Shown here: positions 1 through 64,000 of the stretch, one piece after another
Numbering within the stretch: the stretch's first letter is position 1
How the letters are laid out: every line of letters starts with the position of its first letter
Assembly (NCBI GenBank): GCA_032622095.1
Contig: CP136066.1
Span: 231,574,961-231,638,960, forward strand
Length of the DNA stretch: 64,000 bases
From: Siphonodentalium dalli
Lineage: Eukaryota; Mollusca; Scaphopoda; Gadilida; Siphonodentaliidae
Direction of reading: 5' to 3'
The notes under the pieces: generated by a model
The model's input: the letters and a program-made list of their open reading frames with translations, nothing else
What the model was told of the DNA's origin: nothing
Databases searched by the model: none
Translations under genes and position numbers: made by a program

Positions 1-575
1 GCATAGTGAGAGTAAAATCGTGTTTCGCATCGCATCGTGATAGTAAAATCGTGATTCGCATCGTGATAGTAAAATTGTGATTCGCATAGTGAGAGTAAAA
101 TCGTGTTTCGCATCGCATCGTGATAGTAAAATCGTGATTCGCATCGTGAGAGTAAAATCGTGTTTCGCATTGTGAGAGTAAAATCATGTTTCGCATCGCA
201 TCGTGATAGTAAAATCGTGATTCGCATCGTGATAGTAAAATCATGATTCGCATCGTGTTAGTAAAATCGTGATTCGCATCGCATTGTGATAGTAAAATCA
301 TGATTCGCATAGTGAGATTAAAATCGTGATTCGCATAGGAGTAAAATCATGTTTCGCATCGCATCGTGATAGTAAAATCGTGATTCGCATCGTGATAGTA
401 AAATCATGATTCGCATCGTGATAGTAAAATCGTGATTCGCATTGCATTGTGATAGTAAAATCATGATTCGCATTGTGATAGTAAAATCATGATTCGCATA
501 GTGAGAGTAAAATCGCGATTCGCATTGCATTGTGATAGTAAAATCGTGATTCGCATTGTGATAGTAAAATTGGGA
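1..575. repeat. 26-bp minisatellite (HDHD2 intron 2)
   Basis: About twenty imperfect copies of a roughly 26-bp unit built on GCATCGTGATAGTAAAATCG. Many units carry an extra 5 bp from duplication of the GCATC step. Variants alternate GATAGT with GAGAGT, and CGTG with CATG. The array runs off the left edge, so its full size is unknown. It lies downstream of the HDHD2 exon at 712-920 on that gene's strand and so should be intronic. The long reading frame across it is just the repeat read through, not a protein. Confidence 0.93.
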
Positions 576-660
576 TTTGCATCCTATCATGAAGGTCTGA
601 ATCATTATAGCTCTCTCTTCAAACTATTTTGAAAATTTGCCACCTATAAAGGGGAGTGAT

Positions 661-690
661 GGTGGGGGGGGGGGGGTGTGGTTGGGGGTA
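661..690. repeat. poly-G tract
   Basis: A G-rich run, with 13 uninterrupted G from about 664, sits about 20 bp beyond the HDHD2 exon 2 donor. On the gene's own strand it is C-rich. It is likely length-variable. Confidence 0.8.
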
Positions 691-711
691 TATCGATATT
701 TATCTATTTAC

Positions 712-920
712 CTTTGAAATCATCCAAGGCCCTTTCATCAAGCATGAGGTAGGGACGGATATTTCTTGAATGGATAAGATCTCGAGCTGCCGTCAGTGAT
801 GTGAAGATCTCTTTGAGCTGTATACTGAATCCCAGCTGTGATAGGCGCCTGTGTAAACATTGCTTTGATTCTTTTGTTGTGTTTGTGACAAATTTTATAT
901 TCAAACCTGTTTTTCGAAGT
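712..920 (-). CDS. HDHD2: HDHD2 exon 2 (HAD-like hydrolase), partial gene
   Basis: This 209-bp internal exon encodes residues 37-106 of an HDHD2-type haloacid-dehalogenase-like hydrolase, plus the first base of Gly107. The peptide contains FVTNTTKESK, where the Thr/Asn-rich stretch is HAD motif II, then EIFTSLTAARDL, RPYLMLDERALDDFKG. This order is characteristic of animal HDHD2. The acceptor is ATTTCAG before position 920 and the donor is G|GTAAAT after 712. Entry phase (2) and exit phase (1) fit exon 1 at 13321-13430 exactly: the split Lys codon is AA+A. The family is a predicted cytosolic phosphatase with a cap domain. About 150 C-terminal residues, including the motif III Lys and motif IV Asp, must lie left of the window. 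Identification is from motif memory, but the sequence match is long. Confidence 0.93.
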
Positions 921-1027
921 CTGAAATTTAGAAAATAATAAAATTGAGACATCAAAAATGATAAAGCCCATCAGCTAAGTAGTCAAAAGGATTGGAATGG
1001 GTGAATTTGGTTAATATTTTTTCAAAC

Positions 1028-1113
1028 AAAACTAAAACCCATACAGACGAAGGGTACGTGACACACAATAAAAACTAAAACCCATACAGACGAAGGGTAG
1101 GTGACACACAATA
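1028..1113. repeat. 43-bp tandem duplication
   Basis: Two adjacent 43-bp copies start at 1028 and 1071 with AAAACTAAAACCCATACAG. They differ at one base (GGGTACG versus GGGTAGG). This is a recent local duplication with no gene content. Confidence 0.9.
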
Positions 1114-1230
1114 AAAAAAACCTGGGCATGAGTTATGATAAGTGATTGGATCATTGCCAGAAAAGTTAATGGAATAAAAGCTGATTGGAACAGATTGGAA
1201 CCTACAAAAGTTTCAAATAGAATTGAGATA

Positions 1231-1362
1231 CAGTAATGCCCTAAATAATCGACTCCTTAACCACAGCAGAAGTATGGGTAATTTTTCAGGATTTAGTCGG
1301 AAATATGGATTGTTGCCATTCATTGGAAAGCATTAAGGAGTTGATTATTTAGGGCAATACTC
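1231..1362. mobile_element. MITE family A, short form
   Basis: A short foldback element. The left terminus is CAGTAATGCCCTAAATAATC after TA. The right end is its inverted copy (AGGGCAATACTC), also next to TA. Compared with the 213-bp copies at 4029 and 15570, most of the right arm is missing, so this is an internally deleted form. The TA flanks and short inverted ends suggest mobilisation by a Tc1/mariner-type transposase; no transposase is present in the window. Confidence 0.8.
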
Positions 1363-1374
1363 TATAAGACAAGT

Positions 1375-2130
1375 GCACCGCTGGGCGGAGGTAACGCCCC
1401 CGACTGTACAATCAGAGAAACTTTCTGGTTAAGCGCTATAAAAATGCCACATGTTGTTCTATATTAGCTTCAAATTTGGTCTGGTGCCACAAAAATAGAA
1501 GGAAAACTGAATTTTCTAAAAAAAAAAACTGAATTTTTTAAGTCGAAAAAGGGTCATAACTCTCACAAAAATTATCCGATTGAACCGAAATTTTACCTTG
1601 ACCTGTATTGCGATATTGGTAATACACGAAAAAACGGGTTTTGCAAATAAACAATCCAAAATCTGGAAACAAAAAAAAGTAGCAGAAAACCTGAATTTTC
1701 TAAGTCCAAAAAAGGGGCGTAACTCTGGAAAAAATGGGCGGACAAAACCACGGCTATGGGGAAATCTTGTCCCCCCGGCTGGTCTATTGGCATACCAAAG
1801 ATCAACTGAATTGAATTAGCGAAACCAAAGTTATGAGTTGAAACGTTCGTATGCCACAAAAAACTGAATTTTCTAAGTCCAAAAAGGGGCGTAACTCTGG
1901 AAAAAATGGGCGGACGAAACCGCAGTTATGGGGAAATCTTGTCCCCCCGGCTGGTCTATTAGCATACCAAAGATCAACTGAATTGAGTTAGCAAAACCAA
2001 AGTTATGAGTTGAAATGTTCGTACAGACGGAAGGACGGAAGGACGGACGGACGGAAGGACAGACGGAAGGACGGAAGGACGGACGGACGGAGGGCTCCAC
2101 TATATACCCCCAAATCTCCATCGGAGATCG
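1375..2130 (+). mobile_element. Non-coding dispersed repeat with microsatellite tail
   Basis: AT-rich non-coding repeat containing two 173-bp direct copies, starting at 1691 and 1864. Each copy carries AAAGGGGCGTAACTCTGG and ATCTTGTCCCCCCGGCTGG. It ends in a GACG/GAAG microsatellite (2023-2092) and then CTCCATCGGAGATCGGGGGC, an imperfect hairpin before CATAATAA. I recall similar modules (GGGGCATAACTCTG, GGACGGACGG, GGGGGCATAA) as very common in bivalve genomes, so this is probably a non-autonomous transposon. Which superfamily I cannot tell. Confidence 0.6.
2023..2092. repeat. GACG/GAAG microsatellite
   Basis: Seventy bases of GGAC and GGAA tetramers, with one 30-bp block duplicated, inside the dispersed repeat at 1375-2130. 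Confidence 0.92.
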
Positions 2131-2229
2131 GGGGCATAATAAGGGTTAATATAATACAAATTTTATCAGAAGATATTTGGAACCGCCTTGTTTTCCTGTT
2201 ACGGTATTCCAGTTTTCTCAATTAAAGTG

Positions 2230-2700
2230 GAATACTCATGAATATTCTAGAATATTTTGTTCGATATTCAAGTCTTAAATTTATTCCTGGTACTATAACA
2301 TGAATATACTGGAAAAAACAGTAAAACAATGTAAAATCAGTGAAATTTATGAATTATTTATCTAGAATGAACATTAATAACAAGAATTTTGTCACTTTGC
2401 AATAAATTAGAGAAGAATAACTTTGAATATTTTTGTTTCTGAGGAAAGTATGAGACTGGAATATTAAACAGGAATTTAGTTACTTTGCAGATTTGTCAAC
2501 ATATTAAAACAGAATTACCTTTAATAATGTGGATTATTCTAGAATATCCCTACAATTGCAATATTCCCGCTTATTCCAGTTTTCAAATTTTCTATGATGT
2601 TCGTGTTTATTCTATTCGAATTATATTCAAGTTTACTCATGGTGCCATATACCATTCTAGAATATTCTTGAATTTAATAATATTCGGGAATAATTCTTAG
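2230..2700. other. AT-rich stretch with recurring TTCTAGAATATT
   Basis: No gene seen. The palindromic core TCTAGA within ATTCTAGAATATTC recurs four times (about 2246, 2361, 2536, 2654) among many AATATTC motifs. It may be a degenerate tandem or foldback repeat. Confidence 0.5.
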
Positions 2701-2730
2701 TCATGATAGCGGGGCTATTTTCATGTGAAA

Positions 2731-2834
2731 AGAGTTTTTCGATGAATGGCAACAAGCCATATTTCCGACTAAATCCTGAACAATTACCCATAATTCTGCT
2801 GTGGTTAAGGAATCGATTATTTAGGGCATTACTG
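2731..2834. mobile_element. MITE family A, right arm only
   Basis: Carries only the right arm: ATGAATGGCAACAAGCCATA, then GATTATTTAGGGCATTACTG, ending at TA (2835-2836). The left arm is absent, so this is a truncated copy. Confidence 0.8.
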
Positions 2835-2836
2835 TA

Positions 2837-3383
2837 CGTTGTAATATAGTCTATTATAAAGCCTTAGAATAAATTTTATTTTACTGTCTGACATTTTGTC
2901 AGGCACCAAACAGACATGGTCTGACATTTCAAATTAAGCCTGACATGTCTTTTTTATCACCCAAAATAATGCCAAGTGAAATTAACAATGATGTATTAAC
3001 CCCCAATTATGTTCCTTTTCTCAATTGTCACTTTTTTACTATAAATAATGCAATCTGCCCACCCTGGCCACAACATCAAACATGCTTGCCAATTTCATGT
3101 TCAATTCTAAGGTTATAGAAATTGTCAATTGCTCTGTTCCTGGTGCTGTTACTAGTACCATGTAAGGGTATGCCTATCATTACAACCATATGACTGTGTG
3201 GAACGCAGGACAGTAGTATGTTATAACTTGACCGGGAGGTAAAACCATAAATTTCCATAAGTTCTAATAATCATACACCTTAAAAACCCAGATTTTGGCA
3301 AAACAAATAATTAATAACTACTCTTGAATAGAATAAATTTGATTTAAAGATAGAGTTATTCCCCCTACATTAACTGAGATTAA
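2837..3383. other. Gene-free intronic stretch
   Basis: No reading frame of note. Around 2882-2950 a TGTCTGACAT motif recurs, and an inverted TGTCAGACAG occurs near 3945-3955. An older element of about 1.1 kb may therefore enclose the 3384-3853 insertion, but the ends are too short to be sure. Confidence 0.4.
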
Positions 3384-3853
3384 AGGTACTCAACCCGTAA
3401 AGAGGGTCCCCATCTCAACAGATTCCAACAACAACAATCCGATCAGAGGGTGCTATATTACTATTGCTTTGGCTTTGGGGGTAAAAAATATTTGATTCGA
3501 GTCGAGGAACCCATCAAACAAAGCTCAGAGTTATTAGATATTGATTTTTCAAATTTGTTATTATTCTCGAGATAAGTACTAATAACTGCCGTAATCTGCT
3601 CTGGATGTGTACTCAAAATCTATTCAAACAGACAAGGATGGATAACTCTAAAATCAAGTGGTAATTTTAATGCAATTTTGACTGAGTTCTGGACCAGATA
3701 GTATTCCCGATAATGAAAAATAATAGATTTCTAAAATCGATATCTAACAAATCTGAGCTTTGATGTGTGACTTCCTCGACTCGAATCAAATATTTTTGAC
3801 CCCCGAAGCCATTGAAATAGTAATTGAGAGGAGTTTTATCGGGTTGAGTACCT
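3384..3853. mobile_element. TTAA MITE family B, copy 1
   Basis: A 470-bp element between TTAA (3380-3383) and TTAA (3854-3857), with inverted ends of about 15 bp, AGGTACTCAACCCG. A second copy with the same ends and interior lies at 7851-8330. The TTAA duplication points to a piggyBac- or Kolobok-type transposase acting in trans. It has no coding capacity. Confidence 0.85.
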
Positions 3854-4028
3854 TTAACAGCATACTTTATCAATTTATTTTGCAAAATATCACATTACCA
3901 GTGATATGTTCCTTTAAAATACATCAATAATTCAATCTGAGATTATGTCAGACAGTTTCAACGCAGAGCCTGACAACCTATAAAAATTTGAATTTGGCGT
4001 CTGCCAATTGTCTTTTTCAGACCATCTA

Positions 4029-4241
4029 CAGTAATGCCCTAAATAATCGACTCCTTAACCACAGAAGAATTATGGGTAACTTTTCAGGATTTAGTCGAAA
4101 ATATGGCTTGTTGGCATTCATCGGAAAGCTCTCTGTGAGAGCTTTACGATGAATGGCAACAAGCCATATTTTCGACCAAATCCTGAAAAGTTACCCATAA
4201 TTCTGCTGTAATTAAGGAGTATATTATTTATGGCATTACTG
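4029..4241. mobile_element. MITE family A, full snapback palindrome
   Basis: A 213-bp near-perfect inverted repeat with arms of about 100 bp and an apex near GAAAGCTCTCTGTGAGAGC. It starts CAGTAATGCCC and ends GGCATTACTG, between TA dinucleotides. A transcript would form one long hairpin. It lies next to segment G (4244-4406). The same A+G pair occurs inverted at 15421-15783. Confidence 0.9.
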
Positions 4242-4243
4242 TA

Positions 4244-4406
4244 GATGCGGATCGAAAATCAGGTTGATACAGCTATTTGTTGAGATCCCTTTCCTAATTG
4301 CATGCATCCCATATGGATCCCCAAACAAATAGATGAATGTACTGATGAGTGTTGTCTGCTCACGGCTCTGTGGGGCTCACTGTGGGTTATTTAGGGCATT
4401 ATTATT
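4244..4406. repeat. Dispersed segment G, copy 1
   Basis: Non-coding segment with GATCCCCAAACAAATAGATG and GTGGGGCTCACTGTGGGTT. It recurs in inverted orientation at 15421-15569. The right edge (ATTTAGGGCATTATTA) looks like another family A terminus, so G may be an interior fragment of a larger compound element bounded by A ends. Confidence 0.7.
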
Positions 4407-4477
4407 CATCTGGATTCAGAAAAAATAAGCAGATGACAGATATAAATACAAATGCAAAAGAGGTCCTATTTATTGGA

Positions 4478-4536
4478 GGGAAATGTTCAGATAATAAGTT
4501 CAACAATTTGTTGAATTTATTATCAGAACATTTCCT
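4478..4536. repeat. Inverted satellite fragment forming a hairpin
   Basis: GGAAATGTTCAGATAATAAG here is the reverse complement of the satellite core that follows at about 4513 (TTATTATCAGAACATTTCC). The two are separated by a loop of a few bases, giving a stem of about 28 bp. It marks the left edge of the 68-bp satellite. Confidence 0.85.
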
Positions 4537-7500
4537 AAGGCATAACTAACTACACATCAATAAGTATTTAGTATAGAAAGGTTTAAACATAATATCTGAA
4601 CATTTCCTAAGAGATAACTACTCATCAATGAGTGTTTGGTATAGAAAGGGTTAAACTTATTATCTGAACAATCCCTAAGAGATAAATATTCATCAATGAA
4701 TGTTTAGTATAGAAATGGTTAAATTATTATCTGAACATTCCTAAGGCATAAGTACTCATTAATGAGTGTTTATTATAGTCTTTATAGAAAGCTAGGGTTA
4801 AACTTATAATCTGAACATTTCCTATGGGATAACAACTCATCAATGATGCTTTGTATAGAAAGGGTTAAACTTATTATCTGAACATTTCCTATGGGATAAC
4901 TACTCATCAATGGTTCTTTAGTATAGAAAGGGTTATACTTACTATCTGAACATTTCCTATGGGATAACTACTCATCAATGGTTCTTTAGTATAGAAAGGG
5001 TTATACTTACTATCTGAACATTTCCTATAGGATAACTACTCATCAATGGTTCTTTAGTATAGAAAGGGTTAAACTTATTATCTGAACATTTCGTATGGGA
5101 TAACTACTCATCAATGGTTCTTTAGTATAGAAAGGGTTAAACTTATTATCTGAACATTTCCTATGGGATAACTACTCATCAATGGTTCTTTAGTATAGAA
5201 AGGGTTAAACTTATTATATGAACATTTCCTATGAGATAACTACTCATCAATGGTTCTTTAGTATAGAAAGGGTTATACTTATTATCTGAACATTTCCTAT
5301 GAGATAACTACTCATCAATGGTTCTTTAGTATAGAAAGGGTTATACTTATTATCTGAACATTTCCTATGAGATAACTACTCATCAATGGTGCTTTAGTAT
5401 AGAAAGGGTTATACTTATTATATGAACATTTCCTATGAGATAACTACTCATCAATGGTTCTTTAGAATAGAAAGGGTTAAACTTATTATCTGAACATTTC
5501 CAGCGGGATAACTACTCATCAATGATACTTTAGTATAAAAAGGGTTAAACTTATTATCTGAACATTTCCAGCGGGATTACTACTCATCAATGATACTTTA
5601 GTATAGAAAGGGTTAAACTTATTATCTGAACATTTCCTATGGGATAACTACTCATCAATGATACTTTAGTATAGAAAGGGTTAAACTTATTATCTGAACA
5701 TTTCCTATGGGATAACTACTCATCAATGATGCTTTGTATAGAAAGGGTTAAACTTATTATCTAAACATTTCCTATGGGATAACTACTCATCAATGGTTCT
5801 TTAGTATAGAAAGGATTATACTTATTATCTGAACATTTCCTATGGGATAACTACTCATCAATGATGCTTTGTATAGAAAGGGTTAAACTTATTATCTGAA
5901 CATTTCCTATGGGATAACTACTCATCAATGGTTCTTTAGTATAGAAAGGGTTATACTTATTATCTGAACATTTCCTATTGGATAACTACTCATCAATGGT
6001 TCTTTAGTATAGAAAGGGTTAAACTTATTATCTGAACATTTCCTATGGGATAACAACTCATCAATGATGCTTTGTATAGAAAGGGTTAAACTTATTATCT
6101 GAACATTTCCTATGGGATAACTACTCATCAATGGTTCTTTAGTATAGAAAGGGTTATACTTATTATCTGAACATTTCCTATGGGATAACTACTCATCAAT
6201 GGTTCTTTAGTATAGAAAGGGTTATACTTATTATCTGAACATTTCCTATGGGATAACTACTCATCAATGGTTCTTTAGTATAGAAAGGGTTAAACTTATT
6301 ATCTGAACATTTCCTATGGGATAACTACTTATCAATGATGCTTTGTATAGAAAGGGTTAAACTTATTATCTGAACATTTCCTATGGGATAACTACTCATC
6401 AATGGTTCTTTAGTATAGAAAGGGTTATACTTATTATCTGAACATTTCCTATGGGATAACTACTCATCAATGATGCTTTGTATAGAAAGGGTTAAACTTA
6501 TTATCTGAACATTTCCTTTGGGATAACTACTCATCAATGGTTCTTTAGTATAGAAAGGGTTATACTTATTATCTGAACATTTCCTATGGGATAACTACTC
6601 ATCAATGGTTCTTTAGTATAGAAAGGGTTAAACTTATTATCTGAACATTTCCTATGGGATAACTACTCACCAATGATGCTTTGTATAGAAAGGGTTAAAC
6701 TTATTATCTGAACATTTCCTATGGGATAACTACTCATCAATGGTTCTTTAGTATAGAAAGGGTTATACTTATTATCTGAACATTTCCTATGGGATAACTA
6801 CTCATCAATGATGCTTTAGTACAGAAAGGGTTATACTTATTATCTGAACATTTCCTATGGGATAACTACTCATCAATGGTTCTTTAGTATAGAAAGTGTT
6901 ATACTTATTATCTGAACATTTCATATGAGATAACTATTCATCAATGGTTCTTTAGTATAGAAAGGGTTATACTTATTACATGAACATTTCCTATGGGATA
7001 ACTACTCATCAATGGTTCTTTAGTATAGAAAGGGTTATACTTATTACATGAACATTTCCTATGGGATAACTACTCATCAATGGTTCTTTAGTATAGAAAG
7101 GGTTATACTTATTATCTGAACATTTCATATGAGATAACTACTCATCAATGGTTCTTTAGTATAGAAAGGGTTATACTTATTATATGAACATTTCCTATGG
7201 GATAACTACTCATCAATGGTGCTTTAGTATAGAAAGGGTTATACTTATTATATGAACATTTCCTATGAGATAACTACTCATCAATGGTTCTTTAGTATAG
7301 AAAGGGTTATACTTATTATCTGAACATTTCCTATGGGATAACTACTCATCAATGGTTCTTTAGTATAGAAAGGGTTATACTTATTATCTGAACATTTCCT
7401 ATGGGATAACTACTCATCAATGATACTTTAGTATAAAAAGGGTTAAACTTATTATCTGAACATTTCCTGCGGGATAACTACTCATCAATGATACTTTAGT

Positions 7501-7546
7501 ATATAAAGGTTAAACTTATTTTCTGAACATTTACATGGGATAAAAT
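4515..7546. repeat. 68-bp satellite array, about 45 units
   Basis: Head-to-tail units of 68 bp with core ACTTATTATCTGAACATTTC, then GGGATAACTACTCATCAATG and GTATAGAAAGGGTTA. Two main unit types differ in the segment after CAATG: GGTTCTTTAG (68 bp) and GATGCTTTG (67 bp). They are interspersed, most clearly between 5700 and 6850. Outer units (4515-4850 and 7430-7546) are more diverged than the centre, as expected for unequal exchange. There is no coding content; frames through it are artefacts. Confidence 0.96.
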
Positions 7547-7690
7547 AGGATTCTTCTCAATTTATAGATCTGACCATAACCATTTATGTTTAATAGCAAG
7601 AATAAAATATAAAATAAATTTGCCCGCCCCTCCCAATGTTCCAAAAAATGTCCTATTAGAATCTACTAATTTATTTATATTGGTCATATG
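7540..7690 (-). repeat. Single-unit copy of the 52-bp-repeat element
   Basis: Reverse-complement relative of 14745-15050: shared GACCATAACCATTTATGTT, AAATTTGCCCGCCCCTCCCA and ATTTATTTATATTGG in the same order. This copy has one 52-bp unit where the other has four. Confidence 0.7.
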
Positions 7691-7850
7691 AATATTGCAA
7701 GTTATATTTCTTATATAATGTAATAAACATTCTTTGGTACTTAAAGATAAGATAAATTTTATTTAAAAGTCGGAGGTATTTAAACATATTACAAACACAA
7801 GCTCTGAAGAGCTTTCGACCAACTGTAAAACATATACATATATAAATTAA

Positions 7851-8330
7851 AGGTACTCAATCCGATCACAGGGTCCCCATCTCAACAGATTCCAACAACA
7901 ATAATCCGATCAGAGGGTCCTATATTACTATTTCTTTGGCTTTGGGGGTAAAACATATTTGATTCGAGTCGAGGAACCCATCAAATAAAGCTCAGAGTTA
8001 TTAGATATTGATTTTTGAAATTTGTTATTTTCTCGAGATGAGTACTAATAATTGCCTTCAACTGCGTAATCTGCTCGAGATGTGTACACCAAAACACTAT
8101 TCAAACAGACAAGGATGGATAACTCTAAAATCAAGTGGTAATAATAACGCAATTTTGACTGTGTTCTGGGACAGAAAGTATTCCCGATAATGAAAAATAA
8201 TAGATTTCTAAAATTGATATCTAAAAAATCTGAGCTTTGATGGGTGGCTTCCTCGCCTCGAATCAAATATTTTTGACCCCCGAAGCCATTGAAATAGTAA
8301 TTAAGAGGAGTTTTATCAGATTGAGTACCT
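7851..8330. mobile_element. TTAA MITE family B, copy 2
   Basis: A 480-bp element flanked by TTAA (7847-7850 and 8331-8334) with the AGGTACTCAA ends. It is collinear and highly similar to 3384-3853, including GACCCCCGAAGCCATTG and the TTTGATTCGAGTCGAGGAA motif that is itself repeated in inverted orientation. Confidence 0.87.
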
Positions 8331-8334
8331 TTAA

Positions 8335-8900
8335 AACATACATAGCACAGGGTATCATATCAATTTTATGCAAATTAAAATAAGTTGAATCATAGTTAAA
8401 ATACCTAACTGACAACAGCTAAAATTTTATCTATCAAGTACTAAATTTCTAATTTATTTAAAAAAAACAGAAAACAAATAAAAACACCAGAGAAATCAGT
8501 ATTTATAATTTAAATTTGTCACTTCCAGTAATATAAGAGAAAAAGGGAATTTGAATTAACTTGAATTTCATGTTTCTGGGTTTCGGAAAGGAATTTTACC
8601 AAAGGAATAAATATAGTTTATAATCAACTTCGAAAGATATATTTCCTTATTAAAGTATGTGTTGAAATTTCTTAAGAATGTTAAGATCAATTTCAGAGTT
8701 ACCGGTACCGAAACTTGGTTTGATAGTGAAACCATTTGAAATCTTTAAGATCATTTAAGAATGACATACCGGTATTCGTAAAAATAGGCACTAATATTTT
8801 TGATGAATGAAAGTGAGAGATGTTGTGCATAAATTATTGCAAATTAAGAGATGCAACCTACATGATTGTGAGAATAAAACCTATAATACAGAAAACTAAA
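8335..8900. other. AT-rich intronic stretch, nothing recognised
   Basis: No reading frame, tandem repeat or inverted ends that I can support. Two ACCGGTA motifs near 8701 and 8767 are the only GC-bearing spots. Confidence 0.5.
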
Positions 8901-8904
8901 AAAT

Positions 8905-9240
8905 GTAGCAAATTTGGTGCCATGCTACCAGATCAATGTGCATTCAACACAGAAACTACTCAGATGTCCCCCTGAGATACATACATGTATGTATCACAAA
9001 GGCGACATACAGGAAATTCCTGCAAAGCCAGAAGGTGGCTATGGGTTCTGTTTTGTTTTCGCAGCCCTCTACAAAGATATTATAAGCAAAGGGCCCACCT
9101 ATGAAATGGTGGCAGAGTGAGCTTACTCAAACACAGAATCCAAAGACCTCCTCTGGATGAATGCACTAACAAAAAAATATAAATAATACTTCAGCTTCTC
9201 TGGCACCTACTGCAATCCAGTACTCCAGAGACTCCCAAAC
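8905..9240 (+). pseudogene. Possible decayed coding remnant, unidentified
   Basis: A 66-codon frame (from about 8914 to a stop at 9118) contains GDIQEIPAKPEGGYGFCFVF and DIISKGPTYEMVAE. It continues in the same frame past the stop with AYSNTESKDLLWMNALTKKY. GC content is higher than in its surroundings. The composition resembles former coding sequence, perhaps of a transposon, but I recognise no family. It lies inside HDHD2 intron 1 on the opposite strand. Confidence 0.25.
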
Positions 9241-9262
9241 CCCCCTGCTAGCATATGGTATA

Positions 9263-9397
9263 CAGTAATGCCCTAATTAATCGACTCCATAACCACAGCA
9301 GAATTATGGATAACTTTTCAGGATTTAGTCGGAAATATGGCTTGTTGCCATTCATCGGAAAGCTCTCCCAGAGAGTCGATTAATTAGGGCATTACTG
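9263..9397. mobile_element. MITE family A, short form
   Basis: A 135-bp copy with both termini (CAGTAATGCCCTAATTAATC and its inverse) between TA dinucleotides. The right arm has collapsed to the terminal 25 bp, like the copy at 1231. Confidence 0.87.
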
Positions 9398-9429
9398 TAC
9401 CTGTATGTCAGAAATATATCAAATACATG

Positions 9430-10270
9430 TATATGCCACTACGGACACACACTGCAGCAGCACTCCGGACCATCCCAGGACATAACCAAGGATTTTAAAT
9501 GATTAAAATTTGATTGCGTCCTGATATGTTCCAAAAGGCTGTTCCAGAGGATGGGGGCAGCATATTTAAAGGACCTTTTACAGCCCTGTGCCAATGCATT
9601 CTCTTATATATGCGAGTCGACCATAGGTCGCCTCACATATATAAGAGAATGCATTGGCTTAACACATATTAAAAATTATAAAATTGTCAAAGAATGTAGA
9701 AAAATATTATAAAAATTGTTAAAAAATATAAGAAAAAATTATAAATTTTTAGGCCAATGCATTCTCTTATATATGCGAGGCGACCTATGGTCGACTCGCA
9801 TATATAAGAGAATACATTGGCACAGGGCATAACTGTAACCATCACAATGTGGTCGATGAACCGGTTCCAATGATATCCATATTTGTATGGTGTTATTGAG
9901 ACAGACCAAAGATATTTTAGGCTGTTGAAGCTTTATTTGGGCGTTTTTGGCCGGTTTGTTGGGTAAAGGGTTAAAGGACCTTTTACCATATGTCACAAGA
10001 TTGAATCTGCAATTGGATACCTAAAACTATATTTCGTGTTCTTCCAATGAACTAAGTCCTGTAAGCACATATAATAGGTGACAACTTATTTAAGATTCTA
10101 AATGTTTCAATAGCCATAGTCCTTAGTCTTCGTACTTTGAGGGATGGTATCTTGGCTTTGAGGAATAGGTCTTCATAGGATGAAAAGTAGTCATTATATA
10201 TAAAGCATAGTGCTCGAAATTGAAAGCCTAGTACTTTAAATTGTTGTCTGGATTAATGCAAAACATACAT
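9430..10270 (-). pseudogene. LINE ORF2 3' remnant, interrupted
   Basis: Read on the minus strand from about 10235, broken frames give QFRALCFIYNDYFSSYEDLF, then KIPSLKVRRLRTMAIETFRI, LNKLSPIICAYRT, and after a frameshift PLKYAAPILWNSLLEHIRT. This is the usual C-terminal tail of a non-LTR retrotransposon reverse transcriptase: SYE-L-KA, LR--A-E-FK-L and AAP-LWN-LP--IR motifs. Stops and frameshifts show it is dead. The MITE at 9583-9970 has inserted between the halves, cutting just before the AAPILWN part. Confidence 0.75.
9583..9970 (-). mobile_element. TTAA MITE family C, copy 1 (left end lost)
   Basis: Same interior as 12651-13042, in the same orientation: two 67-bp palindromes (9591-9657, 9754-9820) facing each other across an A/T-rich spacer, then GATATCCATATTTGTATGG and the right terminus TTGTTGGGTAAAGGG next to TTAA (9971-9974). 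The left terminus CCCTTTACCC is missing. Instead AAAGGACCTTTTAC is present on both sides of the element. Confidence 0.85.
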
Positions 10271-10436
10271 CTGATATGGGCTAAATATCTTAATAACAAA
10301 CACCTGTTACTCTGATGATGGCCAACAATAAATTGAGGTAGAGGGCTTAAATAACACTGGCTGATAACAGGGTATCCACTTCATCAAACTGTCACTTTTA
10401 ATTTTGTTCCCAAGAGGGGAGATGTCATTGATTTAA

Positions 10437-10757
10437 AGGTGCCATTACAGGATTGAGCTTTATCAAGCAAGGAACTCCCATTAATGTCAAGTAGCAGTTA
10501 ACCAACAGAATTCTATCAGATGAAAACCACATGTGTACTTCACAATATTGGAGTGGAGTTAGTAAATACAATGTAATTTATTTGGTGATACACTGTGTCC
10601 CACAGACCAGTTCATTATAATTGGCAGTCTTGTGAAAGATTTCCTGATAAAACAGTGTGTTAAAAAATTTGCTGGGCTGTGTAATATGAACATCCAAGAT
10701 TACCCTGTGGATACTGTTTGGAGCTTAATGAAACAAGCTTAATGGTGTAATGCCACC
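10437..10757. mobile_element. TTAA-flanked MITE, about 321 bp
   Basis: Ends AGGTGCCATTACA and TGTAATGCCACC are inverted with one mismatch and a one-base offset, flanked by TTAA (10433-10436, 10758-10761). The interior is non-coding. Only one copy is in the window, so the family rests on the ends alone. Confidence 0.6.
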
Positions 10758-10778
10758 TTAAGATATTTATCTGATTAA

Positions 10779-11303
10779 AAGATGGATTATCTCTTTAAAT
10801 AACAAATTTGAAATAGTTGCGTGAGTATAAAATAATAAATATGAACTGACGGCAGACCCCTGTCTGGAAAGGCTTCTATCAATTAATATTGATTTTATTT
10901 CGAATATTTTATTGGGACCGTTTATTTATCTATTTTTAGAACAGACCATTCGGGTGATATCATATAGGGATATAGAGCATTAGGCTTTTCCTATGGCTAC
11001 ATACCGAATTTAAAATGTCCCAGATTGATTGCTTGTATTGTTTTATTCCATAGTTATAAGCGATATTGAGTATAATTAACGTTTATTTGTGACAAAATTA
11101 CACAATAAAATTTCTGGTTTCTGTTAACAGTAACCACTATTGTTCGTTAGCTAAACAACCACATCTTTTTACACCAGAAAATATTCGAAATAAAATTAAT
11201 ATTAATCGATAGAAACATTTCCGGACAGGAGTCTTCGATTCAGATCTAATATTTTATACCCCGGTAACTATATAATACATGTTTACAAAGAGATAATCCA
11301 CCT
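10779..11303. mobile_element. TTAA-flanked long-inverted-repeat MITE, 525 bp
   Basis: The ends are inverted (GATGGATTATCTCTTT and AAAGAGATAATCCACC). A second inverted block lies inside: TCTGGAAAGGCTTCTATC near 10862-10880 against GATAGAAACATTTCCGGACA near 11208-11227, with TATTTCGAATATTTT matched by AAAATATTCGAAATA. TTAA lies at 10775-10778 and 11304-11307; the right TTAA is also the left TTAA of the next element. Confidence 0.75.
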
Positions 11304-11307
11304 TTAA

Positions 11308-11702
11308 CCCTTTACCCAACAAACCGGCCAAAACCGGCCAAATAAAGCTTCGACAGCCTAAAATATCTTCGGTCTGTCTCAATAACACCATACAAATATG
11401 GATATCATTGGAACCGGCTCCTTGACCACATTGTGATAGTTACAGTTATGCCCTGTGCCAATGCATTCTCTTATATATACGAGTCGACCATAGGTCGCCT
11501 CGCATATATAAGAGAATGCATTGGCCTAAAAAAAAATCTTTTTTTAACACTTTTTACCATTTTTTCTTACATTCTTTAACAATTTTATATAATTTTTAAT
11601 GTGTTAAGCCAATGCATTCTCTTATATATGCGAGGCGACCTATGGTCGACTCGCATATATAAGAGAATGCATTGGCACAGGGCCGTTCTGTTGGGTAAAG
11701 GG
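11308..11702 (+). mobile_element. TTAA MITE family C, copy 2
   Basis: A complete 395-bp element between TTAA (11304-11307 and 11703-11706), with termini CCCTTTACCCAACA and TGTTGGGTAAAGGG. The unique side comes first (CCGGCCAAATAAAGCTTC), the two 67-bp palindromes second (11458-11524 and 11609-11675). It is inverted relative to copies 1 and 3. The CCC...GGG ends at TTAA are typical of piggyBac-type elements. There is no transposase. Confidence 0.92.
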
Positions 11703-11706
11703 TTAA

Positions 11707-12086
11707 AGGACATGAGTACTGACAGACTGTGAGCCATACTCCATGCAGAGCCCTCTAGGTTATCACTGGGATTATCATATCTCAGCCGAGCGATGGAAGA
11801 TAACTCTGCTTGGAGTTTTACTGTGAGCAGGACAGAGGTAGATTTTCAGGCTTTGTTTATAGGAAGGTGTATCAGGGACACTGGAGAAGTGGGGAAATGG
11901 GGGGGGGGCACCCAAGCCTTGAAATATTGTGTCTGAACCCATAGAGAACCCCACATAGGCTGGGGCAGACGGCACTCTGTAGTGCATGCTTCCATCTGTG
12001 TGAGGCTCCCTGGTGATTAAACATTAAACATTATCAGTGAGGTTTGAGATGGATGTCTTACATTACTAATGCAGCCTGGATATAAT
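11707..12086. other. Gene-free intronic stretch
   Basis: Contains a G9 tract (about 11900) and a segment at 11936-12016 (CCCATAGAGAACCCCACATA ... GTGTGAGGCTCCCTGG) distantly like segments E and G. No convincing coding sequence. Confidence 0.45.
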
Positions 12087-12433
12087 GTCTGTCATTTGAA
12101 GAATGAGGTCCCCAGAGGGTGAATTTAGTGATGTTGTTCCTACTGGGCACCCTCATTCTGCTACGGGAGACCTAGGATCAGATTGAAGTTCCCCAGTTGA
12201 AGTTGGTGATGTTCACCCATTAGTCACCTCCATTATACATTTTATGATTAACTTCTGCAAATTAGGGGATATGGAACCTGAACAGAAGGGAAAAAGTAAT
12301 GTTAATTTGAGACTATAGATAATTCCCAGATGAGGTCCCCAGAGGATGAATTTGGTGATGCTAGCCTGCTTTGCGGGATAGCATCAATAAATTCACCCTC
12401 TGGGGACCTCATTCTACAAATGTCAGGCACACT
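12087..12433. mobile_element. Foldback repeat H
   Basis: Outer inverted ends (TGTCATTTGAAGAATGAGG near 12090 and CCTCATTCTACAAATGTCAG near 12406) enclose a second hairpin at 12332-12415 with a stem of about 38 bp, GATGAGGTCCCCAGAGGATG against its complement. A right-end remnant with the same AAATTCACCCTC ... CTGCAAACGTTAGACACACT order lies at 13205-13272. Target duplication not clear. Confidence 0.7.
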
Positions 12434-12500
12434 AAACTCAGGCATGAGAGTATCCCTCACAGGGTCCTATGTTAGAAATATATGTCCTAATCTGGCAGCA

Positions 12501-13192
12501 TAGCCTTAAGCTTGCCCAAATTTTTAGGGCGCCCAATTTTTTAGGCTGAGACTGTGCCCAAATTTATTTATTCATGGTTGTAACAGTTTTAGTAGAATAT
12601 TTCTTGCATATACACAGAAATATAACAAAATAGATTCAAATTTACCTTAACCCTTTACCCAACAGAACGGCCCTGTGCCAATGCATTCTCTTATATATGC
12701 GAGTCGACCATAGGTCGCCTCGCATATATAAGAGAATGCATTGGCTTAACACATTAAAAATTATAAAATTGTTAAAGAATGTAAGAAAAAATGGTAAAAA
12801 GTGTTAAAAAAAGATTTTTTTTAGGCCAATGCATTCTCTTATATATGCGAGGCGACCTATGGTCGACTCGCATATATAAGAGAATGCATTGGCATAGGGC
12901 ATAACTGTAACCATCACAATGTGGTCAAGGAGCCGGTTCCAATGATATCCATATTTGTATGGTTCTATTGAGACAGACCGAAGATATTTTAGGCTGTTGA
13001 AGCTTTATTTGGCCGGTTTTGGCCGGTTTGTTGGGTAAAGGGTTAAAGGGACCCAAACAGAAATGTGAAACATACTGGTACTGTAATTTGCCACAATTTC
13101 CCCCTGAATTATTCAAATTGTTCAAATTTTACCGAAAATATCTCCAATTTGCCCGAATTTTGAAATTTTTAAAACATTAGGGGGCTGCAGCT
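12501..13192 (-). mobile_element. MITE family F copy, split by a nested insertion
   Basis: The two parts 12501-12650 and 13043-13192 together match, in reverse orientation, the family F copies at 20090-20392 and 23498-23842. Shared landmarks are TTGAATCTATTTTGTTATAT and AATTCGGGCAAATTGGAGAT. A family C element (12651-13042) sits exactly at the TTAA in this element's ACCTTAA motif. F was therefore inserted here before C. Confidence 0.8.
12651..13042 (-). mobile_element. TTAA MITE family C, copy 3
   Basis: A complete 392-bp element between TTAA (12647-12650, 13043-13046). Termini are CCCTTTACCCAACAGAACGG and GGTTTGTTGGGTAAAGGG. Palindromes lie at 12678-12744 and 12826-12892. It is inverted with respect to copy 2 and nested in a family F element, which supplies an undamaged empty-site comparison. 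Confidence 0.93.
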
Positions 13193-13204
13193 ATGATATG
13201 TGTG

Positions 13205-13272
13205 GGGTAGCATCACAAAATTCACCCTCGGGGGAGTGGTGACCTCACTCTGCAAACGTTAGACACACTATT
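13205..13272. repeat. Right-end remnant of foldback repeat H
   Basis: GGTAGCATCACAAAATTCAC followed by CTCACTCTGCAAACG and GACACACTA parallels the right side of the element at 12087-12433. Confidence 0.55.
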
Positions 13273-13320
13273 TCCAGGATTGCCTTGTACACAAGAATTT
13301 TAACTTGATAAATATCTCAC

Positions 13321-13430
13321 TTTTCTAAAGCAGTGACAGCTCCAGGTATCATTGTGTCATCAATATGCAGTGTGCCACTCAGATCGACAAGGACAGACTT
13401 CAGTCTTGGATACAGTCTCGTGCCTGCCAT
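13321..13430 (-). CDS. HDHD2: HDHD2 exon 1 with start codon
   Basis: The first coding exon encodes 36 residues plus two bases. ATG is at 13430-13428 in a fair context (AACATGG). The peptide is [20 protein letters not shown] then [21 protein letters not shown] is HAD motif I, with Asp16 as the predicted nucleophile and Ser in place of the usual second Asp, as in HDHD2. The donor is AA|GTGAGA at 13321/13320. Joining to exon 2 gives LEKLRKTGLNIKFVTNTTKE without a break. The exon is too short to appear as a long open frame and was found from the motif. A dispersed repeat begins only 55 bp upstream of the ATG (13485). No TATA box seen; a 5' untranslated exon further upstream is possible. Confidence 0.9.
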
Positions 13431-13484
13431 GTTGTGTCACTATAAGGCATTTTATTTTTTATTACTTGGTTTATGGATTTCCCT

Positions 13485-13722
13485 ACCCATACAGAGCCCC
13501 AGACAAACATGAGCAACACTCTTCTATATGCTTCTATATATGTGTGGGGCTCCCTGCAGGGTAATGGATGTTTTTTATTTTATGTCCTAAAAATTACAAT
13601 TTATTTTTAAAAAATGATAAAAAATTGTTAGGCCAATGCATTCTCTTATATATGCGAGGCGACCTATGGTCGACTCGCATATATAAGAGAATGCGGCACA
13701 GGGTAAAAAATCCCTACCCAAA
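13485..13722. repeat. Dispersed repeat E, copy 1, with 67-bp palindrome
   Basis: Begins ACCCATACAGAGCCCCAGAC and ends in the shared palindrome (13633-13697, last 6 bases lost) and GCACAGGGTAAAAAATCCC. It is collinear with 61074-61313. Its position just upstream of the HDHD2 start places it in or near the promoter. Confidence 0.85.
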
Positions 13723-14155
13723 AAAAGCTGTTTGTCAATAAAAATTAAATTTTAGTTTTCAGTTTTTTAATTTCCGCCAATGGGAATATTAATCCAGACA
13801 TATAAAACAAATTAGAAAAAAGTGTAATGATATTGGCAATATTTTTTCATCTATCCGCAACCTGCTTCAAAGAAACATCCAAATAAAAAAATATATTTGT
13901 CCGTGCTTGTTTTAGATGAGGAGATTATTATACAGCAAATATTTTATTTTTCCCCGACCCTATTTTTTGACAATTTAAATAAAAAAAAAATATACAGATA
14001 TTATTTTTATTTTTTTTCCTCACACCTCCCCTACCTTTGAGCCAAAGAAATCCGTAAAGCAAGTAATAAAAATAAAATTCCTAAGCAGAATATGTTTTAC
14101 CACTTTAATAATGCTGAAAACAAAAGATGGAGAATATTAGTGTATTATTCCACCA
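13723..14155. other. AT-rich intergenic stretch
   Basis: A/T homopolymer-rich and gene-free. Nothing recognisable apart from low-complexity AAAATAT runs. Confidence 0.5.
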
Positions 14156-14159
14156 TTAA

Positions 14160-14739
14160 AGGGATACTATACCCAAATGTTGTTGTTGGTTTCTATTGTC
14201 TCTGGAGTTGTAGAATAAGGTAACCAGATTTCCATTATTTGAAAGTCTGTTGAGTACGAAGTAATGTTACGGATGGCAGAATAGCCGGAATGCGAAAATA
14301 CCAATTGTCGTTGTCAAGTAATTTTTGGACAGTTTTCAAGCAAATGTATCAAATAAATGTTATATTATATGCATACTTGTCCCATATATATACACATTGA
14401 GTCATTGTATAGTCACTAGTCGGTGAGTGGCTTGAGTTTACGACCCTTATGAACATAATTTTTTACACAATCAGGTGTGCCATGCTTTGGCCAATCCACT
14501 ATCTGTGAATTATTTTGATTACGTCTTGTACACGGAAATTCGTAATTTAGTTTATGACTCCAGCCATAAATTAAATTTATATCAAATTATTAACTTTGAT
14601 TTTAAGAAAACCTATTAACCTGAACATTTTCAGAATACATCATCGACTCAAATTACTTAGTTTTCTATATATTATATATTATCGATATTAGATCATTGTT
14701 ATCACCGGGAATTTATTGATAATGGCCTACAGTACCCCT
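14160..14739. mobile_element. TTAA-flanked MITE, 580 bp
   Basis: Ends AGGGATACTATACC and inverted CTACAGTACCCCT, flanked by TTAA at 14156-14159 and 14740-14743. The interior is non-coding. Single copy in the window. Confidence 0.7.
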
Positions 14740-14744
14740 TTAAG

Positions 14745-15050
14745 GCCAATATAAATAAATCGCTAGATTTACATCCAACTTGTTTAGAAAAATGGGGCGG
14801 GAGGGCGAATTTTATTTTATTTATATTTTATTCTTCCTGACATAAATGGGGCGGGAGGGCGAATTTTATTATTTATATTTTATTCTTCCTGACATAAATG
14901 GGGCGGGAGGGCGAATTTTATTATTTATATTTTATTCTTCCTGACATAAATGGGGCGGGAGGGCGAATTTTATTATTTTTATTTTTTCTTCCCAACATAA
15001 ATGGTCATGGACAGTTCTAGATATTGAAGCAGATCCTATCTTATATATTA
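14745..15050 (+). repeat. Element with four 52-bp tandem units
   Basis: Units start at about 14791, 14845, 14897 and 14949. Each has AATGGGGCGGGAGGGCGAAT then TTATTCTTCCTGACAT. The flanking sequence on both sides matches, inverted, the single-unit copy at 7540-7690, so the tandem expansion happened inside a dispersed element. Confidence 0.88.
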
Positions 15051-15126
15051 CAAGGTGATTTAGATGTCGAATTTGATCAAAATAGACTGGCTATAATGGG
15101 TCATTGAAATGTAATTTGATGATTAA

Positions 15127-15303
15127 CCCTTTCATGACTGGAGCTTCCTGTGCATAGGGTGCCTCTCATATATAAGAGAATGTATTGGCCTAAAAATATT
15201 TGCCTTGATCTTGTTAGCCAGTACATTCTCTTATATATGTGAGGCTCCCTATTGGCAACTGGGTCTTCAATTCTGCACCAGCGCAGCTCCCGTCATGAAA
15301 GGG
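15127..15303. mobile_element. TTAA MITE family D, complete
   Basis: A 177-bp element between TTAA (15123-15126, 15304-15307), with ends CCCTTTCATGACTGGAGCT and AGCTCCCGTCATGAAAGGG. The interior contains half-hairpins of the shared module (TCATATATAAGAGAATGTAT, TACATTCTCTTATATATGTG). Partial copies lie at 16847, 63730 and 63889. Confidence 0.85.
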
Positions 15304-15307
15304 TTAA

Positions 15308-15420
15308 GGCATGAGAAATATATTTGCATAAAAGATATGCAAATAAAAACAAATTGAGGGGACTAAAAATAGGGTTAGGAGGGGATGTAAATATAGAGAA
15401 TTTTTGTTATATTGGCGACT
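15308..15420. other. Short gene-free spacer
   Basis: AT-rich. Nothing recognised. Confidence 0.4.
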
Positions 15421-15569
15421 TCAACCCACAGTGAGCCCCACAGAGCAGTGAGCAGACGACACTCATCAGTACATTCATCTATTTGTTTGGGGATCCATAT
15501 GGGATGCATCCAATTAGAAAAGAGATCTCAACAAATAGCTTTATCCACCTGATTTTCGATCCCCATCTA
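15421..15569 (-). repeat. Dispersed segment G, copy 2 (inverted)
   Basis: Reverse complement of 4244-4391: AACCCACAGTGAGCCCCACA through TTTGGGGATCCATATGGGAT. It directly abuts a full family A palindrome, as copy 1 does, so the A+G pair moved or duplicated as a block. Confidence 0.85.
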
Positions 15570-15783
15570 CAGTAATGGCCCTAAATAATCGACTCCTTAA
15601 CCACAGCAGAATTATGGGTAACTTTTCAGGATTTTGTCGGATATATGGCTTGTTGCCATTCATCGGAAAGCTCTCCACGAGAGCTTTCCGATGAATGGCA
15701 ACAAGCCATATTTCCGATTATATCCTGAAAAGTTACCCATAATTCTGTTGTGGTTAAGGAGTCGATTATTTAGGGCATTACTG
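15570..15783. mobile_element. MITE family A, full snapback palindrome
   Basis: A 214-bp inverted repeat with termini CAGTAATGGCCC and AGGGCATTACTG between TA dinucleotides. The apex is GAAAGCTCTCCACGAGAGC. Each arm is about 100 bp with few mismatches. Partner of 4029-4241. Confidence 0.92.
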
Positions 15784-16064
15784 TAGGAGAGTTCATTGAT
15801 AAGTCTTCATCTATAAACATTCTGCTTTGGGTTTCCATCAAAGCTTAATATTTTCATTTATTACTTGAAATTTTAAATAAAACTCCAATTATTTGATTGA
15901 ATTGAGTTAAAAATTTCAGTTGAAAGTTATTTTTCGATATACATATATACCTAATACACAAGGCCTTCAAAGTGGGTTCATGTGAATGTGTATTATTAAT
16001 AACACTCCAATAACAAAATTTCGCATATCAAAACCATTGTTACGTAAACATTACTGTCCAATTA

Positions 16065-16204
16065 CAGTAATGCCATAAATAATCGACTCCTTAACCACAT
16101 CAGAATTATGGGTAACTTTTCAGGATTTAGTCGGAAATATGGCTTGTTGCCATTCATCAGAAAGCTCTAAGAAAATATGGCTTGTTGTCATTCATCAGAA
16201 AGCT
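16065..16204. mobile_element. MITE family A, left arm only
   Basis: Left terminus CAGTAATGCCATAAATAATC after TA, then the left arm. Near the break an internal piece (AATATGGCTTGTTG) is duplicated. The right arm is missing and the copy abuts the tandem duplication that starts at 16205. Confidence 0.8.
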
Positions 16205-16802
16205 TTTGTTAGGCCAATGCATTCTCTTATATATGCGAGGCTCCCTGTGGCACAGGATTTATTGCTAAATTTCGAGAAGCTCCATGATTAGCTGTGTTTG
16301 TTGACAAATTACTGTAACATGTATATTTACATAACAATGGTTTTAACATGTGAAATTTTGTTATTGTGGGGGGGGGGGGGTATAAACAATCCATACAAAT
16401 AGCTGAATAAATATTAATCATTCATAAAATCATTTGATAATCCTACTTAATCACATCCTTTTTTGACATATAGCCTCAAGCAGATATTTGCTCTATGTAA
16501 ACATATTGTATCTTCCCACACAAACAAACCAAGTGAGATTGATAAGGCCTAAAGAAAATAGTGATGTTTCCAAACGACCCTTAATTCAAAACTCTGCCCA
16601 ACTAATTTTATTGACCAGGTCCCCCCCCCCCCCCCCCCCTAAAATTTTATTTTTTATTGTACTGATCACCATTTACCAGTGTATCAATTGTTAAATTATT
16701 TGATCTCTGTTAAATTAAGGGATTTCCACCCATAGCTTATCTTCGGATGTGGAAAGTTTTGATGGACCTACACAGAAAACTAAATTGAGAAGTCAGTACA
16801 CA
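16205..16802 (+). repeat. Large tandem duplication, copy 1
   Basis: A non-coding segment from TTTGTTAGGCCAATGCATTC to GAGAAGTCAGTACA, repeated at 16981-17707 with the same order of landmarks. It includes a G12 tract (about 16369) and a C19 tract (about 16621). Long frames across it are chance. Confidence 0.92.
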
Positions 16803-16846
16803 GACTTCTGTTTTTTTGCACATTTATCCACTGTGAGTGGCTTTAA

Positions 16847-16980
16847 CCCTTTCATGATGGGAGCTGTGCTGGTGCAGCATTGAAGATCCTGTGCCAGTGC
16901 ATTCTCTTAATCATGTGTGTCCCCCATAGGAAAAATCGCAGATATAAGAGAATACACTGGCTTACATGGTCAAGGTAAAT
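16847..16980. mobile_element. MITE family D, left part
   Basis: Starts after TTAA (16843-16846) with CCCTTTCATGATGGGAGCT, then degenerate hairpin module arms (GCCAGTGCATTCTCTTAATC, ATATAAGAGAATACACTGGC). The right terminus is absent; it is cut off by duplication copy 2. Confidence 0.75.
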
Positions 16981-17707
16981 TTTGTTAGGCCAATGCATTC
17001 TCTTATATATGCGAGGCTTCCAATGGCACCGGATTTATTGCTAAATTTCGAGAAGCTCCATGATTAGCAGTGTTTGTTGACAAATTACTGTAACATGTAT
17101 ATTTACATAACAATGGTTTTAACATGTGAAATTTTGTTATTGTGGGGGGGGGGGTATAAACAATCCATAAAAATAGCTGAATAAATATTAATCATTCATA
17201 AAATCATTTGATAATCCTACTTAACCCTTTGAGTGCCAGGTCGATTTTTTTTATCAACCAATAATGCATTGGCCTAACAATTGTTTTTTTTTTACAATTT
17301 TAATAATTTATTCTTATATTCTTTAACAGACTTATGTTGTAGGTACTCAAAGGGTTAATAACATCCTTTTTTGACATATAGCCTCAAGCAGATATTTGCT
17401 CTATGTAAACATATTGTATCTTCCCACACAAACAAACCAAGTGAGATTGATAAGGCCTAAAGAAAATAGTGATGTTTCCAAACGACCCTTAATTCAAAAC
17501 TCTGCCCTACTAATTTTATTTACCAGGTCCCCCCCCCTAAAAAAAATAATTATTGTACTAATCACCATTTACTAGTGTATCAATTGTCAAATTATTTGAT
17601 CTCTGTTAAATTAAGGGATTTCCACCCATAACTTATCTTCGGATGTGGAAAGTTTTGATGGACCTATACACAGAAAACTACCTTACTAAATTGAGAAGTC
17701 AGTACAC
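16981..17707 (+). repeat. Large tandem duplication, copy 2
   Basis: Collinear with 16205-16802 but longer because a 130-bp TTAA element (17225-17354) has inserted. The homopolymer tracts differ in length from copy 1 (G10 near 17147, C7 near 17528). Confidence 0.92.
17225..17354. mobile_element. TTAA MITE family J, 130 bp
   Basis: Termini CCCTTTGAGTGCC and GTACTCAAAGGG between TTAA (17221-17224, 17355-17358). The unfilled version of the same site is visible in duplication copy 1 at about 16440-16446 (CTACTTAATCAC), proving that the target is TTAA and that insertion postdates the duplication. A remnant, AATGCATTGGCC, shows that the shared hairpin module has been deleted here; a longer relative is at 60823. 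Confidence 0.93.
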
Positions 17708-18479
17708 CACCTGAAGGAATCTATGCTCTCTGAAGACCACATGATACATGTTAATCATACATGTTATATACCGGTAACAATAAAAATGTCAAAAAGATGA
17801 CTTAAATAAAATTTGTTGGAGGAAATTTTTTGAAGCATCGTTCTCAGCAAGTATACAAATTGATTGTAAATGAATAACTGCCATAAAAAGTACATGATCT
17901 AAACTAGTGAAAGGCTTGAATGACTATTTAATTGAGAATAACAATGCTTCAAGAATGTTAACAGAATGTTAGTTGTGAGATGGAAAATTGTGTGCAGCAA
18001 TATTTGCAAGAACTAATATAAACCTTTGGGCTAAGATGCAACTAATATAAACCTTTGGGCTGAGATGAATTTTAGGTCATATGTCCATAGCAAAATCCCC
18101 AGCTGACCAGCTATCTTTAATACTGTGGCCTATTTCCAGTTGATTGCTCCCTGCTTGAGTGGACAAGCCTGCATACCACCAATTGTATTCATTGGGTTGG
18201 TTCGTCATTTAACAGTTCTTGTAAATGGCTGAACACACAATTTCCTAGCACACAACTAACATTCTCCTGTTTTGGGGGAATAATATGCAGACATGTCTTC
18301 AAGTTAAAAAAAAAAAGTGTCTTACATGCTGAACCACAAATAATTTACCTTTATTGGCCTTCAAAAGTTATCCAATAAACTGATAAATGTTTAAGTATGA
18401 GCTTCAATTGTTAAAGCTTATAATTATTCTCATGGAAAAAAAACTAATTCAGCATTATAATATTATAATATTATAGAAT
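17708..18479. other. Intergenic DNA upstream of YARS2
   Basis: Gene-free. A 34-bp tandem duplication (AACTAATATAAACCTTTGGG) lies at about 18009-18069, and an A11 run at about 18307. No promoter element can be named with confidence. Confidence 0.5.
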
Positions 18480-18639
18480 GACTATAAAGTGAAACGGACG
18501 CGTGTTCAGAGTTACTCCATCAAAGTGAACCGAATACACTGATTGTGCATTCGATCTGTTACGCTGTTTTGTTCCGTTGTCGACTCGGTTGTCTGTATTT
18601 TGGCGTAAATGGCACAGGAACTGTCGCTCTGATAATAAT
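18480..18639 (+). promoter_or_regulatory. YARS2: Presumed YARS2 5' flank / 5' UTR
   Basis: GC and CpG content rises sharply here compared with the AT-rich DNA upstream (ACGGACGCGTG, GTTGTCGACTCGG), as expected for a housekeeping promoter and 5' UTR. No TATA box. The reading frame is open back to 18577 but has no ATG before 18640. The exact transcription start cannot be placed. Confidence 0.4.
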
Positions 18640-20052
18640 ATGGCGGCCACCGCGTGTTCGCGCTTGCAGCTTATCTGGAAACAGTTTCCAAAATGGGTAT
18701 GCAAACCATACCATGTTCGAAATGCAAACAGCTGCTCGTCAAAATATATCACGAATCTAAAGGACCGAAACCTCATTAAGGCTATTCACCCGGAAGGTGG
18801 AATGGAGGATCTCAAAAAACATTTGGAGTCAACATGCGGGGGTGTTTATTGCGGGTTTGACCCGACCGCAGACAGTTTGCATATTGGAAATCTAATTTCC
18901 GTCGTTGTGATGATTCACTTCCAACGGGCCGGTTACGATCCTATTGCAGTGTTAGGAGGGGCCACGGCTCAAATTGGAGACCCAAGCGGCAAAACCGCAG
19001 AACGACCGGCCATGTCGCAGAAAAACATTGACCACAACGCAGAATGTATTGAAACTTGTTTGAGAGCTATTTTCAGAAACCACAAGAACTTGATCTGGAA
19101 GAACAAAGACAAGCTTCCATGCTTGACCGTTTTAAACAATAACGAATGGTATGATGGTGCTAATTTGATTAAGTTTCTTTCGACTATTGGGAGGAAGTTT
19201 AGAATTGGAACAATGCTGAGTAAGCAAAGCGTTCAGATTCGGCTCGAGAGTGAGGAAGGTATGAGTTTTACCGAATTCAGCTATCAATTGTTTCAAGCCT
19301 ATGACTGGCTCCAACTGTTCAAACGACACAAATGTACAATCCAAATCGGTGGCAATGATCAGCTGGGAAACATTAAAATGGGACACGAACTCATACGGAA
19401 GATAGAGAATGTATACGTATACGGGATCGTTGTGCCGCTCCTAACGGATGCCGACGGGAGAAAGCTTGGCAAGAGCACGGGCAATTCTGTTTGGTTGAGT
19501 CCAAAAAAGACCTCACCATATGAGTTTTATCAATATTTTGTGAACTTGCCAGATTTAGAAGTTGAACAGTTTCTGAATTTGTTTTCATTTCTCTCTGACG
19601 AAGAACTATCTGATATAATGAAAGAGCATTCAGCTTGCCCAGGAAATAGGATTGCTCAAAATAAACTTGCTGAGCAAGTCACGCTCCTGGTGCATGGATC
19701 CATAGGTCTGGAGCAAGCTAAGAAGTGGACGGGGGCCTTTTTCGGTGGCGACTTGCAAGCAATGGCAAATCTCACAAAAGCAGAAATCAAGGAGCTTTTT
19801 CGCTTCTCGAAAAACGTCGAAATAATTTACGAACCTGGGATTACTATTGTTGACACCATAATGGCGGCCAAATGTTTCCAACGAACCGTAGATGCTGAGA
19901 GAACAATCCGGGAAGGTGGTGTCTCAATGAACCATCTTAAAGTGAAGGACCCTCATGCCCTGCCCATAAAAGGACTGCATATTTTGAGAAACGATTTGAC
20001 ACTTCTGAGAGTTGGAAAGAAGAACTACATTGTTATCAGATGGATAAAATAA
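18640..20052 (+). CDS. YARS2: Tyrosyl-tRNA synthetase, mitochondrial
   Basis: A complete 470-residue class I aminoacyl-tRNA synthetase that charges mitochondrial tRNA-Tyr. The start at 18640 is the first in-frame ATG (AATATGGCGG). Residues 1-45 are basic with no acidic residue before Asp42 (MAATACSRLQLIWKQFPKW...), fitting a mitochondrial targeting peptide. The catalytic fold follows: CGFDPTADSLHIGNL (71-85; HIGN is the HIGH signature), GDPSGKTAER (113-122), SYQLFQAYDW (214-223), the tyrosine-binding IQIGGNDQLGN (235-245) and GRKLGKSTGN (273-282; KLGKS is the KMSKS signature). The C-terminal S4-like tRNA-binding region starts near 405 (TIREGGVSMNHLKVKD). Length matches the animal mitochondrial enzyme (about 475) and not the longer cytosolic one. 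No intron interrupts it. No AATAAA was found before the MITE that starts 38 bp downstream of the stop. Confidence 0.97.
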   Translation: MAATACSRLQLIWKQFPKWVCKPYHVRNANSCSSKYITNLKDRNLIKAIHPEGGMEDLKKHLESTCGGVYCGFDPTADSLHIGNLISVVVMIHFQRAGYDPIAVLGGATAQIGDPSGKTAERPAMSQKNIDHNAECIETCLRAIFRNHKNLIWKNKDKLPCLTVLNNNEWYDGANLIKFLSTIGRKFRIGTMLSKQSVQIRLESEEGMSFTEFSYQLFQAYDWLQLFKRHKCTIQIGGNDQLGNIKMGHELIRKIENVYVYGIVVPLLTDADGRKLGKSTGNSVWLSPKKTSPYEFYQYFVNLPDLEVEQFLNLFSFLSDEELSDIMKEHSACPGNRIAQNKLAEQVTLLVHGSIGLEQAKKWTGAFFGGDLQAMANLTKAEIKELFRFSKNVEIIYEPGITIVDTIMAAKCFQRTVDAERTIREGGVSMNHLKVKDPHALPIKGLHILRNDLTLLRVGKKNYIVIRWIK

Positions 20053-20089
20053 CTACACATCTGGATATATCTGCATGCATCAGTATCAT

Positions 20090-20392
20090 AGCCGTACGGG
20101 TGGGAGGGCTGCGCCCCCAAACATTTTGAAAGCTAAAAATTCGGGCAATTTTCAGGCAAATTATAGATAATTATTTTCTGTCAAATTCGGGCAATTTTCA
20201 ATGGCAAATTACAGTATTCTTCACATTTCTGCCAGAATTATACATATTTAAGGTTAATTATATTATATTTCTGTATACATGTATATACAAGGCATATTCC
20301 GCAAAAAATGTGTTACAATCATGAATATAGGCATGTGAAAATTTCTGGCAAAAAGTCTCCGCCCTTACAAACGTATAGGCGCCCGTACGGCT
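20090..20392 (+). mobile_element. MITE family F, copy 1
   Basis: A 303-bp element with 11-bp perfect inverted ends, AGCCGTACGGG and CCCGTACGGCT. The interior has AATTCGGGCAATTTTCA repeats and TACATATTTAAGGTTAATT. Relatives lie at 23498-23842 and 12501-13192. It begins 38 bp after the YARS2 stop, so the YARS2 3' UTR probably runs through it. Target duplication not clear. Confidence 0.82.
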
Positions 20393-21404
20393 GTGGTCGG
20401 TATAAAATAGATCTGCTGTTAACAATATATATATATAGTCTACATTTGTACCATCTGCAGTTTGTTATATATCCAATACATATCAGCCAATGGTATTTAT
20501 ATCCACATTGTGAAAACAAATGATTCCAGAATTTCACAAATTTCACAACCAAAATCGTATGTATATATATAGCCATGCATTTATCTGAAATAATGATGAC
20601 AAATTTTACCATATATATACAGAGAAGTCGGGGAAATCATGAAACTTTCCACCCATGCATGTAGTAATATATACGTGTATGCACTTCGACGTGCAATAAT
20701 TTAACAAACCATGCATGTACGAGTTTTATTGAATGGTTATATAGTCAAGTTTGAGCTATTACCACGGCTTGGCGTCCGTCGACAATATTTGGTCGTGAAA
20801 CATGAATTTGCCAGTTTAAGGGAGAATTAACGATATCCTATTTTGGTCCAATGCAATCACGACAATCCTTCGGCATGTCCTATATATACACTATATACAG
20901 CCAACAATTTCCATCCGATTGATCGCAAACTTCATATGGCCCATCGGGTCTATGTAGTATTACTTGAACATTTCCACTGCCCGCATTCAACATTCAACAT
21001 TTGTATCGAATAGGCCTATACTCTGATTTTTATATGGGCGCTATATATACGACCCACTTATTCCATTCACGTTAAAAAAATGTATGTACAAGAAAAAATT
21101 AATGTTGTGCTAACTTCACACGAATGTTGGACGGATGTTGAATGTGCTCTCTGTTCAACACTCGCTAGCGAAAACCACACACGCTAGGTGGGGGTTCTAT
21201 GGTGAATTAAAGTACCATCTGGGAGTGTATACCCATCCCTGCAAATATGGGCCCGATCTGAATGTTGAATGTTGTGCTAACTTCACAGACCCATACTAAA
21301 TATATATTAAAACACCACGTTCTAATTCGGTTTCACCGTATACATGTATATATACAACAGATTAAAGCATTGTCGAGTTCCTTAACATTCGTTCCTTAAC
21401 ATGT
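20393..21404. other. AT-rich intergenic stretch with short direct repeats
   Basis: No coding frame accepted. GTTGTGCTAACTTCACA occurs twice (about 21103 and 21264), and several ATTCAACATTC/GAATGTTGAATG motifs of both orientations lie between 20985 and 21290, suggesting a decayed foldback element. TATA-type dinucleotide runs are frequent. Confidence 0.5.
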
Positions 21405-21525
21405 TTATCTTCTGTTTCCCCTGAGTTGACCGAAATCTACAATAACACGTCTTGTCAAGTGGTCCTGATAATAATATGCTATGATGCTGGTGTTCCTGCT
21501 GAAATGATGCGGGTAGAGCAAACTG

Positions 21526-21708
21526 ATGCCGTTACGAAAGAGCACCGTCATTTTTTCTATAACAATATTGTCATTTTTGGGGTGTTTGGCTAATCCGAGC
21601 GATTTGAGAAAAAACCATTGTGTGTATGAAACATTCAATTTAAGAACATATATATTTTTGAAAAATATAATAATGCCTGCGCTGGTGATTCTAAAACGAC
21701 GTGAATAA
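21526..21708 (+). CDS. Candidate small secreted protein, 60 aa
   Basis: An ATG-initiated single frame whose first 22 residues look like a signal peptide: basic MPLRKS, hydrophobic TVIFSITILSFLG, then CLA before NPS, a plausible signal-peptidase site. The remaining roughly 38 residues are NPSDLRKNHCVYETFNLRTY... with one cysteine and a basic end (LKRRE). An AATAAA lies 60 bp after the stop (21768-21773). I know no homologue. It could instead be the first exon of a longer gene or a chance frame; the opposite strand is also open here. No function is proposed. Confidence 0.3.
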   Translation: MPLRKSTVIFSITILSFLGCLANPSDLRKNHCVYETFNLRTYIFLKNIIMPALVILKRRE

Positions 21709-21767
21709 CCATCTTCACTATAGTCGATGTTCAACAACTAATACAACCAGTATTAAAAATATGTCGC

Positions 21768-21773
21768 AATAAA
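21768..21773 (+). terminator. Possible poly(A) signal for 21526-21708
   Basis: AATAAA 60 bp downstream of the stop of the candidate secreted protein. In AT-rich DNA this motif is common by chance. Confidence 0.3.
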
Positions 21774-21909
21774 TATGTTTTTGAATGTTTGATACGCATA
21801 ATAGCTTTTCTGCATGGATATGTTCAGATTTATTGGAAAACCACGAAAAAAGATAAATTAAAAATAATAAAGGTATCAGTTTGCCCAATAACAACAGCAT
21901 ATCAATTCA

Positions 21910-22630
21910 GCAGGACCAAACAGCATCATATCACATTAGCAGGACCACTTGACCCGGGGTGAATAACTACGTGTGAAGTGATTAATATTTCGGTGAAACA
22001 CTAATCATTTTTGAAGCCTCGATTGTTTCAAATATCGAGATCTGTTAGATTGTAAATGACAGTTTGTGCCCGGTCAGTCGAGATAATCTTGTTTTCGTTT
22101 TGACAGTGTGTCAGAGTTCAAGCGGGTCGAGATTTATAACTGTTTAATGGCACCACGAAATGCCTGTTATCCTACGGTGGCTGTCAATGTAACATCTGAC
22201 ATCTGAGAACGGAAAATAAACCCTGTTAAATTAAGTGGCAGGCCAGTTAAATGCCATAATATGGTGACGAAAGATGGTAGAGTCCATTTTAAACATGAAA
22301 CTTACAAGGAATATTATATGGGACAACACGCGCACACCTATAGGCATTGCAGCATTTGGTTGGTGTTTGGCAATCTCGGTTATTATTGAGTTTCTCCAGT
22401 GCCTTCGTTATTGGATATAATTAAGTTCTGTTCTGTTTAAAATCAAATTCATTAGAGATTGGATATACGTGTTAATATTCTCGATATAATGAAAAAACTT
22501 TCCCGGAACTATTGTGAATTGTGTGTAACTATATATACCACGCGTGTGTCACGTGTTTGTATGCCGTATGCACGTGGAATTTGATATTGATTATATACAC
22601 TCTGTTCAAGAGTTAATCAGTAAATTCAGA
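21910..22630. other. Intergenic DNA with two short overlapping frames
   Basis: Two ATG frames overlap at 22261-22389 (contains MVTKDGRVHFKHETYKEYY) and 22295-22420 (MKLTRNIIWDNTRTPIG then a hydrophobic, membrane-like IAAFGWCLAISVIIEFL). Either might be a relic of a gene or a tiny membrane protein. Neither has supporting splice or poly(A) context, so I do not call a gene. Nothing else recognised. Confidence 0.3.
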
Positions 22631-22631
22631 A

Positions 22632-22653
22632 TATATTCTATTCTATTCTATTC
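22632..22653. repeat. TTCTA microsatellite
   Basis: Four perfect TTCTA steps (ATTCTATTCTATTCTATTC). Confidence 0.85.
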
Positions 22654-22975
22654 TTGTTTGAGGGGTAAGGAATTCGGTGAGGACTATATTTCATAGATAT
22701 AATTCAATTCGGGATTTTAACGCGAATTTTGATTGTATTTATACGAAAAGGAAAGACAAGGCATGACATACTTAACGACAAATCGTGAGTATATATATAT
22801 AAATTCTCAATTTGAACAAATGTCATAAAGCTACTCAAAGCTATAGCTGTATATGCCATTGTTTTTGCAGTTTAATCCAATGACGCTTGAGTCGTCTTAT
22901 TTTATGGAAATGATGAAATTATCAAATAATATATATAATATTATAGATAATATGTTTTTATCATTGCGCATGTAT

Positions 22976-23148
22976 ATATAGTTTATCCCATCATGCAGTA
23001 AAATTAGATGCTATACGCGCGCCAACATGATTGTGCATATATGTTGTTTATCCCATGCACATCAGTAAAATTAGATACTATACGCCAACATGATTGTGAA
23101 TATATGTTGTTTATCCCATGCACATGCAGCAAAATTAGATACTATATA
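22976..23148. repeat. Three tandem copies of an approximately 60-bp unit
   Basis: The unit contains TTTATCCCATGCACAT, CAGTAAAATTAGATACTATA and CGCCAACATGATTGTG. Copies begin near 22981, 23046 and 23108. The first has an extra CGCG and the last loses the CGCCAACATG part. Non-coding. Confidence 0.85.
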
Positions 23149-23497
23149 ATTTCTATAGCATAAACTCATAAAGGTCAAGCTGGGTACCCAAAAACACCTT
23201 TTCGGAAAGTTGGGTATAACCAACACACCAACAGTGTTACTGTGGCGACAACGACTCCTTCAACCTCGCTGTGGTATATATATATACGCCCTGTTCTATT
23301 ATAGCAAATACATATATTTATATATGTATATATTATTACTCATGTAAATATATACTCTCCCACGAGGAGGCAATAAAAATATATATTCAGAATGACAAAC
23401 AAAGAGTTGAACTGTCAACCGACTCAACCAGACAGCACCACGTGATCGGGCCGACGGTCAGTTGCCACCGACGCCCAACCCAAACGTACATACATGT
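23149..23497. other. AT-rich intergenic stretch
   Basis: TATATA runs, then a GC-richer block at 23418-23488 that resembles 23838-23900 on the other side of the family F element (CGACTCAA, CCACCGACG, CCCAAACGT in the same order). The open frame across 23271-23627 crosses a MITE boundary and is not credible as a gene. Confidence 0.5.
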
Positions 23498-23842
23498 AGC
23501 TGTACGGGCCAGGGGTTGGGAGTCCTACAGCACCCCCCCCCAACGTTTTGAAAGCTCAATTCGAATTTTTTTTGGGCAAATTGGAGATATTTCTAGGTCA
23601 AATTTGGGAATTTTTCGGGCAAATTGAATGGTATTCAGGGGGACATTATGGAAAATTACAGTATTTTTCACAGTTCTGCCTGTATTATACATATTTAAGG
23701 TTAATTTGAATCTATTTTGTTATATTTCTGTATATATATATACAAGGTATATTCTACAAAAACTGTGTTACAATCATGAATATATCCTGTAAAAACATTC
23801 GGGCAAAAAATCTCGACCCCCTAACAATTCGGGCACCCGACT
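23498..23842 (+). mobile_element. MITE family F, copy 2
   Basis: Left end AGCTGTACGGGCC, C10 tract at 23532, AAATTCGGGCA-type internal motifs, ATTATACATATTTAAGGTTA as in copy 1, and a degraded right end (GGGCACCCGAC). It retains TTAA at the place where the 12.6-kb relative was hit by family C. Confidence 0.78.
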
Positions 23843-24446
23843 CAATACAACCCCGACAGCGCAACGTGAGTTTCCACCGACGTCGGCCCAAACGTCGACT
23901 TGTCCGTCCGTCCGTCCGACAGAGTTCATTCCCCTCTCTATACGCTACAAGAAAAAAACCATAGTCAGAAATGGTAACGCGCTCAAGATCATATATTGTA
24001 TACCCATGATTGTAATTATAGAATATAAAATATATTGGTTTCACGAATGACCAACTCATAGAATTAATCGCCTTGCACTTCTTGGCATCCGAATAACAAT
24101 TGAAATTGAAATTCCCAACTACTGCTTTTACCGGAATCAGCCTCCGTGTCGCAGTTCGACTTTTAATCCGTCCAAAAATTCCTATTCTATAAATAAAACG
24201 CCCATGCGCTCACTGTATACCAAGAAACAGCGAAACATTATACACGCGGAGCGCGGAATAAGTCCTGTCTGGACGTCGTTGAACTTGCATGATGGAAGGA
24301 TCGATCGGATGCATGGTCGGTAACATTTGAATCAGAATCAGACGTTATATAATGTGAATATAGGCCTAAATATATAGGCCCTATTATATACACACGTCAC
24401 TTAGAAATGGCATCAGCCATATGTATATAGTCGTGCGGCTGTCGAC
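23843..24446. other. Left flank of the 1353-bp array
   Basis: Unique-looking DNA with a short TCCG microsatellite (23899-23921). A TATAAATA at about 24189, 100 bp before an ATG (24289) whose frame is only 14 codons, could be a promoter, but nothing supports transcription. The array begins at 24451. Confidence 0.45.
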
Positions 24447-24450
24447 TGTA

Positions 24451-24901
24451 GGTTACACTGGTGTAAATACTATAGGCAGCTCCCCCTGCGGTTGCGGGAG
24501 GAGTATAGAGTTTCACAGTTAAAACACTCTGGGCTGTGATTGGTTGCATGAATTAAATGTAAACTGTTGACAAAAATTCAAGGAATCATTCTCCCACAAA
24601 CTTCATTTGCCAAGAGGCCCATTCATTAAAGGTGAAGTCTGTTGTGGCTGTTTAGAAATTTTAAGTGTGATTGAAAAAATGACAATATTTTTTTAGTGCG
24701 GAACTGACCCTAGTCATGAAAAAACGAAAATTTGAAGTGGATTCCCTGCTAGACGGTGTTGATTTTTTTATTGGGAAAGTTTCCACAGATGTCAAGCTCA
24801 CATAATCCGAAGGCAGTTTGAACAGTTTCCATTTGACCTCTGATGCAGATCAACAAACGTTAACATTGAAGCCTATGGGAAATATTTACACCAGTGTAAC
24901 C
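24451..24901. mobile_element. Element R (first of 27 copies)
   Basis: A 451-bp non-coding element with a perfect inverted terminus: AGGTTACACTGGTGTAAATA at 24450-24469 and its complement at 24883-24902. Just inside the left end is a GC-rich hairpin (CTCCCCCTGCGG ... GCGGGAGGAG). Flanks differ by position: the outer left side reads TGTA|GGTT, while internal copies read CTTTA|GGTT and AACC|TAAAG. Short ends plus a possible TA or TGTA duplication make it MITE-like; the superfamily is not determinable. Confidence 0.88.
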
Positions 24902-25803
24902 TAAAGGGAAAAAATAGCTTTTTATCATTTTTGATTCCTGGGAGTCACTTTAAAGCATTTTAATGCATTTTACAGAGCCTGGTCTTTCAGTCCAATGAAT
25001 ATCTCATGCTTGGTGTGGCTATTCTTGCTGCTGATGTCTTCTTTCACTTACATCAGCCAAAAAAATAGTAAGATTTTTCATAAAAAATGACAATTTTTCA
25101 AGGTATTTTCAAAAAAATTCAAGGTGGTAATAGTCACATGATAATGCAAATGACCCATAACATGAGCATGTCAACGACACATATATCAATTGTTATAAGA
25201 ACCTAATCTAACAAGTATTTTGGATTTTATAGCCAGTGATATACAGATATATATCATAAAAGTGTGTCATTTCCACTGGTGGGTATGGTCATTTGAAGGT
25301 TAATAGCACTAAAACTTGGACACATTTAAGAAAATGCTTCAGCAATTCAAAGAGAGCATATCTTTATTCAACTAATTCAATATACACCCACATCCAGTTA
25401 TCTTGGATCACCCTTGCAGACCTGAAAATGTCATATTTTATTCTTCAATGTGCTGATAAAGTCATGCGCTTGATGCTCAGCTGATCAGATCTGGACTCAA
25501 TGACCTCACATCACCAGAAGTTCTCTCATGGAAAGAATATTGTACAGTCTTCCATAGCTGATCCAAGTTTGCAACACCAGACCCCTAAAACTGAGTGAAA
25601 ATGGGGCCTGAACATGACTGGTGGTGGAAAATTGTGCCTTTTTGATAAATAATTTGTTAAAGGGGGTGGGGTTAAATTGTGTGTGATAAATAAAGAACCA
25701 TAGGGGTGATATTGTTTTTGAACACAATTTTTCCATTGATGGGCAATTCTGAAGAAATGTAGGGAGTTACAATTATTCCGCGAAAAAGCGGGCTATCGCT
25801 TTA
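24902..25803. other. Spacer S (first of 26 copies)
   Basis: A 902-bp AT-rich segment between R copies. It begins TAAAGGGAAAAAATAGC and ends in a hairpin CCGCGAAAAAGCGG followed by GCTATCGCTTTA, so its own ends are weakly inverted (TAAAG...CTTTA). Two short frames (25293-25484 plus, beginning at TTG; 25506-25736 minus, beginning at ATG) show no recognisable domain and no coding-like composition; I do not call them genes. Confidence 0.8.
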
Positions 25804-28800
25804 GGTTACACTGGTGTAAATACTATAGGCAGCTCCCCCTGCGGTTGCGGGAGGAGTATAGAGTTTCACAGTTAAAACACTCTGGGCTGTGATTGGTTGC
25901 ATGAATTAAATGTAAACTGTTGACAAAAATTCAAGGAATCATTCTCCCACAAACTTCATTTGCCAAGAGGCCCATTCATTAAAGGTGAAGTCTGTTGTGG
26001 CTGTTTAGAAATTTTAAGTGTGATTGAAAAAATGACAATATTTTTTTAGTGCGGAACTGACCCTAGTCATGAAAAAACGAAAATTTGAAGTGGATTCCCT
26101 GCTAGACGGTGTTGATTTTTTTATTGGGAAAGTTTCCACAGATGTCAAGCTCACATAATCCGAAGGCAGTTTGAACAGTTTCCATTTGACCTCTGATGCA
26201 GATCAACAAACGTTAACATTGAAGCCTATGGGAAATATTTACACCAGTGTAACCTAAAGGGAAAAAATAGCTTTTTATCATTTTTGATTCCTGGGAGTCA
26301 CTTTAAAGCATTTTAATGCATTTTACAGAGCCTGGTCTTTCAGTCCAATGAATATCTCATGCTTGGTGTGGCTATTCTTGCTGCTGATGTCTTCTTTCAC
26401 TTACATCAGCCAAAAAAATAGTAAGATTTTTCATAAAAAATGACAATTTTTCAAGGTATTTTCAAAAAAATTCAAGGTGGTAATAGTCACATGATAATGC
26501 AAATGACCCATAACATGAGCATGTCAACGACACATATATCAATTGTTATAAGAACCTAATCTAACAAGTATTTTGGATTTTATAGCCAGTGATATACAGA
26601 TATATATCATAAAAGTGTGTCATTTCCACTGGTGGGTATGGTCATTTGAAGGTTAATAGCACTAAAACTTGGACACATTTAAGAAAATGCTTCAGCAATT
26701 CAAAGAGAGCATATCTTTATTCAACTAATTCAATATACACCCACATCCAGTTATCTTGGATCACCCTTGCAGACCTGAAAATGTCATATTTTATTCTTCA
26801 ATGTGCTGATAAAGTCATGCGCTTGATGCTCAGCTGATCAGATCTGGACTCAATGACCTCACATCACCAGAAGTTCTCTCATGGAAAGAATATTGTACAG
26901 TCTTCCATAGCTGATCCAAGTTTGCAACACCAGACCCCTAAAACTGAGTGAAAATGGGGCCTGAACATGACTGGTGGTGGAAAATTGTGCCTTTTTGATA
27001 AATAATTTGTTAAAGGGGGTGGGGTTAAATTGTGTGTGATAAATAAAGAACCATAGGGGTGATATTGTTTTTGAACACAATTTTTCCATTGATGGGCAAT
27101 TCTGAAGAAATGTAGGGAGTTACAATTATTCCGCGAAAAAGCGGGCTATCGCTTTAGGTTACACTGGTGTAAATACTATAGGCAGCTCCCCCTGCGGTTG
27201 CGGGAGGAGTATAGAGTTTCACAGTTAAAACACTCTGGGCTGTGATTGGTTGCATGAATTAAATGTAAACTGTTGACAAAAATTCAAGGAATCATTCTCC
27301 CACAAACTTCATTTGCCAAGAGGCCCATTCATTAAAGGTGAAGTCTGTTGTGGCTGTTTAGAAATTTTAAGTGTGATTGAAAAAATGACAATATTTTTTT
27401 AGTGCGGAACTGACCCTAGTCATGAAAAAACGAAAATTTGAAGTGGATTCCCTGCTAGACGGTGTTGATTTTTTTATTGGGAAAGTTTCCACAGATGTCA
27501 AGCTCACATAATCCGAAGGCAGTTTGAACAGTTTCCATTTGACCTCTGATGCAGATCAACAAACGTTAACATTGAAGCCTATGGGAAATATTTACACCAG
27601 TGTAACCTAAAGGGAAAAAATAGCTTTTTATCATTTTTGATTCCTGGGAGTCACTTTAAAGCATTTTAATGCATTTTACAGAGCCTGGTCTTTCAGTCCA
27701 ATGAATATCTCATGCTTGGTGTGGCTATTCTTGCTGCTGATGTCTTCTTTCACTTACATCAGCCAAAAAAATAGTAAGATTTTTCATAAAAAATGACAAT
27801 TTTTCAAGGTATTTTCAAAAAAATTCAAGGTGGTAATAGTCACATGATAATGCAAATGACCCATAACATGAGCATGTCAACGACACATATATCAATTGTT
27901 ATAAGAACCTAATCTAACAAGTATTTTGGATTTTATAGCCAGTGATATACAGATATATATCATAAAAGTGTGTCATTTCCACTGGTGGGTATGGTCATTT
28001 GAAGGTTAATAGCACTAAAACTTGGACACATTTAAGAAAATGCTTCAGCAATTCAAAGAGAGCATATCTTTATTCAACTAATTCAATATACACCCACATC
28101 CAGTTATCTTGGATCACCCTTGCAGACCTGAAAATGTCATATTTTATTCTTCAATGTGCTGATAAAGTCATGCGCTTGATGCTCAGCTGATCAGATCTGG
28201 ACTCAATGACCTCACATCACCAGAAGTTCTCTCATGGAAAGAATATTGTACAGTCTTCCATAGCTGATCCAAGTTTGCAACACCAGACCCCTAAAACTGA
28301 GTGAAAATGGGGCCTGAACATGACTGGTGGTGGAAAATTGTGCCTTTTTGATAAATAATTTGTTAAAGGGGGTGGGGTTAAATTGTGTGTGATAAATAAA
28401 GAACCATAGGGGTGATATTGTTTTTGAACACAATTTTTCCATTGATGGGCAATTCTGAAGAAATGTAGGGAGTTACAATTATTCCGCGAAAAAGCGGGCT
28501 ATCGCTTTAGGTTACACTGGTGTAAATACTATAGGCAGCTCCCCCTGCGGTTGCGGGAGGAGTATAGAGTTTCACAGTTAAAACACTCTGGGCTGTGATT
28601 GGTTGCATGAATTAAATGTAAACTGTTGACAAAAATTCAAGGAATCATTCTCCCACAAACTTCATTTGCCAAGAGGCCCATTCATTAAAGGTGAAGTCTG
28701 TTGTGGCTGTTTAGAAATTTTAAGTGTGATTGAAAAAATGACAATATTTTTTTAGTGCGGAACTGACCCTAGTCATGAAAAAACGAAAATTTGAAGTGGA

Positions 28801-31800
28801 TTCCCTGCTAGACGGTGTTGATTTTTTTATTGGGAAAGTTTCCACAGATGTCAAGCTCACATAATCCGAAGGCAGTTTGAACAGTTTCCATTTGACCTCT
28901 GATGCAGATCAACAAACGTTAACATTGAAGCCTATGGGAAATATTTACACCAGTGTAACCTAAAGGGAAAAAATAGCTTTTTATCATTTTTGATTCCTGG
29001 GAGTCACTTTAAAGCATTTTAATGCATTTTACAGAGCCTGGTCTTTCAGTCCAATGAATATCTCATGCTTGGTGTGGCTATTCTTGCTGCTGATGTCTTC
29101 TTTCACTTACATCAGCCAAAAAAATAGTAAGATTTTTCATAAAAAATGACAATTTTTCAAGGTATTTTCAAAAAAATTCAAGGTGGTAATAGTCACATGA
29201 TAATGCAAATGACCCATAACATGAGCATGTCAACGACACATATATCAATTGTTATAAGAACCTAATCTAACAAGTATTTTGGATTTTATAGCCAGTGATA
29301 TACAGATATATATCATAAAAGTGTGTCATTTCCACTGGTGGGTATGGTCATTTGAAGGTTAATAGCACTAAAACTTGGACACATTTAAGAAAATGCTTCA
29401 GCAATTCAAAGAGAGCATATCTTTATTCAACTAATTCAATATACACCCACATCCAGTTATCTTGGATCACCCTTGCAGACCTGAAAATGTCATATTTTAT
29501 TCTTCAATGTGCTGATAAAGTCATGCGCTTGATGCTCAGCTGATCAGATCTGGACTCAATGACCTCACATCACCAGAAGTTCTCTCATGGAAAGAATATT
29601 GTACAGTCTTCCATAGCTGATCCAAGTTTGCAACACCAGACCCCTAAAACTGAGTGAAAATGGGGCCTGAACATGACTGGTGGTGGAAAATTGTGCCTTT
29701 TTGATAAATAATTTGTTAAAGGGGGTGGGGTTAAATTGTGTGTGATAAATAAAGAACCATAGGGGTGATATTGTTTTTGAACACAATTTTTCCATTGATG
29801 GGCAATTCTGAAGAAATGTAGGGAGTTACAATTATTCCGCGAAAAAGCGGGCTATCGCTTTAGGTTACACTGGTGTAAATACTATAGGCAGCTCCCCCTG
29901 CGGTTGCGGGAGGAGTATAGAGTTTCACAGTTAAAACACTCTGGGCTGTGATTGGTTGCATGAATTAAATGTAAACTGTTGACAAAAATTCAAGGAATCA
30001 TTCTCCCACAAACTTCATTTGCCAAGAGGCCCATTCATTAAAGGTGAAGTCTGTTGTGGCTGTTTAGAAATTTTAAGTGTGATTGAAAAAATGACAATAT
30101 TTTTTTAGTGCGGAACTGACCCTAGTCATGAAAAAACGAAAATTTGAAGTGGATTCCCTGCTAGACGGTGTTGATTTTTTTATTGGGAAAGTTTCCACAG
30201 ATGTCAAGCTCACATAATCCGAAGGCAGTTTGAACAGTTTCCATTTGACCTCTGATGCAGATCAACAAACGTTAACATTGAAGCCTATGGGAAATATTTA
30301 CACCAGTGTAACCTAAAGGGAAAAAATAGCTTTTTATCATTTTTGATTCCTGGGAGTCACTTTAAAGCATTTTAATGCATTTTACAGAGCCTGGTCTTTC
30401 AGTCCAATGAATATCTCATGCTTGGTGTGGCTATTCTTGCTGCTGATGTCTTCTTTCACTTACATCAGCCAAAAAAATAGTAAGATTTTTCATAAAAAAT
30501 GACAATTTTTCAAGGTATTTTCAAAAAAATTCAAGGTGGTAATAGTCACATGATAATGCAAATGACCCATAACATGAGCATGTCAACGACACATATATCA
30601 ATTGTTATAAGAACCTAATCTAACAAGTATTTTGGATTTTATAGCCAGTGATATACAGATATATATCATAAAAGTGTGTCATTTCCACTGGTGGGTATGG
30701 TCATTTGAAGGTTAATAGCACTAAAACTTGGACACATTTAAGAAAATGCTTCAGCAATTCAAAGAGAGCATATCTTTATTCAACTAATTCAATATACACC
30801 CACATCCAGTTATCTTGGATCACCCTTGCAGACCTGAAAATGTCATATTTTATTCTTCAATGTGCTGATAAAGTCATGCGCTTGATGCTCAGCTGATCAG
30901 ATCTGGACTCAATGACCTCACATCACCAGAAGTTCTCTCATGGAAAGAATATTGTACAGTCTTCCATAGCTGATCCAAGTTTGCAACACCAGACCCCTAA
31001 AACTGAGTGAAAATGGGGCCTGAACATGACTGGTGGTGGAAAATTGTGCCTTTTTGATAAATAATTTGTTAAAGGGGGTGGGGTTAAATTGTGTGTGATA
31101 AATAAAGAACCATAGGGGTGATATTGTTTTTGAACACAATTTTTCCATTGATGGGCAATTCTGAAGAAATGTAGGGAGTTACAATTATTCCGCGAAAAAG
31201 CGGGCTATCGCTTTAGGTTACACTGGTGTAAATACTATAGGCAGCTCCCCCTGCGGTTGCGGGAGGAGTATAGAGTTTCACAGTTAAAACACTCTGGGCT
31301 GTGATTGGTTGCATGAATTAAATGTAAACTGTTGACAAAAATTCAAGGAATCATTCTCCCACAAACTTCATTTGCCAAGAGGCCCATTCATTAAAGGTGA
31401 AGTCTGTTGTGGCTGTTTAGAAATTTTAAGTGTGATTGAAAAAATGACAATATTTTTTTAGTGCGGAACTGACCCTAGTCATGAAAAAACGAAAATTTGA
31501 AGTGGATTCCCTGCTAGACGGTGTTGATTTTTTTATTGGGAAAGTTTCCACAGATGTCAAGCTCACATAATCCGAAGGCAGTTTGAACAGTTTCCATTTG
31601 ACCTCTGATGCAGATCAACAAACGTTAACATTGAAGCCTATGGGAAATATTTACACCAGTGTAACCTAAAGGGAAAAAATAGCTTTTTATCATTTTTGAT
31701 TCCTGGGAGTCACTTTAAAGCATTTTAATGCATTTTACAGAGCCTGGTCTTTCAGTCCAATGAATATCTCATGCTTGGTGTGGCTATTCTTGCTGCTGAT

Positions 31801-34800
31801 GTCTTCTTTCACTTACATCAGCCAAAAAAATAGTAAGATTTTTCATAAAAAATGACAATTTTTCAAGGTATTTTCAAAAAAATTCAAGGTGGTAATAGTC
31901 ACATGATAATGCAAATGACCCATAACATGAGCATGTCAACGACACATATATCAATTGTTATAAGAACCTAATCTAACAAGTATTTTGGATTTTATAGCCA
32001 GTGATATACAGATATATATCATAAAAGTGTGTCATTTCCACTGGTGGGTATGGTCATTTGAAGGTTAATAGCACTAAAACTTGGACACATTTAAGAAAAT
32101 GCTTCAGCAATTCAAAGAGAGCATATCTTTATTCAACTAATTCAATATACACCCACATCCAGTTATCTTGGATCACCCTTGCAGACCTGAAAATGTCATA
32201 TTTTATTCTTCAATGTGCTGATAAAGTCATGCGCTTGATGCTCAGCTGATCAGATCTGGACTCAATGACCTCACATCACCAGAAGTTCTCTCATGGAAAG
32301 AATATTGTACAGTCTTCCATAGCTGATCCAAGTTTGCAACACCAGACCCCTAAAACTGAGTGAAAATGGGGCCTGAACATGACTGGTGGTGGAAAATTGT
32401 GCCTTTTTGATAAATAATTTGTTAAAGGGGGTGGGGTTAAATTGTGTGTGATAAATAAAGAACCATAGGGGTGATATTGTTTTTGAACACAATTTTTCCA
32501 TTGATGGGCAATTCTGAAGAAATGTAGGGAGTTACAATTATTCCGCGAAAAAGCGGGCTATCGCTTTAGGTTACACTGGTGTAAATACTATAGGCAGCTC
32601 CCCCTGCGGTTGCGGGAGGAGTATAGAGTTTCACAGTTAAAACACTCTGGGCTGTGATTGGTTGCATGAATTAAATGTAAACTGTTGACAAAAATTCAAG
32701 GAATCATTCTCCCACAAACTTCATTTGCCAAGAGGCCCATTCATTAAAGGTGAAGTCTGTTGTGGCTGTTTAGAAATTTTAAGTGTGATTGAAAAAATGA
32801 CAATATTTTTTTAGTGCGGAACTGACCCTAGTCATGAAAAAACGAAAATTTGAAGTGGATTCCCTGCTAGACGGTGTTGATTTTTTTATTGGGAAAGTTT
32901 CCACAGATGTCAAGCTCACATAATCCGAAGGCAGTTTGAACAGTTTCCATTTGACCTCTGATGCAGATCAACAAACGTTAACATTGAAGCCTATGGGAAA
33001 TATTTACACCAGTGTAACCTAAAGGGAAAAAATAGCTTTTTATCATTTTTGATTCCTGGGAGTCACTTTAAAGCATTTTAATGCATTTTACAGAGCCTGG
33101 TCTTTCAGTCCAATGAATATCTCATGCTTGGTGTGGCTATTCTTGCTGCTGATGTCTTCTTTCACTTACATCAGCCAAAAAAATAGTAAGATTTTTCATA
33201 AAAAATGACAATTTTTCAAGGTATTTTCAAAAAAATTCAAGGTGGTAATAGTCACATGATAATGCAAATGACCCATAACATGAGCATGTCAACGACACAT
33301 ATATCAATTGTTATAAGAACCTAATCTAACAAGTATTTTGGATTTTATAGCCAGTGATATACAGATATATATCATAAAAGTGTGTCATTTCCACTGGTGG
33401 GTATGGTCATTTGAAGGTTAATAGCACTAAAACTTGGACACATTTAAGAAAATGCTTCAGCAATTCAAAGAGAGCATATCTTTATTCAACTAATTCAATA
33501 TACACCCACATCCAGTTATCTTGGATCACCCTTGCAGACCTGAAAATGTCATATTTTATTCTTCAATGTGCTGATAAAGTCATGCGCTTGATGCTCAGCT
33601 GATCAGATCTGGACTCAATGACCTCACATCACCAGAAGTTCTCTCATGGAAAGAATATTGTACAGTCTTCCATAGCTGATCCAAGTTTGCAACACCAGAC
33701 CCCTAAAACTGAGTGAAAATGGGGCCTGAACATGACTGGTGGTGGAAAATTGTGCCTTTTTGATAAATAATTTGTTAAAGGGGGTGGGGTTAAATTGTGT
33801 GTGATAAATAAAGAACCATAGGGGTGATATTGTTTTTGAACACAATTTTTCCATTGATGGGCAATTCTGAAGAAATGTAGGGAGTTACAATTATTCCGCG
33901 AAAAAGCGGGCTATCGCTTTAGGTTACACTGGTGTAAATACTATAGGCAGCTCCCCCTGCGGTTGCGGGAGGAGTATAGAGTTTCACAGTTAAAACACTC
34001 TGGGCTGTGATTGGTTGCATGAATTAAATGTAAACTGTTGACAAAAATTCAAGGAATCATTCTCCCACAAACTTCATTTGCCAAGAGGCCCATTCATTAA
34101 AGGTGAAGTCTGTTGTGGCTGTTTAGAAATTTTAAGTGTGATTGAAAAAATGACAATATTTTTTTAGTGCGGAACTGACCCTAGTCATGAAAAAACGAAA
34201 ATTTGAAGTGGATTCCCTGCTAGACGGTGTTGATTTTTTTATTGGGAAAGTTTCCACAGATGTCAAGCTCACATAATCCGAAGGCAGTTTGAACAGTTTC
34301 CATTTGACCTCTGATGCAGATCAACAAACGTTAACATTGAAGCCTATGGGAAATATTTACACCAGTGTAACCTAAAGGGAAAAAATAGCTTTTTATCATT
34401 TTTGATTCCTGGGAGTCACTTTAAAGCATTTTAATGCATTTTACAGAGCCTGGTCTTTCAGTCCAATGAATATCTCATGCTTGGTGTGGCTATTCTTGCT
34501 GCTGATGTCTTCTTTCACTTACATCAGCCAAAAAAATAGTAAGATTTTTCATAAAAAATGACAATTTTTCAAGGTATTTTCAAAAAAATTCAAGGTGGTA
34601 ATAGTCACATGATAATGCAAATGACCCATAACATGAGCATGTCAACGACACATATATCAATTGTTATAAGAACCTAATCTAACAAGTATTTTGGATTTTA
34701 TAGCCAGTGATATACAGATATATATCATAAAAGTGTGTCATTTCCACTGGTGGGTATGGTCATTTGAAGGTTAATAGCACTAAAACTTGGACACATTTAA

Positions 34801-37800
34801 GAAAATGCTTCAGCAATTCAAAGAGAGCATATCTTTATTCAACTAATTCAATATACACCCACATCCAGTTATCTTGGATCACCCTTGCAGACCTGAAAAT
34901 GTCATATTTTATTCTTCAATGTGCTGATAAAGTCATGCGCTTGATGCTCAGCTGATCAGATCTGGACTCAATGACCTCACATCACCAGAAGTTCTCTCAT
35001 GGAAAGAATATTGTACAGTCTTCCATAGCTGATCCAAGTTTGCAACACCAGACCCCTAAAACTGAGTGAAAATGGGGCCTGAACATGACTGGTGGTGGAA
35101 AATTGTGCCTTTTTGATAAATAATTTGTTAAAGGGGGTGGGGTTAAATTGTGTGTGATAAATAAAGAACCATAGGGGTGATATTGTTTTTGAACACAATT
35201 TTTCCATTGATGGGCAATTCTGAAGAAATGTAGGGAGTTACAATTATTCCGCGAAAAAGCGGGCTATCGCTTTAGGTTACACTGGTGTAAATACTATAGG
35301 CAGCTCCCCCTGCGGTTGCGGGAGGAGTATAGAGTTTCACAGTTAAAACACTCTGGGCTGTGATTGGTTGCATGAATTAAATGTAAACTGTTGACAAAAA
35401 TTCAAGGAATCATTCTCCCACAAACTTCATTTGCCAAGAGGCCCATTCATTAAAGGTGAAGTCTGTTGTGGCTGTTTAGAAATTTTAAGTGTGATTGAAA
35501 AAATGACAATATTTTTTTAGTGCGGAACTGACCCTAGTCATGAAAAAACGAAAATTTGAAGTGGATTCCCTGCTAGACGGTGTTGATTTTTTTATTGGGA
35601 AAGTTTCCACAGATGTCAAGCTCACATAATCCGAAGGCAGTTTGAACAGTTTCCATTTGACCTCTGATGCAGATCAACAAACGTTAACATTGAAGCCTAT
35701 GGGAAATATTTACACCAGTGTAACCTAAAGGGAAAAAATAGCTTTTTATCATTTTTGATTCCTGGGAGTCACTTTAAAGCATTTTAATGCATTTTACAGA
35801 GCCTGGTCTTTCAGTCCAATGAATATCTCATGCTTGGTGTGGCTATTCTTGCTGCTGATGTCTTCTTTCACTTACATCAGCCAAAAAAATAGTAAGATTT
35901 TTCATAAAAAATGACAATTTTTCAAGGTATTTTCAAAAAAATTCAAGGTGGTAATAGTCACATGATAATGCAAATGACCCATAACATGAGCATGTCAACG
36001 ACACATATATCAATTGTTATAAGAACCTAATCTAACAAGTATTTTGGATTTTATAGCCAGTGATATACAGATATATATCATAAAAGTGTGTCATTTCCAC
36101 TGGTGGGTATGGTCATTTGAAGGTTAATAGCACTAAAACTTGGACACATTTAAGAAAATGCTTCAGCAATTCAAAGAGAGCATATCTTTATTCAACTAAT
36201 TCAATATACACCCACATCCAGTTATCTTGGATCACCCTTGCAGACCTGAAAATGTCATATTTTATTCTTCAATGTGCTGATAAAGTCATGCGCTTGATGC
36301 TCAGCTGATCAGATCTGGACTCAATGACCTCACATCACCAGAAGTTCTCTCATGGAAAGAATATTGTACAGTCTTCCATAGCTGATCCAAGTTTGCAACA
36401 CCAGACCCCTAAAACTGAGTGAAAATGGGGCCTGAACATGACTGGTGGTGGAAAATTGTGCCTTTTTGATAAATAATTTGTTAAAGGGGGTGGGGTTAAA
36501 TTGTGTGTGATAAATAAAGAACCATAGGGGTGATATTGTTTTTGAACACAATTTTTCCATTGATGGGCAATTCTGAAGAAATGTAGGGAGTTACAATTAT
36601 TCCGCGAAAAAGCGGGCTATCGCTTTAGGTTACACTGGTGTAAATACTATAGGCAGCTCCCCCTGCGGTTGCGGGAGGAGTATAGAGTTTCACAGTTAAA
36701 ACACTCTGGGCTGTGATTGGTTGCATGAATTAAATGTAAACTGTTGACAAAAATTCAAGGAATCATTCTCCCACAAACTTCATTTGCCAAGAGGCCCATT
36801 CATTAAAGGTGAAGTCTGTTGTGGCTGTTTAGAAATTTTAAGTGTGATTGAAAAAATGACAATATTTTTTTAGTGCGGAACTGACCCTAGTCATGAAAAA
36901 ACGAAAATTTGAAGTGGATTCCCTGCTAGACGGTGTTGATTTTTTTATTGGGAAAGTTTCCACAGATGTCAAGCTCACATAATCCGAAGGCAGTTTGAAC
37001 AGTTTCCATTTGACCTCTGATGCAGATCAACAAACGTTAACATTGAAGCCTATGGGAAATATTTACACCAGTGTAACCTAAAGGGAAAAAATAGCTTTTT
37101 ATCATTTTTGATTCCTGGGAGTCACTTTAAAGCATTTTAATGCATTTTACAGAGCCTGGTCTTTCAGTCCAATGAATATCTCATGCTTGGTGTGGCTATT
37201 CTTGCTGCTGATGTCTTCTTTCACTTACATCAGCCAAAAAAATAGTAAGATTTTTCATAAAAAATGACAATTTTTCAAGGTATTTTCAAAAAAATTCAAG
37301 GTGGTAATAGTCACATGATAATGCAAATGACCCATAACATGAGCATGTCAACGACACATATATCAATTGTTATAAGAACCTAATCTAACAAGTATTTTGG
37401 ATTTTATAGCCAGTGATATACAGATATATATCATAAAAGTGTGTCATTTCCACTGGTGGGTATGGTCATTTGAAGGTTAATAGCACTAAAACTTGGACAC
37501 ATTTAAGAAAATGCTTCAGCAATTCAAAGAGAGCATATCTTTATTCAACTAATTCAATATACACCCACATCCAGTTATCTTGGATCACCCTTGCAGACCT
37601 GAAAATGTCATATTTTATTCTTCAATGTGCTGATAAAGTCATGCGCTTGATGCTCAGCTGATCAGATCTGGACTCAATGACCTCACATCACCAGAAGTTC
37701 TCTCATGGAAAGAATATTGTACAGTCTTCCATAGCTGATCCAAGTTTGCAACACCAGACCCCTAAAACTGAGTGAAAATGGGGCCTGAACATGACTGGTG

Positions 37801-40800
37801 GTGGAAAATTGTGCCTTTTTGATAAATAATTTGTTAAAGGGGGTGGGGTTAAATTGTGTGTGATAAATAAAGAACCATAGGGGTGATATTGTTTTTGAAC
37901 ACAATTTTTCCATTGATGGGCAATTCTGAAGAAATGTAGGGAGTTACAATTATTCCGCGAAAAAGCGGGCTATCGCTTTAGGTTACACTGGTGTAAATAC
38001 TATAGGCAGCTCCCCCTGCGGTTGCGGGAGGAGTATAGAGTTTCACAGTTAAAACACTCTGGGCTGTGATTGGTTGCATGAATTAAATGTAAACTGTTGA
38101 CAAAAATTCAAGGAATCATTCTCCCACAAACTTCATTTGCCAAGAGGCCCATTCATTAAAGGTGAAGTCTGTTGTGGCTGTTTAGAAATTTTAAGTGTGA
38201 TTGAAAAAATGACAATATTTTTTTAGTGCGGAACTGACCCTAGTCATGAAAAAACGAAAATTTGAAGTGGATTCCCTGCTAGACGGTGTTGATTTTTTTA
38301 TTGGGAAAGTTTCCACAGATGTCAAGCTCACATAATCCGAAGGCAGTTTGAACAGTTTCCATTTGACCTCTGATGCAGATCAACAAACGTTAACATTGAA
38401 GCCTATGGGAAATATTTACACCAGTGTAACCTAAAGGGAAAAAATAGCTTTTTATCATTTTTGATTCCTGGGAGTCACTTTAAAGCATTTTAATGCATTT
38501 TACAGAGCCTGGTCTTTCAGTCCAATGAATATCTCATGCTTGGTGTGGCTATTCTTGCTGCTGATGTCTTCTTTCACTTACATCAGCCAAAAAAATAGTA
38601 AGATTTTTCATAAAAAATGACAATTTTTCAAGGTATTTTCAAAAAAATTCAAGGTGGTAATAGTCACATGATAATGCAAATGACCCATAACATGAGCATG
38701 TCAACGACACATATATCAATTGTTATAAGAACCTAATCTAACAAGTATTTTGGATTTTATAGCCAGTGATATACAGATATATATCATAAAAGTGTGTCAT
38801 TTCCACTGGTGGGTATGGTCATTTGAAGGTTAATAGCACTAAAACTTGGACACATTTAAGAAAATGCTTCAGCAATTCAAAGAGAGCATATCTTTATTCA
38901 ACTAATTCAATATACACCCACATCCAGTTATCTTGGATCACCCTTGCAGACCTGAAAATGTCATATTTTATTCTTCAATGTGCTGATAAAGTCATGCGCT
39001 TGATGCTCAGCTGATCAGATCTGGACTCAATGACCTCACATCACCAGAAGTTCTCTCATGGAAAGAATATTGTACAGTCTTCCATAGCTGATCCAAGTTT
39101 GCAACACCAGACCCCTAAAACTGAGTGAAAATGGGGCCTGAACATGACTGGTGGTGGAAAATTGTGCCTTTTTGATAAATAATTTGTTAAAGGGGGTGGG
39201 GTTAAATTGTGTGTGATAAATAAAGAACCATAGGGGTGATATTGTTTTTGAACACAATTTTTCCATTGATGGGCAATTCTGAAGAAATGTAGGGAGTTAC
39301 AATTATTCCGCGAAAAAGCGGGCTATCGCTTTAGGTTACACTGGTGTAAATACTATAGGCAGCTCCCCCTGCGGTTGCGGGAGGAGTATAGAGTTTCACA
39401 GTTAAAACACTCTGGGCTGTGATTGGTTGCATGAATTAAATGTAAACTGTTGACAAAAATTCAAGGAATCATTCTCCCACAAACTTCATTTGCCAAGAGG
39501 CCCATTCATTAAAGGTGAAGTCTGTTGTGGCTGTTTAGAAATTTTAAGTGTGATTGAAAAAATGACAATATTTTTTTAGTGCGGAACTGACCCTAGTCAT
39601 GAAAAAACGAAAATTTGAAGTGGATTCCCTGCTAGACGGTGTTGATTTTTTTATTGGGAAAGTTTCCACAGATGTCAAGCTCACATAATCCGAAGGCAGT
39701 TTGAACAGTTTCCATTTGACCTCTGATGCAGATCAACAAACGTTAACATTGAAGCCTATGGGAAATATTTACACCAGTGTAACCTAAAGGGAAAAAATAG
39801 CTTTTTATCATTTTTGATTCCTGGGAGTCACTTTAAAGCATTTTAATGCATTTTACAGAGCCTGGTCTTTCAGTCCAATGAATATCTCATGCTTGGTGTG
39901 GCTATTCTTGCTGCTGATGTCTTCTTTCACTTACATCAGCCAAAAAAATAGTAAGATTTTTCATAAAAAATGACAATTTTTCAAGGTATTTTCAAAAAAA
40001 TTCAAGGTGGTAATAGTCACATGATAATGCAAATGACCCATAACATGAGCATGTCAACGACACATATATCAATTGTTATAAGAACCTAATCTAACAAGTA
40101 TTTTGGATTTTATAGCCAGTGATATACAGATATATATCATAAAAGTGTGTCATTTCCACTGGTGGGTATGGTCATTTGAAGGTTAATAGCACTAAAACTT
40201 GGACACATTTAAGAAAATGCTTCAGCAATTCAAAGAGAGCATATCTTTATTCAACTAATTCAATATACACCCACATCCAGTTATCTTGGATCACCCTTGC
40301 AGACCTGAAAATGTCATATTTTATTCTTCAATGTGCTGATAAAGTCATGCGCTTGATGCTCAGCTGATCAGATCTGGACTCAATGACCTCACATCACCAG
40401 AAGTTCTCTCATGGAAAGAATATTGTACAGTCTTCCATAGCTGATCCAAGTTTGCAACACCAGACCCCTAAAACTGAGTGAAAATGGGGCCTGAACATGA
40501 CTGGTGGTGGAAAATTGTGCCTTTTTGATAAATAATTTGTTAAAGGGGGTGGGGTTAAATTGTGTGTGATAAATAAAGAACCATAGGGGTGATATTGTTT
40601 TTGAACACAATTTTTCCATTGATGGGCAATTCTGAAGAAATGTAGGGAGTTACAATTATTCCGCGAAAAAGCGGGCTATCGCTTTAGGTTACACTGGTGT
40701 AAATACTATAGGCAGCTCCCCCTGCGGTTGCGGGAGGAGTATAGAGTTTCACAGTTAAAACACTCTGGGCTGTGATTGGTTGCATGAATTAAATGTAAAC

Positions 40801-43800
40801 TGTTGACAAAAATTCAAGGAATCATTCTCCCACAAACTTCATTTGCCAAGAGGCCCATTCATTAAAGGTGAAGTCTGTTGTGGCTGTTTAGAAATTTTAA
40901 GTGTGATTGAAAAAATGACAATATTTTTTTAGTGCGGAACTGACCCTAGTCATGAAAAAACGAAAATTTGAAGTGGATTCCCTGCTAGACGGTGTTGATT
41001 TTTTTATTGGGAAAGTTTCCACAGATGTCAAGCTCACATAATCCGAAGGCAGTTTGAACAGTTTCCATTTGACCTCTGATGCAGATCAACAAACGTTAAC
41101 ATTGAAGCCTATGGGAAATATTTACACCAGTGTAACCTAAAGGGAAAAAATAGCTTTTTATCATTTTTGATTCCTGGGAGTCACTTTAAAGCATTTTAAT
41201 GCATTTTACAGAGCCTGGTCTTTCAGTCCAATGAATATCTCATGCTTGGTGTGGCTATTCTTGCTGCTGATGTCTTCTTTCACTTACATCAGCCAAAAAA
41301 ATAGTAAGATTTTTCATAAAAAATGACAATTTTTCAAGGTATTTTCAAAAAAATTCAAGGTGGTAATAGTCACATGATAATGCAAATGACCCATAACATG
41401 AGCATGTCAACGACACATATATCAATTGTTATAAGAACCTAATCTAACAAGTATTTTGGATTTTATAGCCAGTGATATACAGATATATATCATAAAAGTG
41501 TGTCATTTCCACTGGTGGGTATGGTCATTTGAAGGTTAATAGCACTAAAACTTGGACACATTTAAGAAAATGCTTCAGCAATTCAAAGAGAGCATATCTT
41601 TATTCAACTAATTCAATATACACCCACATCCAGTTATCTTGGATCACCCTTGCAGACCTGAAAATGTCATATTTTATTCTTCAATGTGCTGATAAAGTCA
41701 TGCGCTTGATGCTCAGCTGATCAGATCTGGACTCAATGACCTCACATCACCAGAAGTTCTCTCATGGAAAGAATATTGTACAGTCTTCCATAGCTGATCC
41801 AAGTTTGCAACACCAGACCCCTAAAACTGAGTGAAAATGGGGCCTGAACATGACTGGTGGTGGAAAATTGTGCCTTTTTGATAAATAATTTGTTAAAGGG
41901 GGTGGGGTTAAATTGTGTGTGATAAATAAAGAACCATAGGGGTGATATTGTTTTTGAACACAATTTTTCCATTGATGGGCAATTCTGAAGAAATGTAGGG
42001 AGTTACAATTATTCCGCGAAAAAGCGGGCTATCGCTTTAGGTTACACTGGTGTAAATACTATAGGCAGCTCCCCCTGCGGTTGCGGGAGGAGTATAGAGT
42101 TTCACAGTTAAAACACTCTGGGCTGTGATTGGTTGCATGAATTAAATGTAAACTGTTGACAAAAATTCAAGGAATCATTCTCCCACAAACTTCATTTGCC
42201 AAGAGGCCCATTCATTAAAGGTGAAGTCTGTTGTGGCTGTTTAGAAATTTTAAGTGTGATTGAAAAAATGACAATATTTTTTTAGTGCGGAACTGACCCT
42301 AGTCATGAAAAAACGAAAATTTGAAGTGGATTCCCTGCTAGACGGTGTTGATTTTTTTATTGGGAAAGTTTCCACAGATGTCAAGCTCACATAATCCGAA
42401 GGCAGTTTGAACAGTTTCCATTTGACCTCTGATGCAGATCAACAAACGTTAACATTGAAGCCTATGGGAAATATTTACACCAGTGTAACCTAAAGGGAAA
42501 AAATAGCTTTTTATCATTTTTGATTCCTGGGAGTCACTTTAAAGCATTTTAATGCATTTTACAGAGCCTGGTCTTTCAGTCCAATGAATATCTCATGCTT
42601 GGTGTGGCTATTCTTGCTGCTGATGTCTTCTTTCACTTACATCAGCCAAAAAAATAGTAAGATTTTTCATAAAAAATGACAATTTTTCAAGGTATTTTCA
42701 AAAAAATTCAAGGTGGTAATAGTCACATGATAATGCAAATGACCCATAACATGAGCATGTCAACGACACATATATCAATTGTTATAAGAACCTAATCTAA
42801 CAAGTATTTTGGATTTTATAGCCAGTGATATACAGATATATATCATAAAAGTGTGTCATTTCCACTGGTGGGTATGGTCATTTGAAGGTTAATAGCACTA
42901 AAACTTGGACACATTTAAGAAAATGCTTCAGCAATTCAAAGAGAGCATATCTTTATTCAACTAATTCAATATACACCCACATCCAGTTATCTTGGATCAC
43001 CCTTGCAGACCTGAAAATGTCATATTTTATTCTTCAATGTGCTGATAAAGTCATGCGCTTGATGCTCAGCTGATCAGATCTGGACTCAATGACCTCACAT
43101 CACCAGAAGTTCTCTCATGGAAAGAATATTGTACAGTCTTCCATAGCTGATCCAAGTTTGCAACACCAGACCCCTAAAACTGAGTGAAAATGGGGCCTGA
43201 ACATGACTGGTGGTGGAAAATTGTGCCTTTTTGATAAATAATTTGTTAAAGGGGGTGGGGTTAAATTGTGTGTGATAAATAAAGAACCATAGGGGTGATA
43301 TTGTTTTTGAACACAATTTTTCCATTGATGGGCAATTCTGAAGAAATGTAGGGAGTTACAATTATTCCGCGAAAAAGCGGGCTATCGCTTTAGGTTACAC
43401 TGGTGTAAATACTATAGGCAGCTCCCCCTGCGGTTGCGGGAGGAGTATAGAGTTTCACAGTTAAAACACTCTGGGCTGTGATTGGTTGCATGAATTAAAT
43501 GTAAACTGTTGACAAAAATTCAAGGAATCATTCTCCCACAAACTTCATTTGCCAAGAGGCCCATTCATTAAAGGTGAAGTCTGTTGTGGCTGTTTAGAAA
43601 TTTTAAGTGTGATTGAAAAAATGACAATATTTTTTTAGTGCGGAACTGACCCTAGTCATGAAAAAACGAAAATTTGAAGTGGATTCCCTGCTAGACGGTG
43701 TTGATTTTTTTATTGGGAAAGTTTCCACAGATGTCAAGCTCACATAATCCGAAGGCAGTTTGAACAGTTTCCATTTGACCTCTGATGCAGATCAACAAAC

Positions 43801-46800
43801 GTTAACATTGAAGCCTATGGGAAATATTTACACCAGTGTAACCTAAAGGGAAAAAATAGCTTTTTATCATTTTTGATTCCTGGGAGTCACTTTAAAGCAT
43901 TTTAATGCATTTTACAGAGCCTGGTCTTTCAGTCCAATGAATATCTCATGCTTGGTGTGGCTATTCTTGCTGCTGATGTCTTCTTTCACTTACATCAGCC
44001 AAAAAAATAGTAAGATTTTTCATAAAAAATGACAATTTTTCAAGGTATTTTCAAAAAAATTCAAGGTGGTAATAGTCACATGATAATGCAAATGACCCAT
44101 AACATGAGCATGTCAACGACACATATATCAATTGTTATAAGAACCTAATCTAACAAGTATTTTGGATTTTATAGCCAGTGATATACAGATATATATCATA
44201 AAAGTGTGTCATTTCCACTGGTGGGTATGGTCATTTGAAGGTTAATAGCACTAAAACTTGGACACATTTAAGAAAATGCTTCAGCAATTCAAAGAGAGCA
44301 TATCTTTATTCAACTAATTCAATATACACCCACATCCAGTTATCTTGGATCACCCTTGCAGACCTGAAAATGTCATATTTTATTCTTCAATGTGCTGATA
44401 AAGTCATGCGCTTGATGCTCAGCTGATCAGATCTGGACTCAATGACCTCACATCACCAGAAGTTCTCTCATGGAAAGAATATTGTACAGTCTTCCATAGC
44501 TGATCCAAGTTTGCAACACCAGACCCCTAAAACTGAGTGAAAATGGGGCCTGAACATGACTGGTGGTGGAAAATTGTGCCTTTTTGATAAATAATTTGTT
44601 AAAGGGGGTGGGGTTAAATTGTGTGTGATAAATAAAGAACCATAGGGGTGATATTGTTTTTGAACACAATTTTTCCATTGATGGGCAATTCTGAAGAAAT
44701 GTAGGGAGTTACAATTATTCCGCGAAAAAGCGGGCTATCGCTTTAGGTTACACTGGTGTAAATACTATAGGCAGCTCCCCCTGCGGTTGCGGGAGGAGTA
44801 TAGAGTTTCACAGTTAAAACACTCTGGGCTGTGATTGGTTGCATGAATTAAATGTAAACTGTTGACAAAAATTCAAGGAATCATTCTCCCACAAACTTCA
44901 TTTGCCAAGAGGCCCATTCATTAAAGGTGAAGTCTGTTGTGGCTGTTTAGAAATTTTAAGTGTGATTGAAAAAATGACAATATTTTTTTAGTGCGGAACT
45001 GACCCTAGTCATGAAAAAACGAAAATTTGAAGTGGATTCCCTGCTAGACGGTGTTGATTTTTTTATTGGGAAAGTTTCCACAGATGTCAAGCTCACATAA
45101 TCCGAAGGCAGTTTGAACAGTTTCCATTTGACCTCTGATGCAGATCAACAAACGTTAACATTGAAGCCTATGGGAAATATTTACACCAGTGTAACCTAAA
45201 GGGAAAAAATAGCTTTTTATCATTTTTGATTCCTGGGAGTCACTTTAAAGCATTTTAATGCATTTTACAGAGCCTGGTCTTTCAGTCCAATGAATATCTC
45301 ATGCTTGGTGTGGCTATTCTTGCTGCTGATGTCTTCTTTCACTTACATCAGCCAAAAAAATAGTAAGATTTTTCATAAAAAATGACAATTTTTCAAGGTA
45401 TTTTCAAAAAAATTCAAGGTGGTAATAGTCACATGATAATGCAAATGACCCATAACATGAGCATGTCAACGACACATATATCAATTGTTATAAGAACCTA
45501 ATCTAACAAGTATTTTGGATTTTATAGCCAGTGATATACAGATATATATCATAAAAGTGTGTCATTTCCACTGGTGGGTATGGTCATTTGAAGGTTAATA
45601 GCACTAAAACTTGGACACATTTAAGAAAATGCTTCAGCAATTCAAAGAGAGCATATCTTTATTCAACTAATTCAATATACACCCACATCCAGTTATCTTG
45701 GATCACCCTTGCAGACCTGAAAATGTCATATTTTATTCTTCAATGTGCTGATAAAGTCATGCGCTTGATGCTCAGCTGATCAGATCTGGACTCAATGACC
45801 TCACATCACCAGAAGTTCTCTCATGGAAAGAATATTGTACAGTCTTCCATAGCTGATCCAAGTTTGCAACACCAGACCCCTAAAACTGAGTGAAAATGGG
45901 GCCTGAACATGACTGGTGGTGGAAAATTGTGCCTTTTTGATAAATAATTTGTTAAAGGGGGTGGGGTTAAATTGTGTGTGATAAATAAAGAACCATAGGG
46001 GTGATATTGTTTTTGAACACAATTTTTCCATTGATGGGCAATTCTGAAGAAATGTAGGGAGTTACAATTATTCCGCGAAAAAGCGGGCTATCGCTTTAGG
46101 TTACACTGGTGTAAATACTATAGGCAGCTCCCCCTGCGGTTGCGGGAGGAGTATAGAGTTTCACAGTTAAAACACTCTGGGCTGTGATTGGTTGCATGAA
46201 TTAAATGTAAACTGTTGACAAAAATTCAAGGAATCATTCTCCCACAAACTTCATTTGCCAAGAGGCCCATTCATTAAAGGTGAAGTCTGTTGTGGCTGTT
46301 TAGAAATTTTAAGTGTGATTGAAAAAATGACAATATTTTTTTAGTGCGGAACTGACCCTAGTCATGAAAAAACGAAAATTTGAAGTGGATTCCCTGCTAG
46401 ACGGTGTTGATTTTTTTATTGGGAAAGTTTCCACAGATGTCAAGCTCACATAATCCGAAGGCAGTTTGAACAGTTTCCATTTGACCTCTGATGCAGATCA
46501 ACAAACGTTAACATTGAAGCCTATGGGAAATATTTACACCAGTGTAACCTAAAGGGAAAAAATAGCTTTTTATCATTTTTGATTCCTGGGAGTCACTTTA
46601 AAGCATTTTAATGCATTTTACAGAGCCTGGTCTTTCAGTCCAATGAATATCTCATGCTTGGTGTGGCTATTCTTGCTGCTGATGTCTTCTTTCACTTACA
46701 TCAGCCAAAAAAATAGTAAGATTTTTCATAAAAAATGACAATTTTTCAAGGTATTTTCAAAAAAATTCAAGGTGGTAATAGTCACATGATAATGCAAATG

Positions 46801-49800
46801 ACCCATAACATGAGCATGTCAACGACACATATATCAATTGTTATAAGAACCTAATCTAACAAGTATTTTGGATTTTATAGCCAGTGATATACAGATATAT
46901 ATCATAAAAGTGTGTCATTTCCACTGGTGGGTATGGTCATTTGAAGGTTAATAGCACTAAAACTTGGACACATTTAAGAAAATGCTTCAGCAATTCAAAG
47001 AGAGCATATCTTTATTCAACTAATTCAATATACACCCACATCCAGTTATCTTGGATCACCCTTGCAGACCTGAAAATGTCATATTTTATTCTTCAATGTG
47101 CTGATAAAGTCATGCGCTTGATGCTCAGCTGATCAGATCTGGACTCAATGACCTCACATCACCAGAAGTTCTCTCATGGAAAGAATATTGTACAGTCTTC
47201 CATAGCTGATCCAAGTTTGCAACACCAGACCCCTAAAACTGAGTGAAAATGGGGCCTGAACATGACTGGTGGTGGAAAATTGTGCCTTTTTGATAAATAA
47301 TTTGTTAAAGGGGGTGGGGTTAAATTGTGTGTGATAAATAAAGAACCATAGGGGTGATATTGTTTTTGAACACAATTTTTCCATTGATGGGCAATTCTGA
47401 AGAAATGTAGGGAGTTACAATTATTCCGCGAAAAAGCGGGCTATCGCTTTAGGTTACACTGGTGTAAATACTATAGGCAGCTCCCCCTGCGGTTGCGGGA
47501 GGAGTATAGAGTTTCACAGTTAAAACACTCTGGGCTGTGATTGGTTGCATGAATTAAATGTAAACTGTTGACAAAAATTCAAGGAATCATTCTCCCACAA
47601 ACTTCATTTGCCAAGAGGCCCATTCATTAAAGGTGAAGTCTGTTGTGGCTGTTTAGAAATTTTAAGTGTGATTGAAAAAATGACAATATTTTTTTAGTGC
47701 GGAACTGACCCTAGTCATGAAAAAACGAAAATTTGAAGTGGATTCCCTGCTAGACGGTGTTGATTTTTTTATTGGGAAAGTTTCCACAGATGTCAAGCTC
47801 ACATAATCCGAAGGCAGTTTGAACAGTTTCCATTTGACCTCTGATGCAGATCAACAAACGTTAACATTGAAGCCTATGGGAAATATTTACACCAGTGTAA
47901 CCTAAAGGGAAAAAATAGCTTTTTATCATTTTTGATTCCTGGGAGTCACTTTAAAGCATTTTAATGCATTTTACAGAGCCTGGTCTTTCAGTCCAATGAA
48001 TATCTCATGCTTGGTGTGGCTATTCTTGCTGCTGATGTCTTCTTTCACTTACATCAGCCAAAAAAATAGTAAGATTTTTCATAAAAAATGACAATTTTTC
48101 AAGGTATTTTCAAAAAAATTCAAGGTGGTAATAGTCACATGATAATGCAAATGACCCATAACATGAGCATGTCAACGACACATATATCAATTGTTATAAG
48201 AACCTAATCTAACAAGTATTTTGGATTTTATAGCCAGTGATATACAGATATATATCATAAAAGTGTGTCATTTCCACTGGTGGGTATGGTCATTTGAAGG
48301 TTAATAGCACTAAAACTTGGACACATTTAAGAAAATGCTTCAGCAATTCAAAGAGAGCATATCTTTATTCAACTAATTCAATATACACCCACATCCAGTT
48401 ATCTTGGATCACCCTTGCAGACCTGAAAATGTCATATTTTATTCTTCAATGTGCTGATAAAGTCATGCGCTTGATGCTCAGCTGATCAGATCTGGACTCA
48501 ATGACCTCACATCACCAGAAGTTCTCTCATGGAAAGAATATTGTACAGTCTTCCATAGCTGATCCAAGTTTGCAACACCAGACCCCTAAAACTGAGTGAA
48601 AATGGGGCCTGAACATGACTGGTGGTGGAAAATTGTGCCTTTTTGATAAATAATTTGTTAAAGGGGGTGGGGTTAAATTGTGTGTGATAAATAAAGAACC
48701 ATAGGGGTGATATTGTTTTTGAACACAATTTTTCCATTGATGGGCAATTCTGAAGAAATGTAGGGAGTTACAATTATTCCGCGAAAAAGCGGGCTATCGC
48801 TTTAGGTTACACTGGTGTAAATACTATAGGCAGCTCCCCCTGCGGTTGCGGGAGGAGTATAGAGTTTCACAGTTAAAACACTCTGGGCTGTGATTGGTTG
48901 CATGAATTAAATGTAAACTGTTGACAAAAATTCAAGGAATCATTCTCCCACAAACTTCATTTGCCAAGAGGCCCATTCATTAAAGGTGAAGTCTGTTGTG
49001 GCTGTTTAGAAATTTTAAGTGTGATTGAAAAAATGACAATATTTTTTTAGTGCGGAACTGACCCTAGTCATGAAAAAACGAAAATTTGAAGTGGATTCCC
49101 TGCTAGACGGTGTTGATTTTTTTATTGGGAAAGTTTCCACAGATGTCAAGCTCACATAATCCGAAGGCAGTTTGAACAGTTTCCATTTGACCTCTGATGC
49201 AGATCAACAAACGTTAACATTGAAGCCTATGGGAAATATTTACACCAGTGTAACCTAAAGGGAAAAAATAGCTTTTTATCATTTTTGATTCCTGGGAGTC
49301 ACTTTAAAGCATTTTAATGCATTTTACAGAGCCTGGTCTTTCAGTCCAATGAATATCTCATGCTTGGTGTGGCTATTCTTGCTGCTGATGTCTTCTTTCA
49401 CTTACATCAGCCAAAAAAATAGTAAGATTTTTCATAAAAAATGACAATTTTTCAAGGTATTTTCAAAAAAATTCAAGGTGGTAATAGTCACATGATAATG
49501 CAAATGACCCATAACATGAGCATGTCAACGACACATATATCAATTGTTATAAGAACCTAATCTAACAAGTATTTTGGATTTTATAGCCAGTGATATACAG
49601 ATATATATCATAAAAGTGTGTCATTTCCACTGGTGGGTATGGTCATTTGAAGGTTAATAGCACTAAAACTTGGACACATTTAAGAAAATGCTTCAGCAAT
49701 TCAAAGAGAGCATATCTTTATTCAACTAATTCAATATACACCCACATCCAGTTATCTTGGATCACCCTTGCAGACCTGAAAATGTCATATTTTATTCTTC

Positions 49801-52800
49801 AATGTGCTGATAAAGTCATGCGCTTGATGCTCAGCTGATCAGATCTGGACTCAATGACCTCACATCACCAGAAGTTCTCTCATGGAAAGAATATTGTACA
49901 GTCTTCCATAGCTGATCCAAGTTTGCAACACCAGACCCCTAAAACTGAGTGAAAATGGGGCCTGAACATGACTGGTGGTGGAAAATTGTGCCTTTTTGAT
50001 AAATAATTTGTTAAAGGGGGTGGGGTTAAATTGTGTGTGATAAATAAAGAACCATAGGGGTGATATTGTTTTTGAACACAATTTTTCCATTGATGGGCAA
50101 TTCTGAAGAAATGTAGGGAGTTACAATTATTCCGCGAAAAAGCGGGCTATCGCTTTAGGTTACACTGGTGTAAATACTATAGGCAGCTCCCCCTGCGGTT
50201 GCGGGAGGAGTATAGAGTTTCACAGTTAAAACACTCTGGGCTGTGATTGGTTGCATGAATTAAATGTAAACTGTTGACAAAAATTCAAGGAATCATTCTC
50301 CCACAAACTTCATTTGCCAAGAGGCCCATTCATTAAAGGTGAAGTCTGTTGTGGCTGTTTAGAAATTTTAAGTGTGATTGAAAAAATGACAATATTTTTT
50401 TAGTGCGGAACTGACCCTAGTCATGAAAAAACGAAAATTTGAAGTGGATTCCCTGCTAGACGGTGTTGATTTTTTTATTGGGAAAGTTTCCACAGATGTC
50501 AAGCTCACATAATCCGAAGGCAGTTTGAACAGTTTCCATTTGACCTCTGATGCAGATCAACAAACGTTAACATTGAAGCCTATGGGAAATATTTACACCA
50601 GTGTAACCTAAAGGGAAAAAATAGCTTTTTATCATTTTTGATTCCTGGGAGTCACTTTAAAGCATTTTAATGCATTTTACAGAGCCTGGTCTTTCAGTCC
50701 AATGAATATCTCATGCTTGGTGTGGCTATTCTTGCTGCTGATGTCTTCTTTCACTTACATCAGCCAAAAAAATAGTAAGATTTTTCATAAAAAATGACAA
50801 TTTTTCAAGGTATTTTCAAAAAAATTCAAGGTGGTAATAGTCACATGATAATGCAAATGACCCATAACATGAGCATGTCAACGACACATATATCAATTGT
50901 TATAAGAACCTAATCTAACAAGTATTTTGGATTTTATAGCCAGTGATATACAGATATATATCATAAAAGTGTGTCATTTCCACTGGTGGGTATGGTCATT
51001 TGAAGGTTAATAGCACTAAAACTTGGACACATTTAAGAAAATGCTTCAGCAATTCAAAGAGAGCATATCTTTATTCAACTAATTCAATATACACCCACAT
51101 CCAGTTATCTTGGATCACCCTTGCAGACCTGAAAATGTCATATTTTATTCTTCAATGTGCTGATAAAGTCATGCGCTTGATGCTCAGCTGATCAGATCTG
51201 GACTCAATGACCTCACATCACCAGAAGTTCTCTCATGGAAAGAATATTGTACAGTCTTCCATAGCTGATCCAAGTTTGCAACACCAGACCCCTAAAACTG
51301 AGTGAAAATGGGGCCTGAACATGACTGGTGGTGGAAAATTGTGCCTTTTTGATAAATAATTTGTTAAAGGGGGTGGGGTTAAATTGTGTGTGATAAATAA
51401 AGAACCATAGGGGTGATATTGTTTTTGAACACAATTTTTCCATTGATGGGCAATTCTGAAGAAATGTAGGGAGTTACAATTATTCCGCGAAAAAGCGGGC
51501 TATCGCTTTAGGTTACACTGGTGTAAATACTATAGGCAGCTCCCCCTGCGGTTGCGGGAGGAGTATAGAGTTTCACAGTTAAAACACTCTGGGCTGTGAT
51601 TGGTTGCATGAATTAAATGTAAACTGTTGACAAAAATTCAAGGAATCATTCTCCCACAAACTTCATTTGCCAAGAGGCCCATTCATTAAAGGTGAAGTCT
51701 GTTGTGGCTGTTTAGAAATTTTAAGTGTGATTGAAAAAATGACAATATTTTTTTAGTGCGGAACTGACCCTAGTCATGAAAAAACGAAAATTTGAAGTGG
51801 ATTCCCTGCTAGACGGTGTTGATTTTTTTATTGGGAAAGTTTCCACAGATGTCAAGCTCACATAATCCGAAGGCAGTTTGAACAGTTTCCATTTGACCTC
51901 TGATGCAGATCAACAAACGTTAACATTGAAGCCTATGGGAAATATTTACACCAGTGTAACCTAAAGGGAAAAAATAGCTTTTTATCATTTTTGATTCCTG
52001 GGAGTCACTTTAAAGCATTTTAATGCATTTTACAGAGCCTGGTCTTTCAGTCCAATGAATATCTCATGCTTGGTGTGGCTATTCTTGCTGCTGATGTCTT
52101 CTTTCACTTACATCAGCCAAAAAAATAGTAAGATTTTTCATAAAAAATGACAATTTTTCAAGGTATTTTCAAAAAAATTCAAGGTGGTAATAGTCACATG
52201 ATAATGCAAATGACCCATAACATGAGCATGTCAACGACACATATATCAATTGTTATAAGAACCTAATCTAACAAGTATTTTGGATTTTATAGCCAGTGAT
52301 ATACAGATATATATCATAAAAGTGTGTCATTTCCACTGGTGGGTATGGTCATTTGAAGGTTAATAGCACTAAAACTTGGACACATTTAAGAAAATGCTTC
52401 AGCAATTCAAAGAGAGCATATCTTTATTCAACTAATTCAATATACACCCACATCCAGTTATCTTGGATCACCCTTGCAGACCTGAAAATGTCATATTTTA
52501 TTCTTCAATGTGCTGATAAAGTCATGCGCTTGATGCTCAGCTGATCAGATCTGGACTCAATGACCTCACATCACCAGAAGTTCTCTCATGGAAAGAATAT
52601 TGTACAGTCTTCCATAGCTGATCCAAGTTTGCAACACCAGACCCCTAAAACTGAGTGAAAATGGGGCCTGAACATGACTGGTGGTGGAAAATTGTGCCTT
52701 TTTGATAAATAATTTGTTAAAGGGGGTGGGGTTAAATTGTGTGTGATAAATAAAGAACCATAGGGGTGATATTGTTTTTGAACACAATTTTTCCATTGAT

Positions 52801-55800
52801 GGGCAATTCTGAAGAAATGTAGGGAGTTACAATTATTCCGCGAAAAAGCGGGCTATCGCTTTAGGTTACACTGGTGTAAATACTATAGGCAGCTCCCCCT
52901 GCGGTTGCGGGAGGAGTATAGAGTTTCACAGTTAAAACACTCTGGGCTGTGATTGGTTGCATGAATTAAATGTAAACTGTTGACAAAAATTCAAGGAATC
53001 ATTCTCCCACAAACTTCATTTGCCAAGAGGCCCATTCATTAAAGGTGAAGTCTGTTGTGGCTGTTTAGAAATTTTAAGTGTGATTGAAAAAATGACAATA
53101 TTTTTTTAGTGCGGAACTGACCCTAGTCATGAAAAAACGAAAATTTGAAGTGGATTCCCTGCTAGACGGTGTTGATTTTTTTATTGGGAAAGTTTCCACA
53201 GATGTCAAGCTCACATAATCCGAAGGCAGTTTGAACAGTTTCCATTTGACCTCTGATGCAGATCAACAAACGTTAACATTGAAGCCTATGGGAAATATTT
53301 ACACCAGTGTAACCTAAAGGGAAAAAATAGCTTTTTATCATTTTTGATTCCTGGGAGTCACTTTAAAGCATTTTAATGCATTTTACAGAGCCTGGTCTTT
53401 CAGTCCAATGAATATCTCATGCTTGGTGTGGCTATTCTTGCTGCTGATGTCTTCTTTCACTTACATCAGCCAAAAAAATAGTAAGATTTTTCATAAAAAA
53501 TGACAATTTTTCAAGGTATTTTCAAAAAAATTCAAGGTGGTAATAGTCACATGATAATGCAAATGACCCATAACATGAGCATGTCAACGACACATATATC
53601 AATTGTTATAAGAACCTAATCTAACAAGTATTTTGGATTTTATAGCCAGTGATATACAGATATATATCATAAAAGTGTGTCATTTCCACTGGTGGGTATG
53701 GTCATTTGAAGGTTAATAGCACTAAAACTTGGACACATTTAAGAAAATGCTTCAGCAATTCAAAGAGAGCATATCTTTATTCAACTAATTCAATATACAC
53801 CCACATCCAGTTATCTTGGATCACCCTTGCAGACCTGAAAATGTCATATTTTATTCTTCAATGTGCTGATAAAGTCATGCGCTTGATGCTCAGCTGATCA
53901 GATCTGGACTCAATGACCTCACATCACCAGAAGTTCTCTCATGGAAAGAATATTGTACAGTCTTCCATAGCTGATCCAAGTTTGCAACACCAGACCCCTA
54001 AAACTGAGTGAAAATGGGGCCTGAACATGACTGGTGGTGGAAAATTGTGCCTTTTTGATAAATAATTTGTTAAAGGGGGTGGGGTTAAATTGTGTGTGAT
54101 AAATAAAGAACCATAGGGGTGATATTGTTTTTGAACACAATTTTTCCATTGATGGGCAATTCTGAAGAAATGTAGGGAGTTACAATTATTCCGCGAAAAA
54201 GCGGGCTATCGCTTTAGGTTACACTGGTGTAAATACTATAGGCAGCTCCCCCTGCGGTTGCGGGAGGAGTATAGAGTTTCACAGTTAAAACACTCTGGGC
54301 TGTGATTGGTTGCATGAATTAAATGTAAACTGTTGACAAAAATTCAAGGAATCATTCTCCCACAAACTTCATTTGCCAAGAGGCCCATTCATTAAAGGTG
54401 AAGTCTGTTGTGGCTGTTTAGAAATTTTAAGTGTGATTGAAAAAATGACAATATTTTTTTAGTGCGGAACTGACCCTAGTCATGAAAAAACGAAAATTTG
54501 AAGTGGATTCCCTGCTAGACGGTGTTGATTTTTTTATTGGGAAAGTTTCCACAGATGTCAAGCTCACATAATCCGAAGGCAGTTTGAACAGTTTCCATTT
54601 GACCTCTGATGCAGATCAACAAACGTTAACATTGAAGCCTATGGGAAATATTTACACCAGTGTAACCTAAAGGGAAAAAATAGCTTTTTATCATTTTTGA
54701 TTCCTGGGAGTCACTTTAAAGCATTTTAATGCATTTTACAGAGCCTGGTCTTTCAGTCCAATGAATATCTCATGCTTGGTGTGGCTATTCTTGCTGCTGA
54801 TGTCTTCTTTCACTTACATCAGCCAAAAAAATAGTAAGATTTTTCATAAAAAATGACAATTTTTCAAGGTATTTTCAAAAAAATTCAAGGTGGTAATAGT
54901 CACATGATAATGCAAATGACCCATAACATGAGCATGTCAACGACACATATATCAATTGTTATAAGAACCTAATCTAACAAGTATTTTGGATTTTATAGCC
55001 AGTGATATACAGATATATATCATAAAAGTGTGTCATTTCCACTGGTGGGTATGGTCATTTGAAGGTTAATAGCACTAAAACTTGGACACATTTAAGAAAA
55101 TGCTTCAGCAATTCAAAGAGAGCATATCTTTATTCAACTAATTCAATATACACCCACATCCAGTTATCTTGGATCACCCTTGCAGACCTGAAAATGTCAT
55201 ATTTTATTCTTCAATGTGCTGATAAAGTCATGCGCTTGATGCTCAGCTGATCAGATCTGGACTCAATGACCTCACATCACCAGAAGTTCTCTCATGGAAA
55301 GAATATTGTACAGTCTTCCATAGCTGATCCAAGTTTGCAACACCAGACCCCTAAAACTGAGTGAAAATGGGGCCTGAACATGACTGGTGGTGGAAAATTG
55401 TGCCTTTTTGATAAATAATTTGTTAAAGGGGGTGGGGTTAAATTGTGTGTGATAAATAAAGAACCATAGGGGTGATATTGTTTTTGAACACAATTTTTCC
55501 ATTGATGGGCAATTCTGAAGAAATGTAGGGAGTTACAATTATTCCGCGAAAAAGCGGGCTATCGCTTTAGGTTACACTGGTGTAAATACTATAGGCAGCT
55601 CCCCCTGCGGTTGCGGGAGGAGTATAGAGTTTCACAGTTAAAACACTCTGGGCTGTGATTGGTTGCATGAATTAAATGTAAACTGTTGACAAAAATTCAA
55701 GGAATCATTCTCCCACAAACTTCATTTGCCAAGAGGCCCATTCATTAAAGGTGAAGTCTGTTGTGGCTGTTTAGAAATTTTAAGTGTGATTGAAAAAATG

Positions 55801-58800
55801 ACAATATTTTTTTAGTGCGGAACTGACCCTAGTCATGAAAAAACGAAAATTTGAAGTGGATTCCCTGCTAGACGGTGTTGATTTTTTTATTGGGAAAGTT
55901 TCCACAGATGTCAAGCTCACATAATCCGAAGGCAGTTTGAACAGTTTCCATTTGACCTCTGATGCAGATCAACAAACGTTAACATTGAAGCCTATGGGAA
56001 ATATTTACACCAGTGTAACCTAAAGGGAAAAAATAGCTTTTTATCATTTTTGATTCCTGGGAGTCACTTTAAAGCATTTTAATGCATTTTACAGAGCCTG
56101 GTCTTTCAGTCCAATGAATATCTCATGCTTGGTGTGGCTATTCTTGCTGCTGATGTCTTCTTTCACTTACATCAGCCAAAAAAATAGTAAGATTTTTCAT
56201 AAAAAATGACAATTTTTCAAGGTATTTTCAAAAAAATTCAAGGTGGTAATAGTCACATGATAATGCAAATGACCCATAACATGAGCATGTCAACGACACA
56301 TATATCAATTGTTATAAGAACCTAATCTAACAAGTATTTTGGATTTTATAGCCAGTGATATACAGATATATATCATAAAAGTGTGTCATTTCCACTGGTG
56401 GGTATGGTCATTTGAAGGTTAATAGCACTAAAACTTGGACACATTTAAGAAAATGCTTCAGCAATTCAAAGAGAGCATATCTTTATTCAACTAATTCAAT
56501 ATACACCCACATCCAGTTATCTTGGATCACCCTTGCAGACCTGAAAATGTCATATTTTATTCTTCAATGTGCTGATAAAGTCATGCGCTTGATGCTCAGC
56601 TGATCAGATCTGGACTCAATGACCTCACATCACCAGAAGTTCTCTCATGGAAAGAATATTGTACAGTCTTCCATAGCTGATCCAAGTTTGCAACACCAGA
56701 CCCCTAAAACTGAGTGAAAATGGGGCCTGAACATGACTGGTGGTGGAAAATTGTGCCTTTTTGATAAATAATTTGTTAAAGGGGGTGGGGTTAAATTGTG
56801 TGTGATAAATAAAGAACCATAGGGGTGATATTGTTTTTGAACACAATTTTTCCATTGATGGGCAATTCTGAAGAAATGTAGGGAGTTACAATTATTCCGC
56901 GAAAAAGCGGGCTATCGCTTTAGGTTACACTGGTGTAAATACTATAGGCAGCTCCCCCTGCGGTTGCGGGAGGAGTATAGAGTTTCACAGTTAAAACACT
57001 CTGGGCTGTGATTGGTTGCATGAATTAAATGTAAACTGTTGACAAAAATTCAAGGAATCATTCTCCCACAAACTTCATTTGCCAAGAGGCCCATTCATTA
57101 AAGGTGAAGTCTGTTGTGGCTGTTTAGAAATTTTAAGTGTGATTGAAAAAATGACAATATTTTTTTAGTGCGGAACTGACCCTAGTCATGAAAAAACGAA
57201 AATTTGAAGTGGATTCCCTGCTAGACGGTGTTGATTTTTTTATTGGGAAAGTTTCCACAGATGTCAAGCTCACATAATCCGAAGGCAGTTTGAACAGTTT
57301 CCATTTGACCTCTGATGCAGATCAACAAACGTTAACATTGAAGCCTATGGGAAATATTTACACCAGTGTAACCTAAAGGGAAAAAATAGCTTTTTATCAT
57401 TTTTGATTCCTGGGAGTCACTTTAAAGCATTTTAATGCATTTTACAGAGCCTGGTCTTTCAGTCCAATGAATATCTCATGCTTGGTGTGGCTATTCTTGC
57501 TGCTGATGTCTTCTTTCACTTACATCAGCCAAAAAAATAGTAAGATTTTTCATAAAAAATGACAATTTTTCAAGGTATTTTCAAAAAAATTCAAGGTGGT
57601 AATAGTCACATGATAATGCAAATGACCCATAACATGAGCATGTCAACGACACATATATCAATTGTTATAAGAACCTAATCTAACAAGTATTTTGGATTTT
57701 ATAGCCAGTGATATACAGATATATATCATAAAAGTGTGTCATTTCCACTGGTGGGTATGGTCATTTGAAGGTTAATAGCACTAAAACTTGGACACATTTA
57801 AGAAAATGCTTCAGCAATTCAAAGAGAGCATATCTTTATTCAACTAATTCAATATACACCCACATCCAGTTATCTTGGATCACCCTTGCAGACCTGAAAA
57901 TGTCATATTTTATTCTTCAATGTGCTGATAAAGTCATGCGCTTGATGCTCAGCTGATCAGATCTGGACTCAATGACCTCACATCACCAGAAGTTCTCTCA
58001 TGGAAAGAATATTGTACAGTCTTCCATAGCTGATCCAAGTTTGCAACACCAGACCCCTAAAACTGAGTGAAAATGGGGCCTGAACATGACTGGTGGTGGA
58101 AAATTGTGCCTTTTTGATAAATAATTTGTTAAAGGGGGTGGGGTTAAATTGTGTGTGATAAATAAAGAACCATAGGGGTGATATTGTTTTTGAACACAAT
58201 TTTTCCATTGATGGGCAATTCTGAAGAAATGTAGGGAGTTACAATTATTCCGCGAAAAAGCGGGCTATCGCTTTAGGTTACACTGGTGTAAATACTATAG
58301 GCAGCTCCCCCTGCGGTTGCGGGAGGAGTATAGAGTTTCACAGTTAAAACACTCTGGGCTGTGATTGGTTGCATGAATTAAATGTAAACTGTTGACAAAA
58401 ATTCAAGGAATCATTCTCCCACAAACTTCATTTGCCAAGAGGCCCATTCATTAAAGGTGAAGTCTGTTGTGGCTGTTTAGAAATTTTAAGTGTGATTGAA
58501 AAAATGACAATATTTTTTTAGTGCGGAACTGACCCTAGTCATGAAAAAACGAAAATTTGAAGTGGATTCCCTGCTAGACGGTGTTGATTTTTTTATTGGG
58601 AAAGTTTCCACAGATGTCAAGCTCACATAATCCGAAGGCAGTTTGAACAGTTTCCATTTGACCTCTGATGCAGATCAACAAACGTTAACATTGAAGCCTA
58701 TGGGAAATATTTACACCAGTGTAACCTAAAGGGAAAAAATAGCTTTTTATCATTTTTGATTCCTGGGAGTCACTTTAAAGCATTTTAATGCATTTTACAG

Positions 58801-59628
58801 AGCCTGGTCTTTCAGTCCAATGAATATCTCATGCTTGGTGTGGCTATTCTTGCTGCTGATGTCTTCTTTCACTTACATCAGCCAAAAAAATAGTAAGATT
58901 TTTCATAAAAAATGACAATTTTTCAAGGTATTTTCAAAAAAATTCAAGGTGGTAATAGTCACATGATAATGCAAATGACCCATAACATGAGCATGTCAAC
59001 GACACATATATCAATTGTTATAAGAACCTAATCTAACAAGTATTTTGGATTTTATAGCCAGTGATATACAGATATATATCATAAAAGTGTGTCATTTCCA
59101 CTGGTGGGTATGGTCATTTGAAGGTTAATAGCACTAAAACTTGGACACATTTAAGAAAATGCTTCAGCAATTCAAAGAGAGCATATCTTTATTCAACTAA
59201 TTCAATATACACCCACATCCAGTTATCTTGGATCACCCTTGCAGACCTGAAAATGTCATATTTTATTCTTCAATGTGCTGATAAAGTCATGCGCTTGATG
59301 CTCAGCTGATCAGATCTGGACTCAATGACCTCACATCACCAGAAGTTCTCTCATGGAAAGAATATTGTACAGTCTTCCATAGCTGATCCAAGTTTGCAAC
59401 ACCAGACCCCTAAAACTGAGTGAAAATGGGGCCTGAACATGACTGGTGGTGGAAAATTGTGCCTTTTTGATAAATAATTTGTTAAAGGGGGTGGGGTTAA
59501 ATTGTGTGTGATAAATAAAGAACCATAGGGGTGATATTGTTTTTGAACACAATTTTTCCATTGATGGGCAATTCTGAAGAAATGTAGGGAGTTACAATTA
59601 TTCCGCGAAAAAGCGGGCTATCGCTTTA

Positions 59629-60079
59629 GGTTACACTGGTGTAAATACTATAGGCAGCTCCCCCTGCGGTTGCGGGAGGAGTATAGAGTTTCACAGTTAA
59701 AACACTCTGGGCTGTGATTGGTTGCATGAATTAAATGTAAACTGTTGACAAAAATTCAAGGAATCATTCTCCCACAAACTTCATTTGCCAAGAGGCCCAT
59801 TCATTAAAGGTGAAGTCTGTTGTGGCTGTTTAGAAATTTTAAGTGTGATTGAAAAAATGACAATATTTTTTTAGTGCGGAACTGACCCTAGTCATGAAAA
59901 AACGAAAATTTGAAGTGGATTCCCTGCTAGACGGTGTTGATTTTTTTATTGGGAAAGTTTCCACAGATGTCAAGCTCACATAATCCGAAGGCAGTTTGAA
60001 CAGTTTCCATTTGACCTCTGATGCAGATCAACAAACGTTAACATTGAAGCCTATGGGAAATATTTACACCAGTGTAACC
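59629..60079. mobile_element. Element R, last copy, closing the array
   Basis: The 27th R copy, indistinguishable by eye from the first. It is followed directly by TGTAACCCGCC instead of TAAAGGG, so the array ends exactly at the R terminus with no partial spacer. Confidence 0.93.
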
Positions 60080-60083
60080 TGTA

Positions 60084-60290
60084 ACCCGCCACAATGATAT
60101 TGGTTCACATCAACTGGTCATGCAGTAAGACGACGGATTGCCAGCCCGCTAACGCCATCGTCGCTGTTCATCTCGTTCATGTCGATTTGAGAATCCCGGA
60201 CGCTAAAAGCTGATCATGTCGATTTGAGAATCCCGGACGCTAAAAGCTGATCATCTCGTTCATGTCGAGAATCCCGAAAGCTTTAGCCTT
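60084..60290 (+). other. Possible 5' UTR exon, with 37-bp duplication
   Basis: The first unique DNA right of the array is distinctly GC/CpG-rich and ends in a strong donor (ATGAAG|GTGAGT, 60297). A 37-bp segment, CATGTCGATTTGAGAATCCC..., is tandemly duplicated (60178-60214 and 60215-60251). Several upstream ATGs open only short frames. It reads like a transcribed first exon, but there is no direct proof. Confidence 0.35.
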
Positions 60291-60296
60291 ATGAAG
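60291..60296 (+). CDS. Candidate gene, exon 1 coding part (Met-Lys)
   Basis: ATGAAG immediately before the donor GTGAGT (60297-60302). Phase 0 fits the next candidate exon at 61775. If right, the protein begins MKSLLCEYLRTG. Upstream ATGs in the exon make this start uncertain. Confidence 0.25.
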
Positions 60297-60703
60297 GTGA
60301 GTATTAAAATTGAGTTGAACTTTAATTGTTTTCGTTATATGTTTATATATTACAGGTATAAATGGCGGATGCAGAATATATATGGAAGAGGACGACATTT
60401 TTTTGTATTAAAGGCATGATGCATACAAAGATGGGGAGAGCACGAAGGGGCCCTTTCATCAGTATTTTTTTGTTGTAAATTGCATTCATGCATTCAAAAC
60501 GACGCATTTCCCTAGATTTTGGGGGTATTGGGTATCAAGACCTATATATAGACGTTATATTTAGTATTATTTACTGATAATATAGGAGATGGTGTGGTAT
60601 TAAAGTGGATATTGGTAGATTACATATTATTGCCATGTATGTTTATAATGGTATTATGTGTAATTTAAACAAACGCCACGTTATGTAAACAAACAGTATA
60701 TAT

Positions 60704-61064
60704 ACGTAAAGAGTATCGATAAGCAAAACACTCAACACGGGGAGACACCACTATTGCACTTTTGTTAGGAAGGGCCATCAAATTGTTCACAACACATGGG
60801 TCACCGTGAATACTCTCTTTAACCCTTTTAGTGCCAGGTCCGATTTTTGTATCAACCGATATACCCTGTGCAAATGCATTCTCTTATATATGCGAGTCGA
60901 CCATAGGTCGCCTCGCATATATAAGAGAATGCATTGGCCTAACAATTTTTCATCATTTGTTATTATTTTTTACAATTTTTTGCAATTATAATAATTTTTC
61001 TGATATTCTTTAAAAAAATCGCCACGGTGTTGGGTGTTTTGCTTATCGCTCACTATTTACGTGC
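60704..61064. mobile_element. Foldback element I with nested insertion
   Basis: Ends of about 40 bp are inverted: GATAAGCAAAACACTCAACA near 60718 against TGTTGGGTGTTTTGCTTATC near 61028, with outer ACGTAAA/TTTACGT. A family J-type TTAA element (from 60823) lies inside. The interior is otherwise gene-free. Confidence 0.7.
60823..61015. mobile_element. TTAA MITE family J, longer copy, right end lost
   Basis: Starts after TTAA (60819-60822) with CCCTTTTAGTGCCAGGTCCG, like 17225. It contains an intact 67-bp palindrome (60871-60937) followed by GCCTAACAATTTTT and an A/T-rich tail. The expected right terminus GGG-TTAA is not present. Confidence 0.7.
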
Positions 61065-61073
61065 TATAATTTC

Positions 61074-61313
61074 ACCCATACAGAGCCCCAGACAAACATG
61101 AGCAGACGACACTCTTCTATATGCTTCTATATATGTGTGGGGCTCCATGCAGGGTAATGGATGTTTTTTATTTTATGTCCTAAAAATTGTAAGAAACATT
61201 TATTTTTAAAACATGATATAAAATTGTTAGGCCAATGCATTCTCTTATATATGCGAGGCGACCTATGGTCGACTCGCATATATAAGAGAATGCATTGGCA
61301 CAGGGTAAAAAAA
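61074..61313. repeat. Dispersed repeat E, copy 2
   Basis: ACCCATACAGAGCCCCAGAC to GCACAGGGTAAAAAAATCCC, same orientation and order as 13485-13722, with the 67-bp palindrome complete at 61232-61298. Frames running through the palindrome are artefacts seen in several copies. Confidence 0.87.
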
Positions 61314-61439
61314 TCCCGGCTCACACAACGTGTGTTTTGTAGGTAATATTGCATTCATATATACTATCATTATATTATATGCTACTAATATATTCTTGAG
61401 AAAAATTTCATAACTTGGTAACTTTTATTTCTAAATTAA

Positions 61440-61735
61440 AAGCTCACCCCCCCCCCCCAACTTTGGTCAAAATTTTCAACAGTTGGAAATTTATACCTGA
61501 CACAACAATAGTTGGAAATTTCATACCAACATCAGGTTGAACATGTTCTTGTAGTTTGATTTTCAAACAATGTATTGGGGGCGGGGGATTTATTGTTTTT
61601 GGACCAATATTTGCATATTTTCCTACTTTTTGTCAAAATTTGGGACTGAAATGGCCATCAGTTGGAAATTTTCCAACCTGGGGGTGGGGTGTCAGATTGG
61701 AAATTTCCAACACTTGGAAAGCTTGTGTTATGTTC
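61440..61735. repeat. Segment with recurring AGTTGGAAATTT
   Basis: A C12 tract at 61447, then four occurrences of (A)GTTGGAAATTT or ATTGGAAATTT and two inverted TTTCCAAC. Probably a decayed non-autonomous element. No coding call. Confidence 0.55.
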
Positions 61736-61774
61736 AGGCTCAGCTGAGATCTTGTTGTCTTTTACATTGTATAG

Positions 61775-61895
61775 TCTTTATTATGTGAGTACTTACGTAC
61801 TGGGGCGACTAAAGCCGCGAATTATCCCGTTCAAGAAAACAACATCGACGTGGATAATGCGAGCTATAGGCCCATAAATATATGTATATTTCCAA
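61775..61895 (+). CDS. Candidate gene, exon 2
   Basis: A 121-bp exon after a good acceptor (GTCTTTTACATTGTATAG, AG at 61773-61774), before donor A|GTAAAG (61896). It is open throughout in phase 0: SLLCEYLRTGATKAANYPVQ then ENNIDVDNASYRPINICIFP plus one base. GC content is well above the neighbourhood. The exit phase matches the next exon (A+AA gives Lys). The minus strand is also open with its own splice-like signals, including GTAAGT, so the strand is not certain. No family recognised. Confidence 0.35.
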
Positions 61896-62105
61896 GTAAA
61901 GTGGGTGTACATGATATGCCCCACCATGAGCTTTTTATAGGTTTAATATTAATAATATATTCCCCCCACAGAACATTCGATGTCACATTTACGTGATTCA
62001 ATAATCGATTTCATCAACTGTTAGTTGTATGTTACTTTTAATTGAATTAGTTTATTAGCTTGTAATAATAAACATTACATTTTGCTAAAGTTGATTTGTG
62101 ATTAG

Positions 62106-62211
62106 AAGAACGTGAGAAACTGACACGCCTATTGAATATCGAAGTAACGCTGGGAGAGCATAGTTCTGGGCAATCGCATTTATTGTGCCGGGCAAACAGA
62201 TCGCAAATCGG
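62106..62211 (+). CDS. Candidate gene, exon 3
   Basis: A 106-bp exon after TTGATTTGTGATTAG and before donor GG|GTACGT (62212). It reads EREKLTRLLNIEVTLGEHSS then GQSHLLCRANRSQI plus two bases. The composition is hydrophilic and charged, typical of real coding sequence, and both splice phases agree with the neighbouring candidate exons. Function unknown. Confidence 0.38.
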
Positions 62212-62380
62212 GTACGTCCAAATTTTCTCCTGAAAAATTTTGATTTCAAGAATATTGACGCTTTTGATTAGCTTACCTTCAGAGGAACCCGTTAGTACAT
62301 TATCCGTTAATATAATAACTATACAGTAAATATAATAACATCTGTGCAATTGTATGACATGTTTTTCAATTGATTCATAG

Positions 62381-62492
62381 ATCACGATTAAACGCTACAT
62401 ATATTTTTTCGCGACAAAAGCACGTGCGGTTGTCAACAAAACTGGAAGATTCCCGGATGGAACATTGCATGACATTGCTGAATACATACTGA
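62381..62492 (+). CDS. Candidate gene, terminal exon 4
   Basis: Acceptor TTCAATTGATTCATAG (62379-62380). With entry phase 2 it reads (G)SRLNATYIFSRQKHVRLSTK then LEDSRMEHCMTLLNTY and stop at 62490-62492. The whole model gives 114 residues (60291 to 62492), with no signal peptide or membrane segment. AATAAA follows at 62732. A different frame of this exon is also open to a stop at 62519-62521 (ARAVVNKTGRFPDGTLHDIA...), so the frame depends on the exon 3 junction being right. Confidence 0.33.
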
Positions 62493-62731
62493 CAAACATT
62501 ATGTTGAACGGGCTGAAGTGAAATAATTAAAAAATTATACTTGATCTGTTGATAGTGAACAACTTCAACTTTCAAGCCATTGGAATCCATGTAATTTGTA
62601 AAAAAGGAGGACCATGCAGTTGACCTTCTTCTTCTCTTTAATTATCTATCCATCCATTTAGGATAACCTCTTTCGAGTAAAAATATTGGGGTATGTACAT
62701 ATGTACAGTAGCTATATTGATAAAAAATTTG

Positions 62732-62737
62732 AATAAA
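62732..62737 (+). terminator. Possible poly(A) signal for the candidate gene
   Basis: AATAAA 240 bp after the candidate stop at 62492, with a GT-rich stretch (GTGCAGGTCTG) just downstream. Confidence 0.35.
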
Positions 62738-62769
62738 AGACTCGGAGACGTGCAGGTCTGACTATCAGT

Positions 62770-63114
62770 CTATACATAGTTTCGAGTGTGAATATCTAGA
62801 GATCGGTATCTTGCACAGTGTACTAGTAGATGGTGGCACAATATGGTTGAGTAGTGATAGGCATCACAGACATCAGTCGATGCCACAGATGAGGAGAAGT
62901 CGTTGAACATCGATGGATCTAGAATGTACTGTAGCTTGACTTCCGTTGGTTTTGAGAAGAAATCAGTGTCGAATATACATTTGTAGCTTTCGGCTAACTT
63001 CGGCATAACACGATCACGAACTGGTTGTACATGTAGGTATGAACAGGTTAACAGAATATGTTGAATAGATTCTTCACCATCATTACATAGCTGGCATGCA
63101 GTCACTGCTTGCAC
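62770..63114 (-). pseudogene. LINE reverse transcriptase C-terminal fragment
   Basis: A 114-codon frame whose start contains CQLCNDGEESIQHILLTCSY, a C-x2-C...H-x4-C knuckle typical of the C-terminal region of non-LTR retrotransposon ORF2 proteins. It continues PVRDRVMPKLAESYKCIFD and ends at 62770. The polymerase and endonuclease domains are absent upstream, where the frame closes at once, so this is a 5'-truncated dead copy. It has an intact frame over its length and is thus fairly young. It is a different lineage from the LINE tail at 9430-10270. Confidence 0.75.
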
Positions 63115-63179
63115 TACTCAGAACTCGATCATCAGCTGATCATAGTCTTATGTGTTGGCTTATATGAACATCAAGATTT

Positions 63180-63341
63180 AAGGTTATCCCTAACATGAGG
63201 ATTGTCGGCAACTTGTGACCTCGGATGATTGGGATCTTGGACGATTGAGTCCTTGAATCAGGACGATTGGGACCTTGAGTCAGGATGATTGGGACCTTGC
63301 TTTTTCAATAAAAAGTATGAAATTTATAGTTTAAAATCAAT
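63180..63341. repeat. Short GGATGATTGGGACCTTG-type repeats
   Basis: Between 63219 and 63301 the motif GGAYGATTGGGAYCTTG recurs four times at about 25-bp spacing, with CTTGAGTCAGGATGATTGGG the clearest copy. A small tandem repeat. The rest is AT-rich. Confidence 0.6.
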
Positions 63342-63347
63342 TTTATT
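63342..63347 (-). terminator. Possible poly(A) signal, minus strand
   Basis: AATAAA on the minus strand, 120 bp after the stop of the candidate exon at 63467-63622. Confidence 0.35.
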
Positions 63348-63466
63348 TGGGTAATGGAATTAACAAAGATTATAATTTTATAATGAAAAACAATAACGAT
63401 GATATTTGATAATTACTTAACGAGTAATGAACGAGCATGCTTGTAAGTTGTAACATCTTAAATTAT

Positions 63467-63622
63467 TCATTGCCTTTCTTCTCGTTCTGACGAACCGGGG
63501 CGTAGAGCTTGCCGAGTTTCTTTGTTATCATAACTCTCCCAGAGCTTGAATATCTTGCCCTGCAGCTCTTTCGAGTCGGCTTTCTGTCGACAACTCAGTT
63601 TTCCCTCGCTGACCATCTTGCC
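63467..63622 (-). CDS. Candidate terminal exon of an unidentified gene
   Basis: A 52-codon block ending in TGA, preceded by acceptor ATTCCAGTTCAG. It reads GKMVSEGKLSCRQKADSKEL then QGKIFKLWESYDNKETRQAL, RPGSSEREERQ. GC is near 50% against about 30% around it, the residues are charged and varied, and a poly(A) signal follows at 63342-63347. Upstream the frame runs into a family A MITE remnant (63674), so the rest of the gene would lie right of the window. I recognise no family. A single-exon relic cannot be excluded. Confidence 0.38.
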   Translation of the reverse strand, partial: GKMVSEGKLSCRQKADSKELQGKIFKLWESYDNKETRQALRPGSSEREERQ

Positions 63623-63673
63623 CTGAACTGGAATTTCTGATTCCTTTTGATTAAGTAGTGTTAACAGCAGGTA

Positions 63674-63706
63674 CAGTAATGCCCTAATCGACTTCCTAAA
63701 CACAGC
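63674..63706. mobile_element. MITE family A, left terminus remnant
   Basis: CAGTAATGCCCTAATCGACT after TA, then TTCCTAAACACAGCA. The rest is gone, replaced by a family D end. Confidence 0.7.
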
Positions 63707-63729
63707 ACTGGCACAGGATATTTAATGCT

Positions 63730-63758
63730 GCACCAGCGCAGATCCCTTCATGAAAGGG
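63730..63758. mobile_element. MITE family D, right terminus remnant
   Basis: GCACCAGCGCAGATCCCTTC then ATGAAAGGG next to TTAA (63759-63762), matching the right end of 15127-15303. Confidence 0.75.
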
Positions 63759-63888
63759 TTAACTGTGAAGGTTATTATCTCTTTTGAGTTTCCAGCTTCC
63801 CTATTTCAAAATGATTTCCACAGATGACAGTTATCAAGTTGGAGACATATCAAGTGTCTTATCCGGTCTTTGATAAAAGATTCTACAT

Positions 63889-64000
63889 TACCATTTCATG
63901 ACAGGAGCTTTCTTCTGAATTTTTACGAAACCCCTGTGCCAATGTATTCTCTTGTATATGCGAGTCCACCATATGTCGCCTCGTGTATATAAGAGAATAC
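63889..64000. mobile_element. MITE family D-like element, cut by window end
   Basis: CATTTCATGACAGGAGCT, then CCCTGTGCCAATGTATTCTC and the start of a shared palindrome (from 63938), slightly diverged. It continues past 64000. Confidence 0.7.

What the first reader, a model, noticed from the sequence alone, without database searches (positions are those of the whole stretch)
24451..60079. Tandem array built as (R-S)x26-R, ending exactly at transposon-like termini and flanked by TGTA
The array length is exactly 26 x 1353 + 451. Both array edges coincide with the ends of R, an element with 20-bp perfect inverted termini. The outer flanks are the same 4-mer (TGTA), whereas internal R flanks (TTTA left, TAAA right) do not match TGTA. 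This is what one expects if R-S-R moved as one composite element, with R as long terminal direct repeats, making a TGTA duplication, and was then amplified by recombination between R copies or by rolling-circle or re-integration events. Two independent R insertions would not predict matching outer flanks and mismatched inner ones. An alternative with TA duplications fits the left R (TA on both sides) but not the last R (TA left, TG right).
Basis: partly seen in the sequence, partly recalled or inferred. Interest (0 to 1): 0.85.

Follow-up and report, generated by a model that had tools for sequence, protein, structure and literature searches.

The report
Satellite DNA carried by transposon ends
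A long stretch of identical DNA repeats sits in the genome like a single jumping element, because each repeat is a satellite unit joined to a small transposon whose ends seem to let whole blocks move; this shows one concrete way in which satellite DNA can scatter around a genome.

Summary
The array is exactly (R 451 bp + S 902 bp) x 26 + R, all 26 units letter-identical, flanked by TGTA on both sides. In the same 2.2-Gb genome, 33 of 34 R-S arrays of the window's type examined at both ends (window included, n from 1 to 26) stop exactly at R with perfect 4-bp target duplications of 22 kinds.

R also occurs alone with 4-bp duplications. Two R families only 65-70% alike flank S copies ~97.5% alike. 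The commonest form in two samples is R-S-R-S-R (n = 2), not R-S-R. One window variant (S746A) is in 26 of 26 units and was found nowhere else in the genome, so the array descends from one unit. I favour a MITE-ended composite transposon with satellite cargo; whether units multiplied by rolling circle before insertion or in place afterwards is unresolved. The transposase was not found.

The parts
24447..24450 (.). left copy of the 4-bp target-site duplication, TGTA
   Evidence: sequence
24451..60079 (+). array (R-S)x26-R, 35,629 bp, all units identical
24451..24901 (+). first R copy, 451 bp, MITE-like, no ORF of note
24451..24469 (+). left 19-bp terminal inverted repeat of first R
24883..24901 (-). 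right 19-bp terminal inverted repeat of first R
24902..25803 (+). first S copy, 902 bp; the same sequence forms S-S satellite arrays elsewhere; begins TAAA, ends TTTA
25778..25791 (+). CCGC-GAAAAA-GCGG possible hairpin in the last 48 bp of S, a stretch identical in the seven S copies aligned
   Evidence: sequence; alignment
59629..60079 (+). last (27th) R copy; the array ends at its right terminus
60080..60083 (.). right copy of the 4-bp target-site duplication, TGTA
   Evidence: sequence

Best explanation
R is a MITE-like non-autonomous DNA transposon (451 bp, 19-bp inverted termini GGTTACACTGGTGTAAATA, 4-bp target duplications, preference T--A). S is a ~900-bp satellite monomer. R lies at one fixed junction of S, so R-S is a mixed satellite unit. 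A transposase supplied in trans (not identified) acts on the outer left end of one R and the outer right end of another, and inserts everything between as one composite: R-S-R, most often R-S-R-S-R, or longer; R also moves alone. SHOWN: arrays end at R with 4-bp duplications; S exists as a satellite without R; solo R with duplications exists; all units of the window array carry a variant found nowhere else. INFERRED: a DNA transposase; and that each insertion descends from a single R-S unit multiplied close to the time of insertion. For that step I think rolling-circle copying of a 1353-bp R-S circle into a concatemer, then integration at R ends, is the most likely route (about 45%), with in-place expansion of a short insertion by exchange between R copies next (about 40%). 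At this locus the product is 26 identical units at a TGTA site.
For: 33 of 34 alpha composites have perfect 4-bp duplications, n from 1 to 26, including a second long one, n = 21 by length, at C1:225,049,434-225,078,297, duplication TATA. Solo alpha R with duplications CTCA, ATTA, TGTG, TCAT; solo R' with TGTA and TTTA. S-S arrays with R' in some junctions at C1:206.05 and 237.98-238.08 Mb, S-S only in the piece read at 275.6 Mb. Window variant S746A: 26 exact hits of a 28-base pattern in the genome, all in the window array. L059 variant S454T: 2 hits, its own two units. Single-base deletion subfamily (period 1352): 24 hits in 13 loci; in every locus the number of hits accounts for all units., 18 loci: 28 locus-level variants in all copies against 16 in some copies only (see evidence against for what the 28 contain). 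Alpha and beta R are 65-70% alike while their S copies are ~97.5% alike, easiest if the unit passes through a stage with one R. One insertion (C2:30.4 Mb) carries six extra bases CCTTTA between ACTA and R, much like the end of S (CGCTTTA), as if that R had been internal in the donor.
Against: No transposase or autonomous partner with these termini was found. No circle has been seen. The internal R is flanked TTTA/TAAA, not a 4-bp repeat, so the original R-in-S event was not a clean 4-bp insertion. A peak at n = 2 is not predicted by a simple rolling-circle or cutting model. The 1352 subfamily (9 of 13 loci n = 2) fits equally a mobile n = 2 element copied as such. Of the 28 all-copies variants, 7 are one polymorphism (S189, in 9 loci) and 5 more in L064 are states shared with beta S, i.e. 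inherited; 16 remain that were seen in one of 18 loci only, one of them (the 1-base deletion) being in 13 loci genome-wide, so only S746A and S454T are tested as private. Gene conversion between tandem units could also spread variants. Of six beta loci tried two lack clean duplications (C1:44.3, C1:51.6).
Confidence: 0.77

Rival explanations
1. Single R-S-R (n = 1) insertions with their duplications, later expanded in place by unequal exchange between R copies; no circle involved. (This is a rival for the amplification step only; it overlaps the best explanation on the rest.)
For: R copies are obvious substrates; n varies; solo R could be the reciprocal loss product.
Against: n = 1 is rarer than n = 2 (4 against 13 of 28 paired loci; 5 against 22 in the union, one-sided p 0.0008; a test made after seeing the data, on related loci), which expansion from n = 1 does not predict. 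26 units with not one difference, all with a variant unique to the array, need a very recent expansion from one unit.
Confidence: 0.4
2. R-S-R is a short LTR retrotransposon (TRIM-like) with R as LTR; long arrays are tandem LTR structures made by one insertion or by LTR recombination.
For: Same architecture and 4-bp duplications; tandem LTR arrays flanked by target duplications are described in plants (PMC11899658, abstract and discussion read). The TATA/TACA preference recalls gypsy-type integrases (recalled, not tested).
Against: R ends GG...CC with a 19-bp inverted terminus, not TG...CA. By eye: no TGG primer site in the first ~36 bases of S, no purine tract before the right R. No coding capacity. 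S is a satellite without R. Alpha and beta R are 65-70% alike with near-identical S. No scan for RT elements with R-like LTRs was made.
Confidence: 0.12
3. Retrozyme: circular RNA with a hammerhead ribozyme, reverse transcribed into tandem copies.
For: Tandem genomic copies and short duplications recall retrozymes (search listing only; details recalled).
Against: No hammerhead or other ribozyme at E up to 5 over two units; the only four lines are far below their families' cut-offs. Precise ends at an inverted-repeat element.
Confidence: 0.02
4. Plain satellite array; the TGTA match is chance.
For: S does form ordinary satellite arrays.
Against: 33 of 34 loci with matching 4-mers at exact R ends.
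Confidence: 0.01

Closest known systems
Tandem LTR-retrotransposon (and TRIM) arrays in plants (PMC11899658, abstract and discussion read)
   Same: Alternating terminal repeat and internal region, shared internal terminal repeats, whole array flanked by one target duplication, origin by a single insertion argued.
   Different: R is an inverted-terminus element, also solo; S is a satellite with S-S arrays; no primer site, purine tract or coding region seen.
Helentron-carried satellite-like repeats of the oyster, Cg_HINE (PMC7492417, abstract read)
   Same: A mobile element disperses satellite-like tandem repeats; some repeats relate to classical satellites.
   Different: There the repeats are the centre of one element; here each repeat is bounded by complete transposon ends and the block moves between two of them with 4-bp duplications (that Helentrons make no such duplication is recalled).
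MITEs with internal tandem repeats: Xenopus miDNA4 and Xstir (as described in PMC12628747 section 4, part 1 of 2 read, and in passages of PMC9659126)
   Same: A MITE linked to a satellite, with variable copy number.
   Different: There the satellite lies within one MITE; here a whole MITE is part of each unit and the satellite lies between MITEs.
Bacterial composite transposons (two IS flanking cargo; recalled)
   Same: Two copies of a mobile element move the DNA between them with one target duplication.
   Different: Eukaryote, non-coding ends, cargo is a satellite monomer, and it is tandemly multiplied.

Membership tests
MITE / TIR DNA transposon (for R) | terminal inverted repeats | tested here: met
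   19-bp perfect TIR
MITE / TIR DNA transposon (for R) | short, non-coding, dispersed, fixed-length target duplications | tested here: met
   solo R/R' of 376-451 bp with 4-bp duplications CTCA, ATTA, TGTA, TTTA, TGTG, TCAT; other single copies lack a clean one: L031 (AGAA/AGCA), L040, L043, and the truncated L042
MITE / TIR DNA transposon (for R) | autonomous relative with transposase sharing the TIR | tested here: inconclusive
   TIR pattern finds 5337 places, only the first listed; the few opened with odd structure (L029, L032, L035/L049, L047, L072) showed no transposase by eye; no profile search was made on them
Composite transposon | two element copies bounding cargo, outer ends used, one target duplication | tested here: met
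   33 of 34 loci
Composite transposon | empty site with a single copy of the duplicated 4-mer | not testable with these tools
   one haplotype, no relatives of G000 held
LTR retrotransposon / TRIM | direct terminal repeats with TG...CA ends | tested here: not met
   direct repeats yes, ends GG...CC
LTR retrotransposon / TRIM | tRNA primer site after left LTR and polypurine tract before right LTR | tested here: not met
   by eye: S starts TAAAGGGAAAAAATAGC and ends GCGGGCTATCGCTTTA
Satellite DNA (for S) | long head-to-tail arrays of one monomer | tested here: met
   S-S arrays at C1:206, 238 and 275 Mb
Helitron / HINE (features recalled) | no target duplication, insertion between fixed host bases | tested here: not met
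   4-bp duplications at 33 of 34 loci; S does have a possible hairpin near its end
Retrozyme | hammerhead ribozyme | tested here: not met
   no Rfam ribozyme match in two units at E up to 5

The most novel reading that the evidence does not exclude
A satellite that spreads as a mobile element by alternating two processes: rolling-circle multiplication of a 1353-bp R-S circle, and integration of the resulting concatemer at any pair of R ends, with the R module exchangeable between families (and perhaps the cargo too) at the one-R circle stage. This would be a rolling-circle-amplified composite DNA transposon with satellite cargo.
Probability: 0.3. Interest if true: 0.82.

Novelty: new variant of a known kind. 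Interest (0 to 1): 0.62.

Why it matters
How satellite repeats leave their home arrays and scatter is a long-standing question, usually answered only by a loose link to transposable elements. Here the boundaries are base-exact: satellite cargo bounded by transposon ends, one target duplication per block, dozens of insertions in one genome, and a long array that traces to a single unit by a variant found nowhere else. That makes the order of amplification and insertion directly testable with long reads and circle sequencing.

Tried and rejected
Hammerhead or other ribozyme in the unit: none; four lines far below cut-off. S (902 = 2 x 451) as two diverged R copies: only short weak matches. Coding capacity of R or S: no frame above 76 aa. 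Autonomous partner: L029 (two R'' 4522 bp apart) has the same six flanking bases on both sides of each R'', so it reads as a tandem duplication rather than an element with LTRs, and I recognised nothing in its frames (not searched against profiles); L035/L049 has one terminus only and LINE-like frames nearby (by eye); L072 is an R with an unrelated repeat inserted. Search of papers for the terminal letters of R: 0 papers. Naming the organism from chromosome number and size: none of the 10 papers listed fits; left open. The 'R|ATC' right ends: in the 6 opened (of 9 stretches) they are an R fragment inside another repeat. Searches for a published MITE-satellite composite: (15 of 24 listed; 15 of 33; 9; 5; 6) showed none that matches in title or abstract start; most listed papers were not opened.

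Rows dropped: one search was given all 36 left ends but 56 of 62 right ends (six on C5:171 and C9:190 Mb left out; no left end lies near them); 28 left ends paired by distance and strand, 8 did not; interiors were not read. The 28 pairs agree at duplication position 3 (compared by eye); full 4-mers were read only for loci fetched. Two alpha R pairs without S were kept out of the 34: L045 (TATA on both sides) and L044 (TTCA/CTCA, no match). Runs at C1:158.6 and C1:259 Mb could not be scored because an end lies at a gap.
Full report
What was given and what is there. The window lies at C6:231,574,961-231,638,960 of a genome of 2.23 Gb in 9 contigs. The array at 24451-60079 is (R 451 bp + S 902 bp) x 26 + R, without one difference between the 26 units. 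It is flanked by TGTA at 24447-24450 and 60080-60083. R has a 19-bp perfect inverted terminus, GGTTACACTGGTGTAAATA. No frame in R or S exceeds 76 aa. No RNA family reaches its cut-off in the window; a permissive scan of two units gave four weak lines, none a ribozyme.

Composite insertion. I tabulated the flanks of other arrays with the same ('alpha') R. Fourteen loci found by similarity all have perfect 4-bp duplications. So do three more from the end-pattern list (L064, L065, L066), three from the paired-end list (TAGA, TACC, CACA; two of these have lengths that are not a whole number of units and their interiors were not read), eleven of the twelve other loci of the 1352-bp subfamily, and an array at C1:225 Mb with TATA on both sides whose length, 28,864, is 21 x 1353 + 451. 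With the window that is 33 of 34. The 33 duplications are of 22 kinds, with T first in 25 and A last in 26; TATA is the commonest, 7. The exception, C2:30.4 Mb, has ACTA on both sides but six extra bases (CCTTTA) between ACTA and the left R. R alone also occurs with duplications: L039 CTCA, L041 ATTA, L070 TGTG and L075 TCAT for alpha; L030 TGTA and L033 TTTA for the R' type. Other single copies lack a clean one: L031, L040, L043, and L042, which is truncated.

S is a satellite. Asking for S right ends not followed by G gave 787 places, for S left ends without the usual base two before S 322 places (only the first places of each, all on C1, are listed). Those listed fall mostly into a few large arrays with a period near 898-900. 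Pieces read show S-S-S (275.6 Mb), mixtures such as S-S-R'-S-R'-S (238.0 Mb) and a regular S-S-R' higher-order repeat (206.05 Mb); L085 (187.7 Mb) is a repeated block R'-S-R'-S-S-S. In the pieces read, R' sits at the same junction of S, CGCTTTA|R'|TAAA; in L085 two of four R' have CGCTTCA on the left. S-S junctions without R read CGC then T3A1, T3A2, T3A3, T2A3 or T1A3 then GGG: three T or three A are always kept. End joining after loss of R from TTTA/TAAA would leave this, but so would small deletions in TTTAAA; I do not choose. The four singles opened as L079-L082 are S followed by an R' that begins with T, not S without R.

Two R families, one S. Beta R' is exactly 451 bp in the loci L038 and L048, like alpha R, but a global alignment of one pair has 288 identities and 153 mismatches in 441 aligned columns, with nine gaps (BLAST gives about 70% over 269 columns). 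S copies beside alpha and beta R are about 97.5% alike; the most diverged S opened, L034, is 92.6% over aligned bases. R and S of one unit should not diverge at such different rates, so R was probably exchanged under a conserved S, and in the loci I opened the R copies of a locus belong to one family. A stage with a single R per unit, such as a circle, would explain that simply; this is inference. Alpha R also bounds a different spacer: in L045 two R copies (TATA outside) enclose a sequence that starts TAAAGGGCCATGTGGCC and has no S match, and the same sequence, in reverse, abuts R in L040 and L043. Cargo may thus be exchangeable too.

Copy number. From ends selected only by a C or G at duplication position 3, 28 of 36 left ends found a partner: 13 have n = 2, 4 have n = 1, 4 are solo-sized, and 7 are longer or irregular, two of these being or matching in size an R with an inserted repeat. 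In the 1352-bp subfamily, 13 loci hold 24 units: n = 2 in 9, n = 1 in 3, n = 3 in 1. In the union n = 2 outnumbers n = 1 by 22 to 5 (one-sided p 0.0008; a post hoc test on related loci; the two n = 1 loci in both sets are counted once). Long forms: 26 (window), 21 (C1:225), and two runs at C1:158.6 and C1:259 Mb that meet 100-N gaps. I have no good reason for the peak at n = 2; it could mean that n = 2 is the mobile element.

One unit per locus. In 18 loci, 28 locus-level variants occur in all copies and 16 in only some copies, the latter confined to 6 loci. Of the 28, seven are one polymorphism (S189) that never mixes within a locus, and five more in L064 are states shared with beta S, so inherited. 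Sixteen remain, seen in one of the 18 loci only: L064 nine, L065 three, window two, L059 and L066 one each. Three of these sites were searched genome-wide. The window's S746A is found 26 times, all in the window; L059's S454T twice, both in L059; L065's deletion is not private but marks 13 loci, each with the deletion in all its units. So in the window one changed unit gave rise to all 26. Copying from a circle does this in one step. Exchange in place can also do it, but then a very recent sweep of the whole array is needed.

Best reading. A composite DNA transposon, with MITE-like R as ends and satellite S as cargo, moved by an unidentified transposase. Shown: insertion of the whole block with a 4-bp duplication, S as satellite, single-unit ancestry of the window array. 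Inferred: a DNA transposase, amplification by rolling circle. The LTR/TRIM reading shares the architecture (PMC11899658, abstract and discussion read) but fails on termini, primer site and purine tract, and does not explain S-S arrays. Satellite repeats carried inside Helentrons (PMC7492417, abstract) and inside MITEs (PMC12628747 section 4, part 1 of 2) are the nearest published cases seen; none in my listings has satellite monomers bounded by complete transposon ends. That is a statement about only.

Limits. One assembly, one haplotype; similarity searches in this genome give lower bounds; pattern listings show only the first places; variant searches were exact matches, so a further-mutated copy would be missed; the 26 copies depend on assembly; beta loci were sampled lightly (of six tried, C1:8.48 AATA, 31.8 TACA and 35.9 TAGA are perfect there and C1:39.0 TCTA; C1:44.3 reads TTAA/TAAA, and C1:51.6 has eleven S-like extra bases before TATT).

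Noticed in passing
L045 (C1:219,538,100-219,540,200), L040, L043: A second spacer, starting TAAAGGGCCATGTGGCC and without S match, lies between two alpha R copies (TATA outside) and abuts R at two more loci: R may carry another cargo.
   Followed up: partly
L036 (C1:43,174,696-43,175,550): A 24-bp tandem array whose unit is the terminus of R, 35 copies at up to one mismatch, next to an R fragment: the transposon end itself has become a minisatellite.
   Followed up: partly
L034 (C1:38,336,400-38,339,400): Old R' at a TGTA site whose right flank (~200 bp) is duplicated, with S and a second R' between: a tandem duplication that took host flank along.
   Followed up: partly
S-S junctions in L076, L077, L078, L083, L084: Junction forms T3A1, T3A2, T3A3, T2A3, T1A3, never short on both sides; possible footprints of R loss.
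   Followed up: partly
L067, L068, L069, L071, L073, L074: R followed by ATCACACCCCAT; in the five read far enough, an R fragment (from 78 or 86 to 451), 94-95% identical to alpha R, inside another repeat, so alpha-type R is older than the alpha R-S burst.
   Followed up: no
L088 (C1:225,047,800-225,049,500): A beta R'-S array ends 641 bp from the end of the 21-unit alpha array: two families inserted side by side.
   Followed up: no
R and S lengths, window 24451-25803: Alpha and beta R are both exactly 451 bp in spite of nine alignment gaps, and S is exactly twice that; possibly a length constraint, possibly chance.
   Followed up: no
window 18529-20049 (+): Open frame of 507 codons matching tyrosyl/tryptophanyl-tRNA synthetase (PF00579, E 1e-72), probably the mitochondrial tyrosyl enzyme (name recalled).
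   Followed up: partly
window 4510-7543: Separate 68-bp tandem array, 44.5 copies, 91% matches.
   Followed up: no
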